64,000 bases of DNA, taken from Halohasta litorea (lineage in GTDB: Archaea; Halobacteriota; Halobacteria; Halobacteriales; Haloferacaceae). The notes beneath the pieces are model-generated. The model was not told where the DNA came from. It did not search any database and worked only from the letters and a program-made list of their open reading frames with translations. The position numbers and the translations under genes are program-made. Positions 1-64,000 of the stretch are shown one piece after another (within the stretch, counting starts at the first letter, position 1; every line of letters starts with the position of its first letter). Location of the stretch: positions 124,001 to 188,000 of the forward strand of contig NZ_JANHDJ010000006.1 of NCBI RefSeq assembly GCF_024494645.1, given 5' to 3'.

Positions 1-1
1 A

Positions 2-223
2 CTCAGACTAACCGCATCCGATTCAAGCGATTCGTTGCCACAGAAGGATAAGGCGACAGCCCCTCTCGTCGATCCCAGCCACCCGGACGATCTCACCGAG
101 TGGCTCGAGTCGAAGTCTGCGTACACCACCGTTTCGTCAAATCCCGCTGCGAGTGCGATACTGACCGAGGACTTGACCACGGTGGCCGAGAAGAGCCAGT
201 TGGATACCTCAGAGAGTTTGTAG
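2..223 (+). CDS. C-terminal part of an unknown acidic protein (5' end outside window)
   Basis: The frame is open from the first bases of the window, so the gene begins upstream; 73 residues are visible. The visible part is acidic and rich in Ser, Thr and Asp and ends in LDTSESL. An in-frame TTG at 35 could start a 62-residue protein, but the open frame before it makes a longer gene more likely. No motif is recognised. The following gene starts 43 bp downstream behind its own promoter-like sequence, so the two need not be cotranscribed. Confidence 0.5.
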   Translation, partial: LRLTASDSSDSLPQKDKATAPLVDPSHPDDLTEWLESKSAYTTVSSNPAASAILTEDLTTVAEKSQLDTSESL

Positions 224-256
224 CCCCCGAAAGGAGATGTAGGGGAGTCTAAGGAG
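216..256 (+). promoter_or_regulatory. Class I promoter-like element (T-rich hexamer, C run, G run)
   Basis: GTTTGTAGCCCCCGAAAGG is followed by a purine-rich AGGGGAGTCTAAGG stretch, about 20-50 bp before the ATG at 266. It matches the pattern repeated upstream of about eleven other genes here, although the hexamer is weaker (TTTGTA instead of TTTTTA). Confidence 0.4.
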
Positions 257-265
257 ACACCACAC

Positions 266-634
266 ATGGATACAATCACCGTCGAAGCGTTCGAGACACT
301 CGACAGAAACGTAGCTGAGGTCAGCACCGACGCGGAGGCATACATCGAGGTCGAAGTCACCCGAAAGGAGGCTGTCGACGTCGACGACGCACTCAGCAGC
401 CTCCTCAAAGAGGCGATCGGCGGAGAGTACGGCAACGCCGAGCAGGTGTCGAATTTCAAGCGACTCTGGGAAGGTCGGTCTCAACAGAACCCGACCATCA
501 TGATCACCAGCTCCGACGAAGCCGACATCGCACTCGACGCTTTGGATCGGTTCGAAGCGGACGAACTCGATCTCACAGACCGGATCCATGACGACCTGGT
601 CGAGGCCATCAACGAGACCAGCGTCGATCTGTAG
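266..634 (+). CDS. Unknown acidic protein, 122 aa
   Basis: Starts at ATG 266, about 40 bp behind the class I promoter-like element. The protein is strongly acidic with alternating charged and hydrophobic positions, as in a soluble alpha/beta protein from a high-salt cytoplasm. It has no signal peptide, cysteine or membrane segment. I do not recognise the family. It is the first of several small same-strand genes (266-1930) separated by short gaps or overlaps, which looks like an operon. Confidence 0.7.
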   Translation: MDTITVEAFETLDRNVAEVSTDAEAYIEVEVTRKEAVDVDDALSSLLKEAIGGEYGNAEQVSNFKRLWEGRSQQNPTIMITSSDEADIALDALDRFEADELDLTDRIHDDLVEAINETSVDL

Positions 635-654
635 CCCGCACCGAATCAATTCTC

Positions 655-1065
655 ATGAGTTCAGCACACCACCCAGCAACAAGCACCGAGACCTGTATCG
701 ACTACACCGAAACCGAACACTCAGTCCGGCTCTCACACCGAGATGAGCCGCTAGAGGTGACGTTCGATAAGGCGTATGAAGACGCCCCGACCAAGTTCAG
801 CGTCGTCGCATACGAACACCTGATCGCAGACCACCTCGTCGGGCCGTTCGCCGAGACCGACTTCGAGATCGACACGGTCCACGAGGATTCCGCTCACTTC
901 TTCCTCACGACCGAACTCCACAACGTGGATTCGTACGAAGAACTGGTCGACATCCTCTCGACAGTCGCGAACTACGCTTGGGAGTATCCCGGTGGTTGCT
1001 GGCTCAACGTCCAGACGGTCGAATCGGACCATCACTCCCACGTCGTCGCGACGATCATCCCATGA
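655..1065 (+). CDS. Unknown protein, tandem paralogue 1, 136 aa
   Basis: It overlaps the next gene in an ATGA junction (start 1062, stop 1063-1065), a typical translational-coupling arrangement. It is a diverged paralogue of that next gene. Both have a YxETExSV segment near the N-terminus followed by a hydrophobic strand ending in VTF or VNF, and both have a (F/S)(F/I)(L/I)TTE strand followed by a helix ending in (A/E)YAW. No catalytic motif or signal is seen. The function is unknown; the pattern suggests a small alpha/beta fold. Confidence 0.72.
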   Translation: MSSAHHPATSTETCIDYTETEHSVRLSHRDEPLEVTFDKAYEDAPTKFSVVAYEHLIADHLVGPFAETDFEIDTVHEDSAHFFLTTELHNVDSYEELVDILSTVANYAWEYPGGCWLNVQTVESDHHSHVVATIIP

Positions 1066-1478
1066 CCATGACCACCTACCCATACTCCGACAACGAGAAC
1101 CGGAAATTCACCTACGAAGAGACCGAGCAGAGCGTCACGATCACTCACGAGCCGGAAGCTGTGTCGGTTAACTTCAAGCACGTCTCGAACCCCACTCGCA
1201 ATACAAAGCTGAGCATCATCGTCAACCGAGGGGGCTTAGAACAGTTCCCAACCGACCTGTTCGACGAGACCCCATTCGAGCCAGCAATAGCCGAGGTCGG
1301 CAACCGAACATCGTTCATCACGACCGAATTCGTTGAGCTCGACGCCTACACGGTACTACTCCCAGTTCTCAAGGCACTCGCAGAGTACGCCTGGGTGGAC
1401 AACATGAATTCACTCCACATCCACAACAGCGATACCCCCGCAGCGAATCACCTCGTGTGCGTCCTCGGGGAGATATAG
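1062..1478 (+). CDS. Unknown protein, tandem paralogue 2, 138 aa
   Basis: The frame is open further upstream to 978, but ATG 1062 is chosen because it overlaps the previous stop as ATGA and gives an N-terminus (MTMTTYPYSD) that aligns with the paralogue upstream. Shared landmarks are YEETEQSV, the SFITTEF strand and the LAEYAW helix end. No enzymatic motif is seen. The duplication is old, because only key positions are retained. The two proteins may form a heteromer, which is a guess based only on the overlap. Confidence 0.72.
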   Translation: MTMTTYPYSDNENRKFTYEETEQSVTITHEPEAVSVNFKHVSNPTRNTKLSIIVNRGGLEQFPTDLFDETPFEPAIAEVGNRTSFITTEFVELDAYTVLLPVLKALAEYAWVDNMNSLHIHNSDTPAANHLVCVLGEI

Positions 1479-1522
1479 AGCGATAAGGTCAAACCCTCAG
1501 ACACCAGTTTCCCGATAACAAC

Positions 1523-1930
1523 ATGGCCCACCACGACATTCCCGATCTTCCGTCTGGCTGGGTGGTCTCCACGAACATCGAGGAGCACATCTCGCTGCTC
1601 CGTGCGGAAGGGGAAACGCGCTACTCGATCGCGATCTACCCGACGAATCCAGCAACCACCCATTCAGGATGGACCGTGATGGGCCTCGCGAACTACGAGC
1701 CATTCCGCCCAGTCTTCACAGACAACGCCACACTCGAGGACGCACTCTCCACCGCGATTGACGAGATCACCGCAAAGAACAACGGCGAGCAGATCACCCA
1801 CGTCAGGAAGGCAGGCGGCGACCAAGACGCAGACCCGACGGACAACCCCGAACCGGAGTCGGACGATGAAGACACAGAAACAGACTCAGACTCCGGCGAC
1901 GGACAAAGCGATCTGAACCACTGGACCTGA
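1523..1930 (+). CDS. Unknown protein with long acidic disordered tail, 135 aa
   Basis: ATG 1523 begins a globular N-terminal part of about 90 residues containing WVVSTN and a Tyr/Pro-rich strand region. A tail of about 35 residues, almost entirely Asp, Glu, Ser, Thr and Pro, follows and ends in LNHWT. Such tails are common in haloarchaeal soluble proteins. No domain is recognised. It lies 44 bp after the preceding gene and ends just before a class I promoter-like element. Confidence 0.7.
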   Translation: MAHHDIPDLPSGWVVSTNIEEHISLLRAEGETRYSIAIYPTNPATTHSGWTVMGLANYEPFRPVFTDNATLEDALSTAIDEITAKNNGEQITHVRKAGGDQDADPTDNPEPESDDEDTETDSDSGDGQSDLNHWT

Positions 1931-1931
1931 A

Positions 1932-1972
1932 GTTTTTATCCACCAGATCGAGTGATGCGGAGTTCGGAATAG
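1932..1972 (+). promoter_or_regulatory. Class I promoter-like element
   Basis: GTTTTTATCCACCAG followed by a G-rich stretch, immediately after the stop of the upstream gene and about 50 bp before ATG 1985. It belongs to the shared TTTTTA, C run, G run pattern. Confidence 0.5.
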
Positions 1973-1984
1973 GTGAGAAGAGAT

Positions 1985-2938
1985 ATGACCGGATCAACAA
2001 CCCAATCAAGCGGTGCTGTAACGCTCTCAGATATCGACTATACGACCATCGCCGCCCCTGAAGTAGACGAATCGGCGGTTGAAGAAACAATCACCACTCC
2101 CGAACAAGTCTTCAACTGTGAGCAAGGGGACGTCCTCTGGATCGCCGGGACGGAGTACGTCGTCGTCGACGAGTCATTCACCATCCTCGGGAAGAACCCC
2201 CTCATCGTCGTCGGCGAAGACGGTACGCATGGGAAGCTCGCAGCAGGAATGACCGATGGCTCAGCCGGTGGCGTCGCGTGGGTCGACACACTCGCAGACT
2301 GTGAAACAGGCGGCGTTCGAAAAGCACACCTCCTCGGCGAGTTCGGGGATATCTACAAGCTGAAAACGAACGGCTTGGAGATGCTTCACTCGTATCTCCC
2401 AGACACAGACACTCGGTCCTGTCCCAGCTGTACGCACGATGGAACGGGGAAACCGATCCGCATCGAAGAGCAGGGAACCAAGACGATCGAAATCAAGCGA
2501 TGTCTCAACACAGACTGCTCTCAGCCCTTCCGATTCGTTCGAGAGACCCCTGAACCAGACCGGGCAACAGTCCTGACATACGACGACAAGACGGACACGC
2601 TCAACCCACACACCGTGTCGGGACGCTTCAAGTGCGACCGCCAGGACGATTTTAAGTTCCCCATCGACACCAACACCGCTCGCGACGAAGGTATCTACAG
2701 TGCTCAAGAGGTAGCCGACTTCATTAATCCGAAGATGGTTGGCGACCCGTACGGTTTCGTCAGGATCAAAGACGACAACCGGTGGGGCCAAGACCGACTC
2801 CATATCCAGTGGAAAAACGCGAAGGGCTACAGCGCAGATATGCGGATTACGTTCAAGCGAGTAAGCACAGAGCCGGAAACCTACTGGGAGGCCCTCCACC
2901 GAGTTTCAGGAATCGCCCTTGCGGACCTCTTCGAATAA
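1985..2938 (+). CDS. Unknown protein with central zinc ribbon, 317 aa
   Basis: A GTG at 1973 is in frame, but ATG 1985 (MTGSTTQ) is preferred. The centre carries CPSC and, about 30 residues later, CLNTDC, a four-cysteine zinc ribbon. The N-terminal part contains DVLWIAGTEYVVVDE, which looks like a small beta-barrel, and the C-terminal part contains basic and aromatic residues (YGFVRIKDDNRWG, DMRITFKRV). This suggests a nucleic-acid-associated protein, but no enzyme motif is visible. It is preceded by a class I promoter-like element and followed by the tRNA-like gene. Confidence 0.75.
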   Translation: MTGSTTQSSGAVTLSDIDYTTIAAPEVDESAVEETITTPEQVFNCEQGDVLWIAGTEYVVVDESFTILGKNPLIVVGEDGTHGKLAAGMTDGSAGGVAWVDTLADCETGGVRKAHLLGEFGDIYKLKTNGLEMLHSYLPDTDTRSCPSCTHDGTGKPIRIEEQGTKTIEIKRCLNTDCSQPFRFVRETPEPDRATVLTYDDKTDTLNPHTVSGRFKCDRQDDFKFPIDTNTARDEGIYSAQEVADFINPKMVGDPYGFVRIKDDNRWGQDRLHIQWKNAKGYSADMRITFKRVSTEPETYWEALHRVSGIALADLFE

Positions 2939-3027
2939 TTCCAACCCGCAGATATGAAACGGCCTAAGGGCGTTCCAAATCGGATCGAAGTAGACCGGAC
3001 TGGGTAGAGAGGCCGCCTCTAGATTTT

Positions 3028-3038
3028 ATTTATATATC
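3028..3038 (+). promoter_or_regulatory. TATA box upstream of tRNA-like gene
   Basis: TTTATATATCC is the strongest TATA-like stretch in this area and lies about 65 bp upstream of the tRNA-like gene. The leader between them contains a perfect 6-bp hairpin, GCCCGA with TCGGGC, at about 3074-3090. Confidence 0.5.
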
Positions 3039-3100
3039 CCGTTTGGGGTGTGGGAATCAAATAGATAGAAGACGCCCGATCACCTCGGGCAACCGCAACA

Positions 3101-3218
3101 GGGGCCGTAGTTCAAACGGCAGAACACCTTAGCTGTGAGACAACTTCGAACATTGTACAATCGTCCGGCCTTTCCAACTCACGCGAGGCAGCTCTGGGTT
3201 CGAACCCCAGCGACCCCC
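3101..3218 (+). tRNA. tRNA-His-like gene (anticodon GTG) with intron of about 44 nt
   Basis: The acceptor strands 3101-3107 and 3211-3217 pair with one C-A mismatch. T8-A9 and the D-stem GTTC/GAAC (3110-3113, 3122-3125) enclose a standard 8-nt loop with GG. The T-arm 3194-3208 is perfect, CTGGG-TTCGAAC-CCCAG, with a 5-nt variable loop. The anticodon stem 3127-3132 pairs with 3184-3188 and has one bulged A. The GTG anticodon lies at 3135-3137. An intron of roughly 3140-3182 contains CTCAC, which pairs with GTGAG of the anticodon loop, the central helix expected of an archaeal bulge-helix-bulge splice site. The discriminator base is C, as expected for His. The mismatch and bulge leave open a tRNA pseudogene or an element-borne variant. 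Confidence 0.6.
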
Positions 3219-3328
3219 TATGTAGCCAGACAGCGACGCACTCCGGAGTGGCAGATCATGACTAGCCCACTACGGCAGATGGTAGTGAACCACCCGTTCA
3301 ACGGACGGACGGGCACAATGACAACAAC

Positions 3329-3919
3329 ATGACGACACAAGACACAGACAGAGGGCAGGTAGGTATCGGCACACTCATCGTGTTCATCGCGATGGTTCTC
3401 GTCGCCGCGATCGCCGCAGGCGTGCTCATCAACACGGCCGGCTTCCTTCAGACGCAGGCCGAAGCAACGGGCGAAGAGAGTACACAGCAGGTCAGCGACC
3501 GGCTCCAGATCGTGAGTCAGTCGGGGTACCTCGACGACCCGAGTGCCGGTGACGTCGATCACTTGCAGTTCGTGGTCGCCCAGTCGCCAGGTGCCAGTAA
3601 CATCGACTTGGACGAAGTATCGGCAGAGTTGATTGGGGCAGACGGACAAGAAACCATTCAGCTTGACGATAGCTCCGCCTCGATCGACATTTTCACTGGG
3701 GGCAGCAACAACGTGCTGACCGATAATGGTGACCGAGCAGAGGTCTCCATCGCGCTCACCACCGACAACGACATCGGAGTCGCTGACGGGGACGAACTGG
3801 GCTACGTGCTCGCAGAGGGTGACTCCCTCTCCGTTTCGTTCACAACGGCTTCGGGGGCGTCAACCACCACGGAGATCCGTATCCCGAGTACCGTCGTCGA
3901 AAATTCGGTGAGGCTGTAA
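3329..3919 (+). CDS. Archaellin (archaeal flagellin), 196 aa
   Basis: The N-terminus carries a class III (type IV pilin-like) signal: [13 protein letters not shown] and a hydrophobic stretch rich in Ala, Val and Ile up to [13 protein letters not shown], then [11 protein letters not shown]. Prepilin peptidase is expected to cut just before the GIGTLIVF segment, and the hydrophobic helix forms the filament core. The remainder (about residues 55-196) is a beta-rich outer domain ending in SVRL. The length is typical for haloarchaeal archaellins. It sits 3 bp upstream of a second archaellin. No arlCDEFGHIJ motor genes are in the window, so assembly would depend on the host. Confidence 0.93.
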
Positions 3920-3921
3920 CG

Positions 3922-4926
3922 ATGTTCGAGTTCATCACTAACACAGAGGACCGAGGCCAGGTCGGTATCGGCACGCTCATCGTGTTCATCGCGATGGTTC
4001 TCGTCGCTGCGATCGCCGCAGGCGTTCTCATCAACACGGCCGGCTTCCTTCAGACGCAGGCCGAAGCAACGGGCGAAGAAAGCACGGACCTCGTCTCAGA
4101 GCGTGTCAACGTGAACAGCGAGGTTGGTGTTGTCGGCGACAGTAGTACAGGCACGCTCGACGAGATTCGCCTCGGAGTCACGGGCGCTCCCGGTGCGGGT
4201 CAGATCGATCTCTCTGAAACCACCATCCAAGCCGTCGGGCCGGGTGGGCAGGAGAATCTGGTTTTCGTTGACTCTACATCCGGCGGTTCGCAGGTGACTC
4301 AGTTGTCCGCTCCGGCCATCGGTGCAAGTGACACCAGTGTCTCCATCTCCATCAGCTACAACAACATCGACGGTCTTGACGCAGCCGACACCGATCAGGA
4401 TCTGGTTCTCGAGTACCACGCTGGCGGTGTTTCCGCCACTGCGGACGACACCACGACGGTGACAGGAGCCGACCTTGACGGTCAGTCGTTCACCTTCGAC
4501 TCGGCCGGTAGTGGAGACAACGAGATCAACACCGGAGGGTCGCTCTCGGCTGGAGACGAATTCGTTGTTGACCTCCAAGACACCAGCGACAGTTCCGTTC
4601 TCGACACACAGGTCACCCAGACTGTGGACTCCGGCAGCGCAGCCGAGAGTACCACGACTACGGGGGGAAGCAGTGTCACTGACCTCGGAGCGAACGAGTT
4701 CGCTGTCGGTGAAGACGGAGACTTTGAGTCGTCACCTGTCCTCAACGACCAGGATGACTACACTATCCTGATCAACCCCGCCGCGGGCGCGTTCGACGAC
4801 GGAACGGCCTTCAGCCAGGGTCAGGAGGCAACCCTCGACATCGTGTCGCCCGCAGGCGCGACGACGCAGGTCGAACTCCGTGCCCCGGACCTCTTCAGCA
4901 AAAACGGCGAAGCGGTCCGGCTCTAA
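3922..4926 (+). CDS. Archaellin, long variant with enlarged outer domain, 334 aa
   Basis: Residues from about 10 to 55 are almost identical to the upstream archaellin, including [14 protein letters not shown] and the ATGEEST end, whereas the outer domains differ. This copy is about 140 residues longer, with an extra Asp/Ser/Thr/Gly-rich beta region (about residues 150-290) before the usual C-terminal end EAVRL. It follows 2 bp after the previous stop and is surely cotranscribed. The extra region would be exposed on the filament surface. It may alter host archaella, or form a separate filament. Confidence 0.92.
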
Positions 4927-5036
4927 CGAGCTATCTAGCACCGAGACCCAACGTTTGCGGAACAGTTTTTTCGACCACAGGGGCGTCTCGTACAACCGAA
5001 CAATCATACATCATCGTACGAGGTCGTGCCGGCGTT

Positions 5037-5639
5037 CTAATGGTGAGTTTCAATACCAGCCAAAAAATCCGCAACCCGATGCCGAGGCCGGTCTGGCGTG
5101 GGGCCTAAGACTCGGTGGATATCAGGGGCGACAGACGTTCGCTTGATATCTGGGGGATGGAGAACATATACAGAACAAGTCACCGCAAAATAACCACTCG
5201 GAGTATCACTTGTACGGGCACATTCGGTGCTACAATACCACCCCAGAATCTTGAACTCCTCCGAAAGATCTTCTGGTCCGACGACAATCTCGATTGTCTC
5301 AAGCGGGACCGAAACAGAATGGAGGGGGACATCCACTGCCTCCATTCCCTTCTCCAGTAACTCCTCTTGTTCCGTGCCAGATAGCGGGTAATTCTGAGAC
5401 AGATACATCCCGCAAGCGGTTTCTCCTGCTACTCGACTCTCATAGTCGAATTTCTCGCAATTAGGGTTGTTACAGATGTACGCCGCAGGATTGTATCCTA
5501 ACTTCCCCAAATTTTGAACAAATGTGTCCAGCTCCCATCTCACGACTATGTGTTCGAAGTCTGAGAGTCTACTTTCAAGCTCTTCTTCCAGCTCGACCCT
5601 CTTTTCATGTGTCTCTACCCAACGCTGGTGAGTCGCCAT
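5037..5639 (-). CDS. Unknown cysteine-rich (zinc) protein, 200 aa
   Basis: Starts at ATG 5639 on the minus strand. The first 40 residues are a charged helix (HEKRVELEEELESRLSDFE), perhaps a coiled coil. Cysteine motifs follow: CNNPNC at about 56-61, a single Cys near 76 (TACGMY) and CSTEC at about 135-139, probably two zinc knuckles. The C-terminus is basic. No enzyme motif is recognised. It points away from the membrane protein at 5797 and is convergent with the archaellins. Confidence 0.68.
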   Translation of the reverse strand: MATHQRWVETHEKRVELEEELESRLSDFEHIVVRWELDTFVQNLGKLGYNPAAYICNNPNCEKFDYESRVAGETACGMYLSQNYPLSGTEQEELLEKGMEAVDVPLHSVSVPLETIEIVVGPEDLSEEFKILGWYCSTECARTSDTPSGYFAVTCSVYVLHPPDIKRTSVAPDIHRVLGPTPDRPRHRVADFLAGIETHH

Positions 5640-5796
5640 ATCTTATATTCCGAGCGAGAGTATATAACATCCTCTGTCAACGTAAGTTACTAAACCGACT
5701 CGCACACCCATCCAATGATACCTTATAGTACAAAGTCACACCACCCGATCTGACCGGTATCTCTAAGACAGTCTCCCCCAACCGTCAGATAGGAAA

Positions 5797-6015
5797 ATGC
5801 CGACATTACCGCTTGCGCTCAGTACACCGCTTCAGGTTCCGCTCATGTTACCGCTCGGAATCGGCCCACTCCAGTTGGCGGTCCTCGTGCTACTCCTCTT
5901 TTCGACGACAGGGCTGTTTATCGCTCTCTCGAAACAGATGAGTGGAGGGAAAGCACTCGGATCTGCAATCGGCCTCTACGTGTTGATGGCCGGCTGGACG
6001 TTCCTCGTCGTCTAA
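5797..6015 (+). CDS. Small membrane protein, 72 aa
   Basis: Two hydrophobic segments are separated by a short polar turn (KQMSGGK). The first is about residues 20-45 (LQLAVLVLLLFSTTGLFIAL) and the second about 52-72 (SAIGLYVLMAGWTFLVV). A Pro/Leu-rich N-terminus precedes them. This is a two-helix membrane protein of unknown role. It lies between a divergent zinc protein and the methyltransferase gene. Confidence 0.55.
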   Translation: MPTLPLALSTPLQVPLMLPLGIGPLQLAVLVLLLFSTTGLFIALSKQMSGGKALGSAIGLYVLMAGWTFLVV

Positions 6016-6045
6016 CACAACTAGAGCGAGTGTAACAAAGAGGGG

Positions 6046-6083
6046 AGTTTTTGTGCCCCGAGTGGAGTCAGAGGAGGAAGTAG
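6046..6083 (+). promoter_or_regulatory. Class I promoter-like element before methyltransferase
   Basis: GAGTTTTTGTGCCCCGAGTGGAG with a following purine-rich tract ends about 10 bp before ATG 6093. GGGG (6042-6045) and CCCC (6056-6059) flank the T tract and could pair. Confidence 0.5.
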
Positions 6084-6092
6084 AAGATCTCC

Positions 6093-7799
6093 ATGTCCAC
6101 TCGATCACCAAGTAGAGATGTCCAGTATACGCTCCGAGATGACGGTTTTCTGTTCTCCGAAGCGTATCTCACAGGCGGGAACCGGGAAACCGCTGAAAAC
6201 TACCTGTGGCCAGTCCCGGTGTTTCAGCGCCTGCGAGAGGATACGGCCGCAACGATAGGTCACAGCGGGGATGTAATCAGACCCGGCGACATCCTCGAGT
6301 ATTGTGGCGGCGACTACGAGGAGTACCTTCTCGTGGTAGCGATTCTACCAACGCCCGCGAAGTTCCGCCCCGGCTTGGAAATCGCCAATTCGGATCGTAT
6401 CCTCTGTTACTCGTCGAACAGCGAGTCCTACAGGCTCTTTCTCGGTGGGGCGTTCATCAATCTCTCCGGCAACCGACTCGATCACGAGACTGGCGAGTAC
6501 GTTCTTCACGAGGATGCGGCCCCACTCATCGAACCATCCACGAACATCCCCGCAGATGTGACCCACCCCCCGTGTCCGGAAATCCTCCCCGACGATGGGA
6601 ACCCGTCTGCGTACGCGAAGGAGAACTACCCCCACACCCACCCACCTGAAAGGGCGATCCGTCTGACCACCGCAACAGCCGGCGAGACGAAGCCGATCGG
6701 CGAGTTCACCAACGAAATCCACCACGGCGACGCCTGTGAGGTCTTGGCGACGATTCCGACCAGTTCGGTCCACGCTTGGATCACCTCACCACCCTATTAC
6801 TCGTTGAGGGATTACGACGTCGACGGGCAGATCGGCCGAGAAGGGTCTGTCACCGAGTATCTCGAGTCCATCATGGCCGTCGTCAACCAGCTCATGCGGG
6901 TCACCCGCAACGATGGTCTCGGAGCTCTCGTCGTCGACGACGCATATCAGGGCGGGTCGGTCAAGGGAATCCCCCACCGACTCCACCAAGAGATCACCAA
7001 GCAGGGCTTCGAGATCGTCCACCACGCGCCGTGGACGAAGCCAAACGGAAAGCCCGACGCCGCGACGAATCGCTACTCTCACCGTCACGAGCACATCCTA
7101 ATCATCGCCCACGACGGCGGCGATCACTACTTCCACAAGCAAGCCTCGGCAGACCCGACCGACGTCTTCGACTTCGCTGTCGGGACAAGCGACGCCGACC
7201 ATGACGCCATCTACCCCATCGGGCTGCCGAAAGAGTTGATCCGGACGACCGTCCCCGAGAAGGTCTGCCCGAAGTGTGGCGCACCGTACGAAGAGCAATA
7301 CGAGGTCACCGACATTCGGAACCTCCCCAGCGATCGCCCACAAGCTCAGCGAGCTCTCGAACTCGCGTCACGACACGACCTCACCGACGACCACCTTCGC
7401 GCTCTCAGATCAGTCGGGCTCGGCCACACCGGACAAGCAAAGCGAACGCAGTCCGGAACCGGGAACAATACCGACAGCGTCGAACAGCTCGCCACAGAGG
7501 CAGAAGACGCACTCGGCAGTTACGCGAGAGAGTTCACCAACCCGAACAAGGAGCTGACCGGCCACATTCCGTCCTGTTCCTGCGAGACAGACACGGAGGC
7601 GAAAGCGGGGATCGTGGTCGATCCGTTCTTCGGATCCGGCACGACGGGGAGGGCTGCGAAATCACTCCGACGGCGGTGGATCGGCATCGAACTCAACGAA
7701 GATTATATCGCGACAGCCCAGTCTCGAATCGGCGTCGACGTAAGCGAACCAGATCGGCTAACCGACGAGAATCAGAATACTCTCACGAACTTCGTGTGA
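6093..7799 (+). CDS. Beta-class DNA methyltransferase (N4-cytosine or N6-adenine), 568 aa
   Basis: The catalytic motif IV, TSPPYY (about 231-236), precedes the SAM-binding motif I, DPFFGSGTT (about 510-518), the permuted order of beta-class amino-methyltransferases. TSPPY is more usual for N4-cytosine enzymes, though N6-adenine cannot be excluded. A segment of about 200 residues upstream of the catalytic part is unassigned and may be a target-recognition or accessory domain. A CPKCGAPY pair lies near 390. No matching restriction enzyme is adjacent, so this may be an orphan methylase protecting or marking the element. The 3' end of the gene is part of a direct repeat that recurs about 950 bp downstream. 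Confidence 0.9.
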   Translation: MSTRSPSRDVQYTLRDDGFLFSEAYLTGGNRETAENYLWPVPVFQRLREDTAATIGHSGDVIRPGDILEYCGGDYEEYLLVVAILPTPAKFRPGLEIANSDRILCYSSNSESYRLFLGGAFINLSGNRLDHETGEYVLHEDAAPLIEPSTNIPADVTHPPCPEILPDDGNPSAYAKENYPHTHPPERAIRLTTATAGETKPIGEFTNEIHHGDACEVLATIPTSSVHAWITSPPYYSLRDYDVDGQIGREGSVTEYLESIMAVVNQLMRVTRNDGLGALVVDDAYQGGSVKGIPHRLHQEITKQGFEIVHHAPWTKPNGKPDAATNRYSHRHEHILIIAHDGGDHYFHKQASADPTDVFDFAVGTSDADHDAIYPIGLPKELIRTTVPEKVCPKCGAPYEEQYEVTDIRNLPSDRPQAQRALELASRHDLTDDHLRALRSVGLGHTGQAKRTQSGTGNNTDSVEQLATEAEDALGSYAREFTNPNKELTGHIPSCSCETDTEAKAGIVVDPFFGSGTTGRAAKSLRRRWIGIELNEDYIATAQSRIGVDVSEPDRLTDENQNTLTNFV

Positions 7800-7860
7800 G
7801 AATATCAACGACATCATACTAGCCCCAGAACGATTCATGTATAGACACACGCAGACACCG
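7773..7860. repeat. Direct repeat copy 1 (flanks jelly-roll gene A)
   Basis: Starts CAGAATACTCTCACGA inside the last codons of the methyltransferase and ends GCAGACACCG. A clearly similar copy is at 8722-8810. It contains a near-palindrome CTCACGA...TCGTGTGAG overlapping the methyltransferase stop, which may act as a terminator for both convergent genes. Confidence 0.7.
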
Positions 7861-7866
7861 GATGGC

Positions 7867-8664
7867 TCATATCGAACCCGTTTGGTAGAGATTCTGGACC
7901 TCTGTTTCAGCCAGCCCTTTATTGTATATCCGTGGATCGTCGATCCGTCCTCTAAAGGGACCGCCGTTCGAACGGGAGTGGGAGTCTCGTCCGATCCAAA
8001 CGGGGTCAGAAACTGAATTTAGAGACGGTGGGGCACTCACAGAATCTTCTAACTCGCCGTCGATATAGTAGGCAACAGTCGAACCATCATATGTCCCAAC
8101 GAGATGATGGTCATTCCCGTCATAAATATTCGTTGAGCCAACTGCACCCGCCGCCGACGAACTTCCCCACACCCGCATTGAACCGCACTCATTACCTCCG
8201 TGGTTTATCTGGAGAGTGTACGCGGCGTCATGGCCTTTCGAGACGCCCTTTGCCCAGTTACTACTCGACGAGGGCGAATTCATCCACAACGAGATTGAGA
8301 TGGCGTTCGTCAGGTCAAGTGACGATGGGTTCCCCGCACTAACGTAATCGCCTGTACCGTCGAATGAATACGACTCCCCCCCATATACAGCAGTCGCGCC
8401 CGTCGTCGCTCCATTTATCGTTGCGTTGTTGTCGTTCCATGCGTCGAGTGCTTCACCACTTTCCATGTCAGCATCGTCGAACGTCCATCGGGCGACCCCG
8501 CTGTCGGGTGTGTCACCAACGCCACTCGCAGATCGGGAGACTAGGTTCCCATCAACGACATCGACATTCTCCGCTGTGCCAGCTGCCCAATCCTCCTCAC
8601 CAGTCCATGAGCTCTCCTCGCGAGTACGCCGATCGCTAGTGAACCGACTCAACCCGTCTGTCAT
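7867..8664 (-). CDS. Jelly-roll array gene A: LamG-like protein, 265 aa
   Basis: Start chosen at ATG 8664 (MTDGLSRF), which aligns with every other member and lies exactly 25 bp from the conserved upstream box. Residues 1-45 are the constant module: SRFTSDRRTR, a Trp, DWAAG, ENVDVVDG and LVSR. The C-terminal part is a clear LamG/concanavalin-like jelly roll (SFDGTGDYVSAG, ISISLWM, VGTYDGS, YIDGE, GRIDDPRIYNKGL) ending LYQTGSI. No signal peptide or membrane segment is seen. LamG domains bind glycans or proteins; here that would be adhesion, fibre or cargo, none of it proven. The first 125 bp are nearly identical to gene B. Confidence 0.88.
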   Translation of the reverse strand: MTDGLSRFTSDRRTREESSWTGEEDWAAGTAENVDVVDGNLVSRSASGVGDTPDSGVARWTFDDADMESGEALDAWNDNNATINGATTGATAVYGGESYSFDGTGDYVSAGNPSSLDLTNAISISLWMNSPSSSSNWAKGVSKGHDAAYTLQINHGGNECGSMRVWGSSSAAGAVGSTNIYDGNDHHLVGTYDGSTVAYYIDGELEDSVSAPPSLNSVSDPVWIGRDSHSRSNGGPFRGRIDDPRIYNKGLAETEVQNLYQTGSI

Positions 8665-8688
8665 ACCGCATACCACCGAGGAAAGGAC

Positions 8689-8704
8689 ATTAGATGTTCC
8701 GGTC
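8689..8704 (-). promoter_or_regulatory. Array promoter box, gene A
   Basis: The coding strand reads GACCGGAACATCTAAT, ending exactly 25 bp upstream of the A of the ATG. This is the class II box shared by ten array genes, placed where BRE and TATA would be for a leaderless transcript. Confidence 0.7.
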
Positions 8705-8721
8705 GCCCGCACGACAATAAC

Positions 8722-8810
8722 CAGAATACTCTCACGACCTTCGTGTGAGCAACATCATCGACGCCATACCAGCCCCAGAACGACTCACGTATTAACACAC
8801 GCAGACACCG
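8722..8810. repeat. Direct repeat copy 2
   Basis: Begins CAGAATACTCTCACGA and ends GCAGACACCG like the copy at 7773-7860, with scattered substitutions. It lies just downstream of gene B, as copy 1 lies just downstream of gene A, so the duplicated unit was a jelly-roll gene plus its 3' flank including the methyltransferase tail. Confidence 0.7.
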
Positions 8811-8816
8811 AACGAC

Positions 8817-9602
8817 TCACGACCACGGTTGGGCGGTGTAATCTGAACCGATCTCGTCCGCTGTCAGCTGCTCCGAGTATATGATGAAGTCATCAATGAC
8901 CCCAGGGAACTGGCTAGTCCCAGGGGTTTTCGCGGCAATGTAGAAGTAATCACCAGCAGTATTTGCAGTGCCATTAGCTCGGTCGTGGGTGTCGTTCTGG
9001 GTGTTTATATACCACGTTGAGTCCCTATTCGGAATGTCGTAGTTTACCAAGACCCGATACTTCGTGTTTGTCGAAAAATCGAAGTCAGTATATCCTATTC
9101 CACCGAAATCAGACAGGTTCCCAACATCTATGAATAGGTTGCTGTCACCGTCCCACACCATTTTAGTTCCGTCTTCTCCCGCCCCCCCATCGTGGAATAG
9201 CGCAAAGGGATTTGACAGGTCGCTCGCTTCAAACGTAAGACCGACTGCGCCCACATCGGGAAGTAGGTTAGAGCCGTTTATTTCCGTATAATCATCTTGT
9301 CCATCGTAACTCAAAGCGTACCCCCCTTGCCAATCACCACCCACCCACGAAGTTCCACTGGTCGAACAATCCATCCCCCCAACATCCGCGTCGGCAAATG
9401 TTCCAACGCCCTCATCAAATTTCCAGCGGTAGATGGCACTGTCAGGTATGTCACCAGCACCACCCGTCGATCGAGAAACTAAGTTACCATCAACGACATC
9501 GACATTCTCCGCTGTGCCAGCTGCCCAATCCTCCTCACCAGTCCACGAGCTCTCCTCGCGAGTACGCCGATCGCTAGTGAACCGACTCAACCCGTCTGTC
9601 AT
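8817..9602 (-). CDS. Jelly-roll array gene B: LamG-like protein, 261 aa
   Basis: The constant module (residues 1-45) is identical to that of gene A. From about residue 50 the protein diverges into another LamG-like jelly roll (LSYDGQDDYTEING, VGLTFEASD, RVLVNYDI, WYINTQND, GVIDDFIIYSEQLTADEI). The segment after SRSTGGAGDIPDS parallels gene A (SRSASGVGDTPDS), so divergence begins abruptly after the shared linker. No signal peptide is present. Expression is probably from its own class II box 25 bp upstream, with a leaderless start. Confidence 0.88.
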   Translation of the reverse strand: MTDGLSRFTSDRRTREESSWTGEEDWAAGTAENVDVVDGNLVSRSTGGAGDIPDSAIYRWKFDEGVGTFADADVGGMDCSTSGTSWVGGDWQGGYALSYDGQDDYTEINGSNLLPDVGAVGLTFEASDLSNPFALFHDGGAGEDGTKMVWDGDSNLFIDVGNLSDFGGIGYTDFDFSTNTKYRVLVNYDIPNRDSTWYINTQNDTHDRANGTANTAGDYFYIAAKTPGTSQFPGVIDDFIIYSEQLTADEIGSDYTAQPWS

Positions 9603-9626
9603 ACCAGAGCCATCAAATCACGTGAG

Positions 9627-9642
9627 GTTAGGTGTATCGGTC
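9627..9642 (-). promoter_or_regulatory. Array promoter box, gene B
   Basis: The coding strand reads GACCGATACACCTAAC, 25 bp from the ATG at 9602. It differs from the consensus at one or two positions. Confidence 0.65.
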
Positions 9643-9700
9643 CTTCGGGTCACGATCGACCCGTAGACTCAAGTCAGAGAACGTGAACAGAGAAGTAGAG

Positions 9701-10237
9701 ATGGCAGCGAGCGAACACCCGGAGGGGCACGACGATATCGAACTCGACATCTGCGGTGGATACGATGACGAGGGCATGGAAGCACTCCTCGAGTTGGCGG
9801 GAGGTGACAGAATCCGAGTGAACGACACCGAGGCAACCCTGACGAGAACCGATCCTGTCTCCGATTCAAACCGAGCAATCAGCTGGGCGCGGGTACTCAC
9901 CGACGACGAAGGCAAGCGGTACCTGCTCGTCGTTCGGCTTGGCGACGGAACCTACATCTACGCAGAAACAGAGGGGAAGTGGGGTCAAAAAGAAGAGGTT
10001 GAAAGCCTCTCAGTCGTCGAATTAGCGGATGTCGGCTGGTGTGAAGTCTGTACCGTCTATATCCCAACTGGTGGCGACCACCCAGCAGACGAAACCCACC
10101 ACATCAGAGCGAACGACCAGGACGAAGCAAAGCAGAAGTTGAAAGGCCGAACCCCCCCGATCGACTACTACGCAGCGATCTACACGGATGTCGGAGGACG
10201 CTCAGAGATCATCAACGCAGCTCGAGAGACAGAATAA
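9701..10237 (+). CDS. Unknown acidic protein with CxxC, 178 aa
   Basis: ATG 9701 (MAASEHPEG) follows a purine-rich AGAAGTAGAG and is preferred over an in-frame upstream ATG at 9632, which overlaps the promoter box of gene B. The protein has a beta-rich middle (AISWARVLTDDEGKRYLLVV, GTYIYAETEGKW) and a CEVC pair near residue 122, followed by a stretch rich in His, Asp and Glu. No family is recognised. It starts the long plus-strand block that separates the two parts of the jelly-roll array. Confidence 0.65.
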   Translation: MAASEHPEGHDDIELDICGGYDDEGMEALLELAGGDRIRVNDTEATLTRTDPVSDSNRAISWARVLTDDEGKRYLLVVRLGDGTYIYAETEGKWGQKEEVESLSVVELADVGWCEVCTVYIPTGGDHPADETHHIRANDQDEAKQKLKGRTPPIDYYAAIYTDVGGRSEIINAARETE

Positions 10238-10249
10238 TCGACCCACCAC

Positions 10250-11023
10250 ATGGACAACCCCGATGAATCAGACCTACTTACCGACCTCAAAGACAAGTTC
10301 CGAACCCTCGGAGTCGCCTGTGTACTGGGATTCGGGGGCTACGGCCTCAGTATCTTCTGGTACACACCGTTCCGACTCGCTTCAGACCTCCCCTCGTTCA
10401 CACCCGACTACGGAGAGGCAATGGTGATGAACGACATCGCCTTGGGCCTCGCCGCAGTGACGATCGGCCTCCTCTATCTGAAATACTCCGGGAAGGGCCG
10501 GGAGTACATCGATGTCGAAATCCCGACGAAGCGACGGACCATCTTCATCATCGGCGGCACGCTCTCACTCCTCACAGCCCTGTACGCAATTAACAGCCTC
10601 AAGTCACACCTCAACGTCGACGCCTCACAACACACCGCTTCTCAAGCGGTAGCGGCGGGCTCAGTCGATCCACAGTACGTTCTGTTGATGATCCCGCTAT
10701 CGTTCCTGTTGATCGGCCCCGCTGAGGAGTTCATATTTCGCAATCTGGTCCAGAAGCGACTCTATGAGAGTTTCACAAAAGCGAGCTCCGTCATCATCGC
10801 GAGCGTCATCTTTTCAGCGATTCATATCCCAGCGTATGCGACAGGAACAACAGCAGGCCTACTGACCAGCCTCGCGACAGTGTTCACCCTCTCGCTGTTT
10901 CTCGGGGGGTTCTACGCCATAACCGAGGACCTCATCGTCGTCGCCGTGATGCACGGAGCCTATAACTCAGTGATCTTCGGCCGCTGGTATCTCGCAATCT
11001 CTGGCTCACCGCTTCCATTCTGA
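10250..11023 (+). CDS. CPBP-family intramembrane metalloprotease, 257 aa
   Basis: There are several hydrophobic segments (about 20-45, 60-80, 95-115, 140-160, 180-230). The CPBP (Abi/CAAX protease-like) motifs are in order: motif 1 PAEEFIFRNLV, with EE and R, at about 162-172; motif 2 FSAIHIP, with the metal-binding His; and motif 3 MHGAYNS. The enzyme cuts substrates within the membrane; members are known in CAAX-like processing, bacteriocin immunity and stress. It starts 13 bp after the previous gene, so the two may form an operon. The substrate is unknown. Confidence 0.9.
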   Translation: MDNPDESDLLTDLKDKFRTLGVACVLGFGGYGLSIFWYTPFRLASDLPSFTPDYGEAMVMNDIALGLAAVTIGLLYLKYSGKGREYIDVEIPTKRRTIFIIGGTLSLLTALYAINSLKSHLNVDASQHTASQAVAAGSVDPQYVLLMIPLSFLLIGPAEEFIFRNLVQKRLYESFTKASSVIIASVIFSAIHIPAYATGTTAGLLTSLATVFTLSLFLGGFYAITEDLIVVAVMHGAYNSVIFGRWYLAISGSPLPF

Positions 11024-11053
11024 CTACACAGTGACAGGCAGATGTAACCCATA

Positions 11054-11063
11054 TCTATATAAA
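11054..11063 (+). promoter_or_regulatory. TATA box for the HTH gene at 11086
   Basis: TCTATATAAA lies 23-32 bp upstream of ATG 11086, fitting a leaderless transcript. Confidence 0.65.
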
Positions 11064-11065
11064 CC

Positions 11066-11084
11066 CGAGACGAATAGCGTCTCG
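11066..11084 (+). promoter_or_regulatory. Perfect 7-bp palindrome between TATA box and start codon (operator)
   Basis: CGAGACG-AATAG-CGTCTCG. It fills the space between the TATA box and ATG 11086, so a bound dimer would block initiation. The gene it controls contains an HTH-like segment, which makes autorepression plausible. Confidence 0.6.
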
Positions 11085-11085
11085 C

Positions 11086-12270
11086 ATGGTAGAAAACCAT
11101 ATGAAAGAGCGGACGAATGCGGTGGTAGCCGCTGTCGAGGAGCAGCTACCAGAGCACGCCACAATCACTGGCGGTGGGCTCATCGCAATCCTCCATGCCA
11201 CAACAACGGAGATGGAGCATGAATGGAGTCGGGCTGGTATCGAAATGGCCCTCACTGAGCGAAAAGCCGGAGAAGAACAGAACCCGCACACGGCGGACGT
11301 CCCTTCTGTAGAAGATAACACATCTACGTTGACGCAGATAGAAAAGAACAGTAAAAACCCGGAAGCGGCAGTAGTAGCAATCGAGAACTCCTGGGAGACC
11401 CACGTGCGTCTTACTTCCCTGGATTTCCTAGTGGAGCCATTAGTAGCAAGGCAGGCGAGGTACGACGTAGATACAAACACGGTCCTAACGGACCTCGGAG
11501 TGGTGGATGCGGACGGTCACCTAGACTCCGAATTCCGCACCCAATGTGTCGTAATGACCCTCCTCCACCTATACGAATCAATAGAACTCTCAAACCTAAC
11601 AGAGCGGGAATTCGCCTCATTCCATCTCTGCGCCAGATACCGCCCTCAAGAAACAGCGCGCATCCTTTCAGAGGTGTTTGGAACAGACCAGAGTGCGGGG
11701 ACAGTACGGAAATACAACTCCCGCGTTCGGAGAAAGCAGGACGAAGCTGAAGCGACCGTCAGATCCCTAAGCAACGTCAAGCCGACCGACGAGATACCAG
11801 CAGTAACCGCAAGCGAAAGTTCACTCATGTCGGACGATCAAAAGCGACGGATTAGCCAATTGCTACAAGGCGTCTTAGCAACACAAAGTGGAGCGACCGA
11901 CGAGACGATCGAGATCGGCGAGGGAATCCAATTCCACATCAGTCCTGGAATTGATATGGAGACACTGTCAATCAACTTCTACCACGAGACGGAAAGACTC
12001 CCAGAGCCCATCACGGTCGATGTCGACCAAACAGCAGGCACAGAGTTAGTGTCAGAGGGTAAGAACCTGACCGAATTCGGTAACATATCAGAGGAACACG
12101 CCGAAACAAAAGCCGACGTGATTGAAGCCATCAAATACGGCCTCGAGAAGGCGGACTTCTACACACCAAACAACCTCGATGACGTAGAATTCAAGTCAAC
12201 CGAAGCTTACGAAGGGTCCGGCGATCACCCATCCTTCGTGAACTTCTTCACATTGATCAAACTGGCGTAA
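11086..12270 (+). CDS. Putative HTH DNA-binding protein, 394 aa
   Basis: Leaderless start 23 bp after a good TATA box. The middle (about residues 165-215) has LTEREFASFHLCARY, then RPQETARILSEVFG and SAGTVRKYNSRVRRKQDEA, a helix-turn-helix of the sigma-region-4 or LuxR type, in which the second helix would read DNA. The N-terminal 130 residues are helical and variable, and the C-terminal 150 residues (IQFHISPGIDMETLSINFYH) are of unknown fold. A palindrome between TATA and ATG suggests autoregulation. Base use is more A/T-rich than in its neighbours. Confidence 0.65.
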   Translation: MVENHMKERTNAVVAAVEEQLPEHATITGGGLIAILHATTTEMEHEWSRAGIEMALTERKAGEEQNPHTADVPSVEDNTSTLTQIEKNSKNPEAAVVAIENSWETHVRLTSLDFLVEPLVARQARYDVDTNTVLTDLGVVDADGHLDSEFRTQCVVMTLLHLYESIELSNLTEREFASFHLCARYRPQETARILSEVFGTDQSAGTVRKYNSRVRRKQDEAEATVRSLSNVKPTDEIPAVTASESSLMSDDQKRRISQLLQGVLATQSGATDETIEIGEGIQFHISPGIDMETLSINFYHETERLPEPITVDVDQTAGTELVSEGKNLTEFGNISEEHAETKADVIEAIKYGLEKADFYTPNNLDDVEFKSTEAYEGSGDHPSFVNFFTLIKLA

Positions 12271-12365
12271 GAGAGTAAACAGGCCATTAGAAACAACTTC
12301 ATATCAATCAACACGACCACCGGAACCCCTACATACCCCGGCGTGAATCTCTGTGCTAAGCAACG

Positions 12366-12791
12366 ATGGGGTTCTACTACCACAGCGAAGATCTCGAAGC
12401 CGAGACGATACTCCGCAAGTGCGCGAACCGACTCGATGATGCCCCAACCGACATCGACGACATCAACGTCACCAAACGAGACGCAGTTCTCGCCGAGGAC
12501 CTCATCGAATCGGAGTTCACATCTGATTGGGTGACTGCGAATTACACCGAAAGCGGCGCGATCCAACTCGACACCCCATATCCCGAACTCAACAAGGAGA
12601 GTCGAGAAAAAGAACAGCAGCACCTCAAAGACAAGCGAGGCCAGTTCTTCTACGTCATCGGCGAGGTCTCCGGTGAAGGGACCACAGTAGCCATCAGTGC
12701 GCTCGCAGAGATCAGGGGCCGAGCCGCCGAAGAGAAAGTCGAATACTTCATCGAGGAATACACGCTCGGGCGTGTAGACCCCGCGAAGTGA
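12366..12791 (+). CDS. Unknown acidic protein, 141 aa
   Basis: ATG 12366 gives MGFYYHSEDLEAETIL, followed by a charged protein with one hydrophobic strand pair (QFFYVIGEVSGEGTTVAISAL). No cysteine, signal or membrane segment is seen. The C-terminal helix (RAAEEKVEYFIEEYTLG) is amphipathic. I do not recognise it. It lies 80 bp upstream of the FEN1-like gene, with a class I promoter-like element between them, so separate transcription is likely. Confidence 0.62.
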   Translation: MGFYYHSEDLEAETILRKCANRLDDAPTDIDDINVTKRDAVLAEDLIESEFTSDWVTANYTESGAIQLDTPYPELNKESREKEQQHLKDKRGQFFYVIGEVSGEGTTVAISALAEIRGRAAEEKVEYFIEEYTLGRVDPAK

Positions 12792-12797
12792 GAGTGT

Positions 12798-12836
12798 GGT
12801 TTTTTGCCCACCGGCTGAGAGTAGAGTAGATAATGA
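12798..12836 (+). promoter_or_regulatory. Class I promoter-like element before FEN1-like gene
   Basis: GGTTTTTTGCCCACCGGCTG followed by a purine tract with GAGTAG repeats, about 35-70 bp before ATG 12870. Confidence 0.45.
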
Positions 12837-12869
12837 GAACCAAAAGCTTCGGAAACGGTGGAGGGTGTA

Positions 12870-13826
12870 ATGGGGAATAGCGCACTCCGAACGCTCGCGA
12901 CATTAGAGGAGACGCCTCTCTCAGAATACGCAGGAGCAACGGTCGCGATCGACGCCCACCACTGGATCTATCGGTATCTCACCGGGTTGACCAGGTACAT
13001 GGACGACAACATCTACACCACCGAAGACGGGACGGAACTCCCGAATGTCGCGGGTGTCTTCCGCGGACTCCCCCCGATCCTCCGGGAAGACATCACCCCG
13101 GTCTTCGTGTTCGATGGGAAGCCCCACGAGCGGAAAGCCGACGAGATCCAGAGCCGGCGAGACGCGAAGCAGGAGGCGAAACAGAAGATGGCCGACGCTG
13201 CTGAAGCTGGCGACACCGCCGCCATGAAGCGGTACAAGGCACAAACCCAGTCGTTGACGCCGGCCATCCACGAGACGACCCGAGAGGCGCTGGAGTTACT
13301 CGGTATCCCCTACATCGAAGCCGGCGGCGCTGGAGAAGCCTACACAGCCAAGATGGTCGAATACGGCCTCGCAGATGCCGCGATGACCGATGACTACGAC
13401 GCACTCCTGTTCGGTTCACCAACGACGATTCGCCAATACACCGGGAAAGGCCCAGCAGAGAAGATGCTACTGAACAAAACCCTCCACAACCACGGGATCA
13501 CCCACGAGCAGCTCGTCGACATCGGGCTCATGTGCGGCACCGACTACAACGATGGCATCAGCGGGATCGGCCCGAAGAGAGGCGTCAAGTACATCACTAG
13601 CGGGAAGACGGTCGAGGAGATCCTTGAGGACAAAGGCGCGACCATCGACGGCCTCTCGCAGTTGCGTGAGTTGTTCCTCTCCCCGACGATCGGGTCGGTT
13701 CCGGATACACCCCTCACTCGAACCGAACCTGACTTCGCTCAGTTCCGAGCGTTCGCAAACGAGTGGGAGTTCCCGACTCAGTTCATCGAGAAAAACATCT
13801 CTCGCTTCCCGAGATACGCAGAGTGA
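12870..13826 (+). CDS. FEN1/XPG-family 5' nuclease with altered active site, 318 aa
   Basis: ATG 12870 gives MGNSALRTLA; an upstream GTG at 12858 is rejected. Family motifs are present: VAIDAHHW (D28), VFVFDGKPHERK (D82), TDDYDALLFG (D175, D177), GTDYNDGISGIGPKRGVK (D225 and the helix-two-turn-helix). The usual PSEGEA motif is GGAGEA, so one of the paired metal-binding glutamates is Ala (A154) while E156 remains. The C-terminus stops at RFPRYAE, without the PCNA-binding QxxLxxFF box. The length otherwise matches archaeal FEN1, which trims flaps in replication and repair. Changed activity or a structure-binding role are possible. Confidence 0.9.
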   Translation: MGNSALRTLATLEETPLSEYAGATVAIDAHHWIYRYLTGLTRYMDDNIYTTEDGTELPNVAGVFRGLPPILREDITPVFVFDGKPHERKADEIQSRRDAKQEAKQKMADAAEAGDTAAMKRYKAQTQSLTPAIHETTREALELLGIPYIEAGGAGEAYTAKMVEYGLADAAMTDDYDALLFGSPTTIRQYTGKGPAEKMLLNKTLHNHGITHEQLVDIGLMCGTDYNDGISGIGPKRGVKYITSGKTVEEILEDKGATIDGLSQLRELFLSPTIGSVPDTPLTRTEPDFAQFRAFANEWEFPTQFIEKNISRFPRYAE

Positions 13827-13859
13827 ACTGCCTCGGGGTCAAGCCCCGAGGCACTCTGC
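13818..13859. terminator. Strong hairpin between convergent genes
   Basis: The core stem TGCCTCGGGG / CCCCGAGGCA has a 5-nt loop, TCAAG. An outer arm, GCAGAGTG (inside the last FEN1 codons and stop) with CACTCTGC, extends it. It lies at the 3' end of the FEN1-like gene and the convergent frameshifted gene, so it could stop or stabilise both transcripts. Confidence 0.6.
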
Positions 13860-13877
13860 CTCGAATTCTGTAGATAC

Positions 13878-14794
13878 CTAAGCGACGGTATTCGGGTTGT
13901 TAGCTCGTACGTTTCCAAATTCGATGCGAGTCTTCTCAACGAAATCCAGAACTGCATTATTGAGGACCTCCGGTGATCTGGATTTTCCATCCATGAAGTG
14001 GCGGTTCCACTGTAACATGTGGTTCCACCGCAGGGTGTTCGCCCGCTCATAGAAGTCTTCCCAAACGATACCGGGGTCGATATCTCCGATCTCCGCGTCA
14101 ATACAAACACCAAACTGCCTTGTCACCCCCAGTGACTGTTTGACCGGGTTCCCGTTCGGGCGATACACGAACGCTAGGTCTGCATGGACGATCGATGGGC
14201 GCTGCTCTCTCCCATTTGGTGAACCATATTCCGGAAAATGCCCATATGAACTTTCGACAGGACATCCTCCACATACCCGATCGGCGGAGCATCAGGCCGG
14301 TGCTGGGTCGCTTTGGTCAGATCGAGGAAAGCATCCCCCTCTATCCGGTAATATGGGTCTTTTGAGCCCGGATACCCACCGCCAAGTTCGGGGTAGACCT
14401 CAAGTGTCCCATGAGCGGCTAGCGTACTCTGCATGTTAACCCCAGTCCAGTTCATATAATACGTAGAGACCCCATCTTCTTCGACAACGTACAATGCGTC
14501 AAACAGAATGAAGCATGTTTCAGATAGAAGTTCATCTATAGAGACGCCCTCATAGAGAGGCTCTTTTTGGACCATCGGCTCGTCAGACTGTGGAACATGA
14601 GTCTCGCCTTCAGGCGGATCAACCACTCGCGGTGGTTCGAAGTTCTTTTTCTGAAGCTCTGCCAGACCGGATTCTCCGAGCGCCTCAAAGTGAGGGTGGA
14701 GTTTGAATCTGTGTGCGCCGTTCCGACTTTTGTACACGTCGTATTTTGAGCTGTCACTCTCAGCAGGAACAGCTACTAACGCTCTGTGACTCAT
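13878..14794 (-). pseudogene. Frameshifted gene, N-terminus resembles haloarchaeal DUF6735-type proteins
   Basis: The 5' part reads from ATG 14794 (MSHRALVAVPAE) to a stop near 14174. In a different frame, reading continues naturally from about 14190 (VHADLAFVYRPNGNPVKQ) to 13878. Joining the two near a short CGATCGATGG run gives one protein of about 305 residues, so a one-base indel is likely. The MxHRALVA start and its conserved length recall a haloarchaeal family of unknown function, recalled rather than searched. A real mutation, programmed frameshift or sequencing error cannot be told apart from sequence alone. Confidence 0.6.
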
Positions 14795-14973
14795 GTAGTT
14801 TGTATACCAATTGTGCTGATATATACTTTCGGATCAGAGCAGTTGAGGGGCGACAGGCGTACGGAGTTCCCTGCCCCCCTCCAGTGGAGCGAAGAAGCCC
14901 AGCCACCGGGCACCAACACCCGAATACTATTAGTCAACTACAGCGAAAGGAGTGTATAAGCCGAAACAGATCC

Positions 14974-15387
14974 ATGATTCCCTGCTTCCCCGACCACATC
15001 AAAAGCGGCGAGTGCCCCGAATGCGATGTCGTCCACTCAGAGTATAGTGCGTTCCCCGATGAGCCGATCACAGTCAACGAGTGTAACGAACTGGAGCGCG
15101 ATGCTGGCATCGACATGGTATTGCCCATTTTCCGAGTCGAAGACACCGACGAACAGGGCTACTACGTCCAAGTCGTCCCCGCGGTCATCGCGATCGAGGA
15201 GAACATCGTCCGTGTCCTCTGGTGTAACCCGAGCAGCGACGATGGCTGGATCGTCGTCTCCGAACACGAAACCCCGATGCCCTACGAACTCGCCAGAGAG
15301 TTGCGGAATACTCTTCGAGAAAGCGCCCAGCTTGAACGGACCGTCGCAGGCCACAACGTTATCGAAGAACCGCTCCTCACCGAGTAA
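14974..15387 (+). CDS. Unknown small protein with N-terminal CxxC, 137 aa
   Basis: ATG 14974 (MIPCFPDH) is chosen because a CPEC motif follows closely (about residues 13-16) and the upstream open frame has no gene-like composition. The body is acidic with a beta-rich middle (YYVQVVPAVIAIEENIVRVLW) and an amphipathic C-terminal helix. No family is recognised. The gene is divergent from the frameshifted gene; the 179 bp between them are A/T-rich and hold no other gene that I can support. Confidence 0.6.
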   Translation: MIPCFPDHIKSGECPECDVVHSEYSAFPDEPITVNECNELERDAGIDMVLPIFRVEDTDEQGYYVQVVPAVIAIEENIVRVLWCNPSSDDGWIVVSEHETPMPYELARELRNTLRESAQLERTVAGHNVIEEPLLTE

Positions 15388-15454
15388 GATAGCGAACCCA
15401 ACAGACCAGCCGACCCCCAGTCAGGGAATCGATCTGCCGTCACCCGCAGAAGAA

Positions 15455-15488
15455 GTTTTTAGCCACCGAGGGTTGGTGAAGCAGTAGT
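15455..15488 (+). promoter_or_regulatory. Class I promoter-like element before helicase
   Basis: GTTTTTAGCCACCGAGGGTTGG followed by a purine tract. ATG 15531 lies about 40-75 bp downstream; a TTG at 15489 would fit leaderless initiation better but gives an atypical N-terminus. Confidence 0.5.
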
Positions 15489-15530
15489 TTGGTAGGAAGG
15501 AGTGACCGCACTCCCCTGCGAAAGAGCAAT

Positions 15531-17879
15531 ATGGCCCACCTGAGTACAAACAATCCAACTACCAGTACCGAGCCCGCAGATCGAGAGCGTAGTCTTGAGT
15601 CCATGAACACGCCAGCCGACCTCGACGTCACACCTGAACAGCAAGCAACGATCGCAGAGATCATGCAAGCCCACGGATACACTGGGCTGAAGAAAACACA
15701 AGCGTTCGCCTTCAACGGTGGCATCCTCGACGAAGGAAACGACCTCCTGATCGCTGAAACAGGGAACGGGAAAACCCTGACCGCCGAGGCAGTCACCCTG
15801 AACCACCTGAAGAAGGGCAACCGCGTAGCCTACCTCGTTCCGTCGACCCAGCTTGTCTGGGACAAAAAGGAGGCTATCGAAGAGTGGGCTGGCGATACCT
15901 ACTCGATCTACTCCGGACGGGGCAAATTCCGTAGCGGCGATGTCGCCGTCGCTACGTTCGACTCGTTCTATCAGGCCGTTCTCCAAGGAAAAGAGGGCGC
16001 TCGGTCCTTAGACGCCCTCATACTCGATGATTTCCACGAAATCTACGGGGGATTCCGGGGGACAGGGATAGAATTGGCAATTTCAGCGGCTCTAAACAAC
16101 GATATCGACCTTTACGGAATATCCGCGACGCTGGAAGACTCCAACGAGATCGGCGAGTGGATGAACGCGAACGTCCACGTCAGCCCGGAGGATCGACAGA
16201 CGCCCATCCGTGAGTTCGCTGTCGACTCCAGCACCTCCTCGACGAAAGACACCATCGTCCAGACGATCAAGCAGAACCAAAACGATGGCCCGTTTCTGGT
16301 GTTCTGCTTTGCGAAGACCTGGACAGAATCGCGAGCGGAAGCCCTCGCCGAAGAGGGCATCTTTGACGGCCCATCGAAGGATCGGAATCTCCGTCGCGAG
16401 CTCTCGAACGAGGTTGACGGCCTCCTCACCGAGACCCACCGAGACATCCTCGACATGCTCCACAACGGCGTCGGCTACATCCACGCCGACCTTCCGGGGA
16501 CCGTCAAGAAGTTCGTCCTCGATCTCTACGACGAAGGCGAGATACAGGCCCTCACGACGACGACCTCGCTGGCGTACGGCTTCGACTCTCCCGTGAAGAC
16601 GGTCATCGTCGCGGACTGCAAGCGCCGTGGCGAATACGTGGGCATATACGAATACGTACAGTGGGCAGGGCGCGCGGCTCGCCCGTCGATGGGTTACGAA
16701 GAGGGCTACTGTCACGTACTCGCGGACGACCCCGAAGAGGCCGCAGAGCGATTCTTCGAGCCCACCCGCGAACTCGAAGACGTCCACACCCACATCGATA
16801 ACGACGAACAGTTCCGGTGGCTGACGCTGGAGCTCATCGCGAACGGGTGGGACAGCGCCGACCTGATGCGAGAGTTCATCCACAAATCGCTCTACTACCA
16901 CCAGATGACGGTCAACAACGCCTGGGGACAGGGACCGGAAACCAAAGACGAGAAGCTGACGAAGCGGCTCAAGAACTCGACAGCGTGGCTCGTCGAGCAG
17001 GACTTCATCAGCGAAGACGCGACCCGCGAAGGCTTCAGCACGAAGCACCTCGGCCGGGGGGCCGTCAACTTCCACTACAACTCTTTCGTCGACGCCGAGT
17101 TACAGAGCATCAAGAGCTTCTACGAGTGGGCGGACGAAACCGCCTCCGGCGACATCCGGCAGCTGGACTACCTCCACCAGGTGATCGACAACTTCGATCT
17201 CGCGCTCACGGTGAGGGCCGTCGACGGGCGTCTCGAACCGACGCTCATCGATAACGGGTACGAAGCGACGGAACAGGGCATCACGGCCGGGCTGGTGCGC
17301 TGGTACTGGATGCGAAACTACTCGACCGAACGGATTGAACAGGAGACGGGTGTCGACCCGACGTATCTGCCCGGACTCGCCCGCAAGTTGAGCAACACGG
17401 TCCGCGCAACGCAGTACGTGGTCGAAGCCGCACCGAACGCTCGGAAGCCCGACTGGCACGACAGCCTCGTCTTCCGCGTGGACAAGGGCGTCAGAGAGGA
17501 CGCCGTCGGCGTGGCCGCCGACATCAACGCGATGGGGCGTGCCCGGATTCGCTTCCTACGAGCGTACCTCGAGAAGATGGCAACCCAGACGCTCGATCTC
17601 GATTCAAGCGAGTCCCTCGGGACGCTGCTTACCGGGTTCTACGACCACACCTCAAGCGCCGAGCAATTTGAGGAGGTCCTGAGCGAGCAAGTCACCATGA
17701 TCGGCGACGTGACGGCGAAGAACATCTCCGAGTTCATCCAGTCGAACGACTTCACCGCAACCAACCTCGCAACCGAAGAGGAGACGGCACTCGAGATCAG
17801 CCCGTCCGAAGACGGCTCCACCGCTGATGTGGCCTTCTCGAAAGCAGGGGGACAACCCACCAGTCTCCAAGACTTCTGA
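15531..17879 (+). CDS. Superfamily 2 DEAD/DEAH-type helicase, Hel308/Ski2-like, 782 aa
   Basis: ATP-binding motif I is AETGNGKT (about 75-82), motif II is DDFH (about 166-169), motif III is SATLED (about 198), and motif VI is QWAGRAARP (about 377-385), with a TTTTSLAYGFDSP region before it. This order and the second-half GRAARP motif resemble Ski2-like helicases such as Hel308. The C-terminal 350 residues are unassigned; they are helical and may hold a winged-helix and ratchet-like part. A role in unwinding forked or damaged DNA, or RNA, is likely. It is large, on its own and preceded by a class I element. Confidence 0.88.
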   Translation: MAHLSTNNPTTSTEPADRERSLESMNTPADLDVTPEQQATIAEIMQAHGYTGLKKTQAFAFNGGILDEGNDLLIAETGNGKTLTAEAVTLNHLKKGNRVAYLVPSTQLVWDKKEAIEEWAGDTYSIYSGRGKFRSGDVAVATFDSFYQAVLQGKEGARSLDALILDDFHEIYGGFRGTGIELAISAALNNDIDLYGISATLEDSNEIGEWMNANVHVSPEDRQTPIREFAVDSSTSSTKDTIVQTIKQNQNDGPFLVFCFAKTWTESRAEALAEEGIFDGPSKDRNLRRELSNEVDGLLTETHRDILDMLHNGVGYIHADLPGTVKKFVLDLYDEGEIQALTTTTSLAYGFDSPVKTVIVADCKRRGEYVGIYEYVQWAGRAARPSMGYEEGYCHVLADDPEEAAERFFEPTRELEDVHTHIDNDEQFRWLTLELIANGWDSADLMREFIHKSLYYHQMTVNNAWGQGPETKDEKLTKRLKNSTAWLVEQDFISEDATREGFSTKHLGRGAVNFHYNSFVDAELQSIKSFYEWADETASGDIRQLDYLHQVIDNFDLALTVRAVDGRLEPTLIDNGYEATEQGITAGLVRWYWMRNYSTERIEQETGVDPTYLPGLARKLSNTVRATQYVVEAAPNARKPDWHDSLVFRVDKGVREDAVGVAADINAMGRARIRFLRAYLEKMATQTLDLDSSESLGTLLTGFYDHTSSAEQFEEVLSEQVTMIGDVTAKNISEFIQSNDFTATNLATEEETALEISPSEDGSTADVAFSKAGGQPTSLQDF

Positions 17880-18037
17880 GCAGCCAACAGCCCCAAATCC
17901 GCCCCCTCTGTGGCGATTCAAAATTTGAAGACTCTCAGCGCATAGTGGAAAGCAGACAACCGCACCAAATCAGGCCCGATTGTCTCAAAGTGAGCGAGTA
18001 GTTTAAGCAGGGGCGTTGAGACGGATTGTACAAGCCA

Positions 18038-18910
18038 ATGCCACCGAGTCGTCGGAATTTCCTTATCGCATCCAGTAGCGCCTCACTTATCTCTCTCGCA
18101 GGGTGTACGGGGGAGACCAAAGAGTACACCGCCGAATTCGATAGAGTCTGGAGCGAGGACCTCCAGCTCAACGCCAGAATCACCGCCCCATCAGAGATAA
18201 GCGAGGTGATCTTCGAGACGGCAGACGAGCAGATTGGCGTCGACGAAGTGACCGAGGACAATCCCGTCGCCACTTGTGAGATAGGCGAAGCAGCAACAAT
18301 CGGGACAGCCGAGCAGTCCTACAGCCACGACCAGGAGTTCACAATCACACTCCGAGATACCGAAGGGACTCGGTTCAAACGCACCGAGTGGACGTACGCC
18401 CCCGCTGTACGGCTTACAGACGTTCACACCGCAGGATCGATGGACTACCAGCCGGTAGACGGGATCCAAGCAGCGACGCCCATCCTCGAGATCACGAACC
18501 GTGGCCGAGGCCCAACCCGGTTAGACAAGATCATTGTTCGGAACCCCTCTCAGGACGTTCCCCTCACCAAGGGCATCGAAACGACATCGTTCGCGAACGC
18601 GGCGATCGCACCAGAACCGAACAGTGGTCGATTCACGCCGGTCAACCCACACGAATTGGGCGGCTATTTCCTCTCCGAAGGCGATTCAACATATCTCGCG
18701 ATCGACGACCTCCTAACTCACGAAGGGAGCCCACCGAAACAGGTCGAAACCGCGGGCCAGAACATCGACATCAACATCGGGTGGCTCTTTGACAGCCCCA
18801 CATTCAAAGTCAACCTCACGCTGTCAGGGGGCATTACGCAAACGAACGGCCTCTACCACTTCGCAGAGTTCACCACCGAGAAGGTAGACTTCGCGAGCCC
18901 GCTCAAGTGA
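18038..18910 (+). CDS. Tat-exported lipoprotein of unknown function, 290 aa
   Basis: ATG 18038 starts MPPSRRNFLIAS, a twin-arginine signal, followed by a Ser/Ala/Leu-rich segment and the lipobox LAGC (Cys at about 23), so the mature protein is lipid-anchored outside the cell. The mature part is beta-rich (VIFETADEQIGVDEV, CEIGEAATIG, TPILEITNRGRGPTRLDKIIV) and resembles stacked Ig-like folds without a named domain. A TATA-like AGTTTAAG lies about 38 bp upstream. The 157 bp before it hold no supported gene. Confidence 0.8.
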   Translation: MPPSRRNFLIASSSASLISLAGCTGETKEYTAEFDRVWSEDLQLNARITAPSEISEVIFETADEQIGVDEVTEDNPVATCEIGEAATIGTAEQSYSHDQEFTITLRDTEGTRFKRTEWTYAPAVRLTDVHTAGSMDYQPVDGIQAATPILEITNRGRGPTRLDKIIVRNPSQDVPLTKGIETTSFANAAIAPEPNSGRFTPVNPHELGGYFLSEGDSTYLAIDDLLTHEGSPPKQVETAGQNIDINIGWLFDSPTFKVNLTLSGGITQTNGLYHFAEFTTEKVDFASPLK

Positions 18911-18966
18911 ACCACGACAGTCGAGTCATCTGAAACGAGAACAAGAAGACCTCATTCAATCGCAGA

Positions 18967-19074
18967 TCACCGAATCTCCCAGAAACACCCACACTCCTCA
19001 CACTCATACGAGTACGACCCGTCGTCTTTCAAGGCATCTTCCCCGCAGTTAGGGCAATACGTTACTGAAGTCAT
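18967..19074 (-). CDS. Small zinc-ribbon protein, 35 aa
   Basis: The minus strand from ATG 19074 encodes a 35-residue protein with YCPNCGED and, 15 residues later, CEECGCFWEIR: two CxxC knuckles in the spacing of a rubredoxin-like zinc ribbon. Such micro-proteins are abundant in haloarchaea. It stands alone between two plus-strand genes, convergent with the lipoprotein and divergent from the gene at 19194. Confidence 0.7.
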   Translation of the reverse strand: MTSVTYCPNCGEDALKDDGSYSYECEECGCFWEIR

Positions 19075-19134
19075 ACACAGTAGTACACAGGCAGCCCTAT
19101 TCAACCCACCGCGTGTCATCTGGAGACGGAGATT

Positions 19135-19173
19135 GTTTTTAGCCCCAGAAAGGGGTGTAAGGGGTGGTTAGAG
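19135..19173 (+). promoter_or_regulatory. Class I promoter-like element (best-matching copy)
   Basis: GTTTTTAGCCCCAGAAAGGG continues into GTGTAAGGGGTGGTTAGAG. The C run and the G run are complementary. ATG 19194 lies about 20 bp after it. Confidence 0.6.
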
Positions 19174-19193
19174 CCCCGAGAGGATTCAACACC

Positions 19194-19565
19194 ATGCCAA
19201 TACTCTCCGCTGACGAGCTGAAGGATCGAGGCTGGGAAGACCCGCTAGACGAATCGCCAATCGACACCCCAGACGGGTGGTTTCGAGGAGCAGTCGTCCA
19301 CACGGGGGGCCACATATTCTGTCGTATCTGGAGTACCAGAGACGAGGTTGGCGATCGCGAACCGGATGAACCGGATACCTACTTCGAGGCAGTGTACGGT
19401 TCGGGGTTCCAAGGCGTCGACATTGATCGGTACGAATACAACGAGGACCACTCCGAGTGGCGGTATGAAGGCAACGTCGTTTCAGCCGTAGCTGAAGAGC
19501 AGACCGACGAAGCCTGCGCCGAGCTCGCCGCTGAGCTAATGGAAGACCAAGACGTCCCATCGTAA
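19194..19565 (+). CDS. Unknown acidic protein, 123 aa
   Basis: ATG 19194 (MPILSADELKDRGW) is chosen over an upstream GTG that would fall inside the promoter element. The protein is strongly acidic; its middle, WFRGAVVHTGGHIFCRIW, suggests beta strands and the C-terminal 30 residues an amphipathic helix rich in Glu. No family is recognised. It is followed 87 bp later by a Tat lipoprotein. Confidence 0.65.
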   Translation: MPILSADELKDRGWEDPLDESPIDTPDGWFRGAVVHTGGHIFCRIWSTRDEVGDREPDEPDTYFEAVYGSGFQGVDIDRYEYNEDHSEWRYEGNVVSAVAEEQTDEACAELAAELMEDQDVPS

Positions 19566-19652
19566 GGGTCACATCAGAAACGCCGCTAGAAAGCGCAGAG
19601 CGCGACGACAGCAGCGAAGCAGTCATTACCCCGGTCAGCGAGACAGTACGTA

Positions 19653-20339
19653 ATGAGAAGTTCGCGCCGAGCCTTCCTCGGCACACTTGCCGCCGGCTCC
19701 GCTGTGAGCCTTAGTGGGTGTACCGAAGGGGTCCTTGTTGAGACCGCCTACGACTGCGCCGTCGACGAACCAACGACCACCCCCCATACAAGACAGCCCC
19801 ACATCGGACAGCAGAGCGCCCCAGTAAGCGTTGAGGTGTTCCACGACCTCTCGAACAGACCGACGTGGGCGTTCACCACACACGCCCTCAGCGCGATTCT
19901 CGACGACTATGTGGATACAGGCACAGCTCGAATCGAGTTTTACGACCTACCCGTACCCGGCGACCCAGACTGGGCGCACCAACTCGCGAGTGTCGCTCGC
20001 TACATTCACGCCGAGGCGGGTCAGGACGGCTACCAGAGCTATATCGAGACGGCAGCAGAACTGTTCAGTTCTGACCAGCCGACATGGCAGGGCGTTGGCG
20101 ACGCCGCTAGCGCCGCTGGTGTAGATCCATGTACTGCGATCGCCCATGGGAGTTGGAAAACATACGAATCCGAGACGGAAGCAGACAGACGATACGCCCA
20201 CAGTCTCGAAATCGATGCCGTCCCCGCACTTCTTATAGATGGACAGAGACTACCAGATATCAACCCGGTGAACCGCTCAGAAGGGAAGATATCGGCGGCG
20301 ATCGAGGAAGCACTCGAAAACAGCAGTGGACGCAAATGA
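19653..20339 (+). CDS. DsbA-like thioredoxin-fold Tat lipoprotein lacking CxxC, 228 aa
   Basis: The N-terminus MRSSRRAFLG and lipobox LSGC (Cys at about 23) mark Tat export and lipid anchoring. The mature part follows the DsbA plan: PVSVEVFHDLS strand, RIEFYDLPVPG strand, a helical insert (ASVARYIHAEAGQ to AASAAGVDP) and IDAVPALLIDGQRL, which contains the conserved cis-proline strand. At the active-site position, after the first strand, the sequence is LSNRPTWAF instead of CPYC-like, so disulfide exchange is not expected there. It overlaps the next gene as ATGA. A binding, chaperone or scaffold role is possible. Confidence 0.78.
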   Translation: MRSSRRAFLGTLAAGSAVSLSGCTEGVLVETAYDCAVDEPTTTPHTRQPHIGQQSAPVSVEVFHDLSNRPTWAFTTHALSAILDDYVDTGTARIEFYDLPVPGDPDWAHQLASVARYIHAEAGQDGYQSYIETAAELFSSDQPTWQGVGDAASAAGVDPCTAIAHGSWKTYESETEADRRYAHSLEIDAVPALLIDGQRLPDINPVNRSEGKISAAIEEALENSSGRK

Positions 20340-20707
20340 GTACGAAACCATCCGGACCAGTCGGCCTGAAATACGGCACTGGCCCACAAGAGACGGCGAG
20401 AACCGCCCACGAAGACAAAACACTCGCGGCGACGATCCGCTACGACGACGAAAAGGAGATCAACGCGGGAAGCGACCTCGAGTTACAGGATGCTAACGGG
20501 GAACCGTTCGGCACGGCAACGGTAGTCCACTGTGAGATGCTACTCGCCATGTGCGCCTTCGGCCCCATCAGAGCATACGGAGCCGAATACGGACTGTCGA
20601 CCATCCCAGAATTACTACTCACCCTGAATCGCTACTACAACGACACGGTTACCCTAGAGACGCCAGTCAAGGTCATCATCTACGAACCGCACGATATCAC
20701 CGCGTGA
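20336..20707 (+). CDS. Small protein, possibly PUA/ASCH-like, 123 aa
   Basis: ATG 20336 overlaps the stop of the DsbA-like gene, indicating translational coupling. The central region, TLAATIRYDDEKEINAGSDLELQD followed by GEPFGTATV, resembles the strand pattern of ASCH/PUA-like RNA-binding barrels (a basic residue near a strand, then D and G, then a hydrophobic strand). The match is weak and from memory. No signal peptide is present, which is odd for a partner of an exported protein. Confidence 0.55.
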   Translation: MSTKPSGPVGLKYGTGPQETARTAHEDKTLAATIRYDDEKEINAGSDLELQDANGEPFGTATVVHCEMLLAMCAFGPIRAYGAEYGLSTIPELLLTLNRYYNDTVTLETPVKVIIYEPHDITA

Positions 20708-20723
20708 CGAACGGCGAAAAGTA

Positions 20724-20757
20724 GTTTTTAGCCCGCGAGAGGAGTGGACGCTTAGAA
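20724..20757 (+). promoter_or_regulatory. Class I promoter-like element
   Basis: GTTTTTAGCCCGCGAGAGGA followed by GTGGACGCTTAG. The next gene starts at 20840, so its transcript would carry a leader of about 85 bp, unlike other members of the class. Confidence 0.5.
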
Positions 20758-20839
20758 AATTGGTTCTGTGGTGACTGACCGTGACTTCTCCCAGCCAATA
20801 GACTAGAGCCGAACCAACCAGTGTAGCGAATCAGCCCAT

Positions 20840-21685
20840 ATGATCGACACAGAGAATCCAACCGAAGAGCAACAGCCACAGTCCAACATCCCAGAGTGTA
20901 CCCTTCCAGAGACCGTGTCTGGGTGGACCAGTCGGACCACGAAACCGGGGAACATCCTCGAATACTGGCGAAAGGGAAGTACCCATATCGCATGTTCGTT
21001 CGAGCAGCTCGTCGCTCGCCAGCGAGGTGATGGAGACATCACCCTCGTGAAGCGATGTTACAACCAGTATCGCCATCTGCTCAACACCCAAAGCATCAGC
21101 CAACACGAACCGTCCAACTTCGATTGGATCTGCGATCGGGCAAAAGAGCAGATGGAGCGGTACCCCGGCATCGAGCCGTTCACCGAGCCACCCACGTTTC
21201 CGACCGGCGTCGGTGAGTGGGATGCCGTCTCGCTGCCCAAAGAGCAACCAATCGGCTTAGCGAAGTGGGAACTCGGGCTCGGACGGGCCGAGCTCTTCTG
21301 CGAGGAAACAGAAATCATCTCTCACTACAGCCACACCCGACGCCCGCACACCATCTCATACAGAGAACTGGACACAGAGTCGACCACGATCGCGAAAGGC
21401 GTCAGTAAAACGATGGCCTATGAGATCGCCGTGAACACGTTAGAGTCGCTTCCACGGCCGGTGTCTGAGATGGGCGAGACGAAAAGTGAACTACAGGAGA
21501 TCAAGGGAATCGGCCCGGCGAAGAGTCGCGACCTGATTCTCCTCGGCGTCACCTCGCGTGAGCAACTGCGAGAACACATCCAGTCCGAAAACAGCCCCAT
21601 CAATCACCACCACAGCAAAGCCGTCAGTAAACTACTCACAGAGACCATCGAAGACGACCTCACCGCTACGGACCAGAGCAAATGA
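20840..21685 (+). CDS. Helix-hairpin-helix protein, 281 aa
   Basis: The C-terminal part (about 205-245) has LQEIKGIGPAKSRDLILLG followed by SREQLREHI, a helix-hairpin-helix with the GIGPAK turn that grips the DNA backbone, as in RuvA, ligase or PolX. The N-terminal 190 residues contain no recognised domain but include a Trp-rich zone and several Cys/His (CSFEQL, WICDRAK). A DNA repair or maintenance role is likely. It overlaps the following gene as ATGA. Confidence 0.7.
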   Translation: MIDTENPTEEQQPQSNIPECTLPETVSGWTSRTTKPGNILEYWRKGSTHIACSFEQLVARQRGDGDITLVKRCYNQYRHLLNTQSISQHEPSNFDWICDRAKEQMERYPGIEPFTEPPTFPTGVGEWDAVSLPKEQPIGLAKWELGLGRAELFCEETEIISHYSHTRRPHTISYRELDTESTTIAKGVSKTMAYEIAVNTLESLPRPVSEMGETKSELQEIKGIGPAKSRDLILLGVTSREQLREHIQSENSPINHHHSKAVSKLLTETIEDDLTATDQSK

Positions 21686-22137
21686 CCCTCGCACTCACCC
21701 CAGAAGAAGACGAACAGATCCAGAACGCAAGCGAGATCGACGACCCGCGCGAACGGTTACGGAAACTCGCCGAGATAACGATCGGCATCGGAGAGCGGTT
21801 GGATGTCGAAGACTTGGAAGAAGCATCGTACTACATCGGCGTGTACGAAGTCGTCGGGACGGGGATGGGCATGTCCCTTCCAACGGTGCTGTCCCACCTA
21901 TCCGACCTGATCGGGATACACGAGGACGGGAATATCCCCGCCCACGGCGGCGATGAGGAGTTCCTCGAGTCGATCACCCTCAACGAACGGTTCGATCACG
22001 ACTGCTACTACGCGCTCCAAACGCTGTACGGAAACATGATCTACGACCAGATCAAGAAGGACCGAGACGCTCAAGCAACCGAATCAGAATCTGAGTGGGA
22101 CTGGGGAATTGCTGAATCCCCGTCTCAAGAAGCGTAA
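21682..22137 (+). CDS. Unknown acidic protein, 151 aa
   Basis: Starts inside the stop of the HhH gene (ATGA at 21682), so the two are probably coexpressed and may act together. The protein is almost wholly helical and acidic, with hydrophobic stretches (ASYYIGVYEVVGTGMGMSL) too short for certain membrane helices, and a C-terminal Glu/Ser tail. I do not recognise it. Confidence 0.65.
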   Translation: MTLALTPEEDEQIQNASEIDDPRERLRKLAEITIGIGERLDVEDLEEASYYIGVYEVVGTGMGMSLPTVLSHLSDLIGIHEDGNIPAHGGDEEFLESITLNERFDHDCYYALQTLYGNMIYDQIKKDRDAQATESESEWDWGIAESPSQEA

Positions 22138-22230
22138 CCCTCAGACACGACATACCGGACCCCGCTTCAGGCAAGCACACGCGACAGATCCGGCAGGGTG
22201 TATGAAGTGAAACTCACAGTGACGGAGGGG

Positions 22231-22671
22231 TTACGGAAGGACCGTCTCCCGGCCGCTGATGTAATCCCCGAGAAGAACCCCCTTCTCTAGAGGGATGTCA
22301 TGCCACAGTTTTCGTCGCGTCGGAGATGTACACTCCATGTTCGGGTAGCCGTCACGGAGGACCGTATCTGAGTCAAAGACGTACGAGTTCCCCAGCCGCG
22401 GTTTCTCACCGAAGAACACGATCACCGGGCAGCCGTTGTCCGACGCTCGACTGGCGACTTTTTTCGGGAACGAAGCACACCCCTGATACGGCATATCCTT
22501 GGTGATGCCGTAGACGTACTCCTCGCCCGTGTGGAGTTTGAGCGCGAACACCCCGATGTCGTCGCGGTGAGTCCGTGCGATCGCCCAGCCCCAGTTTACG
22601 GCAGCATCCCGTAAGAGGCTCATCCCGCTTGGTCCGCGGCTGTCGCCACCGGACGATGACCGCTGCGCCAT
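22231..22671 (-). CDS. Unknown protein, 146 aa
   Basis: ATG 22671 (MAQRSSSGG) is chosen; the upstream part of the frame lacks gene-like composition. After a Gly/Ser/Arg-rich start comes a compact alpha/beta segment (RDAAVNWGWAIA, GVFALKLHTGEEYVYGI, CPVIVFFGE). The strand order is loosely like PD-(D/E)XK nuclease folds, but I cannot place a full D/E-x-K set, so no activity is assigned. It is on the strand opposite to its neighbours and divergent from the gene at 22819. Confidence 0.6.
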   Translation of the reverse strand: MAQRSSSGGDSRGPSGMSLLRDAAVNWGWAIARTHRDDIGVFALKLHTGEEYVYGITKDMPYQGCASFPKKVASRASDNGCPVIVFFGEKPRLGNSYVFDSDTVLRDGYPNMECTSPTRRKLWHDIPLEKGVLLGDYISGRETVLP

Positions 22672-22783
22672 ATGAGAACGCTCACAGTCAGTTGTCTTAT
22701 GTCTTCCCCCAGATCCGCTGAAGCACACCGCTTTGGAACGGGCTAACCGCGTTTCAACGCCCCCGCGAGGGGGGCCGGGGAGA

Positions 22784-22818
22784 GTTTTTAGAACCCGATT
22801 GGAGGTGGAGGTTTAGAG
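22784..22818 (+). promoter_or_regulatory. Class I promoter-like element
   Basis: GTTTTTAGAACCCGATTGGAGG followed by TGGAGGTTTAGAG directly at ATG 22819, fitting a leaderless or very short-leader transcript. A CCCCC-GCGA-GGGGG hairpin (22760-22773) lies just upstream. Confidence 0.55.
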
Positions 22819-23673
22819 ATGGATCCCAACAACGACAGCGCAAACTGTGAAGTACAGTTCCTCGAGGAGAGCATACTGGAGGCTGGCTTCGAGAGTTACA
22901 TTCAGAGCGAGTACGAGCTCCCGTACTTCGTCGATGTCGACTACCCCGAGTCTGCCCCCGACACCCCCCGTGAATACCTAATCGGCCTCGCGAAGAGAGT
23001 CTTGAACGCGGGCGGGAACCGGACGGGATTCACTCACCACACGGAGATCAGGCGGTCTCTCCACGGGTGGGCACCGGAGTACAACGAAGACGTCGACGGC
23101 GATCCCGGATACTGGGGCGAATGCGCGTTCGGGCTCTCGTCTCACGAGATCAACTTCGGCCGACTCGAAGGCGACGGCGAGACGAAAGAGCAGAAGGCAC
23201 GCACCGTCCTCGCGTGGGCTCGGGACAACATCGACGCCGAGGTCCTCGTCGAGATCGAGGAGAACTACGTCAGCGACATCCGCTCCATGTGGGATGATGC
23301 AGCTGCGCTCGCTGAGGGGGAGCTACAGATACGGAAGTTCCAGAACAGTCCCCCGGACAACGTCGGCGGATGGCACAGATTCGACGCGAGCGACGAGCGT
23401 GTCAAGTTGGCCTACCGAGCGAACAATCACGATGTCCCCGTAGTCATCGGCGTCTACGAGGCCGGCGAGGACCTGGACGTCCATGAGTGGACGATCGAAA
23501 ACTGGGAAGCCAACAACGGCGACCCGCTCGAAACGCCAAAGAACCGATTCCCGGCGTCGACGCGAACGAACGACGGGCCATACGCCCGCCTTCGGAACCA
23601 CCTTCAGACCTACAACGCCGACCCGCTTCCCGTCGATACCGAGACAGACACGAACAGCTCAGCCCCGGCGTAA
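22819..23673 (+). CDS. Unknown acidic protein, 284 aa
   Basis: Leaderless start directly behind a class I promoter-like element. The first 150 residues contain ILEAGFESYIQSEYE and a helical REYLIGLAKRVLNAGG stretch with a NRTGFTHHTEIRR segment. The last 100 are beta-rich (VPVVIGVYEAGEDLDVHEWTI) with a Ser/Thr/Asp tail. There is one cysteine pair, too distant for a zinc ribbon. No catalytic motif or export signal is seen. Confidence 0.68.
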   Translation: MDPNNDSANCEVQFLEESILEAGFESYIQSEYELPYFVDVDYPESAPDTPREYLIGLAKRVLNAGGNRTGFTHHTEIRRSLHGWAPEYNEDVDGDPGYWGECAFGLSSHEINFGRLEGDGETKEQKARTVLAWARDNIDAEVLVEIEENYVSDIRSMWDDAAALAEGELQIRKFQNSPPDNVGGWHRFDASDERVKLAYRANNHDVPVVIGVYEAGEDLDVHEWTIENWEANNGDPLETPKNRFPASTRTNDGPYARLRNHLQTYNADPLPVDTETDTNSSAPA

Positions 23674-23743
23674 CTCGACCGGGCCCACCACTAGCCCACT
23701 CAGGCGCGGGATGAGGCCGTGGTCGGCACTCGCAGAACCAGAC

Positions 23744-24304
23744 CTACGCTAAGAGCCCGAGGGAATCCAGTTTACCGTGCGCCGCTTCGAGTGCCTTCGG
23801 CGGAGTCGACACATCCGTCGCGCCAGTAATGACAACTTTGCCCGAACTGAACAGGAGAACCACAACATCGGGCTCAGAGAGGCGATACACGAGGCCGGGG
23901 AACTGCTCAGGCTCGTATTCAACAGCCTCTAACCCCAACCCGATCGCTGCGGCGCTCAGGTTGATGGGCGAACCCAAGTCAGCACAAGAGACCACATTCA
24001 CGACAGCCACGTCAGGGTCGTCAACATCGATCCCGAGGTCGCGAAACTCACCGAACAGACTCTCAAGCGATTCCTGAGCAGCGTCGACGTTCTTTGCCCC
24101 AGTACAGATGATCTTTCCTGAGCGGAAGATGAGAGATGCTGCCTTCGGCTGCTGAGTCCGATACACGACGCCGGGGAACTCAGAAGCATCGTACTCAACG
24201 CCGAGGAGGTCCTGCGAGACAGCGTTGAGATCAAGCTCCTGCCCAACCGTCGTCGACGCCACAACGTTCTCCGTTGAGATCGTCTCCATCAATTGCGTGT
24301 CCAT
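23744..24304 (-). CDS. tbp: TATA-binding protein, 186 aa
   Basis: ATG 24304 (MDTQLMETI) gives 186 residues, the usual haloarchaeal TBP length. Two direct repeats form the saddle. The first contains ISTENVVASTTVGQELDLN, YDASEFPGVVYRTQQPKAA and LIFRSGKIICTGAK; the second contains VNVVSCADLGSPINLSA, YEPEQFPGLVYRLSEPDVV and LLFSSGKVVITGATD. It bends promoter DNA and recruits TFB and RNA polymerase. Haloarchaea often carry extra TBPs on plasmids that favour subsets of promoters. A good TATA box lies 27 bp upstream of its own ATG. No TFB gene is in the window. Confidence 0.95.
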   Translation of the reverse strand: MDTQLMETISTENVVASTTVGQELDLNAVSQDLLGVEYDASEFPGVVYRTQQPKAASLIFRSGKIICTGAKNVDAAQESLESLFGEFRDLGIDVDDPDVAVVNVVSCADLGSPINLSAAAIGLGLEAVEYEPEQFPGLVYRLSEPDVVVLLFSSGKVVITGATDVSTPPKALEAAHGKLDSLGLLA

Positions 24305-24330
24305 CGATATCGAAAGATAAGATGGTGATC

Positions 24331-24340
24331 CTATATAAAG
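24331..24340 (-). promoter_or_regulatory. TATA box of the tbp gene
   Basis: The coding strand reads CTTTATATAG, 27 bp from the ATG at 24304, as expected for a leaderless haloarchaeal gene. It is a canonical TATA box, unlike the class I and class II elements. Confidence 0.75.
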
Positions 24341-24401
24341 TTCACCGGGAGAACACGTCAGACACGGAAACAGATATGTAGGTGGCCGGTGGACAGAGGG
24401 T

Positions 24402-24947
24402 ATGCGACGACGAGAGCTGCTCTCAACCTCGGTTATAGTCATCGGTGGGTTATCGGGCTGTCTCAATAGGATCCCCCTCATCGGGATGACTCCAGAGGAG
24501 GTGGTTACTGAATTCTACGAGGCACAATTCGCTCTCGACGTAGAGACCGCCAATTCACACATCCACCCCGAAAGCCAGATCAGAGAGATCACCGCCCAAG
24601 ACGCCAAGAGAACGCAAATCAATGAGCATAGCCTCATTAGCGTCACGAACACGGGGGCTGAATTGGAGGAAGAAGAGTTCTTCTTAAATGAATCAGAAGT
24701 CGCAGAAGAACTAGAAGACCTCCGAGAGTATCAAGACGGGACTGAAGGAGAAAATGTAGTCATACAAGAGGAAATTGAGCGATACGAGAACGGGACAACC
24801 CCACAAGTCGCAACCGTGTCCGGTATGGCTGAAGTCGAAGTGGTCCTTGATTTGATCGAGAACGGCCGCCGCCGCCGGCCCACCAGGACGGTTGTGCTGA
24901 TCAAGGATGGAAACGGCTGGAAGATCTGGACGATCAGCTCCGAGTAG
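24402..24947 (+). CDS. Tat lipoprotein with NTF2-like body, 181 aa
   Basis: MRRRELLSTS, a hydrophobic stretch and the lipobox LSGC (Cys near 20) indicate export and lipid anchoring. The mature region begins MTPEEVVTEFYEAQFALDVETANSHIHP, the helix pattern of NTF2-like or DUF4878-like lipoproteins, and ends in a strand pair VVLIKDGNGWKIWTI, where W and K are typical. The middle 60 residues are very acidic. It is divergent from tbp with 97 bp between the starts. Confidence 0.75.
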   Translation: MRRRELLSTSVIVIGGLSGCLNRIPLIGMTPEEVVTEFYEAQFALDVETANSHIHPESQIREITAQDAKRTQINEHSLISVTNTGAELEEEEFFLNESEVAEELEDLREYQDGTEGENVVIQEEIERYENGTTPQVATVSGMAEVEVVLDLIENGRRRRPTRTVVLIKDGNGWKIWTISSE

Positions 24948-24951
24948 AGGT

Positions 24952-24984
24952 GTTTTTGAATCCCATGAGGGGTGAGGGATTAGA
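24952..24984 (+). promoter_or_regulatory. Class I promoter-like element
   Basis: GTTTTTGAATCCCATGAGGG followed by GTGAGGGATTAGA, immediately before the GTG start at 24985. The hexamer is 27-32 bp from the start codon. Confidence 0.6.
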
Positions 24985-25419
24985 GTGATTCAGAAAGAAA
25001 TCGGCTGGAACACCAGAGCGATGGCGATGCGTGGTCCACGAGATGGTATCGAGCCGTCGACCGCGTCGTGTGTCCTCCGCGAGTTCGCAAAGTGCCCCGA
25101 ATGCGGTAGTGGGATCGACCCCGACGTCACGGACGGCTTCTACGAGGACCGCGACGTGATCTGGACGAACAACCGAGGGCGAAACTCCGCCGCACACACC
25201 TGTGAGAACTGCGGGACGGAACTCCGGATGTTCGTTGAGGAGAAAGCCTTTGGGCGAATCGGACCCAGCCAGCTTCCAAAGAACGCAGAGGACTGGGAAG
25301 AGGTGACCTTCATTCCGATCGAAGACTCGTCTAACTACCTCGTGGTGAACACCAACCAGTTCTGGGTGACGCCCGAGCGCCCCCAGCCAGACTCGTCGAA
25401 AGAACAGACCACCGCGTAA
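24985..25419 (+). CDS. Zinc-ribbon protein, 144 aa
   Basis: Leaderless GTG start (24985) at the end of a class I promoter-like element; other in-frame ATGs at codons 13 and 15 are possible. It has two zinc knuckles, KCPECGSG (about 36-42) and TCENCGTEL (about 72-80), separated by an acidic aromatic loop. The C-terminal part is beta-rich and ends with a Glu/Gln/Ser tail. It is followed 9 bp later by another unknown gene and probably cotranscribed. Confidence 0.68.
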   Translation: MIQKEIGWNTRAMAMRGPRDGIEPSTASCVLREFAKCPECGSGIDPDVTDGFYEDRDVIWTNNRGRNSAAHTCENCGTELRMFVEEKAFGRIGPSQLPKNAEDWEEVTFIPIEDSSNYLVVNTNQFWVTPERPQPDSSKEQTTA

Positions 25420-25428
25420 CACTCAGAC

Positions 25429-26220
25429 ATGTCTTCAGAATCATCAGTGGCTGTCCAGCCGCAGGCTTTCCAGCACCAACCACACGACGGTGACTGTGCC
25501 TGCCCAATCCACCGGAATCGCCAACAAGACCCCTTCACCGCCCCGCTGGGGTTGCCCTTCTCGAATCACGTCCACGTTGAGTCCATCCCGCAGCAGTGGG
25601 CCGTCGACATCTACGATGAACACCACGGCTACATGGGCGGAAGCGACCTTCATAACGCCAATTTCACCCACCACGGGCTATTTTATCAGAACAATTTGAC
25701 CGGCGCGATTACGTGGAGGTACCCGCCGTTCTCGCTCAAAAAGCTCCACTTCGATACAGACGGTGAGTTGATGCCACAGCCGTACACGGAGTCGGACTTC
25801 GAAAAGCTCCCACCAGAGATGGAGTACCAAGCTCGCGACCTCTTTGAAGACATCTCTGAAGGCGACGTCGGCGAGTCCGTCGTCCTCGAGGGCGACAAGT
25901 TCGCAGAAGCGAATCGGATCTGTATCGGGGTCAAGATGGCCAACCTAGCCAGCTGCTCGCTCGCGGCCAGCCAGGAGACGTTCGTCGACTCCGAAGCATG
26001 TCCAGACTCGGTTGAGTACCTGATAACGTTCGTCCGAGCAGACTTCGAGGGCTCGATGATCAAGGCACTCCGGACGAAGGGGTGGCAGTGTCTCGGCTGG
26101 TCAATTCCGAAGCAGGCATCCAACCGCGACTACAAAGCGATCCGCGACCGATACAAGTGGGTCTTCGCCTGTCCCGTCGAGACCGTTCGAGAACAGGCGA
26201 TGCTAAGCGACTGGCGCTAA
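25429..26220 (+). CDS. Unknown protein, 263 aa
   Basis: ATG 25429, 9 bp after the zinc-ribbon gene. The N-terminus has a cysteine and histidine cluster (HQPHDGDCACPIHRN) that may bind metal. A His-rich segment (YDEHHGYMGGSDLHNANFTHHG) follows near residue 65. The C-terminal half is alpha/beta with more cysteines (LASCSLAA, SEACPD, QCLGW, FACP). The many His and Cys suggest metal binding, but no known motif matches. Confidence 0.62.
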   Translation: MSSESSVAVQPQAFQHQPHDGDCACPIHRNRQQDPFTAPLGLPFSNHVHVESIPQQWAVDIYDEHHGYMGGSDLHNANFTHHGLFYQNNLTGAITWRYPPFSLKKLHFDTDGELMPQPYTESDFEKLPPEMEYQARDLFEDISEGDVGESVVLEGDKFAEANRICIGVKMANLASCSLAASQETFVDSEACPDSVEYLITFVRADFEGSMIKALRTKGWQCLGWSIPKQASNRDYKAIRDRYKWVFACPVETVREQAMLSDWR

Positions 26221-26226
26221 ATCGAT

Positions 26227-26270
26227 TCTTGTCAATCGTTACAACGGCCACTCCGAACAGATTGACAAGA
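26227..26270. repeat. Perfect 11-bp inverted repeat, 22-bp spacer
   Basis: TCTTGTCAATC at 26227-26237 and GATTGACAAGA at 26260-26270, in the 69-bp gap between the gene ending at 26220 and ATG 26290. It could be an intergenic stem-loop ending or processing the upstream message, or an operator for the downstream gene. Confidence 0.65.
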
Positions 26271-26289
26271 GACACCTCACCAACACACA

Positions 26290-26682
26290 ATGACGACCAA
26301 ATCACTCCCAGAATGGAAGAAGAGCATCGGACAAATGGCTATCGCGACCGCGATCGAGACAGACGGGATCAAAGACACCAGCAACGTCGGGTGGGAAACT
26401 GACGAGCTCACAGTCGATACTGTGCTGCCGGTCAACGACCTGGCCGGCGGGGAAGCCGGCTTCGAAGTGGAAGCGTCGACGACCGCTACAGAGTCCGAGC
26501 AGATCACAAAGGCCCGGAAGAACCCGCCCGGTAAGGCACACCCGGCGGAGTACCGGAACCACGACGTCGAGGTCCACGTCCAGATTCAGTTCTTCCCCAG
26601 CCGGAACGACAACCTCGGGGCTGCCGAGGGGATGGTCCAGACCGAAGGAGGCGTCCCAGCGCCGCCGGGTTGTGGGTACTGA
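26290..26682 (+). CDS. Unknown protein, 130 aa
   Basis: ATG 26290 (MTTKSLPEWKKS). The N-terminal helix is followed by an acidic middle (DLAGGEAGFEVEAS) and a basic C-terminal region (ARKNPPGKAHPAEYRNHDVEVHVQIQFF), ending in PPGCGY. No family is recognised. It lies downstream of an 11-bp inverted repeat and 87 bp before the prepilin peptidase. Confidence 0.58.
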   Translation: MTTKSLPEWKKSIGQMAIATAIETDGIKDTSNVGWETDELTVDTVLPVNDLAGGEAGFEVEASTTATESEQITKARKNPPGKAHPAEYRNHDVEVHVQIQFFPSRNDNLGAAEGMVQTEGGVPAPPGCGY

Positions 26683-26769
26683 TCAGACAATATTCCCGAG
26701 AACGCCGGGAAGACCCCACTCTGACCAGTAGAATCATACCACCGGTCCGACTATCAGTAATGGTACGAC

Positions 26770-27780
26770 ATGATAGATGCCGATCCGGATCTACTTCGCC
26801 TCTTGGCGATCGCCCCGCTAGCGTGGGCCGCATGGAGCGACCACCACACCAGACGTGTCGACCGCCGGGTCTGGGCGGTCCTCATCTTTATCGGAGCTAT
26901 CGCCGCGGTCTGGCAGGTCGACCAAATCGCCCCTATCCACACAGTTGACGAGTACCGGATCCTCACACAGCTCATCATCGTCCCACCCGCGACCGGATTC
27001 CTCGCGATGGTTCTCTTCCGGACGGGAGCGTTCGGAGGAGCTGACGCGAAGGCGCTGTTCGCGCTCGGACTTGTGTTCCCGACCCCCATCGAGTACGCCC
27101 TACCGGCACTCTCCATACTGTTACCTATCTACCGGCCCCAGATCGCGCTTATCGCAATCGGATTCAACGCGATGTTGTTCGCTGTGCTCCTGTACCTCCT
27201 CAAGATGTGGGCACAGAACCTCAGACGTGGAGAGCGGGGCCTCGACCTGCTGATGACCGAAAAGGTCCCCGTCAGCAAGATCCCGGAAACGCCCGGACAG
27301 TTGCGGTGGACCGACGATACAGGAGAATCAAACACCCTCGATCTCGACGCACTCCGTATGTACCTCCGGTGGAAGAACGTCACTATAGAGGACATCCTTC
27401 AACACTCGGACGAGCACAGAACGCCCACCGAGATCGAAGCCGTCTACGAAATCGACGACGGTGTGGTTTACTCGGAGATCACCACAGGACACCCGCTTGC
27501 GTCAGAGGATTTCGATAGCCACGAGAATCCCACTATTGCCGACAGGAACGTCGCCATCGAGAAAGACGACGTGTGGGGGACAGAAACGTTTCTGGACTCG
27601 ATCACCCACACGGCATATGGGGCGTCACCAGACGACCTCCGGGGCGGCCTCGAGCACATACTGACCGCTCAGTCGGTACGGATCCAGCCAGCCTTCCCGC
27701 TTATCGTTCCGTTATTTCTCGGGGTTGTGGCCGCAGTCACCATCGGAGACATCATCGCGCTCTCAGCGGTATCTCTGTAA
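26770..27780 (+). CDS. Archaeal prepilin/pre-archaellin peptidase (PibD/ArlK type), 336 aa
   Basis: It has membrane segments from about residue 8 to 150. The two catalytic aspartates are visible: D24 in WSDHHTRRV and D92 in GAFGGADAK, the GxGD-type signature of A24 peptidases. After the last helix comes the haloarchaeal C-terminal extension with LLMTEKVPVSKIPETPG and LDLDALRMYLRWKN, and a final hydrophobic segment (about 310-334). It cleaves class III signal peptides of archaellins and pilins at the membrane. The archaellins at 3329-4926 on the same DNA are the obvious substrates. Confidence 0.92.
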   Translation: MIDADPDLLRLLAIAPLAWAAWSDHHTRRVDRRVWAVLIFIGAIAAVWQVDQIAPIHTVDEYRILTQLIIVPPATGFLAMVLFRTGAFGGADAKALFALGLVFPTPIEYALPALSILLPIYRPQIALIAIGFNAMLFAVLLYLLKMWAQNLRRGERGLDLLMTEKVPVSKIPETPGQLRWTDDTGESNTLDLDALRMYLRWKNVTIEDILQHSDEHRTPTEIEAVYEIDDGVVYSEITTGHPLASEDFDSHENPTIADRNVAIEKDDVWGTETFLDSITHTAYGASPDDLRGGLEHILTAQSVRIQPAFPLIVPLFLGVVAAVTIGDIIALSAVSL

Positions 27781-27782
27781 GT

Positions 27783-28193
27783 TCAGACTCCGAACTTCAC
27801 GGCTGCTTGGACAATCCCCAGTGAGAGGACACCAACGGCGTACATCCCCATTTCGACACGCCTGAACTCAGACCGGTCGATGTACCGGGTGTAAAGAGCC
27901 TCCCAAAAACCAGCACTAAAGGGGAGGTCACCCGCAGCATCGTGATCTCCATCCTCTTCGAAACCGTCCTCGCTTACTCGCGATCGCACATCTGTCTGAA
28001 GATAATCACCACGCAACACCGAGAACCCAATCGCGAGGATCACGAGGAGCAACCCAATCGCATGAAGCGAGCTTAGGTAGTGACCACCTTGAAGCGAGTA
28101 CGCGATCGACAGAAGACTCCCCACGGTGATCAGCACGTAGAAGTACACCGCATACGTCACAGTGCCTTTTCGGAGAGCTGACTGGCCTAGCAT
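27783..28193 (-). CDS. Small membrane protein, 136 aa
   Basis: Three hydrophobic segments are at about residues 12-33 (VTYAVYFYVLITVGSLLSIAY), 40-60 (LSSLHAIGLLLVILAIGFSVL) and 117-134 (GMYAVGVLSLGIVQAAV). Between the second and third lies an acidic cytosolic or external loop with YTRYIDRSEFRR. The function is unknown. It is convergent with the prepilin peptidase (2 bp apart) and has the same orientation as the jelly-roll array that follows. Confidence 0.68.
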   Translation of the reverse strand: MLGQSALRKGTVTYAVYFYVLITVGSLLSIAYSLQGGHYLSSLHAIGLLLVILAIGFSVLRGDYLQTDVRSRVSEDGFEEDGDHDAAGDLPFSAGFWEALYTRYIDRSEFRRVEMGMYAVGVLSLGIVQAAVKFGV

Positions 28194-28264
28194 ACCCTAT
28201 CCAAGCAGTACCCAACTAAAACCGTTTCCCCCAAGAAACCCCGACGATCAGACCGTAAGGAACC

Positions 28265-29014
28265 TCAACGAATAGAGCCCGTATTGTATAGATCAGACAC
28301 TCTTACCGAGGAGAGAGCTTCACCATAGATGCGTAGGTCGGCAATCATTCCATGGAGATAACCACCACCATCAGCCTTGTGACCTACTCGGAAGGTCCCC
28401 GAACCACCTGGACCATCATTCCCAGACATCGCTCCAACGGCCACCCCATCACGGTAGAACTGTGCTCTGCTATTCGAATCATCCCAAGCGATAAGACAGT
28501 GATACCACCTACCCAGCTCCCAAGACAACTGATTAGAGACGTAGCCATGGCCGAATGTTCCAAACCAGAGCGACCCATCAGCGTGTACATGAAATTGGTA
28601 AGCCCGCCCCTTGTGGACCATCGGAACGACATCGCCAATTCCGGATGTCACGTTCAACCACACTGAGATCGATGCGTCAGATGAAATCTGGAAGACCTCC
28701 CCGAAAGTGACCTCACCGTTACCGTCAAATCGCTTAGCATACTGACCAACTGGGGAATCCACACTATACCCCACAGAGGTTCCATCAACACCACCATTAT
28801 CTCCCCAAGAATCGGCTACATTTTGCTCAAACGCAAAACGAGATATGCCACTATCAGGCCGCTCAGCGATTTGATTTGGTGCTCGGGGGACCACACTACC
28901 ATCGACGATGTCGACGTTCTTACCCACCCCCTGATCCCAGTCTTGTATGCTGGACCACGAAGCATCATCACACCCGCGGCGGTCGCTCTTGAATCGACTC
29001 CCCTCACCAGTCAT
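28265..29014 (-). CDS. Jelly-roll array gene C: LamG-like protein, 249 aa
   Basis: Constant module with more changes than most: SRFKSDRRG, DDASW, DWDQG, KNVDIVDGSVVPR. The C-terminal part is a textbook LamG jelly roll: KRFDGNGEVTFGE, ASISVWLNV, VMVHKGRAYQ, WYHCLIAWDD, FYRDGVAVG, GMIADLRIYGEALS and a final LYNTGSI. It is the most diverged LamG-type member and the last gene of the block in transcription order. The class II box is 25 bp upstream and sits against the stop of gene D. Confidence 0.87.
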   Translation of the reverse strand: MTGEGSRFKSDRRGCDDASWSSIQDWDQGVGKNVDIVDGSVVPRAPNQIAERPDSGISRFAFEQNVADSWGDNGGVDGTSVGYSVDSPVGQYAKRFDGNGEVTFGEVFQISSDASISVWLNVTSGIGDVVPMVHKGRAYQFHVHADGSLWFGTFGHGYVSNQLSWELGRWYHCLIAWDDSNSRAQFYRDGVAVGAMSGNDGPGGSGTFRVGHKADGGGYLHGMIADLRIYGEALSSVRVSDLYNTGSIR

Positions 29015-29038
29015 ATTCTATCGGACCCCGCACGAGAG

Positions 29039-29054
29039 GTTAGGTCTTCCGCCC
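29039..29054 (-). promoter_or_regulatory. Array promoter box, gene C
   Basis: The coding strand reads GGGCGGAAGACCTAAC, 25 bp from ATG 29014 and directly after the stop codon of gene D. Confidence 0.6.
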
Positions 29055-29810
29055 TCACGGTGAACGATAGCCGACAAAATCCACGTAAGCAACTGAACTG
29101 TTACCATTCCGGTTGTTAAGTCCATACCCTATCCCCCCAGATGTAAGCCCACTATCTGTACCAGACATAGACCCCAACTCGGAGCCTTCAGAATCGAATA
29201 CTTTTACGAAATGGTCTCCGTCCGTACGCCAATCAACTTCAACTGTGAGCCATTCATTAGACGGGATATTCCGAGTGCTGCTGTTCGCGACCGTTCCCCC
29301 CGAGCGCCGGTTATCCAGCCGCATGGAATTATGCTTGTTCCGAAGTGTGACTCGGTATCCTGTACCGTTCGCCCGATCTCCCTGTTGAACACCATAGTAT
29401 AGATACAGCGCATTATTGTCTCCGTTTGGGAAGAGAACATGAAAAGTTGGGATGTCTCCCGCACTCGGATACGAGAATAAACCAGACGTCGACCCCAGTG
29501 CGAACACCCTTCCATTCGTAGCGATCCGAGCCAGGTTATCCCCCTCTAACGATCTTGAACTCTGAACCACGCTTGCGCTACCATTGTCCTTAGAGGAGTC
29601 TACAACGTACTCTGTGAGGCTTCCATCCTCAAAGTTGTCCGTGACAAAATCGAGGTCTTCGCCGCCCTCCGGAGGGGGTGTCGGTACCAGCCCCCCACCC
29701 GAGATTTCAACATTCTCAACCACGCCCGCCTTCCAATCCTCATCAGTTTTCCACGACGCCTCTCCTCGAGTCCGCCGATTGCTGGTGAACCGACTCAATT
29801 CGCCAGTCAT
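29055..29810 (-). CDS. Jelly-roll array gene D, second C-terminal type, 251 aa
   Basis: Start at ATG 29810 (MTGELSRFTSNRRTR), aligned with the family; upstream codons in frame are not conserved. The constant module is followed by DNFEDGSLTEYVVDS, the opener of a second beta-sandwich type shared with genes E to I. This type has a glycine-rich GTGYRVTLRN strand, an EWLTVEVDW strand, a D/E-rich turn (FDSEG) and a late SGGIGYG motif. It is probably a concanavalin-like fold distinct from LamG proper. No signal peptide is present, and the ligand is unknown. Confidence 0.86.
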   Translation of the reverse strand: MTGELSRFTSNRRTRGEASWKTDEDWKAGVVENVEISGGGLVPTPPPEGGEDLDFVTDNFEDGSLTEYVVDSSKDNGSASVVQSSRSLEGDNLARIATNGRVFALGSTSGLFSYPSAGDIPTFHVLFPNGDNNALYLYYGVQQGDRANGTGYRVTLRNKHNSMRLDNRRSGGTVANSSTRNIPSNEWLTVEVDWRTDGDHFVKVFDSEGSELGSMSGTDSGLTSGGIGYGLNNRNGNSSVAYVDFVGYRSP

Positions 29811-29834
29811 ATGCCCAATAACCAAGCAGAGAAG

Positions 29835-29850
29835 GTTATGTATTCCGGTG
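29835..29850 (-). promoter_or_regulatory. Array promoter box, gene D
   Basis: The coding strand reads CACCGGAATACATAAC, 25 bp from ATG 29810. Confidence 0.6.
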
Positions 29851-29890
29851 GGGACATAAGAAAGCAGTCCCCCACGTGAAAACCGGCTCA

Positions 29891-30634
29891 TCAGTTTATC
29901 GTGATGTAGTCTGTCCATGAATCGAGAGCGCCGTAATAACTTCCACTTGTGTTCAAACGCTGCTCCGCTAGTGTATTCTCAGTACCAACGTTGACTTTCT
30001 GTATCTGCGTAACAGACCCCGTAGCATCCATATCCGCTGTCACAGTCCGCTGAGCCCCCGACTCGAGGTCTTCAAAAGTGTACGTCACATCCTCTTGAGC
30101 GTAGTCGAAATCTAGACGCAGACGAACCCACTTACCGTATCCGTCACCGGAATACAGTTCATACCCACTTCCGCCGTCTACATAGATCCAAGCTGGGTTG
30201 CTAGTCCCAGCGCCGGCCACACGCCCACCGTCAGCATCTAGGAACTGGTAGCCATGCCCGTAGGATGAACCGGTCTCGCGCCAAAACAACTGAACAGTAG
30301 ACACACCCGCACCCAGACTGCGCTGGCCTAAAAGATAATCACGAGTAGACGTCCCAGAAGAAGCATGAAGGCTGTTTGAACCGTCATACGCACGGTTGCT
30401 TACAATCTTGACATTGCTGGTTTCAGACCACGCACCCAAACTCCCGTCTTCGAAGTTCTCAACTACATTACTGGGCTCACCGTCGCTTGATGGCGTCGAC
30501 CTGCGAGGCACCAAGCCACGGTCAACTACATCAACGTTTTCGGCTACACCCGCCCCCCAGTCTTCCGGATCAGCCCAAGACGCCCCTCTTCGGGTCCGCC
30601 GATCGCTGGTGAACCGGCTTGTTTTCTCACTCAT
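29891..30634 (-). CDS. Jelly-roll array gene E, second C-terminal type, 247 aa
   Basis: MSEKTSRFTSDRRTRRGASW, DWGAG, ENVDVVDRGLVPR form the constant module. ENFEDGSLGAWSET opens the second beta-sandwich type; later strands include VQLFWRETG, WIYVDGG, YGKWVRLRLDFDY and VTADMDATG, but the late GGIG motif is missing. It is the only complete member without the class II box; it starts 53 bp after the stop of gene F and is probably read from the promoter of F. A short inverted repeat (ACACCC with GGGTGT) lies in that gap. Confidence 0.86.
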   Translation of the reverse strand: MSEKTSRFTSDRRTRRGASWADPEDWGAGVAENVDVVDRGLVPRRSTPSSDGEPSNVVENFEDGSLGAWSETSNVKIVSNRAYDGSNSLHASSGTSTRDYLLGQRSLGAGVSTVQLFWRETGSSYGHGYQFLDADGGRVAGAGTSNPAWIYVDGGSGYELYSGDGYGKWVRLRLDFDYAQEDVTYTFEDLESGAQRTVTADMDATGSVTQIQKVNVGTENTLAEQRLNTSGSYYGALDSWTDYITIN

Positions 30635-30687
30635 ACATCAACACCCGCTGCGCGTGGGGTGTGGTAGAGGCTCAGATGCTAACTGGG

Positions 30688-31425
30688 TCATTCCCACCGC
30701 CTCACTTCATCGAATTGTCCTTGATGCTCATCGCTGTCCCCGCCATGGGAGAACCCGATCCCTCCGGCATCGAACGTGCCATCCGCAGTCGAGAAAGTCG
30801 CTAGCTCAACCCCCTCGGCATCGTTTATTCGGTATACCTCAGTCCCACCCACCCTCGGCTCAAACACCACCTCGTACCACGTGTCAAGCGACTGCGACAG
30901 AGATTTGGTCGCGATCTTGTCTGTTACTGGGGATTCACCGGCCCCACTCCTGAAAACAATGACGTTGTTATCGTCTTGTCGAAGCTCGATGTAGTACCCC
31001 CCAGGCGTCGCAGTTCCTTCCTGAGTCATGAAGATAATACCCGCCTCACGCTGATAGACAGTCGAGCTAGACACGCTCTTGTTCATGACCCACCCGCTGT
31101 AAACACCACCGCGTTCAACAGCCAGATCTGTCCGCGAAATCACGTTGTACTTGTCACCCATGAGCTCCATCGAGTGATCGCCCGCATACACGGGTGAACT
31201 CTGTATCGAAGCGTGTGTAGTCCCACCGCCGTACGCAGAGTTGAGCGACCCTCCTTCAAAACCCTCTAGCAGAACCCCAACCCCCACCGCGGGCCGGGGG
31301 ACTAAGCCACCCTCAACGATATCCAGATTTTCAGACACACCCGCTGCCCAGTCTCCATCGCCCGTCCACGACGCACCCTCACGGACACGCCGATCGCTCG
31401 TGAATCGGCTTTCTCCGCCTGTCAT
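30688..31425 (-). CDS. Jelly-roll array gene F, second C-terminal type, 245 aa
   Basis: Constant module MTGGESRFTSDRRVREGASW, DWAAG, ENLDIVEGGLVPR, then LEGFEGGSLNSAYGGG and a beta sandwich with VYAGDHSMELMGD, TPGGYYIELRQDDNN, WYEVVFEPRVGG, VYRINDAEGVELA and GGIGFSHGG near the end. The order of strands follows gene D. No catalytic residues are evident. Own class II box 25 bp upstream; probable start of a two-gene transcript with E. Confidence 0.87.
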   Translation of the reverse strand: MTGGESRFTSDRRVREGASWTGDGDWAAGVSENLDIVEGGLVPRPAVGVGVLLEGFEGGSLNSAYGGGTTHASIQSSPVYAGDHSMELMGDKYNVISRTDLAVERGGVYSGWVMNKSVSSSTVYQREAGIIFMTQEGTATPGGYYIELRQDDNNVIVFRSGAGESPVTDKIATKSLSQSLDTWYEVVFEPRVGGTEVYRINDAEGVELATFSTADGTFDAGGIGFSHGGDSDEHQGQFDEVRRWE

Positions 31426-31449
31426 AACCTATCTGACCAAGTACAGAGC

Positions 31450-31465
31450 GTTAGGTGTTCCGGTC
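31450..31465 (-). promoter_or_regulatory. Array promoter box, gene F
   Basis: The coding strand reads GACCGGAACACCTAAC, the exact consensus, 25 bp from ATG 31425. Confidence 0.7.
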
Positions 31466-31503
31466 AACCCCACCACCGAGCCGACAACAGCATCGAATAA
31501 CGA

Positions 31504-32256
31504 TCACGTCGTCAAGATCTCGTCCCAGTAGACCTCTTCATCAATTCCCGAACCACTCCCAGCCCCGTAGTAGTTACAAGCGAACCCGATTCCTCCCGCC
31601 ACGTATGTGGGGTCCAGCGCACTCAAAGACGCAATCTCCGATCCGCCAGAGCCCTCGACGACAACATCGATCTGGCCATTTTGCCCCCAAATAATCTGTA
31701 CCCGCAACCACTCGTCAGCTGGAGGTCTAATACCAACCGAATCCAACACAAACCCATCCCGAAGCAACTCTACACCGTTATTGTTCCTGTCGAGATTGAC
31801 GCAGTAGCCATCAGGGTAGGCAGACTCGGACTGAGCCGCAAAGTAGAACTGCGAGACAGGATCGCCAGCCGACGACGATTCAATATAATTCCGGTACGAG
31901 ATCACATCCCCCGCCTTCGGATAGTCATCAAGCCCGGACGTTGAAACAGCGAAGACCTCACTCGTGCGCTCCGGATGATCATCGCGAAGTGACCAACTAC
32001 CGTCGAACGCTCGCGCCTGAGTGACTTCCAACGGAGAATCAATATACCCGTATTCAGACAGCGAGCCACTCTCAAAGTCGTCGACGACATTACTGGGAAG
32101 CTCACCACTCTCGACAAGTTGATCTCGGGCCACCAACCCCCCATCAACGACGTCGACGTTCTCAGCAATCCCCGCCGCCCAATCGCTTTCGCTCTCCCAT
32201 GAAGTATCCCCGCGGAGACGCCGATCGCTGGTGAACCGACTCGATCCATCAGTCAT
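31504..32256 (-). CDS. Jelly-roll array gene G, second C-terminal type, 250 aa
   Basis: Constant module MTDGSSRFTSDRRLRGDTSW, DWAAG, ENVDVVDGGLVAR. The second part opens with DDFESGSLSEYGYIDS and continues with SWSLRDDHPERTSEVFAVS, DYPKAGDVISYRNYI, YPDGYCVNLDRNNNG, EWLRVQIIWGQNG and AGGIGFACN, closely following genes D and H. The leader and first codons are identical to those of gene H over more than 70 bp, while the rest differs, implying recent exchange or copying of the 5' cassette. Confidence 0.87.
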   Translation of the reverse strand: MTDGSSRFTSDRRLRGDTSWESESDWAAGIAENVDVVDGGLVARDQLVESGELPSNVVDDFESGSLSEYGYIDSPLEVTQARAFDGSWSLRDDHPERTSEVFAVSTSGLDDYPKAGDVISYRNYIESSSAGDPVSQFYFAAQSESAYPDGYCVNLDRNNNGVELLRDGFVLDSVGIRPPADEWLRVQIIWGQNGQIDVVVEGSGGSEIASLSALDPTYVAGGIGFACNYYGAGSGSGIDEEVYWDEILTT

Positions 32257-32280
32257 ACACTCCTCATTTCAGAGAGAGGC

Positions 32281-32296
32281 GTTAGGTGTTCCGGTC
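32281..32296 (-). promoter_or_regulatory. Array promoter box, gene G
   Basis: Exact consensus GACCGGAACACCTAAC on the coding strand, 25 bp from ATG 32256; identical surroundings to gene H. Confidence 0.7.
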
Positions 32297-32334
32297 AAAA
32301 ACTGCCGTGAAAGACCAAGAGGCCGGGGAGACGC

Positions 32335-33090
32335 TCATTTGATGCCCACGTTGTCTATCCTAACAACAATAGGTCGATTAGCACCGACGTAGTATCCAAC
32401 CCCACCAGACGTTCGAGAACTATTATGTGAACCACTTACGGATGTTTGCTCATTACCATCTCGATCGTACACGGTCACAACGATCTCGTTAGGCAACCAT
32501 TGGATCTCCCACTCTTCCCACGCATTTGCGGGGTAAGAGTACGACACCCTGTCAATAATTACTGTACCGTCAGGAGCATAGACGTAAAAATCTGAATTAC
32601 CCCGATTCAATCGCAAGTTAAACCTGGTGCCATCATTCTCATCATACCCCCAGAATATATTACCAGCGTTGCCACCAATAGAAGCCTTATCGACCCAATT
32701 CCAGTAGCTAAACGTGTCTCCCTCCTGTGGGTAATCCAACCCATCGCCTTCGTAAGAGACCATCCAGAAATTTGACTGCCCACCATTATGCGATCCTTCA
32801 AGCACATACCCTCCTTCGTGGACACCACCACTTCGGCGTGTGAACTGGGATACATCGTTACTGTAGTAGTCACTGAGGGCCTTCCCTTCGCCTTCATAGA
32901 GGACTTCATCAAAGTCATCGACTACACGAGTCTGTGTCCCACTCCCTTCTGATGGGGGGCGACCCACTAATCGGTCGGCCAGCAGCCCAACGTTCTCTGT
33001 AGTTCCAGCTTCCCAGTCGGCTTGCTCAGTCCAAGACGCCCCCATTCGAGTACGCCGATCGCTGGTGAACCGACTCGATCCATCAGTCAT
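32335..33090 (-). CDS. Jelly-roll array gene H, second C-terminal type, 251 aa
   Basis: Constant module MTDGSSRFTSDRRTRMGASW, DWEAG, ENVGLLADRLVGR (a less usual ending also seen in K, which has ENVELVADDLVGQ). The body shows VVDDFDEVLYEGEGKALSDY, NFWMVSYEGDGLDYPQEGD, FNLRLNRGNSDFYVY, EWEIQWLPNEIVVTVYDRDG and SGGVGYYVG. The DYPQEGD segment recurs in D, G and I. The 5' end is shared at the DNA level with gene G. Confidence 0.87.
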   Translation of the reverse strand: MTDGSSRFTSDRRTRMGASWTEQADWEAGTTENVGLLADRLVGRPPSEGSGTQTRVVDDFDEVLYEGEGKALSDYYSNDVSQFTRRSGGVHEGGYVLEGSHNGGQSNFWMVSYEGDGLDYPQEGDTFSYWNWVDKASIGGNAGNIFWGYDENDGTRFNLRLNRGNSDFYVYAPDGTVIIDRVSYSYPANAWEEWEIQWLPNEIVVTVYDRDGNEQTSVSGSHNSSRTSGGVGYYVGANRPIVVRIDNVGIK

Positions 33091-33114
33091 ACACTCCTCA
33101 TTTCAGAGAGAGGC

Positions 33115-33130
33115 GTTAGGTGTTCCGGTC
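33115..33130 (-). promoter_or_regulatory. Array promoter box, gene H
   Basis: Exact consensus GACCGGAACACCTAAC on the coding strand, 25 bp from ATG 33090. Confidence 0.7.
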
Positions 33131-33136
33131 AAAAAA

Positions 33137-33934
33137 TCAGACAACGCCCTCACTGACGCAAACCTCGTCGAAGAAGGCGCGTGATCGACGACCACCATTA
33201 CCGAAATTGTTTGAGAAAAACCCGAAAGCCCGATTACCGAGAGCGGCTTCACCCGCAGCATCGTACGTTACTGAATTGATGAGTGTGTGATCTCCCCGAT
33301 CGTCGCTACCGTTCGTTTGATACAACTCATAGACCAAATTGGCGTCCGAAGAAAACTCAAACCGCCCCCGTAACCACTCGTCAAGGTAGTTCCCGATAGA
33401 CACCCTCGAAAAAGATCCTTCACGAGAATCTAACGCCATGGAGAAATCAGAATTATTCCCATCTGCGCGGATCTCACACTCATACCCCTGAACCCAATTT
33501 GACGGGTTCCCATTCGTCCCGATGACAACGGAAGTGGAGCACGTTTCGATGAAATCAGCATAGATGTACCACTCAACAACATCCCCCTGTTGTGGGTAGT
33601 AGTTTAGACCGTCACCTTCTCGGGAGAACACCTTCGTCGAGCTGGCATTATCGAACTCAACACAGCGCGACCCCATCCAATACCGGCTCGTCGTTGTCGA
33701 GAATGATCCCCGACCATTGCTATCCTTATTATACTCACCAACATTAGCGTCTTCAAACGTCTCAACGGCTGTCGCAGGAACATCCCCCGCTTGTGGCGGG
33801 GTGCGAGGGACCAGCCCCTCCTCAACGACATCGACATTCTCAGCAATCCCAGCCTGCCAATCACTACCATCCACCCACGACGCACTCTCCCGACGACGTC
33901 GATCGCTAGTGAACCGGCTCGGTTCCCCCGTCAT
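33137..33934 (-). CDS. Jelly-roll array gene I, second C-terminal type, 265 aa
   Basis: Constant module MTGEPSRFTSDRRRRESASW, DWQAG, ENVDVVEEGLVPR. The body includes VETFEDANVGEYNKDS, LNYYPQQGDVVEWYIYADF, GYECEIRADGNNSDF, EWLRGRFEFSS, VYELYQTNG and FGFFSNNFGNGG, which replaces the GGIGF motif. Two cysteines (CVEF, CSTSV) are unusual for the family. The stop lies 6 bp from the promoter box of gene H, so the genes are tightly packed but each has its own promoter. Confidence 0.87.
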   Translation of the reverse strand: MTGEPSRFTSDRRRRESASWVDGSDWQAGIAENVDVVEEGLVPRTPPQAGDVPATAVETFEDANVGEYNKDSNGRGSFSTTTSRYWMGSRCVEFDNASSTKVFSREGDGLNYYPQQGDVVEWYIYADFIETCSTSVVIGTNGNPSNWVQGYECEIRADGNNSDFSMALDSREGSFSRVSIGNYLDEWLRGRFEFSSDANLVYELYQTNGSDDRGDHTLINSVTYDAAGEAALGNRAFGFFSNNFGNGGRRSRAFFDEVCVSEGVV

Positions 33935-33958
33935 AGCCTACATGTTCCAGTACACGAC

Positions 33959-33974
33959 GTTAGGTGTTCCGGTC
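33959..33974 (-). promoter_or_regulatory. Array promoter box, gene I
   Basis: Exact consensus GACCGGAACACCTAAC on the coding strand, 25 bp from ATG 33934. Confidence 0.7.
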
Positions 33975-34087
33975 GCTAACACCCAAAACCAGCCATGGGC
34001 GGGACGACTCCAAGAGTAACCACACTTCGGCGGCTGTATCATCCAACTAAGTCAGCACACAACGCTACAAAAACAGACACAACGAAC

Positions 34088-34627
34088 TCACGTATCTACG
34101 TCAACCTCTACTTCAGCGATTCGCTTATTCGTCGAGTCATCAACTTGAACTCGGAAATTCTCGCTGGATTTCCACCCGTTATCTAATTCATCATCCAAAG
34201 AGACGACATACCAAGGGTTACCGGAGACGTCCCAATCCTCTTTAATCACGGTTCCTGACGGTTGAAGTGAGATGTCGATCGAGCCTTTCGTACCGTCAAA
34301 ATCAAATCTGATCTGCTTGTACTCTTGGTCAACAGAATATTCGATATAACCACTCTCTGAAGAATCAAGGACAGAGTACGTCGACACGTCACCGTCAATA
34401 GAACCATTCCCTGACGTTCGAGCGATTCCCTCGGAATTAGCAACAACAGGTTTCTGCCACTTTTCGCTAGTAGGCACACCATCGTCGAGTGGGGTTTGAG
34501 CGACTAACTCACCACCAACAACCACAACGTTCTCAGTAGTACCATTCAGCCAATCCTCGCCAGTCCCCCACGATGCGCCCTCACGGGGCCGCCGATCGCT
34601 GGTGAACCGACTCGACTCATCAGTCAT
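34088..34627 (-). CDS. Jelly-roll array gene J, third C-terminal type, 179 aa
   Basis: ATG 34627 (MTDESSRFTSDRRPREGASW), then DWLNG and ENVVVVGGELVAQTPL. The remaining 120 residues differ from the other members: no LamG or FEDGSL opener, but a short beta sandwich with STYSVLDSSESGYIEYSVD, IRFDFDGTKGSIDISL, WYVVSLDDELDNGW and NFRVQVDDSTNKR. It shows that the constant module can carry at least three unlike C-terminal domains. The promoter box is diverged but correctly spaced. Confidence 0.85.
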   Translation of the reverse strand: MTDESSRFTSDRRPREGASWGTGEDWLNGTTENVVVVGGELVAQTPLDDGVPTSEKWQKPVVANSEGIARTSGNGSIDGDVSTYSVLDSSESGYIEYSVDQEYKQIRFDFDGTKGSIDISLQPSGTVIKEDWDVSGNPWYVVSLDDELDNGWKSSENFRVQVDDSTNKRIAEVEVDVDT

Positions 34628-34651
34628 ACAAACCACACTCCAGAAACACAC

Positions 34652-34667
34652 GACAGGCATTCCAGCC
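34652..34667 (-). promoter_or_regulatory. Array promoter box, gene J (diverged)
   Basis: The coding strand reads GGCTGGAATGCCTGTC, 25 bp from ATG 34627. It keeps the spacing and the GGAA and CCT cores. Confidence 0.5.
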
Positions 34668-34699
34668 ACCCCAGCAAGAGAGGCCCCACACTAAACCGC

Positions 34700-35506
34700 T
34701 CATCCACTGACACCCCCCGTATCGTAATGATTCGAGACTTCAGAACTGCTCAGTTCCCGACTGTAAATATCCATTGCGTCTATTTTCCCGTCGAACCAAT
34801 CTGGGTTGCCCCCACCAGGCCAAACACCAACATACAGATTTTCGTTGTAATCCGGCAGGGGCTCATTCAGCGTTTCAGACCCAATATCCGCTCCACCTTT
34901 GTAGAACGTGAGAGTTGAACCATTATATGTAACAGCGAAGTGTTCCCACGTATTTGTTGAATATCTATTCCCGCCAACATTGAAGGAACTGTCTTCCAGG
35001 GTTATGTGCATATCATAACCACTCGCCCCACCATTGATGCCGAACCGGATAGATTGGTTCCCATCAGGTGGGGCATTCATGACGAGTGCAGAAAATTGCT
35101 GGTCGTCTATGAACGGGTACACCCACCCGATAAACGTGAATGAGTCATTAGTAGATATGTCGTTCCAAACGTCGCTAGTAGTTGTGTGAGCGTACTCACT
35201 CCCATTCCTATCGAATCGCAGAGAATGTGGCCCTTCATATCCACTAGAGGAATATGATGCACCGCTGAGCGCCAAGTCGAAATTGCTGAACTCATCCGTG
35301 ACCGGACCAGAGCCATCATTCATCATCCAACGGGCCACCCTACCTTCCGATATCTCACCTGTTTGAAGTGGAGATTGGCCCACTAGATCGTCGGCCACGA
35401 GCTCGACGTTCTCAGTGGTGCCAGCTTCCCAGTCCGCTTGACCAGCCCAAGATGCCTCTTGGTGAGTACGCCGATCGCTAGTAAACCGACTCGATCCATC
35501 AGTCAT
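34700..35506 (-). CDS. Jelly-roll array gene K: LamG-like protein, 268 aa
   Basis: Constant module MTDGSSRFTSDRRTHQEASW, DWEAG, ENVELVADDLVGQSPL. The C-terminal LamG jelly roll has RFDRNGSEYAHTT, SFTFIGWVYPF, WEHFAVTYNGSTLTFYKGG, NLYVGVWPGG, GKIDAMDIYSRELSSSEV and a final YDTGG, the same plan as genes A to C. It is the first complete array gene in transcription order, next to the remnant L and the winged-helix gene. Confidence 0.88.
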   Translation of the reverse strand: MTDGSSRFTSDRRTHQEASWAGQADWEAGTTENVELVADDLVGQSPLQTGEISEGRVARWMMNDGSGPVTDEFSNFDLALSGASYSSSGYEGPHSLRFDRNGSEYAHTTTSDVWNDISTNDSFTFIGWVYPFIDDQQFSALVMNAPPDGNQSIRFGINGGASGYDMHITLEDSSFNVGGNRYSTNTWEHFAVTYNGSTLTFYKGGADIGSETLNEPLPDYNENLYVGVWPGGGNPDWFDGKIDAMDIYSRELSSSEVSNHYDTGGVSG

Positions 35507-35530
35507 ACGCTAACGCTCAAGACACGCAAT

Positions 35531-35546
35531 ATTAGCCATTCCGGTC
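35531..35546 (-). promoter_or_regulatory. Array promoter box, gene K
   Basis: The coding strand reads GACCGGAATGGCTAAT, 25 bp from ATG 35506. Confidence 0.65.
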
Positions 35547-35580
35547 GATCCATCTGGATAGGTATAAGCATCAAACTCAG

Positions 35581-35835
35581 CTACTCCAAGACCACGTAAT
35601 CATACACTTCATCAGCTGTACCAGCCGAATTGAATCCGATCCCACCGGAACTCCAACGAGAGTCATTCCCGACTAATGGACCATCAAGAAGAGAACCGTC
35701 CTCACCGTATATCTCGACTACAAAATCACCGCTGCTGCCCCAGTCAATCCTGATTTGATACCACTCGCCCAATCGATAATTGTAATCCAGAGAGTGATAC
35801 CCCGCATAGTAGTGTCCCAATTCGCCAATGTGGAT
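35581..35835 (-). pseudogene. Remnant L: 3' end of a jelly-roll array gene
   Basis: The C-terminal 85 codons match the second array type: HYYAGYHSLDYNYRLGEWYQIRIDWG, YGEDGSLLDGPLVGNDSRW and SSGGIGFNSAG. The constant N-terminal module is absent; the frame continues upstream only as the antisense of the winged-helix gene at 35842. So the 5' part of this array gene has been replaced by unrelated DNA. It is probably not expressed as a functional product. Confidence 0.75.
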
Positions 35836-35841
35836 TTCACC

Positions 35842-36102
35842 ATGAGACAGTCGGGCAAGTGGATGTCGATATGGGATGACCGAACCCTCGAAATTTTGTC
35901 GATGGAGGGGCCAAAAACCCCGAGTAAGATCTCTGAGCGGGATAACATCCGAGTCGGATCGAGCAATATCTCGCGCCGGCTGAGTAAGCTCGCCGACCAC
36001 AATCTCGTCGATCACCTAGGTAATGGTGTGTACAGGATCACCGACAGCGGCCACGCCTACCTCGCCGGAAAACTCGATACCGGCGATTCAGAGAACACAT
36101 AA
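35842..36102 (+). CDS. Winged-helix repressor of the PhiH1-like type, 86 aa
   Basis: ATG 35842 begins MRQSGKWMSIWDDRTLEIL, the start typical of haloarchaeal PhiH1-repressor-like winged helices; the open frame further upstream lies in the array remnant and is ignored. GPKTPSKISERDNIRVGSSNISRRLSKLADH is the helix-turn-helix, and GNGVYRITDSGHAYLAG is the wing. Such proteins regulate viruses, plasmids and many chromosomal operons. It is the only plus-strand gene between the array and the giant protein gene, so it could regulate the array head, which is inference from position. Confidence 0.85.
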   Translation: MRQSGKWMSIWDDRTLEILSMEGPKTPSKISERDNIRVGSSNISRRLSKLADHNLVDHLGNGVYRITDSGHAYLAGKLDTGDSENT

Positions 36103-36224
36103 CTCCTGATTTAGTTCACACAAATTCTCACGGCGCGACTCGCTTAACGACACAGTTCTAGCAGACTGTTAGATAACCGCATATACGCAAGTTCCAAGCA
36201 ATCCCCGTAGAGGAAGTCAACCCC

Positions 36225-39200
36225 CTAGTCTTCGCTTACGTAGAACGTATCAGAATCCTCAGACCCTTCAGGAGCGAACATCGTCGAGATGTCGACGCTG
36301 CCCGTGAACGTCCCCGCCGTCCCAAGCTCCGCGCCCGGAGCACAACTCATCTCCGTCCGCCAGCACTCCTTTGCGATCAGCTGGACGAACTCGATACTCG
36401 TCGACTCATCCGGGGCGAGACTCTCCACAGCGAACTCCTCGCGAACAACGCGATCCATGTCGTGATTGTAGATGAGCAACTCCCCAGTCGTCGCCTCCGC
36501 CTGCGTCTCACCGACGTTCGTCACATCGACCCGGATCGTCGTCTCCGAACCCATTTGGACGTCGTCGATCGTCAGGTCGGCACGAAGGTCAGGAGAGATG
36601 ACGCGGATGTCATCCTGATCTTCAGTCCCCAGCGGGAACTTCGGGTAGTTCACGTCGACGTGTGCTGTCGCATCCCCGCTCGTGTTGAGAGTCGCGGTGA
36701 ACTTCTCGCTCTGTGAACCACGCTTGGCAAGCGAGCCTACCTCCATCACATCCGTAAACACCGTCTCACCGTTAGCATTGGTGATCCACACGTCAGCGGT
36801 GGTCGGCGCAGCGCCGTCGTTGCCGACGTTCTGGACGGTCACTTCGAATTGCGTCTCACTCTCAACAACCGTGTAGCCCTCATCGAATTCGACTTCACCG
36901 TTCAGGTGGCCGTGAATGATATCGATAGTTTCAGTGTTATCGGTCGTTCCTTCGGGGAACTCGGGGTCCTGTACCTGAATCCGACCGAAGTAGGAGCCAG
37001 GGCGGTCAAACACATGATCGACAGACACCTCATGGGACTCACCCGAACCGATCGGGGGGACATCAATCGTTCGCGTCCCGACGATGTTCCCAAACGAACC
37101 CAAGATATCCACGCTCGCCGTCGTCGATCGACTCTGTCCCGGCCCGACGTTTTCGATATCCACGTTCAGCGTTGCTGTGTTATCCTCGATGGTGGTGCTT
37201 TCCGCTTCGATGTGAGCGTGGAGGTTCGGCCAAGTGATGTGGAACTCCGTCTCAGCAACTGTCCCATCCGGACGATCGGCATCCTCCACATCGACAGTCG
37301 CCCGGTGTGTCCCGGCCTCCTCGGTCGTAAACTCGAGTGTCTCGCTGTACGAGCGACCAGCAGACAGCGCGGGAACATCAAGGTCAACACTCCGAATAGC
37401 AGAGCCATCCGGCGCTTCAATAACGACCTGGGCGGGCGCTGCGTCACTCCGGCCAGTCCCTTCGTTGACGACTGCAACCTGAACGTTGCCCTCGTTGACC
37501 CGCGTGACATCGTCAGCCGTGACGCTCGCAGTGAGGTTTGAGTACAGGACCTCGAACGAACGCACGGACTGGATCTGGTCATCGCTCCCCTCGAGCTCGC
37601 CGACCATCTCCACCTCATACACGCCAACGGCATCCAACTCGGTGTCGAACACCTGCTGAGAGTCGCTCTCGCCCTCCTCGAGGACGCCCACCGTGTATTG
37701 CTCATCAGCAACCACGTTACCATCAGGATCGCGCAGGACGGCAGTCACGTTCGTCTCCGGGCTTACGTCGGTCCCAACGTTATCCACCACGATATCAATA
37801 TCCGTGGGATCGCCCTCATCGATATCGCGAGCATTCACCTGGCCCCGTAGTTCAGACCGGACAACCTCAATATACACACCCTCTCGGGGCTTGTTCTCTC
37901 CACCCGTGTCCACATCGACGATCACATCGTGAACACCAGCATCAACCAGCGTCGACTCAAACTGTAGCGTTTCCTCTTCACCGGGCTGGATCGGGCCAAC
38001 AGTCGTCGAATCCGTAGAGACAGTCGAACCGTCTGGGGCGATGAACCGAGCCGTAACATCGTACGTCTCGGATTCGACAGCACCCGGATTCGAAACGGTC
38101 GCGTCGACGACGCCCTGTTCGCCCGGCGGGATGTGGCTCTCGACTTCCTCAACCTCAAGTGGCAAGGAGACATCTATCTCGGTCGAATCGGTGATTCTCC
38201 CAGACTCCGTGGTATCAACTCGGACGATAACGTCGTTCCTGCCGATGTCGTCGAGGACAGATTCGAACGCGAGCGTCGTATTCTCACCAACCCCGATACT
38301 CTCCACAGTATCCTGTTCAACAGCAATCGTCGACCCGCGGGGGCTGACGAACTCGACTTCAATATCGTACGGGTCGCTGCGGTGGTTCCCGTTGTTGAAG
38401 ACCGTCGCTTCCACCCCACCAGTCGCCCCCGGTGGGAGGTCGCTATCGTTCGCACTGAGGCGCACCGAGAGATCCGACTGATACACGTGAATCTCCTCGG
38501 TGTGATCAACAGTGTTCCCCGGATAGAGGTCGTCATCGACATCTATCTTGACCTTATAGACGCCGGCACCGGGGAAGTTCACAGACACCCCCCGCTCTTG
38601 TTGCTCTCCGGCTTCAAGACTCTGAACAGAGATACGAGACGTATCAACTACGTCTCCATCAGCCGTGTCGTAGACCGTGATGTCCGCAGTTGTGCGATCA
38701 CTCGCCTCAGAGCCCACGTTTCTGACCTTGGTGAGGACGTCCGTTCCAAGCCCGTAGACCTCCGTTTCCGTCGCCGTGATATTCCCCTCCAAGTTCGGCG
38801 ACATACTGCTAAACGTCGCAGTGTCGGTGTCGCCATCCTCCTCATCGATTTCAACAGTCACGGTGTGAAGCCCATCAGAATCAAGCTCCACCGTGCGACT
38901 CCGCGTCTGTGAACGGCCAGGGTTCAACTCACCAAACGAGAGAGCTCGGCTGAAGACGATCGTATCTCCCTCGTCAGTAACAACCGAGTCAACATCAACG
39001 GACTCGCTTCGTCCGGTCCCTTCGTTCGAGACGGTTACGTGGATCCGGGCTTCGTTCGAACCAGAGAGTGGAGTCGCCTCTACATCGACAACGAGATCGA
39101 CGTATCGCACCTCGAACCGATCCGAGTCCGTCGCCCGGCCCGTATCAGCAGTCGGGGCGACATCGACATCAACGTCGTAGAACCCCGCCTCGTCGATTAC

Positions 39201-41807
39201 GACATCGAACGGCTGTTCGGTGTATCGCTCGCCGGCCTCGATCGGCGGCACATCCAGTTGCGTTTCGGCGACCACGTCACCGGACTCGTTTCGGAGAGTC
39301 ACATCTGCGGTCGTCGCGAGTGACACGTCGGACCCGATGTTGGATATGTCCACGTCGATGTCCGTCGTGTCGCCCACATCGATCCGGGAGCCGTCGACGT
39401 TCGTCGCCAGGTTCGGCCCGATGCCGATGATCTGATCGGAGTCCTGAGTGCCGTACGGGAAGTCTTCGTCGTGAACGTCAAGCGAAACCGTGTGAACGCC
39501 ACCGTATTCAATCGTCGACGTGAGCGTCGTTTCGAACGTCCCCCCCTCCTCGAGTTCAGGAACATCGACCACCCACTCATCAACGACATCGCCTTGGGAA
39601 TTCCGAAGGTCGACATCAGCCGTCGTCCCACCACTCATGTTGAGATTACCGGCGTTTTCAACAACCACGTCGAAATCCGTCTCAGTGTCCACCCGCGAGT
39701 CTTCGTCGACGTTGACCAGTTCACCACGAAGATCGGGCGCGATAATATCGAAGTCTACCTCGTCGGTAGACCCCTCGGGGAACAGGGTATCGTGGACATC
39801 TATCTGGGCAGTGTAGCTCCCCGGAACCCGAAACACATGCTCAAAGTCAGTTCGTGTGACTTCCTGCGGATCCAATTCGGGGACCATCGGAGACCACGAC
39901 CGGACCGTTCCACCATCCGAGTCGAGTATCCGCACGTCAGAGGGCGTTTCAAGGCTGTAAGCCGTCCCGTTGTTGAACACCTCAGTGCGAAGGTCGGTTT
40001 GATTGGCGCGCTCGACGTCGTCAGCATCAATCGAACTCTCGAGGTTCGCGTACAGAACATTGACCGTTCGAGTAGACCGCCCCGGCACGGTCGTCCGTTG
40101 GGACATCTCCCCATTCGGGTCGACCTCAGTAACGATCACCACTTCTCCAACAGCCCGAGCATCGATCAGCCCGTCGAACGAGACCTGTTCGTGGCTGAAT
40201 TCACCACCGGTCAGCGGATCCTGCCGCCACGTCTGAGATGCTTCCGTGTGTTCACCCAAGAACCCAGTTCCATTAGCGTAGACACCAACGTCGAACGCCT
40301 CTCCCGTGGGCACGTGGCCGACGTTGTACACGCTGTAATCGATGTCAATCCCCTCACGAAGGATCACCTCCTCAGGTGCATCCATTTCCAACGCGATGGT
40401 GGGAAGAGCAACCGTCTGAAAACCAGTACAGAGCCGGTCGAGTTCCCCACCATCAGAACTGATCTGGATGGTCGCATCACCCTGGATTTCTTCGGTAAAT
40501 GACGCCCGATATGTCGTCGTTTCATTCAGAACCAGCTCGTCGCCGTCGTACATCTGGATATGGAACTCATCTTCGCCGTACGAGTCCTGTGCTGGCGTGA
40601 TCGAAACCATCCGATCGGCGTGGTTTGCCGCCGAGACACTCCGCTCTAGGGTCCCATCAATTCGGAGTGACCAGCCATCAGGCTGTATCTGGGCGCTTCC
40701 ACTCGATGCCGACCACGCACCCATCTCACCATCCTTGAATTCTTGGCACTGCGACGTGAATCCGGGCGGGCCTTCACCGAGATCGACACCACTAGCAACA
40801 CCAGTAGCCAGCCACGCCCCACCAGCAAGGATAGTCGGTGCTAACAGAAGCACGAGGACGATGATGACGCCCCCGCGGAACGACTGTTGTCCAAGATTGG
40901 TCTGAAAGTAATTCGACCTGCCCAAAAACACAAACAGGATCGAACCAAACACGATTGCGAGAATCCCGACGAAGAGAAGCGTTTCAACGTGTAGTGAGAG
41001 AACATTCTGTAAGGTCACCTCAAGTGGGTCGCTCTCGGCCGCTAACTGCTCCAAGAACGGGTGTTGAGAGCCCCCGAACAGCGAATCATACGGGAGTGAT
41101 ATCTGCGGGGAGACACGGGTGAACGACTCGTTCGGAGTGTACCAGCCAGTTGCGATCCAGCTGATAGCGTACAGAACCGGGAGGATGGAAAACGACACGA
41201 GCATCCCAAACGAAATGCGGTAGACGCGATCGCGACGGACCAGTGGGTCCACTTCGGACGGCCATTTCATCACGAGGAAAATCACCGACGCGAACACAAG
41301 AATCGAAATCAGGACGAACGTGACCGTCACTTGGTACGTGTAGAAGATGCTAACGAAGATGTCGGCCAGCATCCCGAGACCACCCGAAGCAGGCTCAGGT
41401 CCGATAAGACGCTCTTCCCACGAGGTCCCGAACACACCGCTCGATGGAAGATCGGCCGCCCGTCCATCATGCGACTCCGTCCCCGTGAGGAACCACATCG
41501 AAAGGTACAGGATGGGAAGGATGACGGAGATGGCAAAGAGACCGGTAGAGGAACGCCGAATCCGCCTGATCATCATCTCTGACCCGTAACTGCTGGGCCA
41601 CAGACCGGCGTAGTAACTGACAACGAAGAAGAGCAGGATCGGGATGAAGATACTCGTCGTCGTGATAAGATACACTCGGAAGAAACCGATGAGGATGTCG
41701 ACGAAGGCGTCAAGGCTCACCGCAGCGGCCTCCGTCAGGTCGCCGCCAAGCTGGAAACCGCCTTGCGGATCGTCGACTACCCCCGTCGCGTTGCCGTCAC
41801 TACTCAT
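36225..41807 (-). CDS. Giant membrane-anchored surface protein with CARDB-like repeats, 1860 aa
   Basis: ATG 41807 is used; a TTG 24 bp upstream is the only alternative. The first 340 residues hold six hydrophobic helices in three similar two-helix units, each ending in a W-(F/I/L)-(L/I/A)-TG motif (SMWFLTG, ISWIATG, GAWLATG). The rest, about residues 360-1860, is a string of about 13 beta-sandwich repeats of roughly 95-110 residues, each with an N-x-G turn (for example DISNIGSDVS, TVSNEGTGRS, VVDNVGTDVS) and a late DVD or DVH strand: CARDB/Ig-like adhesion repeats. The size and acidity suggest a long external stalk. It ends TFYVSED without a second anchor. The partner is unknown. Confidence 0.85.
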   Translation of the reverse strand: MSSDGNATGVVDDPQGGFQLGGDLTEAAAVSLDAFVDILIGFFRVYLITTTSIFIPILLFFVVSYYAGLWPSSYGSEMMIRRIRRSSTGLFAISVILPILYLSMWFLTGTESHDGRAADLPSSGVFGTSWEERLIGPEPASGGLGMLADIFVSIFYTYQVTVTFVLISILVFASVIFLVMKWPSEVDPLVRRDRVYRISFGMLVSFSILPVLYAISWIATGWYTPNESFTRVSPQISLPYDSLFGGSQHPFLEQLAAESDPLEVTLQNVLSLHVETLLFVGILAIVFGSILFVFLGRSNYFQTNLGQQSFRGGVIIVLVLLLAPTILAGGAWLATGVASGVDLGEGPPGFTSQCQEFKDGEMGAWSASSGSAQIQPDGWSLRIDGTLERSVSAANHADRMVSITPAQDSYGEDEFHIQMYDGDELVLNETTTYRASFTEEIQGDATIQISSDGGELDRLCTGFQTVALPTIALEMDAPEEVILREGIDIDYSVYNVGHVPTGEAFDVGVYANGTGFLGEHTEASQTWRQDPLTGGEFSHEQVSFDGLIDARAVGEVVIVTEVDPNGEMSQRTTVPGRSTRTVNVLYANLESSIDADDVERANQTDLRTEVFNNGTAYSLETPSDVRILDSDGGTVRSWSPMVPELDPQEVTRTDFEHVFRVPGSYTAQIDVHDTLFPEGSTDEVDFDIIAPDLRGELVNVDEDSRVDTETDFDVVVENAGNLNMSGGTTADVDLRNSQGDVVDEWVVDVPELEEGGTFETTLTSTIEYGGVHTVSLDVHDEDFPYGTQDSDQIIGIGPNLATNVDGSRIDVGDTTDIDVDISNIGSDVSLATTADVTLRNESGDVVAETQLDVPPIEAGERYTEQPFDVVIDEAGFYDVDVDVAPTADTGRATDSDRFEVRYVDLVVDVEATPLSGSNEARIHVTVSNEGTGRSESVDVDSVVTDEGDTIVFSRALSFGELNPGRSQTRSRTVELDSDGLHTVTVEIDEEDGDTDTATFSSMSPNLEGNITATETEVYGLGTDVLTKVRNVGSEASDRTTADITVYDTADGDVVDTSRISVQSLEAGEQQERGVSVNFPGAGVYKVKIDVDDDLYPGNTVDHTEEIHVYQSDLSVRLSANDSDLPPGATGGVEATVFNNGNHRSDPYDIEVEFVSPRGSTIAVEQDTVESIGVGENTTLAFESVLDDIGRNDVIVRVDTTESGRITDSTEIDVSLPLEVEEVESHIPPGEQGVVDATVSNPGAVESETYDVTARFIAPDGSTVSTDSTTVGPIQPGEEETLQFESTLVDAGVHDVIVDVDTGGENKPREGVYIEVVRSELRGQVNARDIDEGDPTDIDIVVDNVGTDVSPETNVTAVLRDPDGNVVADEQYTVGVLEEGESDSQQVFDTELDAVGVYEVEMVGELEGSDDQIQSVRSFEVLYSNLTASVTADDVTRVNEGNVQVAVVNEGTGRSDAAPAQVVIEAPDGSAIRSVDLDVPALSAGRSYSETLEFTTEEAGTHRATVDVEDADRPDGTVAETEFHITWPNLHAHIEAESTTIEDNTATLNVDIENVGPGQSRSTTASVDILGSFGNIVGTRTIDVPPIGSGESHEVSVDHVFDRPGSYFGRIQVQDPEFPEGTTDNTETIDIIHGHLNGEVEFDEGYTVVESETQFEVTVQNVGNDGAAPTTADVWITNANGETVFTDVMEVGSLAKRGSQSEKFTATLNTSGDATAHVDVNYPKFPLGTEDQDDIRVISPDLRADLTIDDVQMGSETTIRVDVTNVGETQAEATTGELLIYNHDMDRVVREEFAVESLAPDESTSIEFVQLIAKECWRTEMSCAPGAELGTAGTFTGSVDISTMFAPEGSEDSDTFYVSED

Positions 41808-42190
41808 AGGGCTTGTAGCAGGATACTCCAAGGGGTGTCATTACTCTTCCCCTCAGTCCCCCCGTGAAACACGGTGAGTCCGTTCCAAGTCACCGCTGTA
41901 GAACCCACAGTGAGGAGTGGAGGAGAGGAACCCCCGAACACCGAGTGTAAAAAGGAAGACTGAGATGAAAGATTGTTGAGGGGTGTTGAACAGGGTGACA
42001 GCGATGGAATCCTGATGTCCGCGATCGGCGATACCGGATGAACACCACTACCACATTTTCCGGCCAGACAGTATTGACACAGAACAAACACACTACCAAC
42101 GTTCGTGGTTCAAAACACGACACAGAGGCCACCAAGACCGAGGATAGTGGAAGATCAATCTGTACGAGAGTCATGTTGGAGAATCCATTA
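41808..42190. other. Intergenic region without a supported gene
   Basis: About 380 bp between the giant surface gene and the partition locus. Open frames here are short, lack conserved-looking composition and have no promoter. The region contains the presumed promoter of the giant gene near its left end. I see nothing else that I can support. Confidence 0.5.
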
Positions 42191-42236
42191 TGAACGCACA
42201 GTATGAACACCCATTGTGAACACCCATAACGAACAA
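42191..42236. repeat. Four 13-bp iterons (TGAAC/CGAAC), putative centromere
   Basis: TGAAC occurs at 42191, 42204 and 42217 and CGAAC at 42230, exactly 13 bp apart, most within (A/G)TGAACxCCCA. Two further half-sites, CGAAC at 42311 and TGAAC at 42330, bracket the TATA-like sequence of parA. This is the arrangement expected for the binding site of an RHH partner protein that both marks the centromere and represses its operon. Confidence 0.65.
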
Positions 42237-42310
42237 CCACCATTACGACTCTGTACCATCATACACACTGAACAGGAGGTGCTACAGTCACTAAGGTGAT
42301 GTATGTCTTA

Positions 42311-42334
42311 CGAACATTTATTACCCGCATGAAC
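42311..42334 (+). promoter_or_regulatory. parA promoter with flanking iteron half-sites
   Basis: ATTTATTA (42316-42323) lies about 25-32 bp from ATG 42348. CGAAC and TGAAC half-sites touch it on each side, so binding of the iteron protein would cover the TATA box. Confidence 0.55.
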
Positions 42335-42347
42335 GATAACACGCACT

Positions 42348-43310
42348 ATGGTCCTGCCATTAACCGTTTACAACCAGTCGGGTGGCCAAGCCAAATCGAC
42401 GATCACCCGTGACCTCGCTGGCGCGTTCGCAGAACAGGAGCTGGACGTGCTCATCGTCGACTTCGACGCGCAAAACGGGAGCGTCTCGAACTACCTGGAC
42501 CTCGACGAAGACAAGCACAACCCAGATGCCGACGACGTCACGCTCCATCTGATCGACCAAGGGAAAGGCCCGTTCGAGGATCTGATACGGAGTGTCGATG
42601 GGACCCAACACATCGATGTGATTCCGTCGCACAAACGATTCAACTCCGTCGACGACCGCCTCGACGACCACGCACAGTACCTCAAGTCGGGGAAGCCCGA
42701 TGGGTGGGAGTACCCACGCTACAAGCGATTCCTCCAGATCCTCCAGCAGAACGACATCCAGAGCGAGTACGACGTGATTCTCGTTGACCCGAACGCAAAG
42801 GCCGACGAAGCACTCTACCTAGCCCTCTACGCCACCCGAAACATCCTGATCCCGGCCGTCCCCACTCGGGGTGGGTTCGAAAGCATCCAGGGGGTGAAAA
42901 ACAGCACCGAGAACTTCGGCGATGCGATGGACATCACGATCACCAACGTCGGCGTCGTGCCCACGATGGTGAAGAAGTCCAAAAACATCCACCAGGAATA
43001 CTCTCAGAAAATAAAGGAGACGTACCCCTCGCCAGTCTACTTCAAGAATCTGGGCGCGTACGAGAAGGCGGAGGACGAGTTCAACACGGTCTTCGACCAT
43101 CTCAAAGGCCAGCGGATGCGCGATTACAACGCAGACATCATGCCGAAGTTCCGAACTCTCGCGGCATACATCGCACACCGGGCCGGTGCGGACCTACCGA
43201 ACGGCGGTTGGGACGAAGACGAGCTGTTCCTTGGCGATGGCTTCTGGGGCGAGATCGACAGCTCCGAGTTAGCCGTCAAGGAGCCTGTCACGACGGAGGC
43301 CAGCCAATGA
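42348..43310 (+). CDS. parA: ParA-type partition ATPase, 320 aa
   Basis: The deviant Walker A motif YNQSGGQAKST (about 8-18) keeps the signature Lys and GKS-like end but has SGGQAKST instead of KGGVGKTT. Walker A-prime/B is VLIVDFDAQNG (about 34-44), and VILVDPNAKADEA and IPAVPTRGGFESI follow. ParA/MinD ATPases drive segregation of plasmids and some chromosomes by forming gradients on the nucleoid. The gene overlaps its downstream partner as ATGA. Iterons lie upstream. Length and gene order fit a type Ib/II-like partition locus. Confidence 0.9.
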   Translation: MVLPLTVYNQSGGQAKSTITRDLAGAFAEQELDVLIVDFDAQNGSVSNYLDLDEDKHNPDADDVTLHLIDQGKGPFEDLIRSVDGTQHIDVIPSHKRFNSVDDRLDDHAQYLKSGKPDGWEYPRYKRFLQILQQNDIQSEYDVILVDPNAKADEALYLALYATRNILIPAVPTRGGFESIQGVKNSTENFGDAMDITITNVGVVPTMVKKSKNIHQEYSQKIKETYPSPVYFKNLGAYEKAEDEFNTVFDHLKGQRMRDYNADIMPKFRTLAAYIAHRAGADLPNGGWDEDELFLGDGFWGEIDSSELAVKEPVTTEASQ

Positions 43311-43855
43311 GCTTCGAGGACGGAAGCGAGCCGATGCAGGATCCGTTCAGCGAGGAGGAGGGTGGCGACGATACCGAGTTGGAACCGGACGAAGAAACAG
43401 AGCCCGTGGAAGACACGAGAGACGAGCAGAGCACGACCTCGGGAACAGAACAAGTAGGGACGCGAACAACCACCGCCGACCCCGCCCCGAAGGTGGAACA
43501 GGACTCGGCCCGCGGTAGAAACGTTCCAGAGCTTGGGGATGTCGACATTCTCCGACGCTACTCCCCGGAGGAGATAGCCCAGCTGCTCATGGATCGAGAG
43601 TACCACGAGGAAGACCCACAGGTCCCGTACGCGATGTGGAGAGACGGGACCTCGACCGGACGTAGCCGGACGACGATCGAACTAAACCCCGACCTCGACG
43701 ACCTCGTGAAGACGGTGAGGCGAGAGTTCGAGAATCGCTACGACGCGGAGATCAACAAAGCAGACGTAAGAGAATTCGCCATGATCTACGGCCTGATGAA
43801 CGCCGATGACCTGTTCGAAATGGCCGAGGAGTGGGGGCTTCAGTTCAACAGTTAG
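43307..43855 (+). CDS. ParB-like RHH partition partner, 182 aa
   Basis: ATG 43307 overlaps the parA stop (ATGA). The N-terminal 100 residues are highly acidic and disordered (GGDDTELEPDEETEPVEDT). The C-terminal 65 residues carry the DNA-binding part: RSRTTIELNPDLDDLVKTVRREFE and INKADVREFAMIYGLM, the strand-helix-helix of a ribbon-helix-helix protein. Acidic tail plus RHH is common for haloarchaeal partition and plasmid regulators. It should bind the 13-bp iterons upstream of parA. It is not a CTPase-type ParB. Confidence 0.75.
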   Translation: MSFEDGSEPMQDPFSEEEGGDDTELEPDEETEPVEDTRDEQSTTSGTEQVGTRTTTADPAPKVEQDSARGRNVPELGDVDILRRYSPEEIAQLLMDREYHEEDPQVPYAMWRDGTSTGRSRTTIELNPDLDDLVKTVRREFENRYDAEINKADVREFAMIYGLMNADDLFEMAEEWGLQFNS

Positions 43856-43861
43856 ACGGCA

Positions 43862-46780
43862 CTACTCTTTGTACGGTATCCGCGGCGAGTCCCCCCACAG
43901 GACCTTGTTCAGTTTCTCTTGACTCCGCCGAACCCGCTTCGAGAATCCCGACTGGGAAATCCCGAGTGACTCCGCAATCTCCGTCCCAGAGTCACCGCCG
44001 GTCAGGAAGTACCCACGCACGTACGCGGTGCGAAGTGTATCCAGTTCGATTTTCGTAAGGGTGTCACCAAGGATGGTGTTCCACGGGACCGTGTACGTAG
44101 ACGAATTTGCCTCGTGGCAGTCGATCTTTGCGTTGGGGAAGAAGTCCTTAACTTCCTCGACAAATCGGGTCTGCGGCAGTTCAGGCGGCACTGTGTGTTT
44201 GAATCGGTAGCTCCCATCAGGCTTCGCGATTAACTCCCGAGCATTCATCCCATGCCCGCCGATTTTCGTCGGGATCGATTCACCGTCCACAGTCACCTCA
44301 AACAGAATCGGATCACCGTAAATCTCGTCGATATCCGTCACCCGTTCGTGAGACGAAGCCGCTTCAGCAAATTCACTCACGGAAATCGCCGAATCCGAGA
44401 CACCGCAGTGGATGAGGTATGACCCCTCAGCGGTGGGAACGACATTGTGGACAAGCAGAGATGCCCCAAGCCGTTGAGCGATTAACGACAGCACACCCGT
44501 TTCTCCCCGCATATCGAATTCCATCTCGGTGGTTCCTTCGTTCATGAGACTGTGCTGCTGGCTGATCGAATTTAACGCGAAGCCGGTCAATAGACCAATC
44601 TCTGAAAGAACATCCACAGTCTGTGCGTCGAAGCGAGACGAGAGGGGGCTTTCAACCACCAGCACACCAAACCCGACCCCATCGTACGTGATCGGGACCG
44701 CAGCAACCGATCTGACTCCGTAATCGACCGACTCTTTCCGCCACGCAGGAGCGTTTTTCAGCCCCGATGCGATATTCGAAATCGCATCAGGCATCCCGGA
44801 TGTCGAAACCTGCGCGGAGATGTGAGGTTGGTTGCTGTACAGATCGAAGTCCATCTCGTCCAGATACCAATCCGGAACACCAGACGACTCCATGGGGACG
44901 ATCTCTTCGCGTTTTCGATCGGTGTAGCCGATCCACGCACCAAGGAAATCATCTATCTCGGTTAGGGAATCGACAACTGAAGCGTAGACCTCCGAGCGGG
45001 AGTCGGCACTCACAAGCGCGTGGTGAACTGCTCGCAGTTGCTCATTCAGGTCGTTTACATAATCCAGATGCTTCCGCTCGTTCCGCAGTTGCTTGTGCTT
45101 TTCACGAACAGATCTCACCTTCTCCGCCCGCGAAAGGGCAGATTCAACCGCTGTGGCGAATAGCTCAGCGATTTCGATATCGACCGGATCGAATTCCGAC
45201 CCAGTACAATCAGAGAGTAGCAAGACGCCTTCATCACCTAACGGGACGATAATCTCACTCCCAACCCGATCACCCATACCGCCCCCCTCACCAGACAGCG
45301 TAACACCGTTGTAGATCTTGATTTGGCCATCGCGGTACGCCTCCCATGCGTTCGACCCGTCGGCCCCAAACGTGGGCTCAGTGACAACCCCCTCCGGCAT
45401 CGGGCCAGACGAGCCCAACAATTGGAGCCTGACAGCATCCGAATCGAACTCGAACAACCCACACGAAGTGTAACCCAGTTCTTCAACCGCGGACTCGACA
45501 ACCACTTGGGCGACATCAGACACGCCGTCGCGTTCGAGAAGGTCCGTTACGACGCTGTTGAGTGTTTTCAGACTGTCTTCATACTCAAGTTGTTCGCCGA
45601 TGGGGCGGATAATCGTGTGTATGAAGTCGCTATCATCGATCCTCACCAGTTTCGAGTTGATACTAACAGGTACAGTCTCGCCCTGAGCCGTTTTCAAAAT
45701 GATCGGCTCGCCATCGAAATATTCCTGGTGAGACCCCTCACCCCTGTCATAGATGTGGGAGAATAACTCCTCAGCACGGTCGCGATCTTTCTCTAAAGGC
45801 AGTTCATAGATACTCGTGCCCTCGAGTTGGAACGGCGTCTGATAGATATCACGTGCCGCCATGTTCGACTCTACGATCGTCCGGTCGGCTGGATCCACAA
45901 CTAGAATTGGGTCCGGAGCGGCATTCAGTAGTTTACTGAACCGTTCCCGTTCAGTCTCCAGCTCACGCTGATACTCATACCGGCTGGAGACGTCTCGGAC
46001 GACACAGATCAGCCAGCCCTCTGCGAGGCCCGTGAGAGAGACCTCCGTAGAGAACAAGGTCCCGTCTTCGCGACGGGCAGTCAACTCGCCCGCCCACTCA
46101 CCCTCATCATCTACCTGTGGGAAGACCTCTTGTTCCAACCAATTCACCTCTTGAGGCCGGTAGCAGAGCTGCCACGTTTCTCCAAGGAAGTCATTAGGCC
46201 CGGTAAATCCGTAAATCTCAGCGTGGGCTTGATTCACGTAAACGTATTCCCCATCCGGGTTGAGAATCGCAATCCCGTCTTTCGCATTTTCGATCGCGTC
46301 GACTTGAACGTCGGCGATGTACTGGAGATAGTGCTTGCGTAACTCCTCGTTGATCTGGTTAAGCAGGACCCCATCAGAGGCCCCCTCCGTCGCCTTCGGG
46401 ACGAAGGTCGTATGGGGTTCAGAAAGAATATCGCGCAACAACTCAGTATCGGAGTCCGCCGTCCAGAGAAGGAACGGGACCGGTCGGTCGATCGATCGGA
46501 CGTCCGCAAGGAAATCCGCGCTGCTACTCGCAGGCACAGAAGAATTATCGACGATACAATCAACCTCTCCAGCTCGAACAGCATCAAGAGCCTCGTCATA
46601 GCTGTCGTGTCGCACCAGATCCCACAGTTGGTTCTCGGCAGCAGAAGCTAACCAACCACCACCTTCAGATTCACCGACAAGAACAACTGTCGATTCTGAT
46701 ATACTATCAATGGTGGCAGAATGTACCGTGTCAGAATGTACCGACGGAGAATCGCGGGACGTGGAGGCGGAGTTCTTCAT
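43862..46780 (-). CDS. Bacterio-opsin-activator-type multi-sensor regulator, 972 aa
   Basis: Domains in order: a receiver-like fold (about 30-150) without the usual phosphoacceptor set (DCIVDNSS); two PAS domains (about 160-275, with NAKDGIAILNPDGEYVYVN, and about 285-395, with NAAPDPILVVDPADRTIV); two GAF domains (about 415-560 and 600-750); a bacterio-opsin activator linker (from about 760); and a C-terminal HTH_10 (DSGTEIAESLGISQSGFSKRV). There is no histidine-kinase core. It should sense a small molecule, redox state or light and bind DNA itself. It converges with the ParB-like gene 6 bp away and is divergent from the gene at 46848. Confidence 0.92.
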   Translation of the reverse strand: MKNSASTSRDSPSVHSDTVHSATIDSISESTVVLVGESEGGGWLASAAENQLWDLVRHDSYDEALDAVRAGEVDCIVDNSSVPASSSADFLADVRSIDRPVPFLLWTADSDTELLRDILSEPHTTFVPKATEGASDGVLLNQINEELRKHYLQYIADVQVDAIENAKDGIAILNPDGEYVYVNQAHAEIYGFTGPNDFLGETWQLCYRPQEVNWLEQEVFPQVDDEGEWAGELTARREDGTLFSTEVSLTGLAEGWLICVVRDVSSRYEYQRELETERERFSKLLNAAPDPILVVDPADRTIVESNMAARDIYQTPFQLEGTSIYELPLEKDRDRAEELFSHIYDRGEGSHQEYFDGEPIILKTAQGETVPVSINSKLVRIDDSDFIHTIIRPIGEQLEYEDSLKTLNSVVTDLLERDGVSDVAQVVVESAVEELGYTSCGLFEFDSDAVRLQLLGSSGPMPEGVVTEPTFGADGSNAWEAYRDGQIKIYNGVTLSGEGGGMGDRVGSEIIVPLGDEGVLLLSDCTGSEFDPVDIEIAELFATAVESALSRAEKVRSVREKHKQLRNERKHLDYVNDLNEQLRAVHHALVSADSRSEVYASVVDSLTEIDDFLGAWIGYTDRKREEIVPMESSGVPDWYLDEMDFDLYSNQPHISAQVSTSGMPDAISNIASGLKNAPAWRKESVDYGVRSVAAVPITYDGVGFGVLVVESPLSSRFDAQTVDVLSEIGLLTGFALNSISQQHSLMNEGTTEMEFDMRGETGVLSLIAQRLGASLLVHNVVPTAEGSYLIHCGVSDSAISVSEFAEAASSHERVTDIDEIYGDPILFEVTVDGESIPTKIGGHGMNARELIAKPDGSYRFKHTVPPELPQTRFVEEVKDFFPNAKIDCHEANSSTYTVPWNTILGDTLTKIELDTLRTAYVRGYFLTGGDSGTEIAESLGISQSGFSKRVRRSQEKLNKVLWGDSPRIPYKE

Positions 46781-46847
46781 AGTAGTCAGACCCTAAGCGG
46801 TAGTTCTTCAAATAACTATGGGGTTTATACTGTCGACCTGATTACGG

Positions 46848-47534
46848 GTGGAATATGATGAAGTCTGGCAACGGATTCGCAATCGGGGGTCAGCAGTAAT
46901 GGAGGGCAGTGTTCTTATCGACGGCTCAACGGAGCGGCACCTTGCGCGGCTTGCGAGAGAATCAGGCTACTTCCAGCGTGAGTTCAACCCAGATCCCACC
47001 CGAACCATCCTCACTCAGGCAGGTATCAACTACGTCCCTATCCAGGACATCGAGATGGACACTGGTGAAATCGCGACGGTGTACAGCCTCGATCTGAACG
47101 GAGACTCGGAGAACAAGCTGGAGGAGGGCCTCATCTCCCACGGCAACACCGACGAAGCGTTCGCGACAGACTGGGCAGTCGACGCCAACCACGGGTACGA
47201 CCACCTCACGTACTATTTCGATTCGCCCCCGACGAAGAACGACATCGAAAAGGCCCGGATCATTAACAAGGTCAAGCACGCAATCGAGATCGGGAAGCTC
47301 CAACAACAGTTCTCGTGTCGTAGCTGCGGGAAGAGGGTCCACTGGACGGATCTAATGCCGCCAACACCAGAACGTGAGAACGGCTACAAACAGCAGATAA
47401 TCATGCTACGCGACCAACAGTGTAGCTGCTGTAACGACACCGACAACTTCGATCACATCGCCCACCCCAACGAAATAGACGAGTTCATCCAAGCACGGCC
47501 GGCGGATGTCATGGCGACAGCGCATGAGGAATAA
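46848..47534 (+). CDS. Unknown zinc-binding protein, 228 aa
   Basis: A leaderless GTG start at 46848 lies about 20-27 bp after a GTTTATACT TATA-like box; an internal ATG at codon 18 is the alternative. The N-terminal half has RHLARLARESGYF and a Tyr/Asp-rich middle. The C-terminal half has CRSCGKRVHW (about 155-164) and CSCCNDTDNFDH (about 193-204), which can bind zinc. No family is recognised. The gene is divergent from the sensor-regulator with 67 bp between starts, so it may be one of its targets. Confidence 0.65.
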   Translation: MEYDEVWQRIRNRGSAVMEGSVLIDGSTERHLARLARESGYFQREFNPDPTRTILTQAGINYVPIQDIEMDTGEIATVYSLDLNGDSENKLEEGLISHGNTDEAFATDWAVDANHGYDHLTYYFDSPPTKNDIEKARIINKVKHAIEIGKLQQQFSCRSCGKRVHWTDLMPPTPERENGYKQQIIMLRDQQCSCCNDTDNFDHIAHPNEIDEFIQARPADVMATAHEE

Positions 47535-47704
47535 CTGACACAAGCCGACCAACCAACACCCACCCCAAACACACGAAAAACTGACAGACCGGAACCGGAC
47601 CCACACCAAGATATTCACACCACCGGGTTGAAATACCCCCATATGTAATAGCCACGCCATTTTACACAAGCTTTGTATAGGAGTAAACCGTAGTGAATGG
47701 TAAT

Positions 47705-48400
47705 ATGGTGGGTTGCTGTAAGGTTGGGAAGGCTATCGACCGATACGACCTCAAAACCGACGTGGTAACTGGGGATCTGAATGACTACCTTCTAGCCCGG
47801 TGGAACGGGCATAACGAATTCCCGAAGACGGGGCTCCAGGAGCTAACGGATTACTTCAACCTCAGAATTCTCAAGAAGGTCTACACCGAGCACGATCGGA
47901 GGACCATCGAAACGCAGGTGGAATCCGACTATGAAGCCCTCACCGGGGATGACGAGATTGCGAAAGACGAGATAATCGCAGATCTGGAGCAAGATGGAAT
48001 CGATGGAGAGCAGCTCGCGAGTGATTTCATCTCCAAGACAACGCTATACCGGCACTTCACCAACTGTCTGGAAGCGCAAAAGGAGTCCTCAGACGAGAAG
48101 ACAGACTCGAACTGGGAAGCAGAGAGCATCCAGTACGCACTCAACAACGCACTCGACAATTCCCTCAAGGCGCTGAAGTCGTTAGAGAACAAGGGGAAAA
48201 TCCCCCACGCGACGAAGGCAGAAGTGAGCGTGCCCCTGATGCTGTCCTGTCCGAAGTGTACGACGCGGGTCCGGTTCAAACGAGCTATCGATCGGGGCTA
48301 CATCTGTAAGGAACACATGGGCGAAGATAGCGACTTCGCTGACGATGCCTCAGAAGATACCGCTGAGATGGAAGACGAGTTCCAGTCCTCGCCCGTATAG
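47705..48400 (+). CDS. rdfA: Rod-determining-factor-like protein (RdfA family), 231 aa
   Basis: ATG 47705 begins MVGCCKVGKAIDRYDL, the start of haloarchaeal RdfA-like proteins, followed by LNDYLLARWNG and GLQELTDYFNLRILKK, also in the family. The C-terminal half has a zinc-binding LSCPKCTTRVRF with a later YICKEH, and an acidic tail. RdfA was described as required for rod cells in Haloferax volcanii. It lies upstream of an SMC-like gene, an arrangement I recall as recurrent in haloarchaea. The protein may act in chromosome or plasmid organisation. Confidence 0.78.
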   Translation: MVGCCKVGKAIDRYDLKTDVVTGDLNDYLLARWNGHNEFPKTGLQELTDYFNLRILKKVYTEHDRRTIETQVESDYEALTGDDEIAKDEIIADLEQDGIDGEQLASDFISKTTLYRHFTNCLEAQKESSDEKTDSNWEAESIQYALNNALDNSLKALKSLENKGKIPHATKAEVSVPLMLSCPKCTTRVRFKRAIDRGYICKEHMGEDSDFADDASEDTAEMEDEFQSSPV

Positions 48401-48501
48401 AAACCTTCCCAGCAGCCAACCAATCCACCTTCTACGGCGTTTTTAGGCAGTATATTGGGTAGGCTTTATTAGGAGAGACTCCTCACTATTCAATAACTAC
48501 C

Positions 48502-50358
48502 ATGTGGAAGCTTCAAGTCAAGAACATCGCCGGGATCAAATCGGGTACAGCGACGTTCAAGGAAGGCACAAACGTCGTACAGGCATCAAACTTTCAAGGC
48601 AAGTCGAGTCTCCTGAAGGCGATCCAAACGGTAATGGGGACTTCAGGCGTCGATGGTTCCCACCCCCTCACAGAAGGCCAAGATGAAGGATTCGCCGAGT
48701 TGGAAACCGACGACGGTACTTACCGAGTAGAGCTCAAGCGAGAAGGTGGGAGCGTCGTTCGGTCTGGGAACCCGTACCTGACTGAAGAGACAGATGTCAC
48801 CTGCGCTCACCACTTCGCATTCCTCGGTGAGAACAACCCAGTCCGAGCCGCGGTGAGAGATCCGACCCCCGATGGTGACGAGCGGCTGACGGAGCTTTTG
48901 ATGGAGCCGCTCGACGTCGACAAGATCGATGCTAAGATCGCCCAGCTCCAGAGCGAACGGAACAGCATCGAAAGCGAGATCGATGAAGCTGAGCGGGCGA
49001 ACAAGAAACTTCCCAAAGCGCAGGAAGAAGTCACGAGACTTGAGAAAGAGCTTGAGGAAGCCCGAGAGCGCAAAGACGAGTTAGAAGACCAGGTAGACGA
49101 AGACAGCGAGCAAAAGGAACTCAGCAGCAAACTGAGCGACAAGCGGTCGCGTCTGAACAATACGAGAAACACAATCCAGAAGCTCGAATCGCGGATCGAA
49201 CGCAAGAAGTCCAATCTCGAAGACAAACAGGACGAGCTGGACGAACTGGAGATCCCATCCGAGCCCAAGATCAACACGGACATCAACGAGAAAGAGGAGC
49301 GAATCGATGAGTTAGATCTTCAGATCGATCTCCTTCGGAGAGTCCACAGTGCGAACAAGCAGGTCCTCGACGAAGACGCAGTCGACCTTGTGACCGATGT
49401 CGAACACGGCATCGAAGGAGACAATATCGTCTGCTGGCTGTCGGGCGACAAGACCACCGCCGACGAGATCGAAGAACGGCTGGACCAGCTCAACGAAAAG
49501 CGACTCGAGCTCCGAGAGGAGAAGTCCGAACTCGAACAAGAAGTCGACGAGTTCGAAAGCAAAAAACGGACGATTCGGTCGAAAAAGCGAAAACGAGACA
49601 ACCTCGAAGACGAGATCGGCAACCTCAAACTGGACATCCAAGAGGATGAACAGGAACTCAAACAGGCCCGTGAGCGTGTCGAGGACCTCCAAGAAGACAT
49701 CGACGAACTGGAAAGTCAGTACGAGGAGGCCCAAGACGATCTTAACGAGGAGCTAACCGAGGTTCGCACAGAGATCGGCTCTCTGAAAACGAAACTCGAG
49801 AATGCCCGAGAAAAGCTCGAACGGCTTGATGAAACCGCCGGAAAAACCGACAATCTGGAAGACGAGCTCGAAACGATCAAAGACGAGATCGTGAACCTTC
49901 GCGAACGCCGCAACCAGAAGCACGAGGAAGTCGTCGATCGCTTCGAGACGGCGATGAAGAACATGCTCAAGCAGTTCGACCCCGGATTCGAGATGCTGCG
50001 TCTTGACCGGAGTGTCACCGATGACGGGTCGACCAAAGCCTTCGAACTCGTCGTCCTGCGAGACGGGCGCGAAACGTCGGTCGCAAACCTCAGCGAAGGT
50101 GAAGTCGAACTTATCGGCTTCGTGACCGCGCTCGCAGCGCACCAGGCGTTTGATGTCGACGAGATCGTCCCCGCTATTCTCGTGGACGGGGTCGGGCAGC
50201 TCGCCGCCGAGCACATCAAGGGTCTCACCGAATTCCTAGAGGGTGCGAGTGAGATGCTCATCACCACCGCCTACCCCGAGGCAGGCGACTTCGGTGGCCA
50301 CACCCTCACCCCAGACGAGTGGGATGTGGTCTCTAACGAAGAGATGCGAGTCGTATAG
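48502..50358 (+). CDS. Archaea-specific SMC-related ATPase, 618 aa
   Basis: The N-terminal ATPase half has VKNIAGIKSGTATF and the nucleotide-binding ASNFQGKSSLLKA (about 28-40, a degenerate Walker A). A long coiled coil of Glu/Lys/Arg/Leu heptads spans about 150-450. The C-terminal half has the ABC signature NLSEGEVELIGF and Walker B PAILVDGVGQL. No hinge domain is obvious, as in small SMC relatives. It probably tethers or folds DNA together with RdfA and, by location, helps segregation of this replicon. A TATA-like CTTTATT lies about 40 bp upstream. Confidence 0.85.
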   Translation: MWKLQVKNIAGIKSGTATFKEGTNVVQASNFQGKSSLLKAIQTVMGTSGVDGSHPLTEGQDEGFAELETDDGTYRVELKREGGSVVRSGNPYLTEETDVTCAHHFAFLGENNPVRAAVRDPTPDGDERLTELLMEPLDVDKIDAKIAQLQSERNSIESEIDEAERANKKLPKAQEEVTRLEKELEEARERKDELEDQVDEDSEQKELSSKLSDKRSRLNNTRNTIQKLESRIERKKSNLEDKQDELDELEIPSEPKINTDINEKEERIDELDLQIDLLRRVHSANKQVLDEDAVDLVTDVEHGIEGDNIVCWLSGDKTTADEIEERLDQLNEKRLELREEKSELEQEVDEFESKKRTIRSKKRKRDNLEDEIGNLKLDIQEDEQELKQARERVEDLQEDIDELESQYEEAQDDLNEELTEVRTEIGSLKTKLENAREKLERLDETAGKTDNLEDELETIKDEIVNLRERRNQKHEEVVDRFETAMKNMLKQFDPGFEMLRLDRSVTDDGSTKAFELVVLRDGRETSVANLSEGEVELIGFVTALAAHQAFDVDEIVPAILVDGVGQLAAEHIKGLTEFLEGASEMLITTAYPEAGDFGGHTLTPDEWDVVSNEEMRVV

Positions 50359-50499
50359 GCAAACACTCCATTTTCCGGCCGTTAAACAACCTTTATACCC
50401 CCTTACGCGCTGATTTAGAGGTAGATAGCAAAGTCGGAAGGCACTTTGGAACGCCCTAAGTCCGTTTCAAAGACGAATACTCCGTTATACAACAACCAC

Positions 50500-50859
50500 A
50501 TGGGAACCAACACGACAGAGGAGAGCCACTATCAGGAGCTATCGATAGAAGAACGCGCACAACGGCGATTGGACAGACAGCACCGGTACACACAGCGGTA
50601 TCTCGCGGTGGGTAGCATCTGTGGAGTGGGCTTGGTTCTTCCCCTGTTAGTACAGAATCCGGTCCTCGGTGTTGCCGGGTTCTGTGCCCTCACGATCGCA
50701 GGCCTCACGAGCATCCCAGGGATGGCCCATTCGAGTAAGCCAACATTTGCGCTTATCACCCTCGGCATGTGGACAGGTGGGTTCCTCGCGTTCGTTCTCG
50801 CCCTCCTGTACGTCGTGTTCGCCGATCTCCTTACCCTCGCCATGACCGGCGCTGTATAG
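50500..50859 (+). CDS. Small membrane protein, 119 aa
   Basis: ATG 50500 (MGTNTTEES) is chosen over an upstream in-frame ATG whose codons look like leader DNA. A charged N-terminal helix (EERAQRRLDRQHR) precedes three hydrophobic segments: YLAVGSICGVGLVLPLLV, PVLGVAGFCALTIAGL and GMWTGGFLAFVLALLYVVFADLL. The function is unknown. A TATA-like CTTTATACC lies about 105 bp upstream, so the transcript would have a leader. Confidence 0.6.
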   Translation: MGTNTTEESHYQELSIEERAQRRLDRQHRYTQRYLAVGSICGVGLVLPLLVQNPVLGVAGFCALTIAGLTSIPGMAHSSKPTFALITLGMWTGGFLAFVLALLYVVFADLLTLAMTGAV

Positions 50860-50889
50860 CCCAGCCAATCCGCAAGGGAGCCGCGAGTT

Positions 50890-50916
50890 GTTTTTATCCC
50901 CCGAATGTAGTGAGGG
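50890..50916 (+). promoter_or_regulatory. Class I promoter-like element
   Basis: GTTTTTATCCCCCGAATGTAG followed by TGAGGG directly before ATG 50917, with the hexamer 21-26 bp from the start codon. Confidence 0.55.
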
Positions 50917-51654
50917 ATGACTTACGAGACGTCGGAATCTACGAAAGATGTTGAGGCAGTTGAACAGGCGCATGATGAACTCGCTACCGAACACGGCCGC
51001 GATAACGTCCTCGTGATGGAGGGTTCGGAGGGAGAAATTGTCGCTCTCATCGGCGACCAGATGGGTTTCGTCGAGCCGAACGATATCCAGACCTACGAGT
51101 ACGTTCAGTCGCGCGTTCCGGATCACGGCCATCAGATCATTCGCGAACACCGGGGATCCGTCCTACAGGAAGTGATGAAGCTGGTGGACGGTGAGTTGAA
51201 GTACCAGCGTTCGGAGGTCCGAGAGACGTACAACAGTGAAATCGTCCTCTGTTGTACCGGGTGTGAGGAGACGTTCGCCCATCTCGGGGAAGCCACTGAG
51301 CACGTTCAAAAAGCGAAGGACGGAGAACTCGACACCGGAGTCCCTTCCGTGATCGTCACGGAGCCGGTCTTTCCGGACCTCGACGCCAACACCTCTCGAT
51401 GGGCCACCTGCGAACTCAAGTGGGACGGCTCGGAGGAAGTCTTCGTCAACGAACAAGCGGATGTACAGTGGGAGATCGATGAAGACGCCGTCGACGACTC
51501 GACGTACCGGGTCAAGGATTCCGATGAGAAACACAGCTGCCTCTCCGACGCGATGCACGCGGCCCTCGAGGAAGCAGGCCACGAGATCGCAGAGCCCAAA
51601 GTGGAATTCCGACCGTCTGATACCGAAACGCCCGAGTGGGGCGGACACGCCTAA
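50917..51654 (+). CDS. Unknown protein with C2H2-like zinc finger, 245 aa
   Basis: Leaderless ATG 50917. The first 100 residues are acidic and unassigned. CCTGCEETFAHLGEATEHVQKA (about 112-133) is a C2H2-like finger, in the spacing used by archaeal and eukaryotic zinc fingers. The C-terminal 100 residues are acidic with a Trp-rich strand (VQWEIDEDAVDD). It may bind nucleic acid or protein. It lies 8 bp before the next gene and is probably cotranscribed with it and the two methyltransferases. Confidence 0.65.
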   Translation: MTYETSESTKDVEAVEQAHDELATEHGRDNVLVMEGSEGEIVALIGDQMGFVEPNDIQTYEYVQSRVPDHGHQIIREHRGSVLQEVMKLVDGELKYQRSEVRETYNSEIVLCCTGCEETFAHLGEATEHVQKAKDGELDTGVPSVIVTEPVFPDLDANTSRWATCELKWDGSEEVFVNEQADVQWEIDEDAVDDSTYRVKDSDEKHSCLSDAMHAALEEAGHEIAEPKVEFRPSDTETPEWGGHA

Positions 51655-51661
51655 TACAGAA

Positions 51662-52126
51662 ATGACCACTAGAGAACGAGAAACCACCGAGCCACGCAGT
51701 TTCACACCGATCACCGAACACCCACTCCCGTTTAGCGACGGGCTCAGCGACTTCCTCGAGAGCCACCCACAATTCGACGCTGACGATGACGTCGGCGTCG
51801 ACGAGCTCCACGAGGAGTACACGACGACGCTCGCAGACAACGGGTACTGGAGAGTGTTCCGCGTCGATCTGTACGGCTACAGCGACTGGGTGTATGTGTG
51901 GCATTCTGAGTTCGGCGACGGCCTGAAGATCCCGACGGGAGAGTGGCGATTCGGGAACTTTGCCGAAGTCTTCGCTCTCTTACTCAGTGACGAGCCGGGG
52001 ACGATCGACGACCACACCGGAGACGGCTGTCCGTACTGCCAAGGCACCCTCAGTTCCAGCCTCCAACAGTCCGGGTCACACAAGCAGACCTGTACCCGCT
52101 GTGGGCGATCGCGAATAATCGGATAG
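51662..52126 (+). CDS. Zinc-ribbon protein, 154 aa
   Basis: ATG 51662 (MTTRERETTEPRSF) is chosen because it follows the previous stop directly and the upstream frame overlaps another coding gene. The middle is rich in Asp/Glu and Trp/Tyr (YWRVFRVDLYGYSDWVYVW). The C-terminal GCPYCQGTL and TCTRCGRSR form a zinc ribbon. Four base pairs separate its stop from the first methyltransferase, so the two are almost certainly one transcript. Confidence 0.68.
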   Translation: MTTRERETTEPRSFTPITEHPLPFSDGLSDFLESHPQFDADDDVGVDELHEEYTTTLADNGYWRVFRVDLYGYSDWVYVWHSEFGDGLKIPTGEWRFGNFAEVFALLLSDEPGTIDDHTGDGCPYCQGTLSSSLQQSGSHKQTCTRCGRSRIIG

Positions 52127-52130
52127 CACA

Positions 52131-53021
52131 ATGCCGTCACCGAAGTATCTACGAGGCACGCCACGGTTCGATAGAAACCACTGGCCCCAGACATGGACCC
52201 CAAAATGGCGATACCAAGTGGCGGATTACTTCTGTGGCAGAGGCGGTGTCGGAATTGCCCTCGATAAGTGGCTCCCCCGGCACATGTACTTCGGCGTCGA
52301 TATCGAACCGTATGGAGACGACTACCCCGGACAGTTCCTCCAAGCAGATCTGATCAGCCCGTTCACCAGCCAGCACAGAGACTCCTCAGAGACCAACCTT
52401 CCCTTCTCAGGGACCATCGCCGACGTCGCGTGGGTCAGCTGGCCATGTACGGCCTACTCGAGTCTCTCAGCCACGCACTACGGGTCAAAGGAGGCCGCCC
52501 TCGAAGAGAACCCACGAATCCCCGATGCGTTCCGCGAGTGGCTTCTTGACAACCACGCGCACTACGTGCTGGAGAACGTTCCGCGAGCGACCGCCATCGG
52601 CGACCTCGACGCCAACTGCCGAGTGAACGGACTCGCCTTCGGCGAACCCTACAGCATGACCCGACATTTCGAGACGACCTTCGATGTGCCAGATGCGTAC
52701 ATCCAAGGAAATCCCGACCTCGCGATCGACACCCGAGGTGACCAATCGGTAAAGGAGCTCGCAGAGGCCAAGGGCGTCCCCGACTCGTGGAGCGGAAGAA
52801 AGCAAGACGTGCGCTCAGCGATACCCTGGCAGTACGTTTGGTGGATCCTCGGTCACTGTCCCGCCATCGAGATCCCCATCCCCAAGACGAAGAACCGATC
52901 AGTCGCAGAGTGGGGGGACGGCGTCGGCCACTACCTACGATACCCATCCGACCGTCTCGGAGGGACAGATCACACAGCAGACGACGAACTGAGCAGCGGC
53001 CCGCGCGGAGAAGTACGATAA
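52131..53021 (+). CDS. Divergent cytosine-C5 methyltransferase-like protein, 296 aa
   Basis: The SAM-binding motif I is VADYFCGRGGVGIAL (about 31-45), the catalytic motif IV is WPCTAYSSLS (about 102-112), with the nucleophile Cys after Pro, and motif VI is VLENVPRA (about 146-153). The target-recognition part and motifs IX and X are not in the usual form, and the whole is short for the family. It may modify DNA in an unusual context or be partner to the standard enzyme encoded 8 bp downstream. Confidence 0.78.
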   Translation: MPSPKYLRGTPRFDRNHWPQTWTPKWRYQVADYFCGRGGVGIALDKWLPRHMYFGVDIEPYGDDYPGQFLQADLISPFTSQHRDSSETNLPFSGTIADVAWVSWPCTAYSSLSATHYGSKEAALEENPRIPDAFREWLLDNHAHYVLENVPRATAIGDLDANCRVNGLAFGEPYSMTRHFETTFDVPDAYIQGNPDLAIDTRGDQSVKELAEAKGVPDSWSGRKQDVRSAIPWQYVWWILGHCPAIEIPIPKTKNRSVAEWGDGVGHYLRYPSDRLGGTDHTADDELSSGPRGEVR

Positions 53022-53029
53022 CACCAACT

Positions 53030-54277
53030 ATGTGTCCACATTTTGAAGGTCCTGAGGACGCCCCAACAGCAGCGGATCTGTTCGCCGGCTGCGGTGGGAT
53101 GACCTGGGGGCTCATGAGCGGCGGCTTCCGAGTCGTTGCGGCATGGGAGAAGGCAGACATGCCGCGGGTGACGTATCACCAGCACCATTGCGAGGCCAAC
53201 AACATCGCCCTACACCGAGACGCGACCGACGTCGACGCTTCGAAGCTCCCCGACGATCTCGATCTCTTGGCCGGCGGCCCACCCTGTAAGGGATTCTCCT
53301 CCGCACAAGGCGAAACGAACACAGAGGATCCCCGGAACAGATTGGCGTTTTCCATGGTGGACTGGGCGGCGGCTGTGAACCCGAAGCTGGTCCTGATCGA
53401 AAACGTCACCGGACTCTACCACTCCCACCGAGACACGCTCACCGAGCTCACAGACGCCCTCGAAGATGTCGGCTACCAAGTCAAGCTACTCACCCTCAAC
53501 GCTGTGAACTACGGAGTCCCCCAGACCCGCAAGCGGCTATTCATCCTCGGGGTTCGCGATGACATCACCCCACCGGACCAGTGGGAACCCCCGCGAGTCT
53601 GTAACGAAGGCCAGCAACGGCTGACGGACATCAACGGCGGGAACTGGCTCGAAGGATACACCACGGCTTACGAGGCGCTCAGCGACCTCCCAGAGCCTCT
53701 CAAAAGCCAGCCCGCAAAAGACGACCCGATACACCATACACTCGCGGAGCGGTTCCGCACGCACGATAACGCATACACCCGAACCCGTGTCGATCCCGGA
53801 ACCGTCTCTGCCCCAGTCACTCGCGACGGCGAAGACGTTTGGATCCCGACGAACCACAAGCACCAGGACCACAGTCGGTCGCACCGTGAGAAGATGGCCG
53901 AGTACGAACTCGGGAAGTCCGGCCCGCCGACAACCGCCCGCCGGCTCGACCCCGAGAAGCCGGCCCCGACAATGACCCACTCCGATGGGACACCACCCGT
54001 CCACTACATCGGGAAGACCCCCTCAAATGACGGGAGCGTCGACGAGGTCCGCCGGCTCACCGTGCGCGAGGTCGCCCGTATCCAGACGTTCATTGACCCG
54101 TTCACGTTCGCCGGCACGAAGACAGAACAGTACGAGATGGTTGCGAACGCAGTCCCACCAGTCTTAGCGAGCAACATCGCGACGCACCTCCGTACGAACA
54201 TCCTCTCAACCACCCCAGAACAGATCACTCCCGCGACCACCGCATCGTCGAAAAAGTCGGCGAAGGCGAACGAGTAA
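53030..54277 (+). CDS. DNA cytosine-C5 methyltransferase, 415 aa
   Basis: ATG 53030 (MCPHFEGPED) is used; the open frame upstream overlaps the previous gene. Motif I is AADLFAGCGGMTWGL (about 15-29), motif IV is GGPPCKGFSSA (about 82-92), motif VI is IENVTGL, and QTRKRLFILGV is motif VIII. TVREVARIQTF and YEMVANAVPPVLA are motifs IX and X. All key catalytic residues of the Dcm family are present. No restriction partner is adjacent, so it is an orphan or a modification gene of this element. Confidence 0.93.
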   Translation: MCPHFEGPEDAPTAADLFAGCGGMTWGLMSGGFRVVAAWEKADMPRVTYHQHHCEANNIALHRDATDVDASKLPDDLDLLAGGPPCKGFSSAQGETNTEDPRNRLAFSMVDWAAAVNPKLVLIENVTGLYHSHRDTLTELTDALEDVGYQVKLLTLNAVNYGVPQTRKRLFILGVRDDITPPDQWEPPRVCNEGQQRLTDINGGNWLEGYTTAYEALSDLPEPLKSQPAKDDPIHHTLAERFRTHDNAYTRTRVDPGTVSAPVTRDGEDVWIPTNHKHQDHSRSHREKMAEYELGKSGPPTTARRLDPEKPAPTMTHSDGTPPVHYIGKTPSNDGSVDEVRRLTVREVARIQTFIDPFTFAGTKTEQYEMVANAVPPVLASNIATHLRTNILSTTPEQITPATTASSKKSAKANE

Positions 54278-54333
54278 GAAAGTCAATCTGACCGAAGTGT
54301 TTTAACCACATACCAGCGAACCGTTCTTTTGCG

Positions 54334-54642
54334 ATGGAAGAACTAACCTCCTTCCAGCGAGACATCCTGCATGTCATCGCTGGATTGGACCGCCCGCACG
54401 GACTGGCTGTCAAGCACGAGCTCGAAGACTACTACGGCAAGGACGTCAACCATGGTCGGCTGTACCCGAACATGGATCAACTCAGCGAACAGGGCCTCGT
54501 CGACAAGTCGAAGCGAGACGAGCGGTCGAACATCTACGTGATCACAGAACTGGGCAAGGAGATGCTGGCCGTTCGGCATCACTGGCAGAAGTCGTACTTC
54601 CAGCCCAGCGCGAAGCTCAACGCCGCCGTCCGGAGTGACTGA
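54334..54642 (+). CDS. PadR-family winged-helix regulator, 102 aa
   Basis: LTSFQRDILHVIAGLDRPHGLAVKHELEDYY followed by VNHGRLYPNMDQLSEQGLVDKS and an ERSNIYVITELG wing matches PadR-like winged helices, in which YPNMDQL is the recognition helix. These are dimeric repressors responding to small molecules or stress. It overlaps no neighbour but is followed 2 bp later by a small membrane gene, so they form a pair. It may regulate the membrane protein or the methylase genes. Confidence 0.82.
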   Translation: MEELTSFQRDILHVIAGLDRPHGLAVKHELEDYYGKDVNHGRLYPNMDQLSEQGLVDKSKRDERSNIYVITELGKEMLAVRHHWQKSYFQPSAKLNAAVRSD

Positions 54643-54644
54643 CG

Positions 54645-54875
54645 ATGTCGTTTCAAGAGAGCAAGACCGCGATCAGTGACCGGCTACTCGACCTGACCAA
54701 GGCAATCGACCACGAAAACGAAGCCGCCCGGCTTCAGTGTGGAGCACTCGCTGGCGCTCTTGTCGGCGGCTGGTCGATCGCCGCAAGCATCGAATTCGGA
54801 TACAGCCCGCTCGTCGGCGCGTCCATCCTCACCATCGGCGTGATGGCTGGTCTCGCAGCGAGGATCATGCTGTGA
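54645..54875 (+). CDS. Small membrane protein, 76 aa
   Basis: ATG 54645, 2 bp after the PadR-like gene. A charged N-terminal helix (ISDRLLDLTKAIDHENEAARL) precedes two hydrophobic segments, about 31-50 (CGALAGALVGGWSIAASIEF) and about 54-74 (PLVGASILTIGVMAGLAARIM). It is probably coexpressed with the regulator. The function is unknown. Confidence 0.6.
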   Translation: MSFQESKTAISDRLLDLTKAIDHENEAARLQCGALAGALVGGWSIAASIEFGYSPLVGASILTIGVMAGLAARIML

Positions 54876-55001
54876 AGAGTCTACCACAACGCTAACACCC
54901 CCAAATTAGAGCAACGCCCCGGCGGCTATGAGTTGTAACGCTGTTGCGGTTTTAGAACGTGACTGCCGGAATCGACGGCTAAAAACTCACACTGGGAGAG
55001 A

Positions 55002-55034
55002 GATTTTTAGCTCTCAGGGTGGGGTGATAGAAGT
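55002..55034 (+). promoter_or_regulatory. Class I promoter-like element upstream of MBL gene
   Basis: GATTTTTAGCTCTCAGGGTG followed by GGGTGATAG. It is more than 80 bp from ATG 55118. A canonical TTTATAATT at 55061-55069 is nearer and may be the main promoter. Confidence 0.4.
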
Positions 55035-55117
55035 TGAATTGCTGATCTGACCCAAATGGGTTTATAATTGGTCCGTGAAGGTTAGATCAGTCAGCAGGAC
55101 GTGACTATCCACAGATC

Positions 55118-56749
55118 ATGAATATCAAATGCCAATACGCGAACCGGTCGAAGACGAGTGTACTCCTTACCGTTGAGGGGGTTCTCCAAGGACAGTCGGT
55201 GAACCTCCTTGTCGACCCCGGCCCAGGGGTCGATGTTGACGGGTTGCTCGGTCAGGACGAATACCTGACTGGGATCCTGCTCACCCACCTCCACATGGAC
55301 CACTACGCCACGCTGGGTGAGAACATGCGAGATGGTGCGCCCGTATACACCTCTCAGACAAACATTGACCTCCTCGACGTCGCCGTCGACGACGCGAACA
55401 ACTTTGTGGACACCGCCATCGACAAGTCAGAGATCAAACGCTCTGCCACCCCGGTGGACGACGGCGTTACCATTGGCGGGAAGATCGATATCACTGCCGT
55501 TCCAGCTGGGCACACGCCCGGCGCGATCGGATTTTACCTCGAGCTATCGAGCGGCGGGGAAACTGAATCCATCCTCATCACGGGTGATTTCACCCGGCGG
55601 CCAGTTGCCGGATATCCCGGTCTCCCACCTGTAGACGCCGATCTCGTTGTTCTGACAGGCGCAACAGAGGCAGACTTTGAGGACAACCTCACGGAGGCCG
55701 TCGCAACGACAATCCGACAGGGCCTCTCCGGTTCGCCCGCCCTTGTGACGGCTACAGCACTGAACGCCGTCCACTTCGCAACAGTGCTCGGAACGGCGAT
55801 TGAAGAGGGCGACTTCGAGATGGGCGTGTCCGTCGTCGGGAAGGCCGCGAAGATGCTCGATAAACTCGGCCTCAACCCGCCTCATGTGACTGCGATCCCG
55901 AAGTACGCCCCAGAGACCGTCCTTTCCGAGAATCCAATCACGATCACCGGGCCGGACTTACCTACCGAAGGAGGTGCGAAGAAGCTCTTCAGGCAGATCA
56001 AAGACGATCCGAACGCTGGGGCCATTCTCCTGAGTGGTGACGAGGAAGCAGACATCGGTTCCTACAACTGTACTCTCAACCAGTTTCGGTTCAGCAATCA
56101 CCCCACGGAGACCGCCGTCGACGAGTACATCGAACTCGTGAACCCGAGAGAGATCTACCTCACTCATCAGAAAGGGTCGGAACTCCGGCGATACCGGGAC
56201 AAGTACAGTGCGATCGTCTGGGCACCCAGAGAGCGCAAGTGCTACACCCTGTACCGCAACGGCGAGTGGATCGCCCCCTTCTGGGTCAAAGACAAGGCGG
56301 CAAAACACCTCCTCAAGACGACACAGGAGCGATCGAACATCGAGTTCCGCTCCACTGGGGGCCACGCGCTGGACGCCCCTGACGGCGTCAGTCTCGCCGC
56401 TGAGGGGCTCGACATGAGCTCGATCACCTTCTCCAAGCCATCCCACCCCGTGGATGCGAAGTACAACACAACGTCCGGCGCGGAGCCGAAACCGGTCCGG
56501 ACCGACGGGGCCGTCGCGGAAGCACCAACTCCCGAGAACACCCCACCAGCTCCGAAATCCGAAAGGGTCCTGGAAATAGAGTCGGCGATCGCGCACCTCG
56601 AGGAGCTCAAAGAAGAGATCACCGACGACACAACAGTCGCGACAGTCGAGAAGGTGACCAGCAAGCACGTCCTACTCAGGCCGATCAACGGCGGGACAGA
56701 AGGCATCACCGCCGGGGACACCATCGAAATTGGCCGTAGTAGAAGCTGA
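55118..56749 (+). CDS. Metallo-beta-lactamase-fold protein of beta-CASP type, 543 aa
   Basis: Motif II is THLHMDH (about 56-62), which binds the metals. HTPGA (about 132) and GDFTRRP (about 153-159) are motifs III and IV. The following region, about 190-360, has the character of a beta-CASP insert (LVTATALNAVHFATVL), and LTHQKGSELRRY would hold the later His. This is the architecture of RNase J and CPSF-like nucleases and of some DNA repair enzymes. A Pro/Ala-rich linker and a short coiled coil (ERVLEIESAIAHLEELKEEI) end the protein. It is near the replication origin, so processing of RNA or DNA there is possible. Confidence 0.82.
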   Translation: MNIKCQYANRSKTSVLLTVEGVLQGQSVNLLVDPGPGVDVDGLLGQDEYLTGILLTHLHMDHYATLGENMRDGAPVYTSQTNIDLLDVAVDDANNFVDTAIDKSEIKRSATPVDDGVTIGGKIDITAVPAGHTPGAIGFYLELSSGGETESILITGDFTRRPVAGYPGLPPVDADLVVLTGATEADFEDNLTEAVATTIRQGLSGSPALVTATALNAVHFATVLGTAIEEGDFEMGVSVVGKAAKMLDKLGLNPPHVTAIPKYAPETVLSENPITITGPDLPTEGGAKKLFRQIKDDPNAGAILLSGDEEADIGSYNCTLNQFRFSNHPTETAVDEYIELVNPREIYLTHQKGSELRRYRDKYSAIVWAPRERKCYTLYRNGEWIAPFWVKDKAAKHLLKTTQERSNIEFRSTGGHALDAPDGVSLAAEGLDMSSITFSKPSHPVDAKYNTTSGAEPKPVRTDGAVAEAPTPENTPPAPKSERVLEIESAIAHLEELKEEITDDTTVATVEKVTSKHVLLRPINGGTEGITAGDTIEIGRSRS

Positions 56750-56792
56750 CAGGCCCGAACCCGGAGCCACAGACAACAGTGGCATGAATAAA

Positions 56793-56964
56793 CAGGGGGG
56801 CCAATGAATAATGGAACCAGCCAGGAACACTGAAAAACGATGTGGGGGGTCAATGAATAATGGATGTGGGAAAGAACACTGGAAAAACGGTGTGGGGGGT
56901 CAATGAATAATGGATGTGGGAAAGAACACTGGAAAAACGGTGTGGGGGGTCAATGAATAATGGA
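56793..56964. repeat. Four direct repeats of about 50 bp (origin iterons)
   Basis: CAATGAATAATGGA preceded by a G run occurs at 56802, 56851, 56901 and 56951: spacing 49, 50 and 50 bp. The last three copies read TGTGGGGGGTCAATGAATAA and onward, and the 26-bp spacers between them are identical in the last two intervals. They lie directly behind orc1/cdc6 and share their core with the inverted pair on its other side, so they are likely origin recognition boxes. Confidence 0.75.
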
Positions 56965-56977
56965 ACGGTGAGACCCG

Positions 56978-58288
56978 TTAGTTGTAGAACTCGTTCAGTT
57001 TCGTATCCACGACCGAGGATATCAGTTCACGATCATCGAGCAAGTCGTGAATGCTACTGTCGTTCTCAGAGAGAGTCTCCACAAGTAATTCCGAAGAACG
57101 AGCCATTTTGATCTGGCGGTAAACACCGGTCGAAACCCCCTTGCTAGCATGTGAAGTCTCGATTAGACCGCCCTGTTCGAACTCGTCAACATACCGAGAG
57201 AGCGTCGGTTGTGATTTCTCAGAGAACTCAGTTATATCGCACATGAACGAGTACACTTGCTGCATGACAGGATTCGGGACAGAGTCAATCGGATCACTAG
57301 ACCAAGCGTGGACAGCCGCCGTCGCGAACAGAACGAGTTTCTTCCCACTGCTGTAGCCATTTGCCTGCTCAAGCAGGCGATCGCGCTCGACCTCTTCTTG
57401 AGCCCGGTCGACGTGGTGTTTGTATACTTTCTCGGCGTCCTCATCGAGTGCTAGCGCCCCCGCGGTGCGGAGTAGGTCAACAGCCTTCCGAGCATCGCCG
57501 TGGTCTTGTGCCGCGAGAGCCGCCACATACGGGATGACGTCGTCCGAAAGGACACCCTCAACGAAAGCATCTTCACGGCGGTACAGAATCTGCCTCAGCT
57601 GGTTCGCGTCATAATCGGAGAAGACGATATCTCGGGGGTTAAACGAACTATCAACCCGTGGATCGAGCTCCTCGACGAAGTCGGGAGCGTTCGTGATTGC
57701 GATGACTCCCAACGTCTCGATATCTGTGAGATCCTCCGCGCGCGAAAGCTGGTACAGGAGAGACGAATAAGCCGGTTCATCTGTGTTGTCGACCGGATTC
57801 ACCAAGTGATCGACCTCGTCGACGATGACCAACGAGGCATCGAAATTCTCCTCGAGTCGCTTGAAGAATTCCTTGAGAACCTTCTGAGTCGATTTTCCCT
57901 GAACGGTGATCGAGCCCGCTTCTGGGGGGAGAGATTCAGCAAGTTCGACGGCGGCCTGATAATTCGTATTCAGCCACTGGCAGTTGAGCTCGATTACAGC
58001 CAGAGACTTTCCAGATTCGGCAAGGACAGTCTGAAACTCGCTCGCAACACGGTGAGTGATCAGCGACTTCCCAGTGCCGCTTGGCCCATAGACGAGTATA
58101 TCGGGCGGAGTATCGCCAGTCTTGAGCGACTGAAGCAGCGTGACGTACGACTGAATTTGCTCTTCACGACCCACAATACGATCCTCGTCCACGATGCGGG
58201 ACGTGGAGAGCAGCTTGCGATTTCGGAATATGGCCGGCTCTTCAGTCCGGACCATATCACCAATAGAAAGATTGCCTGATCCTGTCAT
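56978..58288 (-). CDS. orc1/cdc6: Orc1/Cdc6 replication initiator, 436 aa
   Basis: AAA+ ATPase with Walker A GPSGTGKS (about 68-75), Walker B LVIVDEVDHL (about 153-162), and sensor regions (VIAITNAP and GDARKAVDLLRTAGALA). The C-terminal 100 residues form the winged helix that binds origin boxes (SFMCDITEFSEKSQPTLSRYVDEFEQGGLI). It is flanked by repeats on both sides and lies next to the presumed origin, the usual linkage for haloarchaeal replicons. The upstream TTTTTAACCCC resembles the class I promoter. Confidence 0.95.
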   Translation of the reverse strand: MTGSGNLSIGDMVRTEEPAIFRNRKLLSTSRIVDEDRIVGREEQIQSYVTLLQSLKTGDTPPDILVYGPSGTGKSLITHRVASEFQTVLAESGKSLAVIELNCQWLNTNYQAAVELAESLPPEAGSITVQGKSTQKVLKEFFKRLEENFDASLVIVDEVDHLVNPVDNTDEPAYSSLLYQLSRAEDLTDIETLGVIAITNAPDFVEELDPRVDSSFNPRDIVFSDYDANQLRQILYRREDAFVEGVLSDDVIPYVAALAAQDHGDARKAVDLLRTAGALALDEDAEKVYKHHVDRAQEEVERDRLLEQANGYSSGKKLVLFATAAVHAWSSDPIDSVPNPVMQQVYSFMCDITEFSEKSQPTLSRYVDEFEQGGLIETSHASKGVSTGVYRQIKMARSSELLVETLSENDSSIHDLLDDRELISSVVDTKLNEFYN

Positions 58289-58321
58289 TGGAAACTACCT
58301 TACAGGGGAGGGGTTAAAAAG
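58289..58321 (-). promoter_or_regulatory. Class I promoter-like element of orc1/cdc6
   Basis: The coding strand reads CTTTTTAACCCCTCCCCTG, with the hexamer about 25-30 bp from ATG 58288. The C run is present, but the following G run is weaker than in other copies. Confidence 0.5.
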
Positions 58322-58550
58322 ATATCCCCCTGTGAATATCTAAATACACTGTTTACAAGCCCTCTATCACACTATTAGGGCGATTTAGCCCGCCAGAGAC
58401 ACAGAGACGGATGAATAGTGGACGGAAAGCGTTCGGTCAAAAGGACGGACAAGGATTGTGTGGCCTAACTACCCATCAAACATTTGAAACACAGAATTGC
58501 CACCCGATCTCGAGATCACCACAGTCCAATCACGCAGATTATCGGTAAGG

Positions 58551-58580
58551 GTGGGGGGAGGGGGTCTATGAATAATGGAT
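58551..58580 (+). repeat. Origin inverted repeat, left arm
   Basis: A G-rich run ending GGGGTCTATGAATAATGGAT. It shares TATGAATAATGGA with the direct repeats behind orc1 and is mirrored at 58911-58944. A weaker GATGAATAGTGGA copy lies near 58409. Confidence 0.75.
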
Positions 58581-58910
58581 CGGGCTCAGAAGGTGTCCCC
58601 CTCACGGGAGATAACGACCAGAAAACACGGGAGATACCACGAGAGAGACACCGTAGCTACAGTCCACGGGAGAAGACAGAAGTCGATCTCACGGTGGTTC
58701 GGTCCTGTCAAACACCAATCGCGTTGTCTACTACACAACTTGATTATTTCCCATCGCGGATATGGTTAGCGTGTATCCTATATAAAACCCTCAGTTTTAA
58801 AGATAGGATCTTGGATATGAGGGTTTGGGAGGTCATGGAGCGAGTTATCGGCGTTTGACGGGGTCTAGCGGGAGATTCTGGCGACCCCCCCACCCCACCT
58901 TTTGGGCCGC
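58581..58910. other. Presumed replication origin core (A/T-rich segment between inverted boxes)
   Basis: The 330 bp between the inverted repeats include an A/T-rich tract, about 58735-58830, with TCCTATATAAAACC and TTTTAAAGATAGGATC. This is a candidate duplex-unwinding element. An open frame at 58484-58858 overlaps the left box and has no coding character. Placement next to orc1/cdc6 is the usual layout for haloarchaeal origins. Confidence 0.65.
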
Positions 58911-58944
58911 TTCCATTATTCATAGACCCCCCCTCTCCCCCTCC
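58911..58944 (-). repeat. Origin inverted repeat, right arm
   Basis: TTCCATTATTCATAGACCCC followed by a C-rich run. It is the reverse complement of the left arm (TATGAATAATGGA with flanking G run), about 330 bp away. Confidence 0.75.
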
Positions 58945-59126
58945 TATACCAACATCCGATTCCGGAACCGAGTACTAGTCTTGGCGAGTGTAGAAACAAT
59001 CAACAGAGAGAAACTAACCGACATCTGGTCGTGGCGCTCCGTCCAACGTGAGTTCGCTGTCTCTTCCGCCCCTACGTGTGGAACTACACCACAAACCGTA
59101 TAGGAGCAAGCAACGAGTTCCGTCCT

Positions 59127-59573
59127 ATGCTCTCAAGCCTACCGGCCCGCCCCCTGTCTGTTGACGAGCTCCAGTCTCTCCATAGGAGCGGCTCACTTGT
59201 CGCTGCCGCACCGATCAATGTTGTACTCGATCCGGACCAGGACCGCTCGCGATCGCTGGTCGTAAGCGCCGTTCTAGCCACCGAATCCTATGTCGTTGGC
59301 GTCAGCTACGATCCCGCCAAGCAGACTTGGAACAAGGTCATACAGAAAGAAAACAGACCAGACTCCGAGAAGGGACCAGATGGAACTGTCGAAAGCGTCG
59401 TCATGGAGGTCGAGGACGCACTCGAGCAAGAGGCAGAGCGGTTGGAAGAAGATGACGAGGTGGGTGAGATCTTCGATAGTGACGTGGAGGGTGGGGTTAA
59501 TGCCGACTACCGGGATGGGACCGAGCTGAACAAAGTTCTTCAAAAACAGTACGACGAATACACGCAAGAGTGA
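59127..59573 (+). CDS. Unknown protein encoded beside the origin, 148 aa
   Basis: ATG 59127 (MLSSLPARPLSVDEL) is chosen; the longer open frame upstream is not gene-like. The sequence is basic at the start and acidic at the end, with a beta-rich middle (VAAAPINVVLDPDQDRSRSLVVSAVLATESYVVGVSYD) and a C-terminal acidic helix (VMEVEDALEQEAERLEEDD). I do not recognise the family. Its position directly after the origin resembles that of small origin-associated genes in haloarchaea, but no sequence match is claimed. Confidence 0.6.
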   Translation: MLSSLPARPLSVDELQSLHRSGSLVAAAPINVVLDPDQDRSRSLVVSAVLATESYVVGVSYDPAKQTWNKVIQKENRPDSEKGPDGTVESVVMEVEDALEQEAERLEEDDEVGEIFDSDVEGGVNADYRDGTELNKVLQKQYDEYTQE

Positions 59574-59603
59574 CACATACCCGGATTCAACACTGGGTTT
59601 GTG

Positions 59604-60875
59604 TTAATCGAACCGGTTGTCGCGTGGTTCAAGATCGTTCAGTCCTGTGTACTGGTCCCGTTCGTCTTCACGTGTGAATTCGTGGAAGATCACGCGTCGT
59701 AACATCGTGAGAGCTGCTTCGTAACCTGTGAATAAGTCGTCGAACGGAACATTCACCCGGTCATTATGGACGACAGCGTTCCGTGTCCCGACATAGAAGT
59801 ACGCGTTACTCCCCTCTCCTGATTCTTCGAATCCGGTTGAGAAATCTGCGAGGTCGTTAACTGGTACACTAAGTTCATCAGCAAGATTATCGATAACCTC
59901 GTCCGTGCCACTCCCGACTTCGTCACTGTACGCTGCGTACCGCCGAGCGAGCGATTCGATTCCTGCTGCGATTGATGCGGTTTTCGCGTTTACAGTCCGG
60001 TTCTTCAGTAACGCGTCAAGGTACCACGATAAGCACCGCCGGTACTTGTACTCTTCTTCACGGCGTACGAACTGGTCGTACGCGTGGTCGAGAAAAGCGT
60101 ACGGATCGTTTGCTCTACTGATACTCCGGCCGGCGAATGCGGATCCGATGTCCGTCCGCCATGATCCAACCCATTTTTCGTACTGCCAGTCAGGTTCCGT
60201 GCCGTTCACGGCCGTGATCGTGGCTTTGACTGGCGCTGGTAGAACACCTTGTGTGAATGCGAGGAGCCACGTGACTGGTTCGAGTGTGGAAGTTGCGTGA
60301 CTGACTTGCCGATCGGGCGGGCCATTAACTTGCTGCGTGATGCGTAGTTTCCCGGTGCGGAGCGGGCGTCGCCATTCTTTGATTTCCTCGATTCGGCCGT
60401 CAGTGTCCGGGAGTTCGTTTGCGTGGATTTCGAAATCTTCGCGTTCAAGGAGCGGTGCGTCGTTGCTGAGCGGGACGTACGCGGTCGGCGGATCGAAGTT
60501 CAGCATGTCGAACTGGATAGTGACGGGACTGTCGAGGATTATTGTCTCGTCAGGCGCGGTACTTGTCGTGACGGCCCCGGCTCGGAACCCGATTTTATCG
60601 TCTTCAGTTCCGTGTTGTTCACGAATGTTCGTTGTAATGTACCCGTCACTGATTGTTACATGCCCACCGGTTTCCCGGTCAGTTCCGGTTACGTCGAACG
60701 TTGATTGTGACTCCTCGTTCACAAGTTTTTGAAGCAGTTCCATCCCGCCGACATCGTTTATCTCTGTGACTGCACCAACGATCGACCCATCCTCAGTAAG
60801 CGTCACACGGATTGTATTGAACTCGTCGTGCCCGGTAATATCGATTGTTCTCTCTCCGATCGCATCACTGAACAT
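59604..60875 (-). CDS. Putative HEPN-domain defence protein, 423 aa
   Basis: ATG 60875. The N-terminal 200 residues are beta-rich and unassigned (FNTIRVTLTEDGSIVGAV). The C-terminal 130 residues are helical and contain RNAVVH (R365 to H370), the RNxxxH motif of HEPN RNases, after a helix with YLDALLKNRTVNAKTASIAAGIESLA. HEPN proteins cut RNA in abortive-infection and toxin systems; the layout recalls ApeA-like proteins (large N-terminal domain plus C-terminal HEPN). The neighbouring nuclease remnant and SNF2 helicase support a defence island. No antitoxin is adjacent. Confidence 0.65.
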   Translation of the reverse strand: MFSDAIGERTIDITGHDEFNTIRVTLTEDGSIVGAVTEINDVGGMELLQKLVNEESQSTFDVTGTDRETGGHVTISDGYITTNIREQHGTEDDKIGFRAGAVTTSTAPDETIILDSPVTIQFDMLNFDPPTAYVPLSNDAPLLEREDFEIHANELPDTDGRIEEIKEWRRPLRTGKLRITQQVNGPPDRQVSHATSTLEPVTWLLAFTQGVLPAPVKATITAVNGTEPDWQYEKWVGSWRTDIGSAFAGRSISRANDPYAFLDHAYDQFVRREEEYKYRRCLSWYLDALLKNRTVNAKTASIAAGIESLARRYAAYSDEVGSGTDEVIDNLADELSVPVNDLADFSTGFEESGEGSNAYFYVGTRNAVVHNDRVNVPFDDLFTGYEAALTMLRRVIFHEFTREDERDQYTGLNDLEPRDNRFD

Positions 60876-61018
60876 CTCGTGTCTACGACTGAGTGTGTGC
60901 TGTAGTATCGTAAATTATGATGCCCTGACGCGCTTCTGGACGGCGGTACTGCCCTGTGACTGGTTACGTCCCCGAATCAATCCCCCCTGTGAATTCTTCG
61001 ATTGTACTGGAAATCGTG

Positions 61019-61208
61019 TCAAGCCCCTACGCTAAAGAAGTACATCACGCCCGCCGTCCGGCCCCTCACGCCAGTAGGATCAACCTCGTATCCTTCTCGA
61101 CCAAGCAAGTCAACAGCTAACTGTTCCAGTCTGGCACCGTCTCCGATACCGCGGAGATTTGCTTCAAGAGCAGTGTTTGGGATCTATTAGTTCATCTGGA
61201 GAGTCCAT
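61019..61208 (-). pseudogene. Remnant of a restriction-endonuclease-like gene
   Basis: From ATG 61208 (MDSPDELID) the frame breaks. In another frame, NTALEANLRGIGDGARLEQ, LAVDLLGREGYEVDPTGVRG runs on to a stop at 61019. The LEQLAVDLLGREGYEVDPTGVRG pattern is typical of the N-terminal part of PD-(D/E)XK endonucleases in which GxDGGRDA would follow; here it is lost after RGRTAG. So this is a frameshifted, truncated fragment. Confidence 0.6.
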
Positions 61209-61226
61209 GCTTACAAAACTACCCAG

Positions 61227-64000
61227 CTACTGTGGCTGCTTTGTTGACTTCTCGCGGTTATCGAGGAATTGATCACACCACGCCGGAAGAGAATCCATCG
61301 GTCCGTTTTCAGTTACTGTCCCACTAACTGCAATCCGGGTGAACACACCGTCCCGCCCCCACGCACACACTACTGGCTCCTGGTCTTGATCGGGTCGAGT
61401 CACGATTCGCTCTTGGAATCGCGACGGCTCCTCAGTTTCATCCAGTAGCACTGTGAGGAGCTGTCCGAGAAGTGGATGACCTGGCGCAAGGTGCTGAACC
61501 GATGGGAACTCATCAGCACACACAGCTGAGAACGTCACCGCTACTTCATCAGCAGCAGTCGCAATTGCCTGTGCAATCGTCTGTTCCCCATCTCCAGCTG
61601 GAACCTCAATCGGTGCGTTGCCTACTGAGAGGCGATATGTACTGTCCGCAAAGTCGAAGTCCCCGTCATCGTACTCGAAGTCGATGTCGTGAACCGGAGT
61701 GAATTCGACACCGGCCTCAGCAAGCGCGTCGTTATCGACCAACACTGACTGGAGGCTCGGCGTCTCGAACGGCGGCTGATACTCGTATTCCTCCTCGCCG
61801 ACGTCGACGAGATCCGGGTGGCTGTAGGATTCCCACGCATCAAGTTTTGCTTCGTCGACGACGTCCTGAGCGACGAGGTCGTCGACGTCCTCAAGTGACT
61901 CACCAACATCAACGCGGTCGCCCTGATTGCGTTCTTCGAGCTCTTCGGAGAACTCACGGTCAGCTGATTCGACCGCAGACTGGTCGTCAGCGCTGTCGGC
62001 GTTCAAGGTCGCATCCCGAATCTGTTGGCTGACGCCGGAGAGTATGGGTTGCATCTCACCGACGACGTTTTCGAAGAGGCCAATCCGGTCGTCAAGGCGA
62101 TCATAGATGTCCGTCTCAACCGTATCCTCGTAGCTGTAGTTGAGAATACGGATTTCGTCGAACCGTTGGCCGATACGGTCAATCCGACCGATACGCTGTT
62201 CTACCCGCATCGGGTTCCACGGCAGGTCGTAATTGATGAGCGCCCCACACTCCTGGAGGTTTAGCCCCTCACTCGCGGAGTCGGTACAGACGAGGATATC
62301 GACCTGCCCATCATCACGTGAGAATTCACGCTTCACACGCTCTTTCCCGACGTGCTCCCAAGATTCGGTCTCAGGGTCGTACAGCTCGCCGCCACGACCG
62401 GAGTACGTCGCGATAGTCGCTCCGAGAAGGTCCGCGAGACTGTCCCGGATGAAGTCCATTGTGTCCGCGTACTGCGTGAAGACAATCACCCGGTTGTGGC
62501 CAGCCCGGTCCAGCTCGTCAAGGTCGTCGTACAGCTGCTGGATCTTCGGGTCTGTTTCAACCAAGTCTAAGTCGTTGACGAATGCCTCCAGGGCCTCAAT
62601 TTCTTCCTCGATAAGCTGTTTCCCCTCTTCAGTCACGCTCGGGATGAGTTCAGAGAGGTCCAAGTCGTCGCTACTAGCGTCGAGTTCATCCAGAACGTCC
62701 CCGTCGTCGAGGTCCGCGTTTTGTAGCGTTTCGAGGACGACCTGCTCCGCATCACCATAGTCCCGATCACGGGCGCGCTCTCGTCCGGCAAGCACGGTTC
62801 GTTGCGCCCGGAGTGTCTCAAGCCGGTGTTTCAGACTCTGACTGATGGCATAGACACTCGACGTGAGTCGCTGCCGGTACGTGGTCATCACGAACCCAAT
62901 GGCGCGTGTTTGGGCTTCGTCAGTCTGTTGGGCTCGCTTGTAGAACTCACGTGTATACTCGTCGATCTGGTCGTAGACCGCCCGTGCCTCCTCCGTGAGT
63001 TTGATTTTCCGTTGTTCGGGATTCCGGTTCGGAACGGTCGTATCGAGGAGACCGACAGCCTCGTACTTCCGGAGAGTATCCCGCGTATTCCGGTGGATGA
63101 GCGCATCGACGGGTGTAGACGCCGCGAGAACATCGCGGATGACTCGCCAACCGCCCGGGGAGAGTTCGTCAAGTGCGTCCTGTCGGTCACTGCGCGACGC
63201 CATCAACCACTCGTCGGCGTCTTCAGGATAGAGGAGACGTTTGAGTTTCGTATCCTCGCTCGCCTCGAAGCGGTCGATGTCATAATCTGCCATCGCGTCG
63301 TCAACATGGTCAAGATAGCCGTCGTAGGCGTCTCCATAAGCTCGTGCGAGCCGGCACGCGGTCAGCACACGCTCTTTGGCGATGGCACGGTCCTGTCTGT
63401 CCTCATTTATCTCGAGCTCGTCTGCAAGGTGCTGGAAGACTTGTGAAGAGAATGGTCGGTCCGTCGGGAGCCGGTCTTGATGTTCCAGTCCATCGAGCGT
63501 AGCTTGCGTGTTCCAAGAGGCCTCCGCTTCGTCGGATTCTGAACTGGGAGTGCCGAGAACTTCGTTTAGGGCCTGCGACAGCCCGTCTCGGGTTTCGAAG
63601 AACTCCATGAAGGTGTCACGGTTATCCCAACCAGCCGGAAGATCCAGCAGCTGCATCAGATCGTAGAGCTCGCCAGCGTGCAATTGCATCGGGGTAGCAG
63701 TCAGGAGGTAGTAGGCGTGCGTATAATCGCGAAGCTGTTCGAGAAGAGCGTAGAAATTACTGCCGTGCCGGGCGTTATGCGCCTCGTCGACGATGACGGC
63801 GTCCCACACACCCATCCGGTCTTCCGTATCGTGGTCACGTCCGCGACAGCTTGCCGGGATGACGTCCCGAGACCGGTCGGATACCCGGTCTAAGGGAGCG
63901 ACCTGATCCCATCGGTCGTCGAGACGAGCAGTATGCCAGGACATAATGACGATCGTCGGCCCATCCAGCGGCGACGATGCGTCAGTATCAGTCGACTGTT
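61227..64000 (-). CDS. SNF2-family helicase, DrmD/RapA-like, partial (5' end beyond window)
   Basis: The frame is open up to the window end at 64000, where GPTIVIMSWHTARLDD is read, so the N-terminus with Walker A is missing. Visible motifs: DEAHNARHG (motif II), LLTATPMQ (III), VIVFTQYADTMDFI (IV), CTDSASEGLNLQECGALINYD (V) and MRVEQRIGRIDRIGQ (VI). The insert between motifs III and IV and the C-terminal domain (about 300 residues) recall DrmD of DISARM systems and RapA-type translocases. A motor on double-stranded DNA in a defence context is likely; the remainder of the system is outside the window. Confidence 0.85.
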   Translation of the reverse strand, partial: QSTDTDASSPLDGPTIVIMSWHTARLDDRWDQVAPLDRVSDRSRDVIPASCRGRDHDTEDRMGVWDAVIVDEAHNARHGSNFYALLEQLRDYTHAYYLLTATPMQLHAGELYDLMQLLDLPAGWDNRDTFMEFFETRDGLSQALNEVLGTPSSESDEAEASWNTQATLDGLEHQDRLPTDRPFSSQVFQHLADELEINEDRQDRAIAKERVLTACRLARAYGDAYDGYLDHVDDAMADYDIDRFEASEDTKLKRLLYPEDADEWLMASRSDRQDALDELSPGGWRVIRDVLAASTPVDALIHRNTRDTLRKYEAVGLLDTTVPNRNPEQRKIKLTEEARAVYDQIDEYTREFYKRAQQTDEAQTRAIGFVMTTYRQRLTSSVYAISQSLKHRLETLRAQRTVLAGRERARDRDYGDAEQVVLETLQNADLDDGDVLDELDASSDDLDLSELIPSVTEEGKQLIEEEIEALEAFVNDLDLVETDPKIQQLYDDLDELDRAGHNRVIVFTQYADTMDFIRDSLADLLGATIATYSGRGGELYDPETESWEHVGKERVKREFSRDDGQVDILVCTDSASEGLNLQECGALINYDLPWNPMRVEQRIGRIDRIGQRFDEIRILNYSYEDTVETDIYDRLDDRIGLFENVVGEMQPILSGVSQQIRDATLNADSADDQSAVESADREFSEELEERNQGDRVDVGESLEDVDDLVAQDVVDEAKLDAWESYSHPDLVDVGEEEYEYQPPFETPSLQSVLVDNDALAEAGVEFTPVHDIDFEYDDGDFDFADSTYRLSVGNAPIEVPAGDGEQTIAQAIATAADEVAVTFSAVCADEFPSVQHLAPGHPLLGQLLTVLLDETEEPSRFQERIVTRPDQDQEPVVCAWGRDGVFTRIAVSGTVTENGPMDSLPAWCDQFLDNREKSTKQPQ

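Follow-up and report, generated by a model that had tools for sequence, protein, structure and literature searches.

A plasmid-borne family of small haloarchaeal proteins with one N-terminal module and exchangeable beta-structured back ends

Genes of the array

The window, a stretch of 64,000 nucleotides from Halohasta litorea, lies on a 297-kb plasmid (contig C31). It carries all eleven minus-strand genes (A to K) that an initial annotation had described as sharing a short N-terminal module; they are listed below with their neighbours and promoter-like motifs.

7867–8664, minus strand: gene A, module (E = 9e-27) and LamG_3 back end (PF13385, E = 6e-26)
8817–9602, minus strand: gene B, module 96% identical to that of A, and LamG_3 back end
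28265–29014, minus strand: gene C, module and LamG_3 back end
29055–29810, minus strand: gene D, module and FEDGSL-type sandwich
29891–30634, minus strand: gene E, module and FEDGSL-type sandwich, weak CBM_4_9 match; without the −40 motif
30688–31425, minus strand: gene F, module and FEDGSL-type sandwich, matching the HCTV-5 gp137 region at 1e-7 (tblastn)
31504–32256, minus strand: gene G, module and FEDGSL-type sandwich (AlphaFold model, Foldseek)
32335–33090, minus strand: gene H, module and FEDGSL-type sandwich
33137–33934, minus strand: gene I, module and FEDGSL-type sandwich
34088–34627, minus strand: gene J, module and small back end of a third type
34700–35506, minus strand: gene K, module and LamG_3 back end
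35581–35810, minus strand: remnant, the 3′ end of another family gene that is intact (as X4) in a related plasmid
36225–41831, minus strand: upstream neighbour of the array, multi-TM N-terminus and nine CARDB repeats
31451–31465, minus strand: promoter-like motif GACCGGAA-N3-CTAA, beginning at −40 of gene F
8690–8704, 9628–9642, 29836–29850, 32282–32296, 33116–33130, 33960–33974 and 35532–35546: further −40 motif sites

Most genes of the family have such a promoter-like motif of their own at −40, and a motif search gave just two better candidates for it before other genes, at C31:90280 and 235765. Judged by the position of the module and of the −40 motif, translation of A, D and J begins at the internal ATGs 8664, 29810 and 34627. 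The proteins are without a signal peptide, as had been noted: among 15-residue windows that start in residues 1–30, the most hydrophobic one averages at most 1.07 on the Kyte-Doolittle scale.

The module is about 45–46 residues long and forms the same front across the family, with 14 invariant positions among 47 alignment columns and a mean column identity of 71%. In a search of the whole genome, the window copies gave E values of 9e-27 to 9e-25 and are therefore not chance matches. At E ≤ 0.01 this search returned 24 copies, all on C31 (11 in the window and 13 beyond it), and no copy on any other contig of the genome. Together with about four diverged relatives, near C31:29734, 30523, 54095 and 67335, the family totals some 28 small genes and extends far beyond the window. 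Among paralogs, pN of the module is 0.26 against a pS of 0.64, with an invariant W/DW/N core.

Back ends of unrelated fold behind one front

The classes of back end proposed earlier hold. Genes A, B, C and K contain the LamG_3 domain, with E values between 3e-9 and 6e-26 and scores of 37.5–91.8 bits against the Pfam gathering cut-off of 27.6. The backs of D to I align as a single family, although Pfam gave no match for D, F, G, H or I and the CBM_4_9 match of E is below threshold. The structure model of gene G (pTM 0.73, pLDDT above 70 over most of the back) resembles CBM66 with a TM score on the target of 0.71–0.73 and an E value of about 1e-6 (Foldseek), so that the FEDGSL-type back, as represented by G, is predicted to be a legume-lectin/ConA/CBM66-like sandwich. 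The model of the LamG type was poor (pLDDT 53), and the module itself stays below a pLDDT of 50 in both models, a value that is uninformative given the 7–11 sequences available. Beyond the window, the same front precedes two classes of beta-propeller, PQQ and WD40, which gives at least five types of back end behind one module. The proposal of the initial annotation would have failed if the module merely belonged to a single known enzyme family; because several unrelated folds follow it, this is not the case. Similarity among the modules is independent of the type of back end: the nearest module neighbour carried the same type in 5 of 22 cases, against 5.9 expected from shuffles. Judged from their folds, the backs may serve to recognize glycans or proteins on the surface of other cells.

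Loss and exchange in a related plasmid

Halorubrum laminariae harbours a 302-kb plasmid that is about 99% identical to the 297-kb element. The two hosts are distantly related salt-loving archaea; a comparison of 1.7 kb of their chromosomes gave 76% identity. A candidate module on contig C34 of this relative was discarded as a chance match in a Nudix-like ORF.

Within the module family, the two plasmids differ at two places. The first is the upstream end of the window array, which is short of three and a half genes kept in Hrr. laminariae. A deletion of about 2.7 kb joined the 3′ end of a family gene to flanking sequence, and the removal of these genes explains the remnant. The junction, at about 35806–35810, carries the direct repeat ATAGT of 5 nt. 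The initial annotation had counted the remnant (35581–36015) among the sequences sharing the module; it does represent a further family gene, but by its 3′ end only, and this interval is without the module. The second place is a propeller gene, which in Hrr. laminariae is a chimera with the crossover inside the module, between about nt 15 and 98: the upstream region (120 of 120 positions identical) and 5′ module of the WD40 gene are fused to the PQQ back. The 3′ half of gene G is also a divergent patch between the plasmids, with 38 differences concentrated in the back part.

An identical array in related strains would have spoken against exchange, and array content was found to differ between the two plasmids. 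The repertoire had been proposed to be interchangeable, and this part of the proposal is supported by the chimera, the differences between the arrays and the independence of front and back. The chimera documents, in a near-identical plasmid, a natural exchange of front and back modules among archaeal plasmid genes. Since a plasmid of about 99% identity resides in divergent hosts and encodes a VirB4/HerA-like ATPase common to 205 plasmids, a role in transfer or contact is plausible.

Relation of the module to tail-tip and baseplate proteins

The C-terminal half of the module reads W-x4-DW-x6-N-V-x-V-x-x-G-x-L and recurs at the N-termini of proteins of the tail-tip type, namely a baseplate protein of a contractile injection system, a phage protein and a halovirus LamG protein. 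Between the module and the tail-tip sequences hhalign gave a score of 24.7, whereas 60 shuffles of the columns reached 13.5 at most, and a profile of the injection-system N-terminus ranked module proteins as the top 15 among 313 plasmid ORFs. In the phage loci L193 and L194, TWQTKADWQAGIAENLEI begins two proteins, one of 123 aa and one whose gene directly follows that of the tape measure. Because the second half of the module recurs at N-termini of the tail-tip type, the front may plausibly act as a dock, although the analysis found no partner for it.

The host itself encodes a contractile injection system (C28:330101–348961), and in haloarchaea such systems serve contact-dependent antagonism (PMC11566945). 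The module proteins might be its cargo, or accessories of its spike or fibre, which the front loads or docks on the baseplate. Enough of its genes are present for the system to be recognized (sheath, CIS_tube with LysM, gp25, GPD, base V and two Baseplate_J genes), and by profile the module residues 21–43 match the conserved N-terminus of its Tail_P2_I protein, with the spacing DW-x6-NVDV-x-DGG; a search of 391 other Halobacteria gave a single module match that is not on the plasmid, and it falls in this injection-system protein. The own-genome copy continues into an apparent propeller; unlike the module proteins, the Tail_P2_I protein has a Tail_P2_I domain and is encoded on another contig, within the cluster of the injection system. 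However, 39 of 292 haloarchaea have Tail_P2_I homologs whereas the module is limited to the plasmid, no toxin-like back was seen, and the genome of Hrr. laminariae, the second plasmid host, lacks the injection system and any homolog of this protein (it is a draft, so the absence is not absolute). The injection system is therefore not an obligatory partner, and we regard it as improbable that the family serves it.

The front may also be no dock at all. The element W-x4-DW-x-AG precedes LamG in ordinary secreted haloarchaeal proteins and in HCTV-5 gp136, so that the module may be a structural preface. According to this explanation, an old LamG preface was duplicated along with an efficient promoter and start region, the paralogous beta-proteins, cytoplasmic or at the surface, differ in their functions, and recombination simply takes place in the conserved 5′ DNA. 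DNA identity is indeed highest at the very start (83% over nt 0–39, about 60% over nt 39–135, then 33%, and 27% further on), the conservation includes the −40 motif, and between orthologs pN/pS of the module (0.42) is not below that of the backs (0.22), a comparison that involves only 14 changes. However, the W/DW core is retained in diverged members whose sequence is otherwise dissimilar (C31:42247, 53274 and 236490), and the module precedes propellers, which need no LamG preface. We hold this explanation to be unlikely on balance, yet a serious contender.

Comparison with viruses and other plasmids

The back ends resemble proteins of halovirus tail regions, namely HCTV-5 gp137, HGTV-1 gp33 and an insert in the baseplate J-like protein of HATV-2, and are homologous to them in fold. 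The element further has a virus-like nucleotide metabolism: it encodes an intein-containing ribonucleotide reductase, and several HGTV-1 genes have homologs on it. These features would suit a bank of tail-fibre domains, either in a virus-plasmid or as a donor store for the receptor-binding domains of tailed haloviruses. However, tblastn of the plasmid ORFs to the whole of HGTV-1 and to partial loci of other haloviruses revealed no capsid or tail gene on the element, with only the back domains matching tail-region genes of the other haloviruses, and the Baseplate_J and sheath matches of the genome are located on C28, so that the family is not encoded within a virus tail module. Each gene also has its own front, in most cases with a promoter motif, and a search of viral contigs found the full module on none. 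A bank of this kind thus seems quite improbable.

The halovirus proteins (HCTV-5 gp136 and gp137, HGTV-1 gp33 and the gp28 insert of HATV-2) share their types of back domain with the module family, and gp136 also has the W-DW-like preface; they differ in sitting in viral tail regions, without the SRFTSDRR front or a multi-copy array. Likewise, haloarchaeal PF13385 proteins have the same back as A, B, C and K but are mostly larger multidomain proteins, whereas those described here are small, leaderless and module-fronted. No match to phages was obtained by tblastn with B or with a distant member, and the module alone gave a single, bacterial match among plasmids, which is due to chance. Plasmids of Halorussus and Haladaptatus with multiple matches were rejected as arrays, since each carries single large proteins. 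A link to plasmid vesicles of the pR1SE type was also set aside, judged by the text alone of the pR1SE paper, from which LamG, laminin and CARDB are absent.

Comparison with known systems of exchange

The combination of a constant N-terminus with exchangeable C-terminal ends on a mobile plasmid is reminiscent of the IncI shufflons (PilV of R64 and TP114), and in TP114 the exchangeable adhesin ends set the choice of recipient (PMC9045228). A tyrosine-recombinase-like gene exists elsewhere on the element, at C31:202056, and a dedicated site-specific recombinase could in principle swap back ends at one expression locus. However, a start and a module belong to each single back, mostly along with a promoter motif, and the array contains neither inverted cassettes with short crossover repeats nor an adjacent recombinase; the variants are separate intact genes. 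The observed crossover lies within homologous module sequence, and homologous exchange of this sort is again unlike a shufflon. A switch of this kind is very improbable. The module proteins are, in addition, not pilins, as they have no leader.

Exchange of the binding ends of tail fibres is found in haloarchaea in PhiCh1 (ORF34 and ORF36, with the invertase ORF35), whose tail-fibre protein has a galactose-binding C-terminal region (PMC4284463). That system comprises two genes and an invertase in a virus, whereas the module family is plasmid-borne, numbers about 28 stand-alone genes and has no invertase next to it on the megaplasmid.

Proposed role

The explanation that we tentatively prefer, at somewhat less than an even chance, is a repertoire of small proteins, similar to adhesins or receptor-binding proteins, that dock by the front on a common structure and are reshuffled by homologous recombination. 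The mobile megaplasmid would carry these binding proteins as separately promoted genes. By its homology to the tail-tip and baseplate N-termini of phages, haloviruses and contractile injection systems, the C-terminal half of the module would be an attachment element, through which every member could attach to one common structure encoded by the plasmid or the host. The back ends (LamG/ConA-like, CBM66-like and PQQ or WD40 propellers), as far as their folds suggest, would recognize surface glycans or proteins of other cells, and diversity would be maintained without a dedicated recombinase, the conserved 5′ DNA being the place where ordinary homologous recombination occurs and genes are lost.

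A more specific version, which we consider possible but doubtful, is that the roughly 28 leaderless, interchangeable proteins have a docking front derived from tail tips, display their lectin-like or propeller ends on an apparatus for contact or transfer that the plasmid encodes, and are diversified by recombination in the docking segment. Such an archaeal recognition repertoire would be previously undescribed. If the backs do recognize targets, the repertoire could account for the arrival of the plasmid in two so different hosts. The short N-terminal element common to phage tail-tip, archaeal injection-system and plasmid proteins is amenable to a test of whether it is a general docking tag. 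The CARDB protein upstream of the array (36225–41831) may be considered a candidate surface partner of the module proteins.

Family architecture and distribution

The family is modular in architecture, recombines through its shared front, has both gained and lost members, and lies on an element found in two distant hosts. The initial annotation had recognized eleven minus-strand genes (A to K) with a common N-terminal front, and all eleven are present. Their alignment contains 14 invariant columns in the first 47 residues (M1, S6, R7, F8, S10, R12, R13, S19, W20, D25, W26, G29, N33, and V42). Among 15 paralogs, the mean DNA identity is 0.83 at nt 0-39 and about 0.6 up to nt 135, past which it falls to 0.33 and then 0.27, the level of unrelated sequence. 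In the 3.81-Mb draft genome, in which the window spans C31:124001-188000, 24 module copies were found at E≤0.01, all on the 297-kb plasmid contig C31, and the weaker relatives bring the total on C31 to about 28:

C31 near 70-78, 132-134, 152-160, 210-212, and 222-225 kb: module clusters
C31 near 42, 53, and 236 kb: single module copies
C31 near 29734, 30523, 54095, and 67335: weaker module relatives
C31:222156-223352: module plus PQQ/BamB-type propeller, outside the window
C31:223421-224449: module plus WD40-type propeller, outside the window

None of 391 other Halobacteria genomes contained the full module, with one weak match (G028), and Halorubrum laminariae R60 was the only source of it among GTDB contigs, with 27 copies on one 302-kb contig. 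A 28th listed match, on another contig of that strain, was attributed to chance.

The back of A, B, C, and K is LamG_3, and the backs of D to I align as a single family; J and members like it have a third type of back. The model of G is a mostly confident sandwich beyond residue 52; among solved structures it is closest to legume lectins, CBM66, and sandwiches related to them, and its best viral matches include HGTV-1 gp33 (R4TMF9, 278 aa) and R4TNE6, whose length of 237 residues is consistent with HCTV-5 gp137. A tblastn match of G at 3e-7 lies in an insert within the baseplate J-like protein of HATV-2.

The motif GACCGGAA-N3-CTAA begins 40 nt upstream of the ATG in most members, including the diverged member C31:42247, and at 39-42 nt in the remaining carriers; E, the family member X2, and several diverged members do not have it. 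At ≤2 mismatches the window holds 13 matches against 2.7 expected, and 8 of the 13 precede array genes. The motif is probably a BRE/TATA-like promoter for leaderless mRNAs. The internal ATGs at 8664, 29810, and 34627 should be the better starts for A, D, and J, respectively, and bring the motif into register. It also precedes two small genes outside the family, C31:90280 (-) and 235765 (+) (100 aa; a membrane protein directly preceding one of the diverged family members), which could be co-regulated partners.

Assortment, exchange, and loss

Fronts and backs assort freely. In 5 of 22 cases the nearest neighbor by module DNA has the same kind of back (label shuffles, 5.9 ± 2.3), and the mean module identity is 0.661 within back types versus 0.655 between them; the nearest module neighbor of K (LamG) is H (FEDGSL type), and that of the PQQ gene is the WD40 gene. 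Between paralogs the module has a pS of 0.64 and a pN of 0.26, a ratio that is a guide only, with pS near saturation. Between orthologs of the two plasmids, pN/pS is 0.42 for the module (14 changes), 0.22 for the backs, and 0.11 for 208 other plasmid genes, which is somewhat relaxed and does not indicate positive selection.

C31 and the H. laminariae contig Scaffold4_1 (compared over loci L025-L037 and L076-L094) are circularly permuted and ~300 kb in size, with long blocks at about 98-99.6% identity, whereas the host chromosomes share 76% identity across one aligned stretch of about 1.7 kb. The plasmid has thus moved recently from one haloarchaeon to a distant one. The module family is affected by two of the structural differences between the plasmids. 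The array, which the initial annotation had viewed as a possible interchangeable repertoire, differs in content: in H. laminariae four extra array genes separate K from the CARDB gene (36225-41831, minus strand). The window array has a ~2.7-kb deletion with the 5-nt repeat ATAGT at the joint, and the 3' end of the fourth extra gene is left as a remnant (35581-35810). The truncation of this gene marks the window state as the derived one. At the propeller site, H. laminariae has one gene and C31 two. The upstream 120 nt of the single gene are those of the WD40 gene, and from nt 98 onward it tracks the PQQ gene, which places a crossover inside the module. Reduction of two genes to one by a homologous-recombination deletion is the simplest direction, although not the only one possible. 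In addition, gene G (31504-32256) has 38 differences between the plasmids, concentrated in its 3' part, compared with 1-2 in neighboring genes; no donor was found, and the sampled variant words are absent elsewhere in both plasmids.

Shufflon adhesins (PMC9045228) and PhiCh1 tail fibers (PMC4284463) are alike in way of working. However, the genes here are separate and complete, with neither an adjacent recombinase nor invertible cassettes, and the family is therefore not a member of those systems.

Possible partners of the front

Module residues 21-43 match the conserved N terminus (ADW-x-EW-x-GRNVDVRDGGI) of a Tail_P2_I protein in the same genome, whose N-terminal half is propeller-like. It belongs to the following system:

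C28:330101-348961 (L161): contractile injection system with CIS_tube+LysM, sheath, gp25, two Baseplate_J, and the Tail_P2_I protein

The hhalign probability is 79 and the score 24.7, where 60 column shuffles reached no more than 13.5; in the reverse profile search, module proteins rank first among 313 plasmid ORFs. The weak G028 match lies within this same Tail_P2_I protein. In two IMG/VR phages (L193 and L194), TWQTKADWQAGIAENLEI opens both the protein whose gene directly follows the tape measure and another of 123 aa; these proteins at tail-tip positions combine a constant DW front with different back parts of unequal length. HCTV-5 gp136 has a related preface ahead of its LamG domain, as do secreted haloarchaeal proteins, so the W-DW-type element is not tail-specific. 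The basic SRFTSDRR stretch was observed in the module family alone.

We suggest that the front would attach every family member to one structure and that the backs may recognize ligands. The resemblance to Tail_P2_I makes the injection system a conceivable partner, but the draft genome of H. laminariae has no homolog of that protein, and an obligatory partnership is thus unlikely. Candidate partners on the plasmid are the multi-TM CARDB protein encoded upstream of the array and the VirB4/HerA-like transfer region.

The plasmid also encodes a ribonucleotide reductase and, beyond it, a virus-like replication and nucleotide set:

L125:526-4137: intein-containing ribonucleotide reductase, related to that of HGTV-1
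L028, L029, L033 (C31:80994, 81696, 213318) and window 12858-13826: TMP kinase, DHFR-like, thymidylate synthase-like, and FEN1/XPG-like genes, assigned by eye
L127:3425-5869: NrS-1-like polymerase domain protein

Window positions 3329-4926 and 26770-27780 hold two adjacent archaellin/pilin-like genes plus a gene for a type IV prepilin peptidase-like protein; the archaellin/pilin-like pair has near-identical N termini and is a second constant-front pair on the plasmid.
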